Shown in pieces: positions 1-41,507 of a stretch of 41,507 bases of DNA. Below the pieces are notes generated by a model, which did not search any database, was not told where the DNA came from, and saw only the letters and a program-made list of their open reading frames with translations. Within the stretch, counting starts at the first letter, position 1. Every line of letters begins with the position of its first letter. The translations under genes were made by a program, and so were the position numbers. Source of the stretch: Muribaculaceae bacterium. Lineage in GTDB: Bacteria; Bacteroidota; Bacteroidia; Bacteroidales; Muribaculaceae. The stretch lies in the NCBI GenBank assembly GCA_017620885.1, contig JAGAUF010000020.1, positions 1 through 41,507 of the forward strand, read 5' to 3'.

Positions 1-1816
1 GACGCGTAAAAGCGCCTCCACCCACGGGTTGAGCGGCCAAAGCACGCACCGTAGCCCCTGCCGACGGCATTTCCGACACTGCGACAAACGGATTTCCCCT
101 CGGGCACGTCACAATATGCTCAGGATCATCCTCCCACACTGCCTCAGCTATCGCCGCCGGCATCTGGCACGGCACGCTCATCCGGTCGAGCGAAAGCGGA
201 ACTCCGTCCGCCGCCGCATAGCAGGCCGCATCTTCCCCCGACACAGGCGTCAGTGGCAAACGCACCATATTTCCCAATCCGTTAGGGCTCTGGAAATAGA
301 TGCGCATCTCTTCGGCACGGCTGTCGCCATACCACGCCAACGGCCGCAAATCAAGACCCTCCATAGCTGTCTGCGAAACCACCGTCAGCACTCCGCGTCG
401 CGTACGGATATCGACCTCCACGCGTCCCGCCCCCGCGAATTTTCGGCTGCCGGCAGACGGCGACGGCATCTCGGGCGATTTAAGACGCCTGCCGGTATTG
501 CCAAGATGCAGAAAACCGTCGTGCGACGTCATCGCAGCCGCACGCCCGGGCACTCTCTCTGTCACCTCTTTTGCCGGATAGCTCAATTCTCTCGAAGCCA
601 CATTCCCTACGCTATACTCCGTCTCTTCGCTGTCATACGGAATCACGGCGCACAGACGCATCCCGCTTTCCACCAATTCTTCCGTCATTGTCGCCGTATC
701 GCGATGATTCAGCTTGACAGTCAAATTGTTGCCGTCGGTAATCTGACGGAAATAGACATCGCCGCCATTTTCGCCTATGCGATAATCATAGCAATCGGAA
801 ACCCACACCTCAAGCTGCTTTACGATTCCCTTCCACGACGTCGAGGCCACCGCGCCCTCTTTACGCTTAACTAAAATCTTATAACCGCTCACAGAGACAG
901 TCGCCGCCGATGCGCTTTCATAGCCGTTAGAGCCAAGTCTAAGCGCAAACGAAACTTCGGTCCCGATGTTTCCACGCACGCTATCACCGACTACCTGCGG
1001 AGCCGTGAGAGCAGCCATACTCCCGTCCCAAAGACGCATCCCTATACGGACGGCAGATGGCGACGTGCGCAGCCCTCCGGCCGACGCTATGCGCATAGCC
1101 GACGCTATCCCCTCCGCGGCGGAAGCCGTAAGCCGATCAGCTATCGCGGAGTCTATACCGGGGCGAAAATCCGTTACCGGTTTGCTGAACGTCATTCCGG
1201 CGGCTGTCGCCGTAACTGCCGGTTGCTCTATCTCTTCCACACTCAGATCGGGCATCTCCGGAAGAGACCCAAAAGCCGTATAAAGTCCCGTAGAACTGTT
1301 ATAGCTCAGGTAAAAGAGCGTATTGTCGGCAAGGCGCAGCACAGTGAAATCACCCACACGGGCACCCTCAATCACACGACGGTCCAATTCGGCCACAGTG
1401 CGATTGACGTGCGTGGCCGATCCAAACGCATCAATGCTCACCGACTCGCGCAACACTCCCGCATCGCTCTGAGTGAAGATGTGCGTCCGGCCGCCCCTCT
1501 CCTCCGTGAAAACGGGACGATAAGACACGGTAGCAAGCACCTGAGGTCCGTTTACGGGTCGCAACACGTCGCCGTCGCGTCGCAAATTCTCCGCGTACGC
1601 CGTCGTGCCCAACGAAGTAGGACGCGACGTGGCCTCCCCCTTCATTTTTCTCCTCACCGCACTACGCTGCACCGTGCTCACACGCATCATGCTCGCCGGC
1701 AATTCTATCTCCCGACGGAGATATGTGCCCACCCTCCCGATTGTGCTCTTGCGCCCCGGTCCGCGACCGCGCCTCACGACGCTCCCTGCTGCTCTATTTT
1801 CATTTCCCTGAATCAT
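1..1816 (-). CDS. Large phage-like structural protein, 3' end outside the window (tail nozzle/stabilisation-like)
   Basis: An open frame runs without a stop from the ATG at 1814-1816 to the window edge, 605 codons, so the protein is C-terminally incomplete here. It is the last visible gene of the minus-strand head operon, 59 nt after the portal-like gene. The N-terminus is very basic (many Arg in the first 65 residues). It is followed by beta-rich, repetitive text of the type GDFTVLRLADNTLFYLSY, then Ala/Ser-rich and further beta-rich segments. No signal peptide or membrane segment is seen. Position after portal and connector genes, together with the propeller-like strands, suggests a podovirus-type tail nozzle or stabilisation protein. 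That is inference; I do not recognise a named family with certainty. Plus-strand frames over this region are Arg/His-rich shadows. Confidence 0.68.
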   Translation of the reverse strand, partial: MIQGNENRAAGSVVRRGRGPGRKSTIGRVGTYLRREIELPASMMRVSTVQRSAVRRKMKGEATSRPTSLGTTAYAENLRRDGDVLRPVNGPQVLATVSYRPVFTEERGGRTHIFTQSDAGVLRESVSIDAFGSATHVNRTVAELDRRVIEGARVGDFTVLRLADNTLFYLSYNSSTGLYTAFGSLPEMPDLSVEEIEQPAVTATAAGMTFSKPVTDFRPGIDSAIADRLTASAAEGIASAMRIASAGGLRTSPSAVRIGMRLWDGSMAALTAPQVVGDSVRGNIGTEVSFALRLGSNGYESASAATVSVSGYKILVKRKEGAVASTSWKGIVKQLEVWVSDCYDYRIGENGGDVYFRQITDGNNLTVKLNHRDTATMTEELVESGMRLCAVIPYDSEETEYSVGNVASRELSYPAKEVTERVPGRAAAMTSHDGFLHLGNTGRRLKSPEMPSPSAGSRKFAGAGRVEVDIRTRRGVLTVVSQTAMEGLDLRPLAWYGDSRAEEMRIYFQSPNGLGNMVRLPLTPVSGEDAACYAAADGVPLSLDRMSVPCQMPAAIAEAVWEDDPEHIVTCPRGNPFVAVSEMPSAGATVRALAAQPVGGGAFTR

Positions 1817-1820
1817 AATA

Positions 1821-1832
1821 TAGTTTTTTAAA
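1821..1832 (-). repeat. Copy 1 of the TTTAAAAAACTA start-codon-proximal element
   Basis: Read on the minus strand, TTTAAAAAACTA ends 4 nt before the ATG of the large structural gene. The match to the copy before the scaffold-like gene continues upstream for 11 more bases with one mismatch (1821-1843 compared with 5800-5822). It may act as an A-rich ribosome-binding or translation-enhancing leader, since no Shine-Dalgarno sequence is present. Confidence 0.6.
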
Positions 1833-1875
1833 TGGTTAAATTTTTTACTTTAAATTTCGGTTAATTATTTGATTG

Positions 1876-3249
1876 TCAGTCGGTAGCCGACCGACTGTTT
1901 CCCCTCAGCATCTCATCCCTCCTCTCCGTGAATCCGCGGAATGTGGACAAAAGGTCATAGACCGACACCGTGGCCTGTTCCAGTTCCCTCGCCATCATCT
2001 CGGCACCCTTCGCCGTACTGCCGCTCCCGCGACTCGACGCATTGGTACCGCTGATTTCATCGAAAAGTTTCAGCTGCGTCTGAAGCATCTCCGTGGCTCC
2101 GCTCACCGTCCCCGACGTATTGAGTTGATAGGGCATAATATTCTTCGATGTTCGGCGGAACGGCAAAATTCCGCCCGGCTGCGCCCATATACGCCGTACG
2201 TCGTTCCACGTCATGCCGCGAGGCAGCTGATCCGTCGGAAAGAGGACGATACCTTTGGCCGACGCACGCAGCACGTCGTCAAGCAGCATAACGAGATTAT
2301 TGACATATTTCTGCTGATCTATCACGTCATCGACCAACGAACGCACCTCGCCGTCCACCATCGGATACAGCGCCATCACGAAGGGATGATTCTCCCCCTT
2401 GCCATACGCGAGCACCTCACCGCCGGGCGCAAGCCAAAAATATTCCCAACCGTCATCCAGATCAGGATACCATCGCAATTCCTTCCCTCCGCGCTTGCGT
2501 CGCCTTGCGTTCATTTCCCCGATGCGTCTGAGCGTCTCCTCGTCGTAATCTCCCGTGGCGTATGCCCCGCGCTCCGGATCATGGATGCGCAACACCGGCG
2601 TGCATCCACGGCGCCATACCTCTATCACGCGCCACATCCCGGGCGACATCGCGTGAAAGAAATCGCTCTCGGCACCACAGCAGGGCGACGCCGACGCATT
2701 CAGTCGCAATGAGGAATTTTCTGATGCCGCACCCTGATAAAGGGCGTGTATCTCCCCGAATCGTACCGCGTCGCCTGCCGAAAACCGCCTCAACACCTCG
2801 GCAGGACGCATATCATGGAGCATTCCGACAAACGAACAGTCGTCGCCATCGCTGCGCTCAAACCGGCGGAAAAACACCCTCGCCGGCCCAACCGGAGAAA
2901 TCTTTCCCCTCTCCACACGCTGTATCGCGCAGCCGGATATCAAAAATTCTTCAAAGGTGCGCGCATCAATATCGGTAGCCACGCCCACCTTCTCATCACG
3001 CTGCAGGTGCCTCCATCGCCCTACGATGCTCTTCACGAGCTGACGGATAAGATTGTTGCATAGAGGAACGCGTCCGCGGTCGAGCCATCCGGCCTCTTCG
3101 CTCACTACACGCCCGTCGCTCAGCCTATGCCTGTCGCTCCATTGCCTCCCGAACGTAAAATCCTTGCAGCGACGCCGACGCCGACGAAATTCATCCAGCG
3201 ACGTCCACGCCTCAAGCGCGTTATCCAGTAATTGTTTTTCCCTTCTCAT
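1876..3249 (-). CDS. Phage portal protein (P22/crAss-like podovirus type), candidate
   Basis: 457 aa. The portal forms the dodecameric ring at the capsid vertex through which DNA is packaged. The middle and C-terminal parts look like the portals of Bacteroidota podoviruses. A long helix reads LVDDVIDQQKYVNNLVMLLD (about residues 300-320). It is followed by a PTDQLPRGMTWNDVRRIW stretch, a wing-like GGILPFRR turn and then the helix LQTQLKLFDEISGTNASSRG, typical of the stem/crown boundary. The N-terminus is Arg-rich and helical. The start ATG at 3249 lies inside the end of the upstream gene (29-nt overlap), which implies translational coupling. The neighbours are a capsid-like gene upstream and a large tail-like gene downstream. 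The length is shorter than P22 gp1, about right for compact portals. The family call rests on pattern recognition and context. Confidence 0.62.
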   Translation of the reverse strand: MRREKQLLDNALEAWTSLDEFRRRRRRCKDFTFGRQWSDRHRLSDGRVVSEEAGWLDRGRVPLCNNLIRQLVKSIVGRWRHLQRDEKVGVATDIDARTFEEFLISGCAIQRVERGKISPVGPARVFFRRFERSDGDDCSFVGMLHDMRPAEVLRRFSAGDAVRFGEIHALYQGAASENSSLRLNASASPCCGAESDFFHAMSPGMWRVIEVWRRGCTPVLRIHDPERGAYATGDYDEETLRRIGEMNARRRKRGGKELRWYPDLDDGWEYFWLAPGGEVLAYGKGENHPFVMALYPMVDGEVRSLVDDVIDQQKYVNNLVMLLDDVLRASAKGIVLFPTDQLPRGMTWNDVRRIWAQPGGILPFRRTSKNIMPYQLNTSGTVSGATEMLQTQLKLFDEISGTNASSRGSGSTAKGAEMMARELEQATVSVYDLLSTFRGFTERRDEMLRGNSRSATD

Positions 3250-3826
3250 CGAAAAATGTCTCTATAAGTGAAGAATCAAAAATATATTCCCCTTCGGGAG
3301 GTCTGACGACAGCCATCACCGTTGCCACGCGATGTTCGGGTCCGCCTGACTGTCCCGTCAGCGGTGGGATCCTCTGTGCGCTCCAGTCGGGATGACGGTC
3401 CATGCCGTACACCTCGATGCGCCCGTCGCGACATACGTATGCGTGGGGATTATCGGGAGTGGAAGCCAACGCCCTGACCGTCTCTTTGGTCAGGGCGCGG
3501 TCGTCGACCGCCGGCAGCCCGTACACTGTCTTGTCCCAATCGGCCATACGCACGGCATACGCGCGCACGCACCTCTCGGGCAATGTCAGCAGCGCCCCAT
3601 TCGCCGTCAGCGGATTCACCTCGACTTCCTGAGCGACATCCTCGTGGGGAAGGAGCTTCGGATCGGCCGTCTGAAGCAGTTTCTCATACCAGACGCTCAC
3701 CTCCTCGTGAATCACGCGGTTGAGTTCCGTCTTATCCTCGATACCTCCATCGACGGGCAGCGAGTGCCATCCGTTGCGAAGATACCACCATTCGGCCATC
3801 TCATCCTCCGTATATGTCTTTCTCAT
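3221..3826 (-). CDS. Head-tail connector/ring-like protein, candidate (unknown family)
   Basis: 201 aa, encoded between the capsid-like and portal-like genes. It starts 19 nt after the capsid stop and overlaps the portal start by 29 nt. The sequence is soluble, acidic and has no signal peptide. A central stretch, LTLPERCVRAYAVRMADWDK (about residues 80-99), resembles the conserved core of small podovirus adaptor/ring proteins. The C-terminal half is beta-rich with Pro/Gly turns. A role joining portal to tail, or closing the head, is inferred from gene order and size. A head decoration protein is an alternative. Confidence 0.5.
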   Translation of the reverse strand: MRKTYTEDEMAEWWYLRNGWHSLPVDGGIEDKTELNRVIHEEVSVWYEKLLQTADPKLLPHEDVAQEVEVNPLTANGALLTLPERCVRAYAVRMADWDKTVYGLPAVDDRALTKETVRALASTPDNPHAYVCRDGRIEVYGMDRHPDWSAQRIPPLTGQSGGPEHRVATVMAVVRPPEGEYIFDSSLIETFFDEKGKTITG

Positions 3827-3845
3827 GGTCTTCCGCAGTTAAAGG

Positions 3846-5057
3846 TTATTTCCCTATTACTCTCGCGTGCGCCTCGGGATAGCGAAGCGTGAGGCAGCTC
3901 GCCTCGGTCAGGACAGTGGCCTCCGTGTTGCGCTGACCGCTGCCGCGAAGGTCGAGAGTCTCGGCCGTGAAGGGGATGAACACGTGTTTCTGAATGTATT
4001 CGGGATCCACGATGATACCGTTGCGCGGCATTCCCATCGCATCGAAGACGTCGGAGAATATCACATACAGGCGTCCGAACTTCGAGCATAGCTCGGAGAA
4101 ATCAATTCCCCAGAGAGTCACCTGATCTCGCGCCGTGATGACACGTTGCGCGTCAATCTTATTCAGCGCCGAAATCAGTTCGCTGCCCGCTATCAGAATC
4201 TTGCGGCGACTGCCGCTATTTTCCGTGAACGCTCCGCGCAGAAGATCCACCAGCGCTTTGGAATCGAATTTTGCCAAATCCACATTCAGCTCCTTGCCGG
4301 CCTGCTGCCAGATACCCTGCGTCAGCATGACGGTCTCGTTCTTGTTGGGATCAAAGAGCTTCATGCGGGTGCCGAAAAGAAATTGCTTCTCCATGCCGAG
4401 ACGCATGTCATAAATGGCCGCCTCCTGCTGGTCGGTGAAATCCCACCCGATTTCCTTATGGCTCATCTTCATTATCACGCTCTGCTCGATCTGCATCTTG
4501 AAAATCTGGCAGAAATTCGTGTTCTTGCGAGGCAGAACGGAGAACTGCGGCGACTGCACATCGAGCTGCGTAGCGGCGCGTCCCATGCGTATCAGCTTGT
4601 CGCCCGGGGCAGGAATCGTTGTCGAATCGGTAATGCACGTCAGCGTTTCTTCGTTCTTCGCCGTCACATACGCCGTGTGCATCTTGCCGTCGGCGGTTTT
4701 CCATGCGATAGTCTCGCTCGGCTCGACGAAGGTGGTGTCCGTAAAGAGCGTACACTGCTGATAGGGCGCTTCCACGGCTGCGTTTGCCGTCGCCTCGGAG
4801 TCGTCGACCGTCGCGCTGTCGATGCGCGTGTCCACCGAGTAATAGTCCACTTCCATCGAGTCGACCGGGCGCACATGACCCAGACGGCTTATCTGGTCGA
4901 GAGGTGTAGCCATAGGGCGTATCTTGACCACTGCGCTGTCGATTGCATTGCGAAGCAACTCGGGCGATGCCTGTTGCGCCAGTTCTGTTGTCAATGGGGC
5001 GTTGCTCACATGTTTGCCACCGGCCTGTCCATTCACAAAATTTGCTTGATTGCTCAT
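3846..5057 (-). CDS. Major capsid protein, HK97-fold/SU10-like (DUF5309-like), candidate
   Basis: 403 aa. It would form the icosahedral shell. The N-terminal arm (1-45) is polar and low in structure. It is followed by the helix LLRNAIDSAVVKIRPMATPL, and a beta-rich insertion at about 110-165 with many Thr. The central part (about 175-225) reads PRKNTNFCQIFKMQIEQSV then EIGWDFTDQQEAAIYDMR, the pattern of SU10-type capsid proteins where subunits bind partner chains. The C-terminal domain holds LIAGSELISALNKI and GRLYVIFSDVFDAMGM, as expected for the A-domain and spine. No cleavage or signal peptide is obvious. It lies 109 nt after the scaffold-like gene and has its own copy of the TTTAAAAAACTA leader 5 nt before the ATG, which would suit high-level translation of a capsid gene. 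Confidence 0.62.
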   Translation of the reverse strand: MSNQANFVNGQAGGKHVSNAPLTTELAQQASPELLRNAIDSAVVKIRPMATPLDQISRLGHVRPVDSMEVDYYSVDTRIDSATVDDSEATANAAVEAPYQQCTLFTDTTFVEPSETIAWKTADGKMHTAYVTAKNEETLTCITDSTTIPAPGDKLIRMGRAATQLDVQSPQFSVLPRKNTNFCQIFKMQIEQSVIMKMSHKEIGWDFTDQQEAAIYDMRLGMEKQFLFGTRMKLFDPNKNETVMLTQGIWQQAGKELNVDLAKFDSKALVDLLRGAFTENSGSRRKILIAGSELISALNKIDAQRVITARDQVTLWGIDFSELCSKFGRLYVIFSDVFDAMGMPRNGIIVDPEYIQKHVFIPFTAETLDLRGSGQRNTEATVLTEASCLTLRYPEAHARVIGK

Positions 5058-5062
5058 ACTGT

Positions 5063-5074
5063 TAGTTTTTTAAA
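5063..5074 (-). repeat. Copy 2 of the TTTAAAAAACTA start-codon-proximal element
   Basis: On the minus strand TTTAAAAAACTA ends 5 nt before the capsid ATG. The upstream bases (TTCAAACA) are a looser match to the TTAACC part seen in copies 1 and 3. Confidence 0.6.
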
Positions 5075-5166
5075 TGTTTGAATATTTTTGAATTTTTAAT
5101 TGAAAAATCTGATTTCATCTGATGTTAGCACACCTCAATCGCGTCCGAGAGCGAAAAGCATAGCCG

Positions 5167-5793
5167 TCACGCGTCCCATACCGATGCTCTGCGCCGAAAT
5201 ATCCTCTCGATTTTCTCCTGCTTGGCGGCTGTCTTATCGTCCTCCTTGAAACCTTCCCACCGCTCTTCGATTGCCTCGTTTTTTCCACGGATATAAGCCT
5301 CTCGCACAGCCTCCTCCTGACTCGCGTCGCCATTGTCGGAAGAAACTTGCTTATCGGAAATGGACGCCGATTGCTGCTTCTCCTTTGCATTCTGTTTCGC
5401 CGCTTCAAGGCTTGCAAGCGCCTCTTCCAACGAGGAGGATTGTCTTATCGCCGCCCAACGTTCCTCAAGCGCTGACACGAATTTCTCGGAGAGCACTTCG
5501 GCTATCTCGTCGCATATCTGACGATAAGCCTCCTCCTCATTCACCTCAAGGTCGCCATCCGGATTTGCCGTCACAACCGGTGTCTTTGGCTCGGAACCAT
5601 CCGTAGCCGGCTCCTTCCTCTTCTTTTCCTCTTGTTGATCTGATTTTGGTGATGACTTTTCCGATTTCGCCACATTGCCGTCCGACGACGACTCCAAATG
5701 TCCCCGTCCCTCTTTATGGAGTTCGACCCCATTCTTGGGCATGGCGGATTTCTTCTCCGACGCTTTAAGCGCCACTGTTTTTTCCTTATTCAT
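5167..5793 (-). CDS. Highly charged scaffold-like protein of the head module
   Basis: 208 aa, the first gene of the head operon. Residues 1-85 are rich in Lys, Glu, Ser and Asp and look disordered. Residues 90-145 and 150-205 are strongly helical and likely coiled coil (EEAYRQICDEIAEVLSEKF, EEALASLEAAKQNAKEKQQ), ending in a basic ERIFRRRASVW tail. This composition and the place directly before the capsid gene are typical of internal scaffolding proteins, whose basic C-terminus contacts the capsid. No Ser-protease motif is visible, so a fused maturation protease is not supported. Scaffold function is inference, since charged coiled coils are not specific. Confidence 0.55.
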   Translation of the reverse strand: MNKEKTVALKASEKKSAMPKNGVELHKEGRGHLESSSDGNVAKSEKSSPKSDQQEEKKRKEPATDGSEPKTPVVTANPDGDLEVNEEEAYRQICDEIAEVLSEKFVSALEERWAAIRQSSSLEEALASLEAAKQNAKEKQQSASISDKQVSSDNGDASQEEAVREAYIRGKNEAIEERWEGFKEDDKTAAKQEKIERIFRRRASVWDA

Positions 5794-5799
5794 TTTCCT

Positions 5800-5811
5800 T
5801 AGTTTTTTAAA
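5800..5811 (-). repeat. Copy 3 of the TTTAAAAAACTA start-codon-proximal element
   Basis: On the minus strand TTTAAAAAACTA ends 6 nt before the scaffold-like ATG. With the predicted transcription start near 5823-5825 it makes up nearly the whole 5' leader of the operon mRNA. Confidence 0.62.
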
Positions 5812-5829
5812 CGGTTAAATTTTGTACTG

Positions 5830-5860
5830 CAAAATTACTATATAAAATCTAAAATACCAA
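5830..5860 (-). promoter_or_regulatory. Promoter of the phage head operon
   Basis: Minus-strand -33 TTG at 5858-5860, exactly 20 nt, then -7 TAATTTTG at 5830-5837. This is a full match to the Bacteroidota housekeeping sigma consensus, so the operon can be read by the host polymerase without a phage factor. Confidence 0.75.
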
Positions 5861-5954
5861 ATATAAGTGTAGAAAATATTTGAATTATTTTATTGAAAAT
5901 TTGCAATTAGCTGAACATCAATGAATTTTGCCCCGAAAAAAATCTGCCGTTTCC

Positions 5955-5985
5955 TTGTCTGTCTCGGATATTTACCTTAATTTTG
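5955..5985 (+). promoter_or_regulatory. Promoter of the glucosaminidase gene
   Basis: TTG at 5955-5957, 20 nt, TAATTTTG at 5978-5985. The expected start site falls at or within a few nt of the ATG at 5991, so the mRNA may be leaderless. The pair is divergent from the head-operon promoter. Confidence 0.7.
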
Positions 5986-5990
5986 CACGT

Positions 5991-6914
5991 ATGAATCGGA
6001 CGAAAAAAATCTTCACGCGGCGTTTCATCAGATTGCGCTGCATTCTTGTCGCGCTCATTATCGGCGTGACACTTCATCTTCGCGCCGATTATTACAGCGA
6101 TTACATCGATCTTTACGCTCCATTAGCCGTCGAGCAAATGGAGAAATACGGAATCCCGGCCTCTGTCACTCTCGCGCAGGGTCTGCTCGAATCAGCCGCC
6201 GGACGATCCACGCTCGCCACGGAAGGCAACAATCATTTCGGCATCAAATGCCACTCCGACTGGAAAGGCCCCACGATGCTCCGCGACGATGACGCCCCCG
6301 ACGAATGTTTCCGCGTATACGATTCGGCTGCCGGTTCTTTCACCGACCATTCCCTCTTCCTCTCTAAGAAGCGCTATGCGTCCCTCTTCTCACTCGACCC
6401 CACAGATTACGCTGGTTGGGCGCGCGGGCTGAAGCAATGCGGATACGCCACCGACCCCAACTACGCCGACCGCCTGATTACCATCATCGAGCGTTACGCG
6501 CTGTATTCCTACGACTCACATTCAGCCGGAGAGGGGCACGAAATGGCCGAATTCATCATCTCAAAACTCGCTGACACGCATCCCATTCGTCGTGCCCGCG
6601 GGCTGCACTACGTCGTGGCTGCGCCCGGCGACACTTACGGAAAAATCGCCAAGGAATTTCACATATCCAAGAAGGATCTGATGAAATATAACGACGTGAA
6701 ACACGACGGTGAAATAAAGCCGTGGCAGGAAGTTTATCTTCAGAAAAAACTCGACACACCACCCGACGGCATCACGAAGGCAACTATCGGCGAGGGAGAG
6801 TCGATGCACTCCATATCGCAGAGATTCGCCATTAGCCTCGATATGCTCCGCGCCCTCAATCCCGATGCGAAAGATGAAGCGGGAACGGTGTTAAGATTGA
6901 CAAAAAATAAATAA
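5991..6914 (+). CDS. Secreted N-acetylglucosaminidase (FlgJ/LytG-like) with two LysM domains
   Basis: 307 aa from the ATG at 5991, chosen because an upstream TTG at 5928 lies before the promoter -33 element. A basic N-terminus and hydrophobic core ([12 protein letters not shown]) form a signal peptide or anchor. Residues about 30-160 form a mannosyl-glycoprotein endo-beta-N-acetylglucosaminidase domain: [19 protein letters not shown] with the catalytic-type Glu, then NHFGIKC and [15 protein letters not shown]. LysM-like repeats follow at about 206-252 and 263-305. The enzyme should cut peptidoglycan in the periplasm. It stands next to, and divergent from, phage head genes, but such enzymes are common Bacteroidales housekeeping proteins, so a lysis role for the particle is speculative. 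Confidence 0.85.
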
Positions 6915-6962
6915 CCTAAAAAATAATAACGGGCTTTCAAGCCTTTGAAAATATAGAAAGAT

Positions 6963-8066
6963 ATGTCATTAAAATGTGGTATAGTCGGCCTTCCCAACGT
7001 CGGCAAATCTACTCTTTTCAACTGTCTCTCCAATGCAAAAGCGCAGTCGGCCAATTTCCCCTTCTGCACAATTGAGCCAAACGTCGGTGTCATCTCCGTG
7101 CCCGACGATCGTTTGACAAAGCTCGTGGAAATGTGCAATCCCCGCTCCACCGTCCCTGCTACGGTTGAGATCGTCGACATCGCCGGCCTCGTCAAAGGAG
7201 CCTCCAAGGGTGAAGGTCTCGGCAATAAATTCCTCGCTAATATCCGCGAGTGCGACGCTATACTCCACGTGGTCCGCTGCTTCGATGATGATAACGTGAC
7301 GCACGTAGACACCACCGTAGATCCCGTGCGCGACCTCGAAATAATCAACTATGAACTGCAGCTGAAGGACCTTGAGACGGTAGATGCCCGTCTCGCCAAA
7401 ACCCTCAAGGCAGCTCAGACAGGCGGCGACAAGCAGGCCAAGATTCAGGCTGCCGTCCTCCAGCAATATAAGGACGCCCTCGAAAGCGGACAGCCCGCAC
7501 GGTCGGTAGAGTTTGAAACAAAAGATGAACAGAAATATGCCCACGAACTCTTCCTGCTCACCAATAAGCCCGTTATGTACGTCTGCAATGTAGATGACGA
7601 TTCCGCCGTCGACGGAAATCATTATGTAGACGAGGTGCGCAAGGCTATCGAGGGAACGGGGTCAAACCTCCTGATCGTAGCGGCCAAGACGGAGAGCGAA
7701 ATCGCCGAACTCGACACCTTCGAGGAGCGCGCCGAATTCCTTGAGTCGATCGGCCTGAAGGAGTCGGGGGTAGCACGCCTGATCCGCGCCGCTTACGCCC
7801 TGCTTGACCTCCAGACATATTTCACCGCCGGACCCGACGAGGTGCGCGCATGGACCTTCATCCGCGGCACGAAAGCTCCGCAGGCTGCCGGAATCATACA
7901 CACCGATTTTGAGAAAGGATTCATCCGCGCCGAGGTCATCAAATATGATGATTTCGTAACCCTCGGATCGGAAAACGCCGTCAAGGAAGCCGGCAAAATG
8001 GCGGTGGAAGGTAAGGAATACATCGTGCAGGATGGCGATATAATGCATTTCCGCTTCAACGTCTGA
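6963..8066 (+). CDS. ychF: Redox-regulated ATPase YchF (Obg-family)
   Basis: 367 aa, full family length. YchF is a cytosolic ATPase that binds ribosomes and is linked to translation and oxidative-stress control. The P-loop GLPNVGKS is at residues 9-16, the switch/Walker B segment is [14 protein letters not shown], and the G4-like motif is VCNVDDD rather than NKxD, the change that gives ATP preference. The C-terminal TGS domain includes [31 protein letters not shown]. It starts 48 nt after the glucosaminidase stop and may be cotranscribed with it. Confidence 0.97.
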
Positions 8067-8101
8067 CGCCTCCCGCTTGTTATTCTCAGAAAACACACAG
8101 T

Positions 8102-8599
8102 ATGAAAGAGCTTAAAATCACTACCCTGATAAAAGAAGCGGCTTACTCCGAGCTGTCGGCTGAAGACCGGCAGCTCGTAGACGCTGCAAAAGAGGCCACA
8201 AAACGGTCGCTGGCCACATACAGCCGCTTCCACGTAGGCGCCGCCATCCTTATGGCCAACGGCGAAATCGTGACGGGCGCCAATCAGGAAAATGCCGCGT
8301 ACCCCTCCGGCACGTGCGCCGAACGCACCGCCGCCTACTATGCCTCCGCTCAATATCCCGGCGTCGCCATGAAGAAACTTGCCATCGCTGCTTGGACGCG
8401 TCTCCACGCTCCGGCCGACGCCCCCGACGAAGAGTGTTTCCAATCCGACCCCATCTCTCCCTGCGGAGCTTGCCGGCAGGCTCTTCTCGAATACGAATCC
8501 CTCTACGGCCCGATAGAAGTAATCCTCTACGGCGCCGACCGTATATATATCCTCCCCTCGATAGCCGCACTCCTCCCTCTCACATTCACCTCATTCTAA
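8102..8599 (+). CDS. cdd: Cytidine deaminase
   Basis: 165 aa homotetrameric-type enzyme that deaminates cytidine and deoxycytidine in pyrimidine salvage. Zinc ligands are Cys72, with the catalytic Glu74 in TCAERT, and Cys121/Cys124 in PCGACRQ. The FHVGAA substrate segment is at 43-48. It lies 35 nt downstream of ychF on the same strand. Its end overlaps only false upstream frames of the next gene. Confidence 0.96.
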   Translation: MKELKITTLIKEAAYSELSAEDRQLVDAAKEATKRSLATYSRFHVGAAILMANGEIVTGANQENAAYPSGTCAERTAAYYASAQYPGVAMKKLAIAAWTRLHAPADAPDEECFQSDPISPCGACRQALLEYESLYGPIEVILYGADRIYILPSIAALLPLTFTSF

Positions 8600-8688
8600 G
8601 GCCCCGTTCCCCAATATTTGTTAAAGCCGGGGAATGGAGTCTAAGATCCTATCTCTCAAGAAATTTTGCACTTATAGAGGCAAGCTCT

Positions 8689-9648
8689 ATGGAAGAATCC
8701 GAAGATAAAAATATATTAGAACCTATTGGCAACAGAGATAATTCAGCACTGATGCCAATAGAAAATCTGATTCACTTTATCCGCGGTCAACAAGTTATGA
8801 TTGACAGCGATTTGGCTCGCCTGTATGGAGTGGAAACACGTGTCCTCAACCAGGCAGTGAAACGTAATATTGAAAGATTCCCTGCAGATTTTATGTTTCA
8901 ACTTAGCAAAGAGGAATCTCGGAACTTGATATCACAAATTGCGACATCAAGTTCAAGATCACAAAATGTGACCTTGAACGTTGAGAGAGGAAAGAATATT
9001 AAGTATCTGCCTTATGCGTTCACTGAAAATGGAGTTGCCATGCTTAGTAGTGTGCTTCGATCAAAAACAGCTATCGAGGTCAACATCCGTATTATGCGGG
9101 CTTTTACTGCCATGCGTAGTTTCCTGATGAATAATGCTCATATGTTCAAAAGGCTTGAAACCATAGAGCATAATTATTTGCTTGTAAATCGCCATCTATC
9201 TGAACATGACAGGAAATTTGAAGAGGTGTTGTCGCGCCTTGACGATAAGGATTCCGAGCCGATTGAGGGATTTTTCTTTGAAGGGCAGATATTCGACGCA
9301 TATTCGCTGATTTCCGATTTAATCAGGAAAGCAACAAGTAGGATCGTGCTGATAGACAACTATGTGGATGACCGCGTATTGAAAGTCCTGACAAAACGTG
9401 AAGACGGTGTTTCTGCGACAATTTATACCGACCCGCGCCATTCCCAAATAAGCAATGACCTACGCCGACATAATGCCCAGTATCCACGAATAGAAGTAAG
9501 GCATTGCACGAATGTGCATGACCGGTTCCTGATAATCGACGATACCGTCTACTTCATCGGTGGCTCAATTAAGGATCTTGGCAAAAAGATTGTCGCATTC
9601 AGTCAGATGCAGCAAAATCCCGACAATATTCTGAATAAACTCAAATAA
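8689..9648 (+). CDS. ORF6N-domain DNA-binding protein with phospholipase-D-like C-terminus
   Basis: 319 aa from the ATG at 8689; the frame is open further upstream but the extension is Arg/Ser-rich shadow of cdd. Residues about 20-140 are an ORF6N domain (LIHFIRGQQVMIDSDLARLYGVETRVLNQAVKRN in outline, then FPADFMFQL and the YAFTENGVAMLSSVL segment), a phage-related DNA-binding module of the KilA-N/antirepressor group. A helical linker follows. The C-terminal part, with FEGQIFDAYSLISDLIRKA and HDRFLIIDDTVYFIGGS, resembles a PLD-type fold with one His-based motif. Base composition drops relative to cdd, consistent with transfer. The function of the fusion is unknown to me; related genes are common in Bacteroidales. 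Confidence 0.85.
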   Translation: MEESEDKNILEPIGNRDNSALMPIENLIHFIRGQQVMIDSDLARLYGVETRVLNQAVKRNIERFPADFMFQLSKEESRNLISQIATSSSRSQNVTLNVERGKNIKYLPYAFTENGVAMLSSVLRSKTAIEVNIRIMRAFTAMRSFLMNNAHMFKRLETIEHNYLLVNRHLSEHDRKFEEVLSRLDDKDSEPIEGFFFEGQIFDAYSLISDLIRKATSRIVLIDNYVDDRVLKVLTKREDGVSATIYTDPRHSQISNDLRRHNAQYPRIEVRHCTNVHDRFLIIDDTVYFIGGSIKDLGKKIVAFSQMQQNPDNILNKLK

Positions 9649-9673
9649 TCTGTCCAGATAACCATATTCATTT

Positions 9674-10390
9674 ATGATAGAATTTTCGAAACTATGTATC
9701 CTTTATATTGGATTTGCAGGAATCATTTCTTGCAATGCCGACAACAGACACCAAGATACTAATTTGTATGATGAAAAAGATACAGACGTAGAATTCCGGA
9801 TTACATCTGACAGCAATAATACTAAGATAGTCCAGACTAAAAATACGCAGACCTCTCATGGGCATCAGCTGCGTATAATATCAGCACGGTGCGACTATCA
9901 GCTATTGAATCAGGCCGGCAACAATTACCATCCTCGCAATATGGCAGATAATAATCCGGCTACAGCATGGGCAGCTAAACTAAGCACTATCAATGACGAA
10001 TATCATAATGGTATTATCGTAGGGCCTGTATTTGACATTGAATCAACATCAAAAATCTCTGGCGTAGAACTCCAGAACGGTTATTGCAAGAATTCCTCTT
10101 CGTTCAATAATAACACCAGAGCAATATGGATAACCGTCTATCGTTATCATCCGGAATTAGACGGTGAATGTGGAGAGGATCAGATGATGGGCTACATAGA
10201 TCGTTCCGATATTATTTACGAAGGACCGATTAAAGACTCGATGGAGCCTCAATATTTCTCTGTTGATTCAGGTTTCGACAATTCACGACCCACTCGTGCC
10301 GTAGGTCTTCTTTTCAAGCAAGGACATTTTGCCAAAGGTGCCAAATGGAATGACCTATGTATGTCCGAAATAAGAATATATGGTCAATAA
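9674..10390 (+). CDS. Lipoprotein with discoidin/NADase-type glycan-binding-like domain
   Basis: 238 aa. The signal peptide ends in a lipobox-like GIISC, with the acylated Cys at residue 20, so the product should be a lipoprotein of the outer envelope. After a polar linker, residues about 70-238 resemble an F5/8-type-C-like beta-sandwich. RNMADNNPATAWAA is the usual ligand-loop signature, and the end LCMSEIRIYGQ is the usual closing strand. It begins 25 nt after the ORF6N gene, shares its AT-rich composition and is likely cotranscribed with it. A carbohydrate-binding role is inferred from the fold; no enzymatic domain is seen. Confidence 0.7.
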   Translation: MIEFSKLCILYIGFAGIISCNADNRHQDTNLYDEKDTDVEFRITSDSNNTKIVQTKNTQTSHGHQLRIISARCDYQLLNQAGNNYHPRNMADNNPATAWAAKLSTINDEYHNGIIVGPVFDIESTSKISGVELQNGYCKNSSSFNNNTRAIWITVYRYHPELDGECGEDQMMGYIDRSDIIYEGPIKDSMEPQYFSVDSGFDNSRPTRAVGLLFKQGHFAKGAKWNDLCMSEIRIYGQ

Positions 10391-10461
10391 ACAAACTTTT
10401 TCAAAACATTGTAACGGTCAAACAAAAAATATATATTGCAGATATGCCGCACTAAAAAGAA

Positions 10462-10484
10462 AACCCGCTGAAATTCAGCGGGTT
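10462..10484 (-). terminator. Intrinsic terminator after tRNA-Ser
   Basis: Inverted repeat with 11-nt arms AACCCGCTGAA and TTCAGCGGGTT. On the minus strand it is followed by TTTTCTTTTT. It lies 11 nt past the tRNA 3' end and may also stop the convergent lipoprotein transcript. Confidence 0.75.
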
Positions 10485-10495
10485 AATTCTTGTAT

Positions 10496-10585
10496 TGGCG
10501 GAGAGGACGAGATTCGAACTCGTGGTAGGATTGCTCCTACGTCAGTTTAGCAAACTGGTGGTTTCAGCCACTCACCCACCTCTCC
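10496..10585 (-). tRNA. tRNA-Ser(GCT)
   Basis: 90 nt on the minus strand including an encoded CCA. Acceptor arms GGAGAGG and CCTCTCC pair fully with discriminator G. The anticodon loop TTGCTAA gives GCT (reads AGC/AGU). A long variable arm and a T-arm with GTTCGAATC identify it as a class II serine tRNA. Confidence 0.96.
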
Positions 10586-10628
10586 AGTGGAAAATATACG
10601 CTCGGGAGAGTCTTCTCCGTTGCGACTG

Positions 10629-10659
10629 CAAAATTACAACCAATTTTCCCAATATCCAA
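10629..10659 (-). promoter_or_regulatory. Promoter of tRNA-Ser
   Basis: Minus-strand TTG at 10657-10659, 20 nt, TAATTTTG at 10629-10636, placing the start site about 38 nt before the tRNA. Confidence 0.72.
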
Positions 10660-10775
10660 ATTTTTCTCCCCTTTTTTTAATTTTTTATATTAACCCGACG
10701 TGCAAGCCGCCGCGGGGAACGTCTTCACGTCCCTTTTTGCGGTGTATCGTGACGTTCCTACGTGACTGCGCGCCG

Positions 10776-12455
10776 TCAATATTTGAAGCTGGAGCCTCCG
10801 AGAAATTCGCGCAGCAGGGAGGTGGAGGGTATCCATTCGAGGGATATCGGGTCGAAATAGCTGAGGAATTTCAGCAGGCGGGTGGCCTGCGCATATTCCG
10901 GCACGTTGTGATGCACGCCACGAAGCACGGGTTCCGCAAACTCTTTCATAACGCCCAACTCATATATGAGCGACGAATTGAAGGTGGCGTCGGCATTCTC
11001 TTGGAAGGGGAAAATCCATTTTTCCTCGCCGCGGCGCACGCTCGGCCAGCGCCGTATGGTCTCTTCGGCTGTCGTATGGCGGTATTTCGCGTCGCGCACT
11101 ATGCGTCGCAACAGGCGCGTGTCGGTAGTAGAAATCCAGTTATGGTCATCGATGCGCAGCGTGGTGAGCGCGGAGACATATATTTTGAAAATCTTCTCAC
11201 GGGGGAGAGCTTCTGTCAGTTTCTCGTTAAGTCCGTGGATGCCTTCGATGAGCAGCACATCCTTTGCGCCAAGCCGCATACGCTTATCCTTGTCGATGCG
11301 TTTTCCGAGTTCGAAGCTATATGTAGGGATATTGACTTCTTCCCCTTTCAGAAGACGCGAGAGGTCGGAATTGAATCTCTCAAGATCGAGGGCATAGAGG
11401 CTTTCGTAATCGTATTCGCCGTCGGCGTCGAGGGGAGTCTTTTCACGATCTACGAAATAATCGTCGAGCGAAATCATCTTCGGCACAATCAAGTTAGTCA
11501 TCAGCTGAATGGCGAGCCGCTTGGTCGATGTCGTTTTGCCGGAGGAGGAGGGTCCGGAGATCAGCACAATACGTGCTCCGCCGGCGTCATGGCGTCGCTT
11601 GATTTCGTCGCTGATACGTCCGAGCAGCTTATCATGCATAGCTTCGGCCACGTTGATGACGTCGGCCGTACGCTTGTTCATCACGGCCTTGTTGAGCTCG
11701 CCGACAGTCGAGACGCCGATGATGCGGTTGAAGCGGAGATAATCCGTGAAGGCCTGATACATCTTCTCCTGCGGCAGCGGCGTAGCCGGGACAGCGGGAT
11801 TATTCGGGTCACGCCCCAAGAGGAGGAATCCCTGCTTGAAGGGCTGAAGGGAAAAGACCTTCAGATAAGAGGTATCGGGTGCGAGCGGTCCATAATAGCT
11901 GTCGCAGAGGCCGTCGAGCGTGTAAAAGACGGTATAGAGCTCGTCGGCGGAGTCGAGCAGAAGCACTTTATCGTTCAAGCCCTGCTTGCGAAACAGCTCC
12001 TTGACATCGGTGGTAAGGCGTTCCTTACGCTCGAAGGGGAGGGCGGCGGCACCGAGCTCGTGCATCTTATTTTCAAGATCCATTATATCCATCGGGGTGA
12101 GCGTAACGGGCATCCCGCTGGTCATATCGAGAATACGGCAATAATAGCCGTGCGAAATACTGTGTTCGATGCGCAATATACGTCCCGGCATCAATTCGGT
12201 AACCGCCTTATAGAGCATCATACAAAGCGACCGTACGGCCACGCGCGTGCCGCTCGGGGTGCTTTCGTCAAGATATTCCACCATTTTCGGCATAAAGACC
12301 GGAAACGAGAGGTCTTCGTTCTTATTATTGACGTAAGCACAAATCGGCGTGAAGTCGGCCGGAAATTCGTCGCGTATACGCCCATAAATTGCCAAAAGAG
12401 TTTCGCCACCCTCTATCTCCACATACCGTTTAAGATTAACACTATAGATCTTCAT
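10776..12455 (-). CDS. Nucleoside (uridine-type) kinase with N-terminal TGS/ThrRS-editing-like region
   Basis: 559 aa. The C-terminal half is a P-loop kinase of the phosphoribulokinase/uridine kinase type. It has Walker A GPSSSGKT at residues 301-308, the SLDDYFVDREKTPLDADGEYDYE segment that holds the substrate Asp, and VLLIEGIHGLNE. The N-terminal part starts with a beta-grasp TGS-like region (MKIYSVNLKRYVEIEGGETL) and continues into a threonyl-tRNA-synthetase editing-like domain (RIEHSISHGYYCRI). This architecture is standard for Bacteroidota nucleoside kinases that phosphorylate uridine/cytidine in salvage. It follows the fabH operon by 135 nt on the same strand. No clear consensus promoter was found just upstream. 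A long plus-strand frame over it is a shadow. Confidence 0.88.
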   Translation of the reverse strand: MKIYSVNLKRYVEIEGGETLLAIYGRIRDEFPADFTPICAYVNNKNEDLSFPVFMPKMVEYLDESTPSGTRVAVRSLCMMLYKAVTELMPGRILRIEHSISHGYYCRILDMTSGMPVTLTPMDIMDLENKMHELGAAALPFERKERLTTDVKELFRKQGLNDKVLLLDSADELYTVFYTLDGLCDSYYGPLAPDTSYLKVFSLQPFKQGFLLLGRDPNNPAVPATPLPQEKMYQAFTDYLRFNRIIGVSTVGELNKAVMNKRTADVINVAEAMHDKLLGRISDEIKRRHDAGGARIVLISGPSSSGKTTSTKRLAIQLMTNLIVPKMISLDDYFVDREKTPLDADGEYDYESLYALDLERFNSDLSRLLKGEEVNIPTYSFELGKRIDKDKRMRLGAKDVLLIEGIHGLNEKLTEALPREKIFKIYVSALTTLRIDDHNWISTTDTRLLRRIVRDAKYRHTTAEETIRRWPSVRRGEEKWIFPFQENADATFNSSLIYELGVMKEFAEPVLRGVHHNVPEYAQATRLLKFLSYFDPISLEWIPSTSLLREFLGGSSFKY

Positions 12456-12590
12456 AATTTTGCTGTATTTATTCCATCCGTACCCTTTCCGAAGTTTCTT
12501 TCCGGTATTTAAGAAAAAAACGACGTCGAGAATATCCCGCGCCGCTTTTTATATTCTTAAATACGTTATTTCGGGCTGCGGAAACGACCG

Positions 12591-13571
12591 CTAAATCGCC
12601 CATACGAGGTACATCGCACCCCAAGTGAATCCGGCTCCGAAGGCCGTCATCATTATCTTGTCGCCCTTCTTGATACGATTTTTGAATTCGTCAAGGCACA
12701 AGGGGATTGAAGCAGCCGACGTATTTCCGTAATGCTGTATATTGATAAGTACTTTTTCGGGATCAATTCCTGTGCGTCCGCTGACGGCCTCGATGATACG
12801 GAGATTTGCCTGATGCGGCACGAGCCAGTCTACATCGTCCACACTGAGGTTATTGCGTTTCATCACGGAGAGCGTAGACGACAGCATATCCCGCACGGCG
12901 TTCTTATACACCACGCGACCTTCCTGATAGATGTAATGTTCGCGCGCGTCCACCGTTTCGTGGCTTGCAGGAAGGGCCGATCCGCCGGCCTTCATCACCA
13001 GATTGTGCAATCCTGAGCCGTCGACGTGAAATTCACCGTCCATTACTCCGACGGGTTCATCCGTAGGTTCTACCAGTACAGCAGCCGCAGCGTCGCCGAA
13101 GAGGGGACAAGTGGCGCGGTCCTGATAATCTGTCATAGACGACATTTTCTCGGCGCACACTACGATAATCTTCTTGTTGAGTCCTGCCTGTATATATCCT
13201 CGGGCGGCCTGCATGGATACGAGGAAACCTGCGCACGCTGCCTGAATATCGTAGGCATACGCGTTAGTCAGGCCGCTCTCGTGAGCGATAACCGATGCCG
13301 TGGAAGGGAAGCGGTAATCGGGATTTGACGTAGCGCAAATCAAGAGCTCAATGTCCTCTTTTTTTGTCCCCGTTTCGGCCAGCAGTTTCTCTACGGCCTG
13401 CACACCCATATAAGACGACGCTTTGTCAGGATCTTTCAAAATCCTGCGCTCTTTTATACCGACGCGGGTCGTGATCCATTCGTCGTTTGTGTCCACCATT
13501 CTTGACAATTCTTCGTTATCAAGAATATAGTCGGGAACGTAAGATGCGATGCCGCTGATTTTTGCGTTTAG
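12591..13571 (-). CDS. fabH: Beta-ketoacyl-ACP synthase III
   Basis: 326 aa from the ATG at 13571, where MLNAKISGIASYVPDY matches the usual FabH start; a 12-codon longer start at 13607 is possible. The enzyme condenses acyl-CoA with malonyl-ACP to start fatty-acid synthesis in the cytosol. The catalytic Cys114 is in QAACAGF, the His is in VPHQAN and the Asn is in YGNTSAAS. It is the third gene of the yceD-rpmF-fabH operon. The 182-218 nt gap after rpmF has no convincing gene; plsX, often found here in other bacteria, is absent. Confidence 0.95.
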   Translation of the reverse strand, partial: LNAKISGIASYVPDYILDNEELSRMVDTNDEWITTRVGIKERRILKDPDKASSYMGVQAVEKLLAETGTKKEDIELLICATSNPDYRFPSTASVIAHESGLTNAYAYDIQAACAGFLVSMQAARGYIQAGLNKKIIVVCAEKMSSMTDYQDRATCPLFGDAAAAVLVEPTDEPVGVMDGEFHVDGSGLHNLVMKAGGSALPASHETVDAREHYIYQEGRVVYKNAVRDMLSSTLSVMKRNNLSVDDVDWLVPHQANLRIIEAVSGRTGIDPEKVLINIQHYGNTSAASIPLCLDEFKNRIKKGDKIMMTAFGAGFTWGAMYLVWAI

Positions 13572-13789
13572 CATGTCAATTTCTTTATGGAGCCCAAGCT
13601 CCGACATTAGTATTATTTTCGGGGGAGTATATCCTACGCGACACGCCGTGCCATTACAATCACGCTGCCACCGTACGGGATTCCGTCCGGCCCAATGCGC
13701 GCCCTTGCGGTGCGAGCATCCATATCGGCCCGTATATTGTCTCTGACTCGGCTGTGACGCTTACGGATTTAATGCGAGAACCGGCTTCC

Positions 13790-13972
13790 TTAGATAGCCG
13801 CTTTCTCGATTGCAACCTTACCGCGATAATAACCGCATTCGCCGCATACCGTGTGATATACGTGCCATGCGCCGCAGTTAGGGCAGATGGCGAGGGTAGG
13901 TACCAACGCCTTGTCGTGCGTACGGCGTTTCGCTGTTCTCGTGTGAGATTGTCTGCGTTTAGGATGTGCCAT
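13790..13972 (-). CDS. rpmF: 50S ribosomal protein L32
   Basis: 60 aa. The start MAHPKRRQSHTRTAKRR is the L32 signature. A zinc ribbon is formed by Cys30, Cys33, Cys43 and Cys46. The gene sits between yceD and fabH, the classic order that links ribosome and lipid synthesis. Confidence 0.98.
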   Translation of the reverse strand: MAHPKRRQSHTRTAKRRTHDKALVPTLAICPNCGAWHVYHTVCGECGYYRGKVAIEKAAI

Positions 13973-14108
13973 TTTTCTATTTTATTTTATTGTTTTACTT
14001 TATATTTCCCATGGCGCCTTCATACGTCCGATGCCGGAGAGAATCCCGACGCCACATTTTTATTTTTTAGTCAAATTTCAATTGCGCAACCGCGAATACC
14101 GGGTAATA

Positions 14109-14576
14109 TCAATCTTCTTCGATATCGTCCGTACTGCCCGTTACGTAACGCTCCATATCTGCGTTACATTCACCTTCGGGATGAACGGCACGCATCGGTA
14201 TGCTCAGCTCAATCGTATCGGCGATTATCGGCGCGACGTCAAGTTTTACCATATCCTGTGGGATAATCAGAATCCCGTCGGCACTGTCGTCGTATTCGTC
14301 GCCATATCTCACGCTCGTCTCGTATTCCACATCGACGGGCAATGTGAGCGGGTCAAGACAACGATGGCATGCCACGGTCATATTCCCGTCGAGCGTAAAC
14401 AACAGCTTGTATGCATCGTTTTTATGCTTCACGACGAGATTGACGTTCACGTCACAATCAAGCATTTCACGACGGTCAAGACTCTCGAAGAAATCTTTTC
14501 CGCAATGAAACTCATATTTTTGCTCTCCCTCGGGCATCTGTGCCAGAGGGATGAGATATGTGTCCTTTTTCATCAT
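14109..14576 (-). CDS. yceD: YceD family (DUF177) protein
   Basis: 155 aa, first gene of the rpmF-fabH operon, 136 nt before rpmF. The family is linked to large-subunit rRNA accumulation in bacteria and plants. The conserved CHRCLDPL segment is at about residues 90-97, followed by the acidic region with DIAPIIADTIELSIPM-like text. The extreme C-terminus is acidic. Two consecutive Met codons make the exact start uncertain by one residue. Confidence 0.9.
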   Translation of the reverse strand: MMKKDTYLIPLAQMPEGEQKYEFHCGKDFFESLDRREMLDCDVNVNLVVKHKNDAYKLLFTLDGNMTVACHRCLDPLTLPVDVEYETSVRYGDEYDDSADGILIIPQDMVKLDVAPIIADTIELSIPMRAVHPEGECNADMERYVTGSTDDIEED

Positions 14577-14602
14577 CCGCAGATTGATCTAAAAAAGCGC
14601 CA

Positions 14603-14633
14603 CAAAATTAGTCAGATTTCCGCAATCCACCAA
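14603..14633 (-). promoter_or_regulatory. Promoter of the yceD-rpmF-fabH operon
   Basis: Minus-strand TTG at 14631-14633, 20 nt, TAATTTTG at 14603-14610; the start site would lie about 20 nt before the yceD ATG. Confidence 0.75.
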
Positions 14634-14816
14634 AATTTGACGCCTCTTTTTTCACTTTTTATAGTTTTTTATCCTTATATACACCGGAATCAGCAGCCTT
14701 AAATAGTAAATATCATGCCAATTACCCCCATCAATGCTCTGCTATCAACGGATAATGCCGCGCCCGAAGGCAACGGCATTATCTATGAGGTTGTTTAACA
14801 AGAAATGTATTCCGAA

Positions 14817-16934
14817 TTAACGAACTACTACTTTGGAGGCCTTGCCCGCGTATTTTACGATATAGATACCTGCAGGGAGGTCGTTGCCGGCTACGCGCAT
14901 ACCGCCGAGGTTATAGAATTCGGCGCCTTCGGGAGCGATGATCTCGCCATTGCCACCAAAGATATTTTCCATTTCGTCGCCAATAGTCTCTACGCCCATC
15001 GTCTTGAGGTTGTTAGGTACGAAGACAATCTCATCGGAGGTGGAAGGAGAGGGATATACTTTCTTCACGCGGACAAAGGCGTGGAGGTCGCTGCTCTGAA
15101 GCGAGCTGAAATAATCGTCTACGGTGACAGAGGTCTTGTTGCCTACCCATGTGTTATTATATTCGTTGATATAAGTAACTGCACCTGAGGGGCTCTTATA
15201 GAACAATGTCAGATAATAGCCATCAGCACCTTCTACGGGATTCCATCTCAACACAAACGTTTTTTCGGGAGTGCCTTCGGGATGATAAGGCTCCAGCATA
15301 GCTGTCTTGACGTCGCTCACCTCTTTGTCAAGGTTGAAGCGAAGAGTGGTCGATCCGCTCTCTTCGTCAAACTTGATGTTTGAGAGATAGATAGCGTATG
15401 CGTTATCGCCGGAGGTAAGCACGCGATTCTCGGGGATGAGAGCGGTGTCCATCGAGGGCTCGACATAGCTCGTATTGATGTCAGTACCCCATACATATCT
15501 GCTGGGACGCAGCTGCGAGTTCATGATCTCTACACGGGGCTTGCCTTTTACGTTCACTGTGTTGTTCACCCAGTCGTTGTGGTTGAAATTAATGTGCCAG
15601 ATCAACATACCGTGATCAGGTATTTCCTGATCCCAATCTGTGTTGTCGCGTGATTCCAGCACATAATATTCTTCATCATAGTAGAATGTACCGGGGCGCG
15701 GGATGCGCACGCGGATACGCGTTGCCTTGTTCTCTTTGGAGAGGGAAGGAATAGTGAGTTCAGCACCGGCCTGCTCATCAACATCGTCATATTCGAGCCA
15801 GTGGCACACCCATTTTTCCCAAGCGGTGAAAATAGGGGGACAAACACTGAAATCATTGTAGCTGCCATGGTCCATTACGGAGAACTCGCCGGGAGTCTTG
15901 GTAGTTCCACCGTTAGTGTCATAAAGGTCGGGGAGACCGAGCACGTGACCGAACTCATGCACGAAGGCACCGATACCGTCGAGGTAAGGTTGTTTTGCAC
16001 CGGCTGGGAGCACGTAGTTCAACTCATTGGAGCAAGCATACGGGCCGAGGCGCTTACCGTCGAGGTAAAGGGGATCGAGCTTGATACTGCCTTCATAGTC
16101 GAGCACGTAGCGGGAGAAGTCTGCCTGATGGGGCCAGATAGTATTGGTCAGATGGGAGTCGGCCTGACCGTAGCCTGAATAGAAGAAGAATACGGTATCG
16201 ATGTCGCCGTCGCCATCGTAGTCATATTTCGAGAAGTCCATACCCTGCTCATCAAGGTATTTGAGAGCTTCTTCAATTGCTTCGCCGAAACGTGCGTTCT
16301 TGCCGGCACCGTTCAGACCGCTGTTTGCACCTACATAGTAAGCAGCTGAATGGGAGAGCTTAACGACGGGAGATACGTCGAAAATAGGGGTAAATTTACC
16401 GGCCGAGCAAGCGGTGTAATAATCGCGTGCGGAGCCGCGGCTTCCGTATGCGTCATAGCCTTCCTTGTTGAGCATATCGGTGATAGCCTGCTGAATATTA
16501 GGTACGGTGAAGGGGGTATCGCTGAATTCGATCAGCACGACGAGCGAATGTACGTCATTTGCAATTGTCGGGAACTTTGTGCGTCCGGTAATCTCGTCGA
16601 TGGGAGCCATACGTGTGCCGGCTTCATTGACGGGAGAGTAATCGAAAGGTTTGGTCTCGGCCTTGAGGACCTTGAGGTCGGCGGGACGTGATGCCAACAT
16701 CTGTACTCCGGAACGCATGGCGTTTTTCCAGAATCCTTTGGCGTCTTTTTCTACAATTGTCTGACCGTCGGCCAGAGTGAAATAGTTGAATCTTTCATCC
16801 CCGTGGGCATAAACCTCTACGACAGATCCGTCAGGATTTGTCATACGCACCGGAATATTCGGGTTGGCGGGGCGGCCGAACATTGCCAACGGCAATGTCA
16901 AAGCGGCCAGTGTGAGCAAATTTTTTATCTTCAT
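14817..16934 (-). CDS. Secreted M6-family metalloprotease with T9SS-like C-terminal sorting segment
   Basis: 705 aa from the ATG at 16934, which begins a clean signal peptide (MKIKNLLTLAALTLPLAMFG); 40 codons upstream are in frame but not signal-like. The immune-inhibitor-A-type peptidase domain covers about residues 90-450. The zinc motif HEFGHVLGLPD is at 326-336 (His326, Glu327, His330, Asp336), followed by the usual MDHGSYND Met-turn. A beta-rich fibronectin-like region follows. The last about 45 residues (IIAPEGAEFYNLGGMRVAG to KVVVR) match the C-terminus of the modular protein at 37905-39620, as expected for a type IX secretion sorting domain. The product is likely an exported or surface protease, with the substrate unknown. 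Confidence 0.9.
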   Translation of the reverse strand: MKIKNLLTLAALTLPLAMFGRPANPNIPVRMTNPDGSVVEVYAHGDERFNYFTLADGQTIVEKDAKGFWKNAMRSGVQMLASRPADLKVLKAETKPFDYSPVNEAGTRMAPIDEITGRTKFPTIANDVHSLVVLIEFSDTPFTVPNIQQAITDMLNKEGYDAYGSRGSARDYYTACSAGKFTPIFDVSPVVKLSHSAAYYVGANSGLNGAGKNARFGEAIEEALKYLDEQGMDFSKYDYDGDGDIDTVFFFYSGYGQADSHLTNTIWPHQADFSRYVLDYEGSIKLDPLYLDGKRLGPYACSNELNYVLPAGAKQPYLDGIGAFVHEFGHVLGLPDLYDTNGGTTKTPGEFSVMDHGSYNDFSVCPPIFTAWEKWVCHWLEYDDVDEQAGAELTIPSLSKENKATRIRVRIPRPGTFYYDEEYYVLESRDNTDWDQEIPDHGMLIWHINFNHNDWVNNTVNVKGKPRVEIMNSQLRPSRYVWGTDINTSYVEPSMDTALIPENRVLTSGDNAYAIYLSNIKFDEESGSTTLRFNLDKEVSDVKTAMLEPYHPEGTPEKTFVLRWNPVEGADGYYLTLFYKSPSGAVTYINEYNNTWVGNKTSVTVDDYFSSLQSSDLHAFVRVKKVYPSPSTSDEIVFVPNNLKTMGVETIGDEMENIFGGNGEIIAPEGAEFYNLGGMRVAGNDLPAGIYIVKYAGKASKVVVR

Positions 16935-17081
16935 GATTGTAAGTAATAATCGTTTCAATAATCCGCCGGCAGGGATTGTCTGCGAGCGGAAAGTTTTCGC
17001 GCAAGGCAACAGTTTTTCGGTTTCAAGGCAGGGCGCGATTACATCACCGTGCATTTCGCGGCCAATTGACGCCCTTACAGG

Positions 17082-17153
17082 TACCTCCGAGGAGAATCGA
17101 ACTCCTATCTAAAGTTTAGGAAACTTCTATTCTATCCGTTGAACTACAGAGGC
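17082..17153 (-). tRNA. tRNA-Arg(CCT)
   Basis: 72 nt on the minus strand, CCA not encoded. Acceptor arms GCCTCTG and CGGAGGT pair with two wobbles. The anticodon loop TTCCTAA gives CCT (reads AGG). The T-arm contains GTTCGATTC. Confidence 0.94.
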
Positions 17154-17173
17154 ATAAGGAATTAATTCCAATA

Positions 17174-17216
17174 TTGAAGAGGAGTGAGTGGAATCGCACA
17201 TTCCACTCCTCTTCAA
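17174..17216 (-). other. Long hairpin in the tRNA-Arg 5' leader
   Basis: Perfect 13-nt inverted arms (TTGAAGAGGAGTG and its complement) around a 17-nt centre that itself holds TGGAAT/ATTCCA. It lies between the predicted tRNA-Arg promoter and the tRNA, beginning at the likely start site. No T-tract follows on the minus strand, so it is not an ordinary terminator of the upstream gene. Confidence 0.6.
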
Positions 17217-17220
17217 TTTG

Positions 17221-17251
17221 CAAAATTACTGCTTTTTTTGTGCAAAATCAA
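17221..17251 (-). promoter_or_regulatory. Promoter of tRNA-Arg
   Basis: Minus-strand TTG at 17249-17251, 20 nt, TAATTTTG at 17221-17228. Confidence 0.72.
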
Positions 17252-17300
17252 TAGCTTATATTAATTTTTTCTACAAAAAAAAGTTAAAGTTATCATCGGC

Positions 17301-18440
17301 TTATACCTCTATCAGTTCATAATTGCGCGTTCCGAGACCGATTTTCTCGCCGTGAGCAAGGCCTGTGGCCCAATCCGTATCAGGATGCAGGAGATGAAAT
17401 TTATCCTTCCCTTCTAATGATTCATGCTCATGGTCGTCGTGAAGCTTATTGTCGGTAAGCAAGACAGGAGCCTTCGTGACGAGGTCTACACAAGCCTGAT
17501 CGAGCGCGACGGGGTCGAACGATGCGAGAATACCGAGGTCGGGCACGACAGCGGCGTCGTTATGATTCCAGCAGTCGCACTCGGGCGATACGTTCATAAT
17601 GAATGCGATATGGAAATTGGGCTTATCCTTCAATACGGCCTTCGTATATTCTGCAATCTTGCAATTGAGATTGGCCGACGTGTCCCAGCTGGCCAAGACA
17701 GCGCCTTCGTGCTGGCAGAGCGCCACACACTGTCCGCATCCTACACAATTGTCGTAATTGATTACAGCCTTATGTTCAGCGTCGAGGCTAAGAGCGTCGT
17801 GAGCGCAATGACGCACACACACGCCACAGCCGATACATTTGTCGCGATTGATGATAGGCTTCGATGCTCCGTGCATCTCTAATTTGCCGGCAACGGAACC
17901 GCCGCCCATTCCGAGGTTTTTCAGGGCGCCACCGAATCCGGCCTGTTCGTGACCTTTGAAATGCGTCATAGATATGACAATATCGGCGTCGGCAAGAGCC
18001 GAACCGATTTTCGGTGCCGGGCAATATTCAGCACCATCAATAGGAATTTCACGGTGCTCCGTACCCTTCACACCGTCAGCGATGATGACGGGAGCCTTTA
18101 CCTGAATGGGATTGAAGCCGTTTTCAGCAGCACCTTCGAGATGGTCTACGGCATTTGAACGGCGGCCGGAATAGAGTGTATTGCAGTCGGTAAGATATAC
18201 TTTCGCACCCTGTTTGCGCAGGAATTCGGCCATACGGCCGAGGAAATTGGGGCGCAGATAAGCGAGATTTCCCGGCTCACCAAACGAGAGTTTGATAGCC
18301 GTGAACTGTCCTTTGAAATCGATGTCAAGAATACCGGCTCGGATGGCGAGTCGCTCCATCTTATCCATCAGATTGGAATTTGCATTGGTACGCAGATTTG
18401 TGAAATATACTTTCGATGACTTTGATTCTTTATCCGCCAT
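17301..18440 (-). CDS. DUF362 protein with two [4Fe-4S] ferredoxin motifs
   Basis: 379 aa, cytosolic. The N-terminal and C-terminal parts form the DUF362 domain (KLSFGEPGNLAYLRP, ISMTHFKGHEQAGFGGALKNLGMG, and SFDPVALDQACVDLV). In the middle are two CxxCxxCxxxC clusters (CIGCGVCVRHC and CVGCGQCVALC, about residues 200-245) for two [4Fe-4S] centres. An acidic/His segment (DDHEHES) lies near the C-terminus. The redox partner and reaction are unknown for the family. It is a single-gene unit with its own promoter, divergent from metF. Confidence 0.88.
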   Translation of the reverse strand: MADKESKSSKVYFTNLRTNANSNLMDKMERLAIRAGILDIDFKGQFTAIKLSFGEPGNLAYLRPNFLGRMAEFLRKQGAKVYLTDCNTLYSGRRSNAVDHLEGAAENGFNPIQVKAPVIIADGVKGTEHREIPIDGAEYCPAPKIGSALADADIVISMTHFKGHEQAGFGGALKNLGMGGGSVAGKLEMHGASKPIINRDKCIGCGVCVRHCAHDALSLDAEHKAVINYDNCVGCGQCVALCQHEGAVLASWDTSANLNCKIAEYTKAVLKDKPNFHIAFIMNVSPECDCWNHNDAAVVPDLGILASFDPVALDQACVDLVTKAPVLLTDNKLHDDHEHESLEGKDKFHLLHPDTDWATGLAHGEKIGLGTRNYELIEV

Positions 18441-18471
18441 AATATATAGAGTTGGTTATTTTTTCTTCACG

Positions 18472-18502
18472 CAAAATTAAATCTTTTTATTGATTTCTGC
18501 AA
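18472..18502 (-). promoter_or_regulatory. Promoter of the DUF362 gene
   Basis: Minus-strand TTG at 18500-18502, 20 nt, TAATTTTG at 18472-18479. Confidence 0.72.
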
Positions 18503-18555
18503 ACGACATTCCTGCAAAAGTGAAGCGTAAAAACACGGGCACTTTGGTTGTAAAT

Positions 18556-18586
18556 TTGTATTCGGCAAGAAAATGTGTTATATTTG
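18556..18586 (+). promoter_or_regulatory. Promoter of metF-metH
   Basis: TTG at 18556-18558, 20 nt, TATATTTG at 18579-18586. The start site near 18592 leaves only a 14-nt leader, so no SAM or cobalamin riboswitch can precede metF. Confidence 0.75.
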
Positions 18587-18605
18587 CAGTTTGGTAAAAA
18601 AGATT

Positions 18606-19559
18606 ATGGAGAATAAATTGCATCAGTTAGGGAAAAGTGGGAAAACGAGATTTTCGTTTGAGATATTGCCACCACTGCGCGGCAACAGCATCCACCGTGT
18701 ATATTCGATTATAGATAAGTTGCGGGAATTTGACCCTGCGTGTATCAATATTACATCGCATCACAGCGAGAGTGTCTACGAGCTTCAGGCCGACGGAAGC
18801 CACCGCAAGCGCGTGATAGTGCGTCGTCCCGGCACCGTGGCTGTCGCGGCGGCCATTCAGTACCGCTACGGAATCACGGCCGTCCCGCATCTTATATGCA
18901 AAGGATTCACTAAGGATGAGACGGAATATGCTCTTCTTGACCTCAATTTCTTAGGAATCACAAATCTGTTTCTGCTGCGCGGCGATGCAAAAGAGCGTGA
19001 CAATGATTTCAATTCAGCGGAATATCATCAACACGCCACGGGATTGCAGCAGCAGATAAATAATTTCAACCGTGGCATAGCGCTCGACGGAAGCGAGCTT
19101 GAAGGTATCGAGACGCCGTTCGTATACGGAATGGCGTGCTACCCGGAGAAGCATGAGGAGGCACCCAATCCGGACATTGACCTTGAATATGCCCGCCAGA
19201 AGGTGGCCAACGGCGCCTCGTATCTCGTGACGCAGATGTTTTTCGACAATGAGAAATATTTCGATTTCGTGAGGCGCTGCCGTCAGGCCGGTATCGAGGT
19301 TCCGGTCATTCCGGGGATAAAGCCATTGACGAAGGTCAGACAGATGACGGTATTGCCCCGCGTATTTCACGTAGATATTCCGGAGACATTCGCTTCTGAG
19401 CTGCGCAAATGCAAGACAGACGCAGAGGCAAGTCAATGTGGGGTGGAATGGTGTCGCGAGCAGTGCAAAGAACTTATCGCGCGCGGAGTTCCGGGGATTC
19501 ATTTTTACACTCATTATGCGTCCGACAGCGTTCGCGACGTAGCAAAGGAGGTGTTCTGA
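18606..19559 (+). CDS. metF: 5,10-Methylenetetrahydrofolate reductase
   Basis: 317 aa from the ATG at 18606; an earlier in-frame ATG at 18573 lies upstream of the predicted transcription start and is rejected. The enzyme reduces methylene-THF to methyl-THF with FAD. The TIM-barrel landmarks are FSFEILPP, the VPHLICKGFT segment, LLRGDAK and TQMFFDNEKYFDFV. It is followed after one base by metH, so the methyl donor and its user are made together. Confidence 0.97.
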   Translation: MENKLHQLGKSGKTRFSFEILPPLRGNSIHRVYSIIDKLREFDPACINITSHHSESVYELQADGSHRKRVIVRRPGTVAVAAAIQYRYGITAVPHLICKGFTKDETEYALLDLNFLGITNLFLLRGDAKERDNDFNSAEYHQHATGLQQQINNFNRGIALDGSELEGIETPFVYGMACYPEKHEEAPNPDIDLEYARQKVANGASYLVTQMFFDNEKYFDFVRRCRQAGIEVPVIPGIKPLTKVRQMTVLPRVFHVDIPETFASELRKCKTDAEASQCGVEWCREQCKELIARGVPGIHFYTHYASDSVRDVAKEVF

Positions 19560-19560
19560 T

Positions 19561-22500
19561 ATGGATAGAATAGCGGATAGATTGCGTCGGCGCGTCCACA
19601 TTTTGGACGGTGCGATGGGGACGATGATTCAACGTCTGGGGCTTCGGGAGGAAGATTTCCGCGGCGATCGTTACGCAAATCATGGAAAGAATCTCGCCGG
19701 CTTCAACGACGTGCTTAACATCAGCCGTCCGGAGGACATCTACGCAATCCACCGGGCGTATCTCGAAGCCGGCGCCGATATGATTGAGACAAATACCTTT
19801 AACAGCAACCGTCTCTCTATCGGCGAATATGGTCTTGAAGGAGATATAGATGAGCTGAATACAGCGGGGGTTATGTTGGCCCGCAGAGCAGTGGATGATT
19901 TCTGCGCCGAACACGGTATAAGCGACGACGAGCGGCCTCTTGTCGTGGGATCTATGGGACCTACGGGCGTATCTCTGTCGTTAAGCGATGAAGTCGATTT
20001 CGACACTATGGCATCCGCTTACGAGAGTCAGGCTGACTCGCTGATGCGTGCCGGCGCCGACATACTCCTCTTGGAGACGGTGTTTGACACACTGAACGCG
20101 AAAGCGGCGATTTACGGTCTGCTTACACTCTTTGAGAAAACGGGACACAGGATTCCCGTCATGCTGTCGGCGACGCTGACGGAACAGGGACGACTGCTGT
20201 CGGGGCAGACTTTGGAGGAGTTTATCGAGGCTACGCGACATCTTTCACCGCTGAGCGTCGGGCTGAACTGTGGATTTGGCGCCGAAGCGCTGTTGCCGTG
20301 GGTGAAAATAGTGTCGAAGGTAAGCGACACGTTTATCAGCGTACACCCTAACGCCGGTCTGCCGGATGCAATGGGCAATTACAGCGACTCGCCCGAACAG
20401 ATGGCGGTCGAGGTGCGCGAAGTATTGGAGAGCGGCTGCGTCAATATCATTGGCGGATGCTGCGGAACGACGCCGGAACATATCCGCAGGATAGCCGAAA
20501 CAGCCGGACGTTACGGGAAAGTGCGCGAGTTGCCGGAAAAAAGAGATTTGGAAAGGAAATTCACTAAGGTAGGGGAGAGATGCAATGTGGCGGGGAGTCG
20601 GAAATTCTTGCGCACCGTGAACGAAGGTGACTGGCAGACGGCCGTCGAGATAGCCGCCGGACAGATCGAGAAAGGTGCCGAGATGCTTGACATCAATATG
20701 GACGACGGCCTCTTGGACAGTGAAGCCTGTATGTGCAAGATGGTGAAACTATTATCGACGGACCGACGCACTTGCTCCACGCCACTGATGATAGATTCCA
20801 GCGATTTCGGAATAATCCGTAGCGCGTTGCGGCTGACTCCTCTTTGCTGCACAGTCAATTCAATCAGTCTGAAAGGGGGCGAAGAGGAATTTCTGCAGCG
20901 TGCCGATGAGGTGAGACGTCTCGGCGCGCGCGTGACGGTCATGGCATTTGATGAAGAGGGACAGGCCACTGACTTTAAGCGAAAAATAAGTATTTGCGAG
21001 CGCGCATGGCACCTGCTGACTGAACGTGTCGGATTTCGTGGCGAAGACATCATTTTCGACCCCAATATACTGACCGTGGCGACAGGGATGGAGAGCGACC
21101 GAAAATATGCAATTGACTATCTTCGCGCCGCCAAATGGATACACGATAACTTGCCGGGAGCGGCTGTAAGCGGAGGTGTGAGCAATCTCTCGTTTGCCCT
21201 GCGTGGCAATGACTCCGTACGTAAGGCTATGCACTCAGTTTTTCTCGATGAGGCGATACGCGTGGGGATGACAATGGCAATCATCAACCCCTCGACTCCG
21301 CTTGATGCTGATTGGGTGGACGATAGTCTGAAACGCGCTGTTTCCGACGTGCTCTTTGACAGCGACCCGGAAGCTACTTCAAGACTCGTGAGTCTCGCTG
21401 CTACTCGCAAAAAAGAGGTCGACATGAAGAAAGGGAGTGTAAAGAAAGCAATTCCCGAAAAAAAGATATGCGGAGCCGAAGACCGTCTTAGAAACGCCAT
21501 AACGGAGGGTGAAGATGCAGGATTGGAGGAGATGCTTTCGGAGGTCAGAGAGATTAAGGGAAGCGCGATGAAGGTGGTGAACGATGTACTTATGCCGGCT
21601 ATCGACTCGGTAGGGGATATGTTTGGACGCGGCGAGATTTTCTTGCCGCAGGTTGTCAGATCGGCCGGTGTTATGAAACGGGCTATAAGTATTCTGACAC
21701 CTTTCATCGAGGCGGAGAACAGTGGCCGGGAAACGGGGTCCGACCGTAAGAAAATCGTTCTCGCTACGGTAAAGGGCGATGTGCATGATATAGGCAAAAA
21801 TATAGTTGCTGTCGTGCTGCGATGCAGCGGCTACGACGTAATCGACCTCGGCGTGATGACGCCCTGCGAAGAGATTTTGCGGACTGCTGAAGAGAACGGA
21901 GCGGTGGCCATCGGACTGAGCGGACTTATTACCCCGTCGCTGAAAGAGATGGAACACGTGGCCGATGAGATGCGCCGCGCCGGTATGCGGATACCTCTTT
22001 TTGTAGGAGGCGCCACTACGTCAGATCTCCACACGGCTGTGCGTCTGGCTCCCCTTTACGACGGTGCGGTAGTGCACACACGCGATGCTGCCGCGCTCCC
22101 GGTCACTATTGAAAAATTCACAGGAAAAGAGAAGGAACAGGCAGCGGCAGAGTTGCGTTTAAGCCAAAAGGCATCTGCAGAGAAATATCTTGCCGAGAAC
22201 ACCCGTCAGCTAAGTCCGGAGGAGGCACGCAGACTGCACGCAGCCGTCGAGGAGCCGGCTCCGACACCTCTGCATCCCGGAGAACATATCATCAAGGTGA
22301 AAATCAGCGATTTGGAACCGTTGATAAATCGTCGCGCACTAATGAGCGAATGGGGTGTGCCTCGCGAAAGCGAAGAGGGGAAACGACTGATGCAAGATGC
22401 AATGAAACTATTATCGGACAATCCGGGCGAACTTACGGCAAAGGTAATTATTGCGAAGGCCCGCAGTGAAGGCGACGACATCATCATCGAGCATGGCGGA

Positions 22501-22968
22501 AAAATGCTCCGACTGCAGATGGCACGGCAGAGAAGAGCGAATCCCGTGACAGGGAAATGCCTGTGTATGAGCGATTTCATATATGGCGGAGGTGACTATA
22601 TCGGTCTTTTTGCAGTGACAATAGCCGGGAGTGGAATCGTGGAGAAGACAATTGCTCTGAGCGCTGACGACGAATACCGGAGCCTGCTTCTTCAGTCACT
22701 CGGACACCGTCTGGCAGAGGCAGCGACGGAATATATGCACCACACCGTACGCAAGAGCCTTTGGGGGCTTGGTGAAAACGATGGAATCCGGCCGGCAGTC
22801 GGTTACAGCTCTATTCCCGAACAATCACTGGTGTTTGAACTCGACAAACTGCTCGACTATTCATCTCTCGGAATCGGCATCACGGAGCACGGCGCCCTCA
22901 CCCCTACGGGCACTACGACGGGTCTGATTATCGGTCATCCCTCTTCCCGCTATTTCGACGCCCGCTGA
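19561..22968 (+). CDS. metH: Cobalamin-dependent methionine synthase
   Basis: 1135 aa, slightly shorter than the usual about 1230, mainly in the C-terminal region. It transfers the methyl of methyl-THF through cobalamin to homocysteine. The domains in order are: homocysteine-binding (1-about 320) with zinc ligands Cys237, Cys300 and Cys301; pterin-binding (about 330-610); cap and B12-binding (about 640-880) with DVHDIGKN, where His742 is the lower cobalt ligand; and the activation domain (about 900-1135) with RPAVGY for AdoMet. One nucleotide separates it from metF. No riboswitch is visible. Confidence 0.97.
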   Translation: MDRIADRLRRRVHILDGAMGTMIQRLGLREEDFRGDRYANHGKNLAGFNDVLNISRPEDIYAIHRAYLEAGADMIETNTFNSNRLSIGEYGLEGDIDELNTAGVMLARRAVDDFCAEHGISDDERPLVVGSMGPTGVSLSLSDEVDFDTMASAYESQADSLMRAGADILLLETVFDTLNAKAAIYGLLTLFEKTGHRIPVMLSATLTEQGRLLSGQTLEEFIEATRHLSPLSVGLNCGFGAEALLPWVKIVSKVSDTFISVHPNAGLPDAMGNYSDSPEQMAVEVREVLESGCVNIIGGCCGTTPEHIRRIAETAGRYGKVRELPEKRDLERKFTKVGERCNVAGSRKFLRTVNEGDWQTAVEIAAGQIEKGAEMLDINMDDGLLDSEACMCKMVKLLSTDRRTCSTPLMIDSSDFGIIRSALRLTPLCCTVNSISLKGGEEEFLQRADEVRRLGARVTVMAFDEEGQATDFKRKISICERAWHLLTERVGFRGEDIIFDPNILTVATGMESDRKYAIDYLRAAKWIHDNLPGAAVSGGVSNLSFALRGNDSVRKAMHSVFLDEAIRVGMTMAIINPSTPLDADWVDDSLKRAVSDVLFDSDPEATSRLVSLAATRKKEVDMKKGSVKKAIPEKKICGAEDRLRNAITEGEDAGLEEMLSEVREIKGSAMKVVNDVLMPAIDSVGDMFGRGEIFLPQVVRSAGVMKRAISILTPFIEAENSGRETGSDRKKIVLATVKGDVHDIGKNIVAVVLRCSGYDVIDLGVMTPCEEILRTAEENGAVAIGLSGLITPSLKEMEHVADEMRRAGMRIPLFVGGATTSDLHTAVRLAPLYDGAVVHTRDAAALPVTIEKFTGKEKEQAAAELRLSQKASAEKYLAENTRQLSPEEARRLHAAVEEPAPTPLHPGEHIIKVKISDLEPLINRRALMSEWGVPRESEEGKRLMQDAMKLLSDNPGELTAKVIIAKARSEGDDIIIEHGGKMLRLQMARQRRANPVTGKCLCMSDFIYGGGDYIGLFAVTIAGSGIVEKTIALSADDEYRSLLLQSLGHRLAEAATEYMHHTVRKSLWGLGENDGIRPAVGYSSIPEQSLVFELDKLLDYSSLGIGITEHGALTPTGTTTGLIIGHPSSRYFDAR

Positions 22969-23041
22969 CTTCTGATAACTGATTCTGGATTACAGTTAAA
23001 GAGAAAAAATAAGGGAAAGAGCAAAAAAAGGGGATAAAAAA

Positions 23042-23072
23042 TTGGAGGTAAAAGATTTTTACATTACTTTTG
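23042..23072 (+). promoter_or_regulatory. Promoter of yqeY, with a leader hairpin
   Basis: TTG at 23042-23044, 20 nt, TACTTTTG at 23065-23072. The leader has an inverted repeat CTGACGT/ACGTCAG at 23095-23127, ending 19 nt before the ATG; its role is unknown. Confidence 0.68.
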
Positions 23073-23146
23073 TGTTTTATTAGAGAAGTGTTCTCTGACG
23101 TAAGGCTCCGAGTGGCGGCGACGTCAGGGTAAAAAAGGTTAATGAA

Positions 23147-23596
23147 ATGAATTTATTTGATAAAGTAAGCGAGGATATAAAGAAGGCAATGCTTGCCCGC
23201 GAAAAAGTCAGACTTGAAGCATTGCGAGGAGCAAAGAAAGAATTTCTTGAAGCAAAGACTGCCAAAGGCGCCAATGGCGAACTGAGCGACGAGACAGCAA
23301 TAAAAATCCTCACCAAGATGGTGAAACAGCGCAAGGAGAGCGCCAAAATCTATCAGGATAACAATCGTCCGGAACTCGCCGAAAACGAGCTTGCCGAAGC
23401 TGTTGTGCTGGAGGAATATCTTCCCCGTCAGTTGAACGAGGCCGAACTTGAAGCCGAGGTGAAAAGCATCATCGAAGAGACCGGAGCCACAAGCATGAAG
23501 GAGATGGGAAAGGTTATGGGTACGGCGAGCAAACGTCTTGCCGGCCGAGCCGAAGGTAAGGCAATTTCCGATATGGTGAAGAAATTGCTTGGCTGA
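23147..23596 (+). CDS. yqeY: GatB/YqeY domain protein
   Basis: 149 aa. YqeY-type proteins carry the tail domain of the GatB amidotransferase subunit, which contacts tRNA; the free-standing form has no fixed role. The start MNLFDKVSEDIKKAMLAREK and the LEEYLPRQLNEAELE segment are typical, and the C-terminal helical bundle ends in AEGKAISDMVKKLLG. It precedes serS by 78 nt on the same strand. Confidence 0.93.
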   Translation: MNLFDKVSEDIKKAMLAREKVRLEALRGAKKEFLEAKTAKGANGELSDETAIKILTKMVKQRKESAKIYQDNNRPELAENELAEAVVLEEYLPRQLNEAELEAEVKSIIEETGATSMKEMGKVMGTASKRLAGRAEGKAISDMVKKLLG

Positions 23597-23674
23597 TACC
23601 ATCGTCTTATAAACGGTAGGGGGAATGGATTAAATCAAGAAACAAAACTCAACTATATAAAGCTAAACAGAAGG

Positions 23675-24946
23675 ATGCTAACATTATCACAGATAAAGGA
23701 AGATCCGGAATTTGTAGTCAGAAGACTGGCTGTGAAAGGATTTGACGGCAAAGAAATCATCAAAGATATACTTGAAGCTGACACATTGCGTCGCAAATAT
23801 CAGGCAGAGACGGAGGCTGATTCGTCGCGTTTGAAGAAATTGGCGTCGTCGATAGGGAAGCTGATGAAAGAGGGTAAAAAGGATGAGGCCGAGTCAGTTA
23901 AGGCTGAGGTGGCCGCCATCAAGGAGCGTCAGAAAGAACTCCAGCAGAAACAGGACGAAAGCACCGAAAAAATGACGCGCCTCCTTCTTACGGTTCCCAA
24001 TTTGCCGAATGCCGGAGTGCCCGAAGGAAAATCTGAAGCCGACAATGTAGTTGAGAAAACGGGAGGCGATATACCAGACCTCGGTCCGGACGCATTGCCT
24101 CACTGGGATTTGGCAAAGAAATATAATCTTATCGATTTCGAGCTTGGAGTGAAGGTGACAGGCGCCGGTTTCCCGTTCTATATCGGGAAAGGAGCACGTC
24201 TTCAGCGCGCGCTGATTCAGTTCTTCCTCGACGAAGCTTGGAAAGCCGGATACATCGAGGTAGAGCCTCCTTTTGTAGTGAACGAGGCATCGGGATACGG
24301 CACGGGACAGCTTCCTGACAAAGAGGGACAGATGTATCACGTCACGCTCGACAATCTGTATCTGATACCGACTGCCGAGGTACCGGTAACAAATATCTAC
24401 CGCGACGTGATTCTCGACGGCGACTCCCTTCCGCGCAAGAATTGCGCATATTCCCCCTGCTGGCGTCGCGAAGCCGGCAGCTATGGTAAGGATGTGCGCG
24501 GTCTGAACCGTCTGCATCAGTTTGACAAGGTGGAAATCGTGCGTATCGAGAAACCGGAAAATTCCTACGCCGCCCTTGAAGAGATGAAAGACCATGTGCA
24601 GGGATTGCTTGAGAAGCTCGGCCTGCCGTGGCATATCCTGCGTCTCTGCGGAGGTGACCTTTCGTTCACGTCGGCCATCACATTCGACTTTGAAGTGTTC
24701 AGCGCCGCACAGAAGAGATGGCTGGAAGTATCGTCGGTATCTAATTTCGAGACCTATCAGTCCAATAGATTGAAATGCCGTTATCGCGACGACGACAAGA
24801 AAATCAAACTCTGCCACACACTCAACGGCTCCGCATTGGCTCTGCCTCGCATCGTGGCCGCTTTGCTCGAAAATAATCAGACACCCGAAGGAATCAAGAT
24901 TCCTGAATGTCTGCAGAAATATTGTGGCTTCTCAATCATAGACTGA
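23675..24946 (+). CDS. serS: Seryl-tRNA synthetase
   Basis: 423 aa class II synthetase that charges tRNA-Ser, for example the tRNA at 10496-10585. It has an N-terminal helical arm (about 1-110) with the long antiparallel coiled coil. Motif 2 is CWRREAGSYGKDVRGLNRLHQF and motif 3 is LNGSALALPRIVAALLE. Length and order are normal. It is followed after 33 nt by the pseudokinase gene. Confidence 0.98.
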   Translation: MLTLSQIKEDPEFVVRRLAVKGFDGKEIIKDILEADTLRRKYQAETEADSSRLKKLASSIGKLMKEGKKDEAESVKAEVAAIKERQKELQQKQDESTEKMTRLLLTVPNLPNAGVPEGKSEADNVVEKTGGDIPDLGPDALPHWDLAKKYNLIDFELGVKVTGAGFPFYIGKGARLQRALIQFFLDEAWKAGYIEVEPPFVVNEASGYGTGQLPDKEGQMYHVTLDNLYLIPTAEVPVTNIYRDVILDGDSLPRKNCAYSPCWRREAGSYGKDVRGLNRLHQFDKVEIVRIEKPENSYAALEEMKDHVQGLLEKLGLPWHILRLCGGDLSFTSAITFDFEVFSAAQKRWLEVSSVSNFETYQSNRLKCRYRDDDKKIKLCHTLNGSALALPRIVAALLENNQTPEGIKIPECLQKYCGFSIID

Positions 24947-24979
24947 GAAATAAAATAACAACCCTAAATCAAGGAAGCA

Positions 24980-25756
24980 ATGTCAGAAGGATACGTAAGT
25001 AAAGAGGAGAAAAAAATACCCATAGACGACCCTACGGGAAAATGGTCAGACTTGACACTACTGCCTGAATGGGGTGAAAAATTTTACGACGTCTACACGG
25101 TCAAGAAATATGGCAAGTGGGTGATGCTCAAATCGCTGAAGAAAGAGTATGCCGACGATAAGAAATATCAGGAGATGCTGGAGAAGGAATTCGAGACACG
25201 ATATAATCTTTCGCATCCCAACATCGTGATGGTGAACGATTTCGAACTCGTGCCGGGTGCCGGAATGTCGATCATCACCGACGACGTCTACGGGTATTCG
25301 CTGCGCCGCCTTATCGACGAAAAACGTCTCACGCCGAAGATTATCCACCGTCTTGAAACACAGCTTCTCGACGCTATGGAATATATTCAGGAAAACCATA
25401 TCGTGCACGAGCCTATCACGCCCGAGAATATTATCTTCACCGAATATAATGAGAATCTGAAACTTATAAATGTAGGTTACGACCAGCTTTCGTCGCTGAG
25501 CGAACAAGACACTCAAAAGGATATAGAAAGCTACGGCACTGTTCTGATGGAGGTGCTGGATCATCTTCCCGCCAAGCTGCCCAAGCTTCGCAACGTGGCC
25601 GATAAATGCATATCTCCGGCACAACCTTTCCATGCCATTACAGATATTCAGTTGGCGATAGAAAAACGCAGTTCGAGTCAGATTTACGTCTTTATATGTA
25701 TCTTCATCACGATTATGGCTGCTCTGCTTATCTGGATGACATTATCAATGAAATAA
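24980..25756 (+). CDS. Tail-anchored protein pseudokinase
   Basis: 258 aa. Residues about 35-230 follow the protein-kinase fold: VMLK with Lys51, an alpha-C Glu at 70 before LSHPNIV, and the hinge and catalytic-loop region. The HRD triad reads His143-Glu144-Pro145, Asn150 is kept in PEN, and the DFG triad reads Asn164-Val165-Gly166. So the catalytic base and the Mg-binding Asp are missing, and no Gly-rich loop is seen. The C-terminus is one hydrophobic helix (IYVFICIFITIMAALLIWM) with no N-terminal signal, hence tail-anchored with the kinase fold in the cytosol. It lies between serS and a GNAT-like gene, 33 and 18 nt away, and is probably in one operon with them. A scaffold or sensing role is inference. 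Confidence 0.82.
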   Translation: MSEGYVSKEEKKIPIDDPTGKWSDLTLLPEWGEKFYDVYTVKKYGKWVMLKSLKKEYADDKKYQEMLEKEFETRYNLSHPNIVMVNDFELVPGAGMSIITDDVYGYSLRRLIDEKRLTPKIIHRLETQLLDAMEYIQENHIVHEPITPENIIFTEYNENLKLINVGYDQLSSLSEQDTQKDIESYGTVLMEVLDHLPAKLPKLRNVADKCISPAQPFHAITDIQLAIEKRSSSQIYVFICIFITIMAALLIWMTLSMK

Positions 25757-25774
25757 GAAAATGATTTAATAGCG

Positions 25775-26902
25775 ATGGTAGAAATCAGACGAATAGAGCC
25801 GACAAGAAAAAATCTGCGACTTTTTACTGAGTTTCAGTTAGATATGTACAAGGGAAACGCGTATTACGTTCCTCCATTGATTTCTGACGACGTCAATACA
25901 CTCGATCCGTCGAAAAACCCGGCGTTTGATTTCTGCGAAAGCGCCTATTTCATGGCATATAAAGACGGCAAGCCCGTCGGACGCATCGCCGGAATAATCA
26001 ATCATCAAGCCAACAAAGATCACGGCAGTAAAAACGCCCGCTTCGGATTCATCGACTTCTTCGATGATGAAGAGGTGTCGGCCGCACTGATGAAAGCCGT
26101 TGAAGATTGGGCGCGCGAAAAGGGGATGAAGAAGCTGATCGGCCCGCTCGGTTTCACTGATCTCGATTACGAAGGAATGTTGATAGAGGGATTCGATGAA
26201 TTGTCCACTATGGCTACAATCTACAACTATCCCTATTATCCCAAGCATATTGAAAAATTAGGCTACGAGAAAGAATCCGACTGGGTGGAATATCAGATGA
26301 CCGTGCCCGATTCTATTCCTGACCGCTATCTGCGCGTAGCTGAAATAGTGAAAAAGAAATTCGGCCTGCGCGTGCTCAAATATAAAAGCCGTCAGAAAAT
26401 CAAAAACGAATACGGCGAAGAGCTCTTCCGCCTCGTAAATGAATCGTATGCCAATCTTTACGAATATTCGCGCCTCAGCGACCGGCAAATCAAACATTAT
26501 ATAGACATCTATCTCGGATTGCTCAACCTCGACCTCGTCACGCTAATCGTAGATAAGGATGATAAGTTGGTCGGAATAGGTATCTCTATGCCGTCGATGA
26601 GCAAGGCTCTCCAGAAATCAGGCGGAAAAATGCTTCCTATGGGATGGTATCATCTGCTGAAGGGACTTAAGGGGAAGAATGATCTCGTGGATCTGCTGCT
26701 CGTGGCCGTCAAACCCGAGTATCAGAACAAGGGCGTCAATGCGCTGCTGTTTACCGACCTTATACCTCACTATCAGCGCCTCGGATATAAACATGCCGAA
26801 TCCAACCCGGAGATGGAAACAAACGCCAAGGTGCAGAATCAGTGGGAATATTTCGAGAACCGGCAACACAAACGCCGTCGTGCCTACGCGAAAAACTTAT
26901 AA
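25775..26902 (+). CDS. GNAT-like acyltransferase family protein
   Basis: 375 aa, cytosolic. An N-terminal region (EFQLDMYKGNAYYVPPLISDD) precedes GNAT-type beta-alpha units: SAYFMAYKDGKPVGRIAGIIN, and near the C-terminus LLLVAVKPEYQNKGVNALLFTDLIPHYQRLG, which resembles the acetyl-CoA-binding motif A. This large double-GNAT-like family is widespread in Bacteroidota. The substrate is not known to me. It starts 18 nt after the pseudokinase. Confidence 0.8.
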   Translation: MVEIRRIEPTRKNLRLFTEFQLDMYKGNAYYVPPLISDDVNTLDPSKNPAFDFCESAYFMAYKDGKPVGRIAGIINHQANKDHGSKNARFGFIDFFDDEEVSAALMKAVEDWAREKGMKKLIGPLGFTDLDYEGMLIEGFDELSTMATIYNYPYYPKHIEKLGYEKESDWVEYQMTVPDSIPDRYLRVAEIVKKKFGLRVLKYKSRQKIKNEYGEELFRLVNESYANLYEYSRLSDRQIKHYIDIYLGLLNLDLVTLIVDKDDKLVGIGISMPSMSKALQKSGGKMLPMGWYHLLKGLKGKNDLVDLLLVAVKPEYQNKGVNALLFTDLIPHYQRLGYKHAESNPEMETNAKVQNQWEYFENRQHKRRRAYAKNL

Positions 26903-26979
26903 CTATACTTCACCTCTCGCCATATTGCGCGGGAGGTGATTGATTTATTTACAAAAACAAATAAAAACAACATACAACA

Positions 26980-27927
26980 ATGAATACGTTAAAAACAACG
27001 GACTATAATTTCAACGGACAAAAATCAGTCTATCATGGCAAGGTGAGAGACGTCTATGATATCGACGACAAATACCTCGTCATGATTGCCACAGACCGCA
27101 TCTCGGCCTTCGACGTAGTGCTCCCGGAAGGTATTCCTTACAAGGGACAGGTGCTCAATCAGATTGCAGCCAAATTCCTTGACGCAACCTCCGATATAGT
27201 GAAAAATTGGAAGGTCTGCACGCCCGATCCTATGGTGACTGTAGGCTTGAAATGTGAACCGCTGAAAATCGAGATGATCGTCAGAGGCTACATTGCCGGA
27301 TCAGCTTGGAGAGAATACTCCAAAGGTGCGCGCGAAATATGCGGTGTAAAGCTCCCTGACGGCCTGCGTGAGAACGAAAAACTCCCTTCACCTATCCTCA
27401 CCCCTACTACTAAAGCGGATGCCGGCCACGACGAAAATATCTCGCGTGAAGAAATCATAGCCCGCGGCATCGTTCCGGAGAATATCTACGAGCAGGTGGA
27501 AAAATACGCTCTCGCCCTCTTCGCACGCGGCACTGAAATGGCCGCCAAGCATAACCTTATCCTCGTCGATACCAAATATGAATTCGGCATCTACGACGGA
27601 AAAGTTATCCTGATTGACGAGATCCATACACCCGACTCTTCACGCTATTTCTACGCCGACGAATACGCCGAGCGATTTGAAAAGGGTGAGGAACAACGTC
27701 AGCTCTCTAAAGAATTTGTGCGTAAATGGCTTATCCAAAACGGATTTATGGGTAAAGAGGGTCAGAAAGTACCCGAGATGACGCCTCAATATTGCAAAGA
27801 GGTTTCCGACCGATATATCGAACTCTACGAAAGCATCACCGGAGATAAGTTTATACGCGAAAATACCGACAATCTTAATCTCCGCATCGAAGAGAATGTG
27901 AAGAAAGCCCTCGCTGAGCTGAAATGA
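26980..27927 (+). CDS. purC: Phosphoribosylaminoimidazole-succinocarboxamide synthase
   Basis: 315 aa. Joins CAIR and aspartate with ATP in purine synthesis. The landmarks are [48 protein letters not shown] near residue 145 and [13 protein letters not shown]. The stop overlaps the menG start by 4 nt (ATGA), so the two are translationally coupled. Confidence 0.97.
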
Positions 27928-28670
27928 ACGAAAAAATAAAGGTTGAAGGCGTAGACCCTTACAAAGACAACCGTCCGAAACGGGAGCAGGTGGAACAAAT
28001 GTTTGACTCTATCGCTCCCGCCTACGACTTTATGAATACGGCAATGACGTTTGGACTGCATCGCCACTGGCGCGATGTAGCCCTGCGTGCAGTGCTCAAA
28101 TTCAATCCCTCGCACGTGCTCGACGTAGCCACCGGAACAGGCGACGTGGCTTTCCGACTCAAAGAGCTGTCTCCCGGTCTACGCATCACAGGCATAGATC
28201 TATCCGAGGGGATGCTTGCGGAAGCTGAGAAAAAACTCAAAACTCATCCCGACTGGCGCGACAGCATAGATTTCCGTTGCGGAGATTCTCTCGACCTTCC
28301 GTTTGAAGATGAAACGTTTGACGCTGTCACGGTAGCCTACGGTGTACGCAATTTTCAAGACCTCGAAAAGGGTTATAAAGAGATGTATCGCGTACTTAAG
28401 CCCGGCGGTATAATATGCGTCATCGAACTCTCTGTCCCCTCTAATTTCATCCTTAAAGGGGGATATAACCTCTATGCCAATCATATTATCCCTTCGATCG
28501 GCAAACTCGTCAGCGGCGACAATCGCGCCTACAAATATCTTCCGGAGAGCATCGCAGCCTGTCCTCAGCGCGACGATATGACCGCCCTGATGAAAACCGC
28601 CGGATTCAACAAAGCCGGATGGCGCAGTCTCACTTTCGGCGTAGTCACTATCTATCTTGGCCGAAAATAA
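27924..28670 (+). CDS. menG: Demethylmenaquinone methyltransferase (UbiE/MenG)
   Basis: 248 aa SAM-dependent enzyme for the last step of menaquinone synthesis. Motif I is [15 protein letters not shown]; later motifs are [19 protein letters not shown] and [15 protein letters not shown], the UbiE signature, with the [15 protein letters not shown] segment near the C-terminus. Coupling to purC by a 4-nt overlap has no obvious pathway meaning. Confidence 0.95.
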
Positions 28671-28712
28671 AATCTGAATAATCTTTAGAGCCGACAGGAC
28701 AACGGCCCTAAA

Positions 28713-28748
28713 AAATGTGTATTGCAAACTACAATACACATTTTTTTT
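28713..28748 (+). terminator. Intrinsic terminator after menG
   Basis: 12-nt arms AAATGTGTATTG and CAATACACATTT around a 7-nt loop, then a T-run. A partial copy of one arm (AAAATGTGTAT) recurs at about 28785. Confidence 0.82.
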
Positions 28749-29113
28749 GCACATATAAAATCAGGGAAAGTAAGGCCGTCCTCAAAATGTGTATCTATTT
28801 ATCTATGTAAATTTTTAGATATAAAAAATATACGAAATAAAATTTGCATATAAAATATATTTAAAATATTTATAAATGTAAAATAATGCATTTAAGCATT
28901 TGTTTACCAAAACAATTCCTATATTTATTACATAATACATATTGAAGCCAATTTAAATAAAGATTTTTATTAAAATATTTGGATTACTATAAAAATATCA
29001 TTATCTTTGCGCTCATATATTGTTTATGCCGTTTTTATCAAGAAAGAATTACTGATTATTTTATCAGTGTTTGAAAGCTTACCATAATTTGTCACTTTCT
29101 AAATTTATATGCG
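28749..29113 (+). promoter_or_regulatory. AT-rich gap with promoter of the alkyltransferase-like gene
   Basis: The gap is strongly AT-rich with no convincing gene. Promoter: TTG at 28979-28981, 20 nt, TATCTTTG at 29002-29009. The about 100-nt leader contains a small hairpin ACTGAT/ATCAGT at about 29051-29068. Confidence 0.65.
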
Positions 29114-29644
29114 ATGTCATTGAAAAAGTACATAATATTGAGAGAATATCACAACGGTGATTACCATCTTACCTTAGGAGAATATGAAGGTAAACTATGT
29201 TTGTGCGATTGGACCAATTCTGTAAAATACGATGCAGGACTTCGCAAACTGTGCCGCCTTATACGGTGCAGGACACGCTTCGAGAATGAGGAGGACAAAA
29301 CAAGTGTACTTGATATGGCGACGGTGCAACTCGACGAATATTTCGCAGGCACACGCAAGAATTTCAATGTGCCGCTACATATAGTAGGTTCGGAATTTCA
29401 TCTCAAAGCAATGGAAATAATCCAGACTATAAAATATGGTGAACAGGTATCTTACGGTGACTTTTCAAATATGATAAACGGCGGAAAATCTATGTCGCAA
29501 TGCATAGGAAGCTGTATAGGAAGCAATCTGCTCTCCATATTTATACCGAGTCACCGGATAGTGGCCAAGCTGTTCCATAACGGAGGATATCGCGGCGGAC
29601 TCTCTGTGAAGAAAGCGCTGCTAAAACTTGAAGAAGAAAATTAA
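29114..29644 (+). CDS. Alkyltransferase-like protein (Ogt/MGMT homologue lacking the acceptor cysteine)
   Basis: 176 aa, normal Ogt length. The N-terminal domain reads GEYEGKLCLCDW and the DNA-binding C-terminal domain reads FHLKAMEIIQTIKYGEQVSYGDF. Its helix-turn-helix and Asn hinge (IGSNLLSIFIPSHRIV) are followed by NGGYRGGLSVKKALLKLE. In O6-methylguanine-DNA methyltransferases this site is PCHRV with an alkyl-accepting Cys; here residue 146 is Ser (codon AGT). The protein should therefore bind but not demethylate DNA, as in alkyltransferase-like proteins, which usually have Trp or Ala and pass lesions to nucleotide excision repair. The Cys-containing motifs SQCIGSCIGSN nearby are not the acceptor position. 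Confidence 0.85.
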   Translation: MSLKKYIILREYHNGDYHLTLGEYEGKLCLCDWTNSVKYDAGLRKLCRLIRCRTRFENEEDKTSVLDMATVQLDEYFAGTRKNFNVPLHIVGSEFHLKAMEIIQTIKYGEQVSYGDFSNMINGGKSMSQCIGSCIGSNLLSIFIPSHRIVAKLFHNGGYRGGLSVKKALLKLEEEN

Positions 29645-29703
29645 GGAACGTGCTCTTAGAGAGTTTATATTAAGGTAATTTTATCTCTATTATGCAGTAA
29701 CGC

Positions 29704-30490
29704 GAGTTCGGGATAAGAGACACCCTGAAAAAGTTGAATCGGCAGCTTGAAAAAGTTGCCTATTCTTTTGGTAATATCATTGATATTTAGTAATTTAGAT
29801 GTTGCAAACAATAAATACTGTATCATAATTACCGAGAGTAAAGTTACTGAAATTTTCTATATTGCCGATGATTTTTGCAAGGAATATGAGTCCGAGATGG
29901 CGAAAAATGCCCTTCCGTCTTCTGCTTATGCTCCGAAACGCCGCAGGAGGCGCATAATGTCCGATGCGGAGGTCATCACAATCCTGATCTGTTTCCACGA
30001 CGGTTCTCGTGCAATCGTTTTGTCGAGGTCATGCCGCGTTGCTTCGTGGCACTCCCAATGTTCCTGCGTCTTGCCTGTTTCGGGGAATGCACAGGCATCA
30101 GCTTTGTCTACAGCACCTGCATCCCGGTGATACACAACAAACTTGAGTTCAGTATAAAGGTATTCAAGGGAATAGCAGCCAATGGCAAGATATGAAACAG
30201 CGTCTGATGCCCCTCTACTACATACTCAAGAATGTGGCGCAACTGGTGCATTCACGTCACCGGAGCGTCCATAATTTCATTATGAATTTGCTTGCGGCTA
30301 TGGGCGCATACTGCTTCTTCTCCTCAAAGCCGGAAGTCAATTTCTATTACGAGATTCTTGGGTCAAACGGACAACTCGTCCTCTGACAATAAACAGTTGC
30401 GGTTTAAATAATTATGCTACCCGGTCGGATCGCATGATTATCTATGTCTCTTTGCGGGTCAGCCGTTGGGACCTTCGTTATCCCGAACTC
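29704..30490 (+). mobile_element. Decayed IS982-family-like insertion element
   Basis: 787 bp bounded by perfect 13-bp terminal inverted repeats GAGTTCGGGATAA (29704-29716) and its complement (30478-30490). No clear target duplication is visible at the flanks. It contains a broken, shortened transposase. Confidence 0.72.
29819..30386 (+). pseudogene. IS982-like transposase remnant
   Basis: Fragments in three successive frames read as an IS982 transposase. The first (ITESKVTEIFYIADDFCKEY, then MSDAEVITILICFHD) runs to about 30005. The second reads CNRFVEVMPR and ECTGISFVYSTC, then KVFKGIAANGK, and hits a stop at 30193-30195. The C-terminal fragment reads LKNVAQLVHSRHRSVHNFIMNLLAAMGAYCFF (about 30230-30330). 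The FVDST catalytic Asp has become Tyr (FVYST). About 100 residues of the middle catalytic region are missing. It cannot make an active enzyme. Confidence 0.75.
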
Positions 30491-30510
30491 ACATCAGGAG
30501 TAAATAAAAC

Positions 30511-31041
30511 TCATTTCATTTTTGAAGAAAGCTCCCACAGAGCGATACCTGCAGAAACAGATACATTGAGCGAATGTTTTATGCCATTCTGAGGTATCTC
30601 TATGATCACGTCGGCCAAATTTACTATTTTCTGATTTACTCCTTCTACCTCGTTGCCTACCACAAGCACATAGTCTTCACCATCCTCGGGCATAAACTCG
30701 CGGAGCATAACGCTATCATGCGCCTGCTCCAGCACACAAATCTTTTTTCCCTTCCCTTTGAGGCGTTTCACCTCTTCCAATGAATCATCCGCATAACGCC
30801 ATTTTACGGATTCTTCAGCACCCAAAGCTGTCTTGGCTATCTCATTATCGGGAGGGGTAGCCGAAATGCCGCAGAGGATTATTTCCTCCACGAGAAAAGC
30901 ATCTGAAGTACGAAAGAAAGATCCTATGTTATGGCGTGACCTTACATTATCCGCTAAAAGAGACAGAGGGCGTTTCCGACGCTCTCTGTACTCTTCTATC
31001 GTAGTGGTGGTAAGTTCTATGATTGTTTTTTTCTCTTTCAT
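30511..31041 (-). CDS. TrmH/SpoU-family RNA 2'-O-methyltransferase
   Basis: 176 aa SPOUT-class enzyme without the N-terminal L30e-like domain. Motif 1 is LLADNVRSRHNIGSFFRTSDAF, motif 2 is DYVLVVGNEVEGVNQKIV and motif 3 is IEIPQNGIKHSLNVSVSAGIALWEL, which forms the trefoil knot and SAM site. The target (tRNA or rRNA) cannot be told. It follows nadA by 34 nt on the same strand and is probably cotranscribed. Confidence 0.92.
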   Translation of the reverse strand: MKEKKTIIELTTTTIEEYRERRKRPLSLLADNVRSRHNIGSFFRTSDAFLVEEIILCGISATPPDNEIAKTALGAEESVKWRYADDSLEEVKRLKGKGKKICVLEQAHDSVMLREFMPEDGEDYVLVVGNEVEGVNQKIVNLADVIIEIPQNGIKHSLNVSVSAGIALWELSSKMK

Positions 31042-31075
31042 ATAGGAAAGATATATAATACGGAGAAAAAGCGTA

Positions 31076-32032
31076 TCAGCTCAGCTCAAGCATACGTTCT
31101 ATAGGCTTGATGGCGCGAGCGGCGATTTCAGGATCCACTGTAATTTCCGGCTTTTCATCGCGCAGACAGCGATACAGCTTCTCCAATGTATTCATCTTCA
31201 TATATTCGCAATGATTACACTGACATTCGCTGTCTTCTGCAGGAGCGGCAATAAAGTTCTTTTCCGGACATTTTCTGCGCATTTCAAAGAGTATGCCGCT
31301 CTCTGTCACTACAATGAAATCTTTAGCCTCCGAATTGCGCGCATAATCGAGCAGGGCGGCGGTGGAACCTACCTTGTCGGCTATAAGCTGCAAAGGACGA
31401 CGACACTCGGGATGTACAAGAATTTTGGCGCCCGGATTAGCTTCTTTCAGCTTTGTTATCTTTTCGAGGGAGAAACGGTCGTGAACATGGCAAGCTCCGT
31501 TCCAAAGCAGCATATCACGTCCTGTCACGCTATTTATATAGCCGCCGAGGTTCTTGTCAGGACCGAATATTATTTTCTCATCCTTAGGCAGCGAATCTAC
31601 TATTTTGCGCGCATTGCCCGATGTAACCACAATATCGGTCACGGCCTTTACCGCCGCAGAAGTATTTACGTAACTTATAACGGTATGATCAGGATGTTCA
31701 CGTGTGAATTTCTCAAACTCCGCAGGATCGCAGCTGTCGGCCAGCGAACATCCCGCTTTCTCATCCGGTATAAGCACTTTTTTATCCGGACAAAGTATCT
31801 TAGCCGTCTCACCCATAAAATGCACTCCGCACATCACTATCATCGGCGCATCTGTCTTAGCAGCTTCACGGGCCAAAGCCAGAGAGTCACCTATATAATC
31901 GGCTATTTCCTGAATCTCATCTATCTGATAATAATGGGCCATTATCAGCGCATTTTTCTCCTTTTTGAGTCGAAGAATCTCGCGGCGCAGTTCTTCCTTC
32001 GACGCGGGCATCGCAGTTTTTGATGAATCCAT
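31076..32032 (-). CDS. nadA: Quinolinate synthase A
   Basis: 318 aa. Condenses iminoaspartate with DHAP in de novo NAD synthesis, using an oxygen-sensitive [4Fe-4S] cluster. Landmarks are IMAHYYQIDEIQEIADYIGDS, MCGVHFMGETAKIL (Cys68), HPECRRP and the C-terminal CQCNHCEYMKMNTLEKL. It is the only NAD-synthesis gene in the window. Confidence 0.97.
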   Translation of the reverse strand: MDSSKTAMPASKEELRREILRLKKEKNALIMAHYYQIDEIQEIADYIGDSLALAREAAKTDAPMIVMCGVHFMGETAKILCPDKKVLIPDEKAGCSLADSCDPAEFEKFTREHPDHTVISYVNTSAAVKAVTDIVVTSGNARKIVDSLPKDEKIIFGPDKNLGGYINSVTGRDMLLWNGACHVHDRFSLEKITKLKEANPGAKILVHPECRRPLQLIADKVGSTAALLDYARNSEAKDFIVVTESGILFEMRRKCPEKNFIAAPAEDSECQCNHCEYMKMNTLEKLYRCLRDEKPEITVDPEIAARAIKPIERMLELS

Positions 32033-32487
32033 TTTTTATATTTATATCTTTTATAAAATTATTACTTTAAAATTTAAATAACAACAATAATAGCTGTCGA
32101 TAAAAGTAGATAAAAAATTACCTCAAAATTTGCTTTTCTGACTTATGGGTATTTTCTATATGCCTTATCTACACGTCGTCTACATACCTTACAATTGATT
32201 TTCAGGTCAATGCAAATGTTGTATACACGTTGTAGACAACTGCAAAGTTAATAAATTATTGCGGATAATAGGGTGTTTATATGTAGAAATATATGTAGTA
32301 AACGTCCTGTTTTTTGAACATAGCGCAGTTCTTTATGACGATAAAGGGTCCTGTCCGCTTTATTTATTTTTTAGTCTACATACTCTTCAACACGTTATAT
32401 ACACGTTTTTCAACAGAAAATGTATACTTATCTACAAGTTATCTACAGATTGAAAACAGACGTATATTACCTATATAATATGTAAAT
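32033..32487. other. AT-rich intergenic region with DnaA-box-like repeats (possible origin or operator array)
   Basis: No convincing gene. TTATCTACA, one base from the DnaA box TTATCCACA, occurs three times in the same orientation at 32165-32173, 32428-32436 and 32439-32447. The last two are spaced 11 bp, one helical turn. Weaker relatives are TTATATACA (32395-32403), TAGTCTACA (32372-32380), TTGTAGACA (32230-32238) and inverted AGTAGATAA (32105-32113). The left end (32033-32115) is extremely AT-rich, like an unwinding element. An operator array for nadA is the other reading. Confidence 0.4.
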
Positions 32488-32919
32488 TTAAATTTTTTCT
32501 TCCAGTCTCCGGTAGAGGTCGGGATCATGGGTGGAGATATATCGACGTGAAATATCGATGATGCGCCGGCAAAGTTCTTTGTCGGCCATACCTATATGAG
32601 TGAAATCTTTGTTGAGGCGAAGACGGAGCGAAAGCCAAGAGTAAGCGTTATATCGTGACCGTTTCAGCTTGTTCTGCCAGATGGCGTCAAACCATAAATG
32701 TGCCGAATGTCGCAGACGTCTCAATTCAGCATCAGCTACACTCCCTGTGGCACGGTCTGTGCCGGGATAGCAATTCACGTATGCTCCGCACTGAGGACAT
32801 ACACGTACCATCCCGTAATGGCGCCCTTTATATACGGTGGCGCTGTCCTTTAATTCTGTGGCGCAATGGCAATAAGGACATTGCAAACCCTTATTTATCA
32901 GATGTAGTTCTTTCTCCAT
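32488..32919 (-). CDS. DUF3268-type zinc-finger protein
   Basis: 143 aa. The N-terminal zinc ribbon is CPYCHCATELKDS followed by RVCPQCGAYVNCYPGT, two CxxC pairs about 25 residues apart. The C-terminal helical part reads LWFDAIWQNK then RSRYNAYSWLSLRL. The function is unknown. The start overlaps the end of rsmA by 29 nt, so it is translated from the same mRNA. Confidence 0.8.
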   Translation of the reverse strand: MEKELHLINKGLQCPYCHCATELKDSATVYKGRHYGMVRVCPQCGAYVNCYPGTDRATGSVADAELRRLRHSAHLWFDAIWQNKLKRSRYNAYSWLSLRLRLNKDFTHIGMADKELCRRIIDISRRYISTHDPDLYRRLEEKI

Positions 32920-33709
32920 CTGATGTTATGATGCGCGTTATCTCAATGAATTCTTCTACACTGAGTTGTTCGGGACGTTTCTTTAATATTTCGTCTTGTA
33001 AAAGGGGAGAGCCGGCAGGGATAAGCGGTCCGAGAGAATTACGGAGCGTCTTACGGCGTTGGCCGAAAGCTGTCTTTACCACTGTCTTGAATTTTTTCTC
33101 GTCCACACCGAGAGTGCTGCGGCTATTGCGCACTATGCGTATTACTCCGCTTTTCACTTTCGGCGGTGGAGTAAACACATTCTCGTTCACAGTGAAAAGA
33201 TATTCGCAATCATACCATGCCTGCAAGAGCACGGATAGAATACCGTAGGCTTTTGAACCGGGAGGTGAGCAAAGACGTTGCGCCACCTCGCGTTGAAGCA
33301 TACCGGCAGCCACAGGAATAATATCCTTGTAATCGAGTATTTTGAAGAAAATCTGCGATGAAATATTATAAGGATAATTGCCTATGAGGGCAAAATGACG
33401 CCCGGAAAAAATGTCACGAAGATCAAGGGTAAGAAAGTCTGCTTCAAGCACATTAAGCTGTGGCATGGTTTTGTGAAGATATTCCACACTTTCCGTATCT
33501 ATTTCCACGGCTTTTATCTCCCGCCCCGATTCAAGCAGAAACTGCGTCAGCACACCCATACCGGGACCTATCTCAAGGATAGGTAGATCTGCGTATGCAG
33601 GATTGCCGACTTCCTGTCCGGAGACGGTGTCGGCTATTCTGCGGGCTATGTTCAAATCATTGAGAAAATGCTGTCCGAGGACTTTTTTGGCCCTTACTTT
33701 CTGTGACAT
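32891..33709 (-). CDS. rsmA: 16S rRNA (A1518/A1519-N6) dimethyltransferase
   Basis: 272 aa. Dimethylates two adjacent adenines near the 3' end of 16S rRNA during late 30S assembly. The landmarks are KKVLGQHFLNDLNIA, the SAM motif ILEIGPGMGVLTQFLL, the NYPYNISSQIFFKIL catalytic NxPY and FTPPPKVKSGVIRI. It lies 31 nt downstream of mscL. Confidence 0.97.
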   Translation of the reverse strand: MSQKVRAKKVLGQHFLNDLNIARRIADTVSGQEVGNPAYADLPILEIGPGMGVLTQFLLESGREIKAVEIDTESVEYLHKTMPQLNVLEADFLTLDLRDIFSGRHFALIGNYPYNISSQIFFKILDYKDIIPVAAGMLQREVAQRLCSPPGSKAYGILSVLLQAWYDCEYLFTVNENVFTPPPKVKSGVIRIVRNSRSTLGVDEKKFKTVVKTAFGQRRKTLRNSLGPLIPAGSPLLQDEILKKRPEQLSVEEFIEITRIITSDGERTTSDK

Positions 33710-33740
33710 TTATATATATGATGTATTTTTTCTTTTAAGA

Positions 33741-34166
33741 TTATTTCTTCTCTTTGAGAAGGTCGCGGATTTCCGTGAGAAGAACTTCCTCCTTGGTGGG
33801 TTCGGGAGCGGCGGCCGGCGCTTCTTCTTCTTGCTTTTTGAATTTCATAATCACGCGAAGAGCGACGAAAATACTCAGAGCTATGATGAAGAAATCCACG
33901 ATGTTCTGGATAAACAGACCGTAATTTATGGCCACTTCCTCTACGGCTGCCTGTGTATCCGTGGCTGCCTGTGCGTGAGTAACGATATATTTCAAATTCT
34001 TATAGCCTCCACCGGGGATGATGAATGAGATAGCAGGCATAAGAATATCATTGACAAGCGACGAAACGATTTTGCCAAAAGCACCGCCGACGATAACGCC
34101 GACTGCCATATCCAGAATATTACCCTTGAAGGCAAACTCTTTAAAATCTTGTAAAAATTTTCCCAT
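33741..34166 (-). CDS. mscL: Large-conductance mechanosensitive channel
   Basis: 141 aa pentameric inner-membrane channel that opens on osmotic downshock. The N-terminus KFLQDFKEFAFKGNILDMAVGVIVGGAFGKIV carries the first helix with the pore constriction. The second helix is NIVDFFIIALSIFVALRVI. The C-terminal helix is charged (TKEEVLLTEIRDLLKEK). A TATATTTG-like -7 box lies upstream but without a matching -33 TTG. Confidence 0.96.
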   Translation of the reverse strand: MGKFLQDFKEFAFKGNILDMAVGVIVGGAFGKIVSSLVNDILMPAISFIIPGGGYKNLKYIVTHAQAATDTQAAVEEVAINYGLFIQNIVDFFIIALSIFVALRVIMKFKKQEEEAPAAAPEPTKEEVLLTEIRDLLKEKK

Positions 34167-34310
34167 ATTGCAATATTTTTGAGTTTTTAATTGTTACAAA
34201 TATAGCTGTCAATATGCAGTAGAGAAGAGAATACCGTTCCTTGAAAGGAAATCTATTAAGAAAACACTTAAAAAGAAAAAACGGTTTTTCTCTTCTTGAG
34301 AGATTATGAT

Positions 34311-34341
34311 TTGCAAAGTTAAAAAAAAAATAGTAAATTTG
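34311..34341 (+). promoter_or_regulatory. Promoter of gapA
   Basis: TTG at 34311-34313, 20 nt including a long A-tract, TAAATTTG at 34334-34341. The leader is about 70 nt. Confidence 0.75.
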
Positions 34342-34361
34342 CGGTCTAATCCGGTATTTAA

Positions 34362-35426
<1,065 letters not shown>

Positions 35427-35545
35427 TTTTCAGAAAAAATTAAACTTTCTTTTTTATAAAATTAGTCTTTTAACAATAAAGATTTTTTGAAAATCAAAAT
35501 GTTAGAAAAACAAGGCTGATAATTATAGAAAGTAACGTGTATATT

Positions 35546-35586
35546 TGCGTGTCGCTATATTTTATAGCGGCACGCAATCTTTTTAG
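35546..35586 (+). terminator. Intrinsic terminator after gapA
   Basis: 14-bp stem TGCGTGTCGCTATA paired with TATAGCGGCACGCA (one G-U) at 35546-35576, then ATCTTTTTAG. A TATATTTG box overlaps its left edge (35540-35547) but has no TTG at the right distance. Confidence 0.75.
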
Positions 35587-35885
35587 GGTAAATGTTTTTA
35601 CATTTGTCAATAATCAAATATTGTCTCTCTGAAAAATCAAAATGTCAATATTACTGTCTATTTTTATTGCTTTACGGGTTTAGATGCTTTACATTTGTAA
35701 AGTTTCTTAGGTTATTATAGGTTTATATCAGTTTAAAATTTTACAAATAGTAAAAATGGCGGTATAGATTATAAAAAAGTAGCTATTTGTAAAATTTATA
35801 GCGTAAAAATAAACATTTTTCAAATATTGAGAAAATTTTACTATCACGGAACACGAAAAATATCAAAAAATTTATTGAGAAAAAC

Positions 35886-35916
35886 TTGGAATTTAAAAAT
35901 TCTTTTTGTAATTTTG
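35886..35916 (+). promoter_or_regulatory. Promoter of the terminase leader/ncRNA
   Basis: TTG at 35886-35888, 20 nt, TAATTTTG at 35909-35916. It is the only full consensus promoter found in the 939-bp gap between gapA and the terminase gene. The sequence between the terminator and this promoter (35590-35885) is AT-rich with no gene seen. Confidence 0.74.
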
Positions 35917-35921
35917 TACTC

Positions 35922-36260
35922 GCTAACAAATGCAGACCCGCTGTGTGGTTTAAGGTGATGATTGTGTTACTTTCATAAATGGGTCTGCTATAAGGTATCT
36001 CCCGGATTGTGAAATTCTTAAAGTGCCTTGAATTTTGCTTTATGAAATCGAAAGATTGTTGTGCGTGATGTACAGTTTTCTTCTTAGAAACTCAGGCGCA
36101 AGGTGAGTTTCTATGTATTTAATATGTTTGGTTGAATAATGGTACATAGAATCGTAGTTGATTCATCTAAGTTTCCGCCGATTTTTTAATCCGGAAACTC
36201 AGCAGATAAGCGGTGTATTCGTGACGAATACGCCGCGTCTGTTTATAGATGATGATCTAT
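35922..36260 (+). ncRNA. Candidate structured RNA or long leader upstream of the terminase
   Basis: Starts about 6 nt after a consensus promoter and ends some 105 nt before the terminase ATG. Inverted repeats in order: GCAGACCC/GGGTCTGC (35932-35939, 35981-35988); TAGAAACTCA/TGAGTTTCTA (36085-36094, 36104-36113); AGTTTCCG/CGGAAACT (36170-36177, 36192-36199); a 12-bp stem GCGGTGTATTCG with loop TGA (36210-36236, one G-U); and ATAGAT/ATCTAT (36245-36260). GAGTTTC at 36105 can pair with GAAACTC at 36087 or at 36194, allowing alternative folds. No long frame exists. It is not recognisable to me as tmRNA, RNase P RNA, SRP RNA or a known riboswitch. It could be an independent Bacteroidales ncRNA or a regulated 5' UTR. 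Confidence 0.5.
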
Positions 36261-36365
36261 GAGCCGGTTCTTGCCATCATCTCAAAACAGTATTGATAAG
36301 GGAAAAACAAGATACAGAAAACAAAATAGATAAATTGCATAATTTGAAACATAAAAATATTAATC

Positions 36366-37841
36366 ATGGAAAAAGACTATTCAGAAGATTTCCTCAGCTG
36401 GGCTGAGGATTGTGTGAAAATCGTAGACAAACTCTCCGGCGCATCGGTGCCTTTCGTGCCCAACGCGCCGCAGCGTCGTGTGCTCGACGTCATGGAACGT
36501 CAGCGACGCGCCGGACGCCCTATCCGCCTCATCATGCTTAAGGCGCGTCAATGGGGCGGATCGACGCTCATTCAGGTCTATATGGCTTGGATGCAACTCG
36601 TGCGCCACACGGGATGGAATTCCGTAATCTGCGCGCACGTAAAAGACGCTTCAGCCGGAATACGCGGTATGTATAGCCGGCTGCTGCGCGAATACCCTGA
36701 CGAACTGAAAACCGGATCGTCGAAGGGGTGGACGCTCACACCTTACGAAAAGACGCAGGGTGTGGTGGAAATCGCCGCGCGCGACTGCCGTATCGCACTC
36801 GCCACGGCCGGTGCGCCCAATTCCGTGCGCAGCTCCAATTTAGCTATGGCTCACCTCAGTGAAGTGGCATTCTGGGGAGATGGCGAGGCGGATGCGGCCG
36901 AAGAGATAGTGCGCACCGTCAGCGGTACTGTGGGCCGTACCGCCGATTCTCTAATAGTGATGGAATCCACCGCCAACGGGAAGGACAATTACTTCTATCG
37001 CGAATGGAAGAGAGCCGAGGCAGGCGAAAGCGACAAGGAACCGGTTTTTGTGCCGTGGTACGAAATAGAGATGTATAGCCGCGAGATTACTCCGGATGAG
37101 CGAGAAAAATTGTTCGCCTCTTTCGATGAGTATGAACGTGAGCTGATTGCTCGTGGCGTTTCGGCCGAGAGCGTAGCTTGGTACCATGACAAACGTCGCG
37201 AATACCCGACGCATACGGCTATGATGGCCGAATTTCCTTCTACGCCCGAGGAAGCTTTCTCTACTTCGGCTTCCGATACACCGTTTCGTGAGGAGGATTT
37301 GCCCGAATTGACCGACAGGGCGGAAGAAGGATTGCCGCTGCTTGTCGTGTTGCCGGCAGCATCGCTCGACAGGCGCGCTATGGAGACTTTCGTGATAAAT
37401 GACGGTATAGTGACTGCCACAGGTTCCCTCCCTCTCGGAAATACGGTGAGCGAGATGCTCGGTGAGGCGAGGAAGTGGGGCATTGATCGCGACGCCATAA
37501 TGTGCGTGGCTGCTCCTCCTGACAGCGCCGATTACGGTCACGCCGTATGGTTGGCTGAGAAAGCGATTGAGAAGGATGTGGAGCTCTTTCGCAGCGATGA
37601 CGAGGAAATCGTCATTACGCTCGACAACGGCTGTATTTCGCGTATGATTGATTTGCATCACGAGCGTATGGACGAAGGTCGCGTGCGCGATACTGACCCC
37701 GATGCCCGTGAAGATTATCTGCTTTTCCGTTATGGCGCTCCGCAGCATACTCCCCGCATCCTTGCGCGTCTTGTCGCCCTTACGGTTGCTGATTCCCTCG
37801 ACGTTCCGATAGATTGTTCTGACCTTCTGCCGATAGCATAA
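36366..37841 (+). CDS. Phage terminase large subunit (packaging ATPase), isolated
   Basis: 491 aa. TerL is the motor that pumps DNA into a prohead. The ATPase half is clear: an N-terminal segment FVPNAPQRRVLDVMERQ, Walker-A-like KARQWGGST at 59-67, and Walker-B-like HLSEVAFW with Ser165-Glu166 (family usually Asp-Glu). The coupling motif MESTANG is at 199-205, and the family signature AEFPSTPEEAF follows at about 283-293. Past residue 300 the nuclease region lacks the usual early DPA-type Asp motif and a clear second acidic motif, so it is degenerate, replaced or too divergent to read. No small terminase or other phage gene lies within 5 kb on the right side, nor in the housekeeping genes to the left. 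GC-rich, host-like codon use resembles the head module at 1-5793. No TTTAAAAAACTA element precedes it. Confidence 0.78.
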   Translation: MEKDYSEDFLSWAEDCVKIVDKLSGASVPFVPNAPQRRVLDVMERQRRAGRPIRLIMLKARQWGGSTLIQVYMAWMQLVRHTGWNSVICAHVKDASAGIRGMYSRLLREYPDELKTGSSKGWTLTPYEKTQGVVEIAARDCRIALATAGAPNSVRSSNLAMAHLSEVAFWGDGEADAAEEIVRTVSGTVGRTADSLIVMESTANGKDNYFYREWKRAEAGESDKEPVFVPWYEIEMYSREITPDEREKLFASFDEYERELIARGVSAESVAWYHDKRREYPTHTAMMAEFPSTPEEAFSTSASDTPFREEDLPELTDRAEEGLPLLVVLPAASLDRRAMETFVINDGIVTATGSLPLGNTVSEMLGEARKWGIDRDAIMCVAAPPDSADYGHAVWLAEKAIEKDVELFRSDDEEIVITLDNGCISRMIDLHHERMDEGRVRDTDPDAREDYLLFRYGAPQHTPRILARLVALTVADSLDVPIDCSDLLPIA

Positions 37842-37847
37842 AAATAG

Positions 37848-37881
37848 AGGAGGATGTATCGAAAAACCGATACACCCTCCT
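37848..37881. terminator. Bidirectional terminator between terminase and the modular secreted protein
   Basis: 14-nt arms AGGAGGATGTATCG and CGATACACCCTCCT with one mismatch and an A-rich loop. The minus strand continues into CTATTTTTATG, a better T-tract than on the plus strand. Confidence 0.7.
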
Positions 37882-37904
37882 TGTATTGAGTTATAGGGTT
37901 GGTT

Positions 37905-39620
37905 TTATTTAACGAGTACTTTGACAGCCTTGTTGCCTGCGCGTACTACGTAAATACCGGGAGCTACGCCCTGACCGTTTACCTTAACACCGGTAAGAGA
38001 ATAGATGTCTGCGCCTTCAGGAGCGATGATGTCGTTGCCGATTACGTAAACTACAACGTTCTCAGCTACCTCTTCAACAGAACCGGTAGTCGTGGTGATG
38101 TTGAAACCGTAGAAGCGGATTTTCTTGTCGAAAGTGAAAGATACGCTGTTTGCGCCTTCAGCTGCTTCCCAGTGCATTTTGGCACCGTCGAGCGTTACAT
38201 TACCTACGGAGGGGGTGACAGTCAGACCGCTGTCGGCGTTAGAACCGTCGGCGTCGATCTTGTACATATTCGTTCCTTCAGGAGCCTGAATGGTCATTAC
38301 GCAACCATTGTACATACGGAAGTTCTTGTTGCCCGTAGTGCTGTCGCTCATCGGGAGATAGAGTGCCGGCTGCTGGTTGGCGTTTTCAGACGTCGTGTTG
38401 GAGAAGCTGAAATAATAGTCACCGATCTGACAGCTGTTGAGCGGCTGATAGTGAGCTGCGGTGGGATATCCGCTGCCTTCAGCGGGTTTCTCTGCTACGA
38501 ACTCACCGTCGATTTCCGTGGCGTCGTTTACGAGAATATCATATTCCGTGGGTGTAGGAGGATTCGGATCTACAGGAGTGTCACCACCTTTGGCAGCGAG
38601 CTTGGCATAGCTGATTTCCCATGTGCCGGCTACTTTGTCAGTAGAGGTGTAGTGGAAACCGATCTGAATCTTCTTGCCGAGATATGCGGAAAGGTCGATA
38701 TTGCCGGATTCAACGAAATCTCAGCCCTGTGCGGTAGGAACGTTAGGCATGGTAAGTGCGGTCCATTCACCACCCTCTTCGCGTACATTTACGGAGATGA
38801 GTTTCAGCACTTCGGATACGGCGATCTTGTCGTTGCCATCCTTGAAATTGTTCATAGCCTGAGCGAAAGTGAGAGTGGGTTCTTCCACGTCTTTAAGCTC
38901 AACTACGGGGCTGATGGCCCAAGCGTCGGTGGCGTAAACTTTCTGATAGTATCCGGAAGCCACGAGGCCGTATTTGGCGTCTTGCTTCCACACGAAAGAG
39001 AGTCCTTCAGGGAGAGTGCCCTGTTCGAAGGTGAAGCCGCCCTGTGAGGTCTTGAAGTCGATGTTGAAGAGACCACCTGTCGGGGTAACGGGAGTGTCGG
39101 GCACTTCGCTACCTGCTTCGGAAGAGATTTCTACGGTTCTGATGCGGAATGAGCCGGAGAACGTGAATGTCACGCTGCTGACGGGCTCTGTTGTGCTCCA
39201 TTTAATAGAGGTAGCTTCGCTTGTGGCTGTACCGGCGTCAGCGGTCACGATGCCTGTCTTACCGTTTGTACCGGTGATGCTGATCTGACCCATCGTAGTG
39301 CCGGCGGGTGCCGTGACGGTCATCGTGTTGGTGCTGTAAAGACGGATGGTCTTGTCCTGATTGGCATTGGTCGACATAGCATAATAGTATGCCGGCTCTG
39401 TCTTTCCCTCGCCGTTGGCGAAAGTAAAGGTGTAATCGCCGAGTTTGAGCGATTGGAGGGGTTGATAGCGGGCAGCCTGTCCGGTTGCAGATCCTTCACC
39501 CTTAGGTACTTCCTCCGAGAATGTGCCTTGAATGTCAGCGGCGTCGTTGACATCGAATGGCGCTGCAAAGGCAGCAGTCGTGCCAAGCACGAGCGCCAGC
39601 GAAAGTAAAGTTTTCTTCAT
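37905..39620 (-). pseudogene. Secreted modular protein interrupted by one in-frame TGA
   Basis: 572 codons in one frame, with a single TGA at 38721-38723. The signal peptide is MKKTLLSLALVLGTTAAFA. Module A (about 20-170) is a beta-rich domain (YQPLQSLKLGDYTFTFAN, TNTMTVTAPAGTT). The middle is a choice-of-anchor-J/cleaved-adhesin-like jelly roll (about 185-345) and contains the stop. It reads ALTMPNVPTAQG-stop-DFVESGNIDLSAYLGKK, where relatives have Trp, so TGG to TGA is the simplest event. Module A' (about 350-500; YQPLNSCQIGDYYFSFSN, CVMTIQAPEGTN) repeats module A. The last about 45 residues are a T9SS-like sorting segment (IIAPEGADIYSLTGVKVNG to VKVLVK) like that of the M6 protease. Truncation would remove A' and the sorting signal. 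A sequencing error or readthrough is possible. Confidence 0.75.
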
Positions 39621-39749
39621 GTTGCTTTTATTTTAAGTTATAAGTGTATTCCAACTGCTAAATACCGTTATAAAATACTTGACCGGCAGGTATTTCCTTT
39701 CGGTAGGTTAAGTTATAACGTCCAAAGTGGTCAATAAGTTCTTAATTTG

Positions 39750-39779
39750 CAAAGTTAGCTATAATAATCAACGTGACAA
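39750..39779 (-). promoter_or_regulatory. Promoter of the modular secreted protein
   Basis: Minus-strand TTG at 39777-39779, 19 nt, TAACTTTG at 39750-39757; the leader is about 125 nt. Confidence 0.58.
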
Positions 39780-39798
39780 AATTTTAATCTTCAAAAAT

Positions 39799-39829
39799 TT
39801 GAAAAATAAAAAAATACTTAATAATTTTG
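39799..39829 (+). promoter_or_regulatory. Promoter of the sirtuin gene
   Basis: TTG at 39799-39801, 20 nt, TAATTTTG at 39822-39829; the start site would be about 39835, just before the start codon. Confidence 0.72.
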
Positions 39830-39850
39830 TATGTCACAATCTTTATGTGT

Positions 39851-40564
39851 ATGAAAAAGAAACCTGTATTAGTGATTTCCTCCGGCGCCGGCATTAGTGC
39901 CGAGAGCGGAATAAAGACTTTCCGCGATGCCGATGGACTCTGGGAGAATTATCCGGTGATGGATGTAGCCTCGGCCGACGGTTTCCGCCGTAATCCGGCT
40001 CTGATTCATAAATTTTACAATGAGCGCCGCCATCAGCTTGTCAATGCCCGCCCCAATGAGGCCCATAAGATTTTGGCCGACCTTGAGAAATATTACGACG
40101 TGCGTGTCATCACGCAAAACGTAGACGATCTGCATGAGCGCGCAGGGTCGAGCAATGTGCTTCATCTGCACGGCGAACTGATGAAGATACGTTCCATCAA
40201 GAATCCGGATTATATTGAGGAACTCTCGCCCGACAATCTTGACACGAATGTTGAGACGCGCGGAAAGAACGGCGACTTGATGCGTCCGCACATCGTCTTC
40301 TTTCAGGAGCCGGTACCCAATATCGAGAAGGCGGTGGAAGAGGTGTCGGAAGCCGACATCTTCGTCGTAATCGGCACGTCGCTGGTGGTTTATCCCGCCG
40401 CTTCGCTTTTGAATTTCGTGCGCCCCGGAGTGCCCGTTTTCTATATCGACCCTAATCCGGCCGACGTCAGCGGTTTCCCGGTGAAAGTCATCAGGAAGAC
40501 GGCCACGGCAGGAATGGCTGAGCTGCGCGACATCCTTGTCAAGAAAGCGGAAGAGAAGGAATAA
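39851..40564 (+). CDS. NAD-dependent protein deacylase (sirtuin, CobB-like), without zinc cysteines
   Basis: 237 aa from the ATG at 39851; ATG 39845 would add two residues, and TTG 39827 lies in the promoter. It removes acyl groups from protein lysines using NAD. The motifs are GAGISAESGI (12-21), FRDADGLW, Tyr56 and Arg59 in FYNERR (the pair that marks class III desuccinylases), TQNVDDLHERAG with Asn90 and Asp92, the catalytic His107 in LHLHGEL, and RPHIVFFQEPVP. The segment after LHGEL, where two CxxC pairs normally bind zinc, has no Cys (MKIRSIKNPDYIEELSPD). It is a single-gene unit, divergent from the modular secreted protein. Confidence 0.92.
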   Translation: MKKKPVLVISSGAGISAESGIKTFRDADGLWENYPVMDVASADGFRRNPALIHKFYNERRHQLVNARPNEAHKILADLEKYYDVRVITQNVDDLHERAGSSNVLHLHGELMKIRSIKNPDYIEELSPDNLDTNVETRGKNGDLMRPHIVFFQEPVPNIEKAVEEVSEADIFVVIGTSLVVYPAASLLNFVRPGVPVFYIDPNPADVSGFPVKVIRKTATAGMAELRDILVKKAEEKE

Positions 40565-40675
40565 GAGGATATGAGCCGATTCAGCAAAATGCACATTAAT
40601 TTCCGAGTGTGCAATAAAAATGAACGGATAGAGGCAGAAGGGATGAAAATATGTTGTATAACATAAAAATATAGA

Positions 40676-40706
40676 GTGCCCGACTCGTTAAAAATGGGTA
40701 ATTTTG
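40676..40706 (+). promoter_or_regulatory. Possible promoter of the ferredoxin-vorB operon
   Basis: TAATTTTG at 40699-40706 with GTG in place of TTG at 40676-40678, 20 nt apart. The leader would be about 80 nt. Confidence 0.45.
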
Positions 40707-40790
40707 TGGGAACTTTTAGAAGACTCGTGTCTGTGAGCCTGTCAAAAAGTTACCTAACCTTGAATCAAAACAACAACAACTCTAATAACA

Positions 40791-41024
40791 ATGGCAAAAG
40801 TAAAAGGAGCAATCACCGTAAATGTCGAGAGATGTAAGGGGTGCAACCTTTGTGTCGTGGCATGTCCTACCGGCACTCTCTCGCTTCAGCCGAATGAGGT
40901 CAATGACCGCGGCTACCACTTCGCTTATATGGCAAACCCCGACAAATGCACCGGCTGCTGTTCTTGCGCCTGGGTATGTCCCGACGCTTGTATCGAGGTT
41001 TACCGTGTCAAAGTAGAAGACTGA
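40791..41024 (+). CDS. Dicluster [4Fe-4S] ferredoxin, delta-type subunit of 2-oxoacid:ferredoxin oxidoreductase
   Basis: 77 aa. Two clusters are bound by Cys15/18/21/25 and Cys53/56/59/63 (CKGCNLCVVAC and CTGCCSCAWVC). Such a small protein in front of VorB carries electrons from the thiamine-diphosphate enzyme to low-potential ferredoxin. The next gene starts 83 nt later on the same strand. A general ferredoxin is the other reading, but the context favours the subunit. Confidence 0.88.
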   Translation: MAKVKGAITVNVERCKGCNLCVVACPTGTLSLQPNEVNDRGYHFAYMANPDKCTGCCSCAWVCPDACIEVYRVKVED

Positions 41025-41107
41025 TTCGATTCGGCACGCGAATCCAAATGAACTGACTGTAAAGAAAAACTCTGAATTTACCTAACAAGCTAACACAACT
41101 AAAAGAT

Positions 41108-41507
41108 ATGAAAGAAGAGGTAAGATTAATGAAGGGTAACGAGGCTATCGCACACGCCGCTATCCGCTACGGCTGCGACGGATATTTCGGTTACCCTATC
41201 ACACCCCAGTCGGAAGTTCTCGAAACTCTCGAAGAACTTATGCCCTGGGAAACAACCGGTATGGTAGTGCTGCAGGCCGAGTCTGAGCTCGCTGCCATCA
41301 ATATGGTGTATGGCGGTGCGGCTGCCGGTAAAGCGGTGATGACATCGTCTTCTTCGCCCGGCGTCAGCCTGAAGCAGGAGGGTATCTCCTACATCGCTGC
41401 CGCTTCACTCCCCGCTCTCGTGCTCAACGTTATGCGTGGCGGTCCCGGCCTCGGTACTATCCAGCCCTCTCAGGCCGACTATTTCCAAGCTACCAAGGGT
41501 GGCGGCC
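41108..41507 (+). CDS. vorB: 2-Oxoisovalerate/2-oxoglutarate:ferredoxin oxidoreductase, VorB/KorA subunit (partial)
   Basis: The first 133 codons of a pyruvate:ferredoxin-oxidoreductase-type alpha chain; the gene continues beyond the window. The landmarks are [72 protein letters not shown] and [19 protein letters not shown]. It should oxidatively decarboxylate branched-chain 2-oxoacids (Vor) or 2-oxoglutarate (Kor) to the acyl-CoA under anaerobic conditions; the substrate cannot be told from this part. Confidence 0.9.

Follow-up and report, generated by a model that had tools for sequence, protein, structure and literature searches.

Gene-transfer agents (GTAs) have been well studied in few lineages only. 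RcGTA of Rhodobacter capsulatus and its alphaproteobacterial relatives consists of phage-derived structural genes kept in the chromosome, and VSH-1 of Brachyspira and BaGTA of Bartonella are likewise domesticated particles with host-controlled genes. The tail of RcGTA is of a different type from the short nozzle tail considered below. In the excerpts cited here, GTAs are encoded in several dispersed operons without autonomous replication (PMC12946183), and the large terminase subunit of RcGTA (TerL) combines an ATPase with a nuclease domain (PMC6854486) and groups with headful phages (PMC7947584). The excerpt of PMC12946183 also describes a gut representative, FpGTA I of Faecalibacterium prausnitzii, a compact capsid, portal and terminase set without replication genes found in MAGs with GTA-like packaged DNA, and reports lateral transduction in Bacteroides. 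In the literature searched, no GTA is described for Bacteroidota, nor is the Bacteroidales particle presented here.

Beside RcGTA and FpGTA I we place a stretch of 41,507 nt from a Muribaculaceae bacterium (the window), which is the whole of contig C53 in a 2.08-Mb assembly of 118 contigs. Going by their descriptions, the window system is set apart from RcGTA by another ancestor (SU10-type capsid, short nozzle tail) and another phylum and, as far as the TerL excerpt goes, by terminases that are without a nuclease in all 13 cases from genomes carrying loci of the window's kind (hereafter window-type). FpGTA I differs in being a single 10.5-kb operon in Bacillota (PMC12946183, excerpt). The two phage-derived loci of the window probably belong to a short-tailed phage particle system, GTA-like in architecture, that Bacteroidales domesticated long ago and have passed on mainly by vertical descent. 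Three points are new relative to the original prediction: the terminase lacks its nuclease, nozzle and adaptor could be identified from predicted structures, and the system extends across the family and into further ones.

Layout of the two phage-derived loci

The scaffold–capsid–adaptor–portal–nozzle operon and the terminase gene lie apart (Table 1), and Pfam assigns ordinary chromosomal functions to genes between them (YchF, FabH-like, MTHFR, MetH, SerRS, SAICAR synthetase, UbiE, NadA, RsmA, MscL, GAPDH and others); ORFs, Pfam and PHROGs confirm this split arrangement, which the original prediction had pointed out. The Pfam scan covered 40 of the 104 ORFs of at least 80 aa, picked to cover each coding stretch. 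Among these 40, no integrase, replication or terminase family was found between the two loci, and no primase or integrase in the window, which bears out a further earlier observation with two reservations, an ORF6N protein and the glucosaminidase-LysM protein. The former is the ORF at 8314-9648, whose domain was assigned by Pfam; the latter (5928-6914) adjoins the operon and may act in lysis or, alternatively, be an autolysin of the host. The scanned ORFs contain neither an integration nor a replication gene; as seen, then, the system cannot be a self-propagating virus, and its likely cargo is host DNA. A binning artefact was also considered and rejected, as one contig holds capsid, housekeeping genes and terminase.

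Table 1. Features of the window discussed in the text.
Feature	Coordinates	Strand	Basis
Head operon (scaffold–capsid–adaptor–portal–nozzle)	2-5793	-	
Predicted tail nozzle, open at contig end, 605 aa present	2-1816	-	predicted structure
Portal protein, 457 aa	1876-3249	-	Pfam P22_portal 9.5e-15; phrog_156 1.6e-31
Predicted portal–tail adaptor, 201 aa	3221-3826	-	predicted structure
Major capsid protein, 403 aa, 'type A'	3846-5057	-	Pfam SU10_MCP 1.7e-47; phrog_26635 2.4e-73
Scaffold-like protein, 208 aa, ~39% charged (putative role)	5167-5793	-	position and composition
Bacteroidales-type promoter (TTTG, spacer, TAnnTTTG), upstream of head operon	5830-5861	-	exact match
Glucosaminidase-LysM, YchF, cytidine deaminase, beside head operon	5928-8599	+	Pfam
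MscL	33741-34166	-	Pfam
GAPDH, upstream neighbour of terminase gene	34416-35426	+	Pfam
Terminase large subunit, 491 aa	36366-37841	+	phrog_2 1.1e-14

As in GTAs, the particle genes have homologues among the head, portal, connector and terminase genes of tailed phages. The window capsid shares 45-52% identity with 14 capsids from more distant lineages (alignment A5). PHROGs assigns no function to the nozzle, adaptor and scaffold-like proteins, and the scaffold-like protein has no family match at ≤0.01 in either Pfam or PHROGs. In 7 of 12 window-type genomes (the window, G069, G034, G004, G030, G064 and G086) there is a charged ORF ahead of the capsid gene; in the remaining five, none is clearly assigned at that place. 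Predicted structures identify the nozzle, which measures 652-844 aa in relatives, as a podophage tail nozzle and the adaptor as a portal–tail adaptor, for which Foldseek by itself gave a weak match. With these two proteins identified by structure models, the genes present would be enough to build a short-tailed particle that injects DNA. Neither a fibre nor a small terminase was identified in the window-type group.

The perfect host-type promoter predicted for the head operon is indeed present as an exact match. The same motif is frequent elsewhere, with nine exact matches in the window against 0.68 expected by shuffling, so the promoter is not special to the head operon. Within the 1 kb preceding the capsid gene, 8 of 12 window-type genomes have an exact match (background 0.089 per kb and strand); the terminase gene has one ahead of it in only 1 of 13.

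The terminase and its nuclease half

The terminase ATPase had been predicted to be intact. This holds for the ATPase half, approximately residues 1-303, where KARQWGGST, HLSEVAFW and ESTANG are present, and fails for the nuclease half, the remainder of the protein being without nuclease motifs. Nuclease residues are missing in all 13 window-type terminases; they are kept in 41 of 42 other terminases, drawn from the family and from six more, the last one being ambiguous at one residue, and in 14/14 terminases of another comparison. Window-type terminases range from 306 to 502 aa, and judged by dN/dS their ATPase part changes more slowly than the C-terminal part. Headful packaging by a GTA calls for a terminase that cuts DNA as well as translocating it; because the nuclease residues are missing throughout the window-type group, we term the window locus GTA-like rather than a GTA.

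A separately encoded terminase nuclease is disfavoured, as a full-terminase profile found no extra piece in 10 of the 13 window-type genomes, a search that a strongly diverged nuclease would escape. The same profile detected a second, full nuclease-type terminase in G065 and G095. G018 has a nuclease-part fragment close to a short portal-like piece, which may be a prophage remnant.

Distribution, phage relatives and inheritance

Profile searches found the capsid in 79/101 genus genomes (39/42 of high quality), a count that includes G099 with a phage-type sole match, in 182/198 family genomes (134/140 of high quality; 29/30 genera) and in 22/295 order genomes. The terminase was found in 181/198 family genomes (133/140 of high quality), and family capsid matches are mostly single copy (one match in 158/182). 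Presence of the two genes is strongly associated. At genus level (n = 101), 73 genomes have both, 6 and 6 a single one and 16 neither (Fisher p 2e-9), where terminase matches of G014, G054, G055 and G092 (E 3.9e-8 to 1.3e-4) were counted absent, G008 was counted terminase-negative with a wider profile giving 1.8e-62, and two of the capsid-negative genomes were deduced to be G098 and G100. Among 198 family genomes, 172 have both, 9 and 10 a single one and 7 neither (p 7e-5); across 295 order genomes, the terminase accompanies the capsid in 22/22 and 271 have neither (p 3e-31). Co-occurrence of terminase and head genes, the check proposed at the outset, thus favours domestication.

In the DNA examined, scaffold and capsid are all that a large number of family loci reveal; with this limit, the scattered phage genes appear to belong to an old, inherited set of particle genes present in most sampled family members. 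Capsid and terminase are very divergent ('type B') in most members of the genus and may have been replaced at a later time by genes from a phage. Capsid and terminase genes were also seen in single-contig genomes of other families.

At E 1e-5, the window capsid matches only 3 of 50,697 phage records, the Bacteroides phages BF1-TP2, BKO1-TP3 and BS-TP4 (35-37% identity), which also have the top-listed phage terminases (~38% identity over the ATPase). BF1-TP2 has scaffold, capsid and adaptor, then divergent terminase and portal, arranged as in type B loci. In its annotation (bases 1-50,000) it differs by having genes for replication and an antirepressor, some very long genes, and a terminase that includes a nuclease; all three phages differ in having 64-68 kb genomes. 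Phage-type capsid copies are sporadic and look different from window-type loci, occurring in 8/101 genus genomes, seven times alongside another copy and in G099 as the sole one. Near the one copy examined, in G058, lie genes for an exonuclease, a helicase, replication initiation and a DnaC-like loader. Viral contigs yielded no relative when searched with the window capsid alone; alignment A5 retrieved 12, of which L308-L311 and L319 resemble cellular loci, L314-L318 resemble phage-type copies and L312 and L313 are the rest.

The housekeeping neighbours recur. The terminase gene has GAPDH as its direct neighbour in G069 and G086 too, and at a distance of five genes in G018; MscL is near it in G069 and in L215 (family f88). 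In 6/12 window-type genomes, LysM and/or deaminase genes are no more than five genes away from the head operon, and they also occur near the capsid gene of L053. The check for conserved neighbours turned out positive across lineages, with GAPDH–MscL and rimP–nusA–infB as recurrent groups. In relatives, whose flanks were scanned in part, recurrent chromosomal genes stand on both sides of the loci, and none of the recurrent neighbours was recognised as a toxin or fibre gene.

Among 12 window-type genomes (G065, having no capsid, is omitted), the capsid tree recovers 8 of 9 rpoB splits, nozzle 7, terminase 6, portal 6 and adaptor 4; only 6 of 20,000 random trees reached 4. The rpoB tree of 26 genomes, which omits G017 (rpoB in two pieces) and has some poorly supported deep nodes (0.04-0.56), does not unite window-type hosts in one clade. 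Type B hosts such as G078, G094, G076, G037 and G009 lie among them, so losses, replacements or within-genus transfer are needed. Deep host congruence is only partial: with G102 omitted (its terminase is a phage-like copy), terminase and capsid share 10 and 9 of 30 rpoB splits (random maximum 3) and 6 and 5 of 12 well-supported ones, and the deep capsid versus rpoB distance correlation of 0.418 did not exceed the best permutation (0.433). It is within the window-type group, then, that the genes resemble a GTA in being chromosomal, vertically inherited and without replication or integration genes.

As expected of a GTA, dN/dS is below 1 wherever computable, several pairs being saturated, which points to purifying selection. 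Values are 0.02-0.12 for the capsid in 4/5 pairs (the fifth is saturated), 0.11-0.12 for the terminase ATPase (2 pairs), and for nozzle and adaptor 0.21-0.42 in three pairs and 0.30 in one. The species pairs are well separated (dS ~0.8-3.2). Selection on capsid and ATPase is therefore strong and not relaxed, which answers another question raised by the original prediction.

Particle function and alternative readings

In the domesticated particle system that we favour, a host promoter would drive the head operon, the scaffold would guide assembly of the SU10-type capsid on the portal, and the distant terminase ATPase would dock on the portal and pump DNA in. Adaptor and nozzle would close the head and make a short tail for DNA ejection, the cargo being presumably host DNA. 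In the rest of the family, the nuclease-bearing terminase could cut DNA headful-style. Given that window-type terminases have lost the nuclease half while the motor half is conserved, DNA ends would come from elsewhere, perhaps from another enzyme or existing breaks, or the cargo would have changed. We tentatively raise the possibility of a GTA-like particle with a packing motor uncoupled from cutting, which might load DNA or another linear cargo with ends made by a different, host-controlled enzyme.

The original prediction of a GTA-like or other domesticated capsid system is supported by co-occurrence and strong selection, and its rivals fare differently. An ordinary prophage, or two unrelated remnants lying 30 kb apart by chance, would fit with related Bacteroides phages carrying both genes and with the phage-type copies in 8/101 genus genomes, but the genes are in most family genomes, mostly once, and window-type trees are congruent, selection is strong and housekeeping neighbours recur. 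Prophages carry integrase, replication, repressor and lysis genes with their structural genes; neither an integrase nor a replication family was found in the 40 of 104 window ORFs scanned, on a contig open at its left end, whereas the phage-type copy of G058 has replication genes nearby. We consider this explanation very improbable, and co-occurrence and matching trees lead us to reject the two unrelated remnants. Scarcely credible is a phage satellite or capsid-forming chromosomal island: the small capsid-gene set without a full phage genome would suit it, yet such a mobile island has an integrase and its own replication module, and no integrase or primase occurs among the scanned window ORFs (relatives were judged by gene clusters only), the loci are dispersed and the window-type trees congruent.

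Other readings accept domestication and differ on function. The particle could be a killing particle, of which PBSX is an example, or an anti-phage device, and the fast evolution of nozzle and adaptor, as in an arms race, and a missing nuclease suited to cargo other than headful-cut DNA would agree with it. Nevertheless, portal, adaptor, nozzle and conserved ATPase are what DNA loading and ejection require, nuclease residues are kept elsewhere in the family, and the partly scanned flanks of relatives offered no toxin or fibre gene as a recurrent neighbour, which makes a non-transfer role somewhat unlikely. The window-type group could also hold a decaying GTA, its nuclease lost first and the remainder not yet eroded. 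Loss of nuclease residues in 13/13, variable terminase length, a faster-evolving C-terminal part and the terminase kept in G065 with no capsid match in an 89%-complete assembly are in line with decay; strong purifying selection on capsid and ATPase between well-separated species, unexpected long after loss of function, makes it unlikely.

If the domesticated particle reading is true, a system present in 182/198 sampled genomes of a gut family is a candidate for a new, general route by which genes move within the gut, and host DNA in gut virus fractions might come from it. Because some related hosts have a terminase that keeps the nuclease and others one that lacks it, they offer a natural experiment on the taming of a phage motor. 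A motor uncoupled from cutting would, if true, mean that a domesticated particle packages in a new way, within a GTA-like family that is old and Bacteroidales-wide.

Head genes, terminase and promoter of the window

The window spans a contig from end to end, one of 118 in its assembly. As first noted, a phage-like head operon and a distant terminase gene are both present, and Pfam annotation of 40 of the 104 window ORFs of 80 aa or more (a single ORF for each coding stretch) places chromosomal genes of an ordinary kind between and beyond the two loci. Two neighbours deserve mention. An ORF6N domain (PF10543, 3.7e-34), frequent in phage antirepressors, lies in an ORF that overlaps the cytidine deaminase gene and therefore probably starts further downstream. 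The glucosaminidase-LysM protein, also found near the head operon in several relatives, is probably a host cell-wall enzyme and could serve in particle release.

Features of the window and phage-type loci of the genus
Feature	Location	Strand	Remark
Scaffold-like protein, SU10-type capsid, adaptor, portal, nozzle	window operon, 2-5793	-	nozzle open at contig end
Glucosaminidase-LysM protein	window, 5928-6914	+	beside and divergent from head operon
ORF with ORF6N domain	window, 8314-9648	+	~2.5 kb from head operon
Terminase gene	window, 36366-37841	+	~31 kb from head operon
Phage-type loci	L180-L188, L157, L121 (genomes G007, G058, G021, G042, G097, G040, G099, G095)		relatives of Bacteroides phage BF1-TP2

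The host-type promoter attributed to the head operon recurs among the genomes sharing the window's terminase form (window-type: 13 terminases, 12 genomes with a capsid). In 8 of the 12, the kilobase upstream of the capsid gene contains a predicted promoter, an exact match to a motif that we take to be Bacteroidales-type; in seven of these it precedes the scaffold-like gene. The background in these loci is 0.089 exact matches per kb per strand. Of the 13 terminase genes, one has an exact match upstream.

Distribution and layout among relatives

The window terminase as query matched 83 of 101 genus genomes (38/42 of high quality), and a capsid profile (A5) built from window-like, genus-like and phage capsids matched 79 (39/42), with a single match in 70 of the 79. 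Considering strong terminase matches only, both genes co-occur in 73 genus genomes, with terminase only in 6, capsid only in 6 and neither in 16 (Fisher p 2e-9). In the family, the capsid is found in 182/198 genomes (134/140 of high quality) and 29/30 genera, as a single match in 158 of the 182, and the terminase in 181/198 (133/140); both are present in 172, terminase only in 9, capsid only in 10 and neither in 7 (p 7e-5). Across the order, 22 of 295 genomes carry the capsid, four from the window's family, 17 from six other families with two or three positive genomes apiece, and one low-scoring (G301); the terminase is found in all of these 22, with partial matches in two more. Co-occurrence of the two genes in related genomes is thus borne out at all three levels.

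Split capsid and terminase loci are common. The single-contig genomes G571 and G538 have 31-32 kb between the two genes; the spacing is about 40-45 kb in G309, G545 and G516 and 13 kb in G369, and reaches 0.13, 0.96 and 2.5 Mb on contigs of G223, G107 and G155, respectively. A recurring family layout has scaffold-capsid-adaptor-portal at one site and nozzle-terminase at another (G132, G113, G110, G108, G155), while G122 (L302) holds head genes and nozzle-terminase together and the window-type group has its nozzle gene in the head operon. Many other family loci show scaffold and capsid alone within the sequence examined, so the full set is not seen in every genome.

Further genes accompany these loci. 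In L200, L202 and L203 (families f68, f28, f88), a gene of 1,114-1,257 aa lies close to the capsid gene and is a possible particle fibre in other families; its counterpart in L074 partially matches phage families of tail and receptor-binding proteins (best 2.5e-13). One to three tandem genes of ~150-190 aa (cluster c8), often with a ~190-220-aa gene (c54), occur near loci of type B, the very divergent capsid and terminase of most genus members (L115, L125, L128, L175, L178), and also in phage-type L180, L184 and L187; they are possible tail or fibre parts. Candidates for the small terminase are an 82-101-aa gene immediately 5′ of the terminase gene in families f22, f68 and f60 (L216, L217, L219, L220) and a 126-163-aa gene (c6) close to many type B terminases.

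Loss of the terminase nuclease residues

An alignment (A4) of 14 nuclease-type terminases, BF1-TP2 among them, shows D487, D496, E548, D653 and D654 (L122 numbering) to be invariant; we take these to be RNase-H-like nuclease residues. All five are kept in 41 of 42 further terminases, drawn from 33 genomes of the family and nine from six other families, G116 being ambiguous at one. The terminase ATPase described as intact is so in its ATPase motifs, which are unchanged, but the protein is not whole: the five residues are absent in 13/13 window-type terminases. Six of these are 306-369 aa long; in the other seven, of 480-502 aa, the C-terminal part has diverged. Profile alignment of both terminase types stops just short of the nuclease core. 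One genome without a capsid match, G065 (L107, L108), carries a nuclease-less window-type terminase and a second one with the nuclease.

According to PMC7947584 and PMC6854486, TerL normally cuts DNA at the start and end of packaging. In the window-type group, DNA ends would be made by other means, or the cargo may have changed, or packaging may be decaying. Since a terminase able to cut DNA was not found at the window's own locus, its nuclease residues being absent, we do not class that locus as a gene transfer agent (GTA); a GTA-like working of it rests on anatomy.

Inheritance, selection and relation to phages

Of the 9 internal splits of the rpoB tree of the 12 window-type genomes, the capsid tree has 8, nozzle 7, terminase 6, portal 6 and adaptor 4, and only 6 of 20,000 random trees reached 4. 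The terminase, often elsewhere in the genome, yet shares 6/9 splits and has therefore tracked much the same history. Congruence is partial when 33 genomes drawn from many genera and families are compared: terminase and capsid share 10/30 and 9/30 rpoB splits (random maximum 3), or 6/12 and 5/12 of the well-supported ones, and the capsid distance correlation with rpoB was not above permutation. Chromosomal neighbours also recur, on informal comparison of loci. LysM-glucosaminidase and/or cytidine deaminase genes are close to the head operon in 6/12 window-type genomes, as they are to the L053 capsid gene; GAPDH and MscL adjoin the terminase gene in the window and G069 and lie near a capsid gene in L085 and G087 (L177), with MscL near the terminase gene in family f88 (L215). 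In six genomes of the genus, type B loci adjoin rimP-nusA-infB-HPPK (Pfam), which also lies near capsid genes of type A, the window's capsid type, in L056, L082 and G123 (L206).

Selection was approximated by dN/dS, several pairs being saturated at synonymous sites. The capsid gave 0.02-0.12 (4 of 5 pairs) and the ATPase part of the terminase 0.11-0.12 (2 pairs), against 0.05-0.55 in flanking chromosomal genes, with 0.14-0.18 for the portal, 0.30 for the adaptor (one pair) and 0.21-0.42 for the nozzle.

Phage-type capsid copies occur in eight genus genomes, in seven alongside another copy and in G099 as the sole copy. Their portals, where seen, have 587-680 aa and single ORFs reach about 5,500 aa; the one copy examined for its surroundings (G058) lies close to genes for an exonuclease, a helicase, replication initiation and a DnaC-like loader. 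These relatives in the same hosts are therefore sporadic and different-looking. Among 50,697 phage records, the window capsid finds only 3 matches. It shares 45-52% identity with 14 capsids from more distant lineages, versus 17-20% with the type B capsids of its own genus. In the tree, the four type B terminases that were included branch outside every other family member, and type B could have come later, as a replacement from the phage lineage. Short IMG/VR contigs catalogued as viral (L308-L311, L319) have genes ~39-83% identical to the cellular loci; fragments of this system are therefore probably present in virus catalogues.

For Bacillota, PMC12946183 reports packaging of a GTA-like kind, and for Bacteroides lateral transduction. 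The literature searched (titles and abstract openings) described no GTA-like system for Bacteroidales, Bacteroides, Muribaculaceae or Bacteroidota/Bacteroidetes, and novelty is provisional because preprints and most subscription journals were outside its scope. In the 26-genome rpoB tree, window-type hosts are not one clade and type B hosts are interspersed, some nodes being poorly supported; our confidence is set slightly lower on that account. The reading first proposed, a GTA-like or other domesticated capsid system, is the most likely, supported by distribution, co-occurrence and selection: with reasonable confidence, we see here a domesticated, GTA-like particle, old in this part of Bacteroidales, that would load DNA and then eject it.
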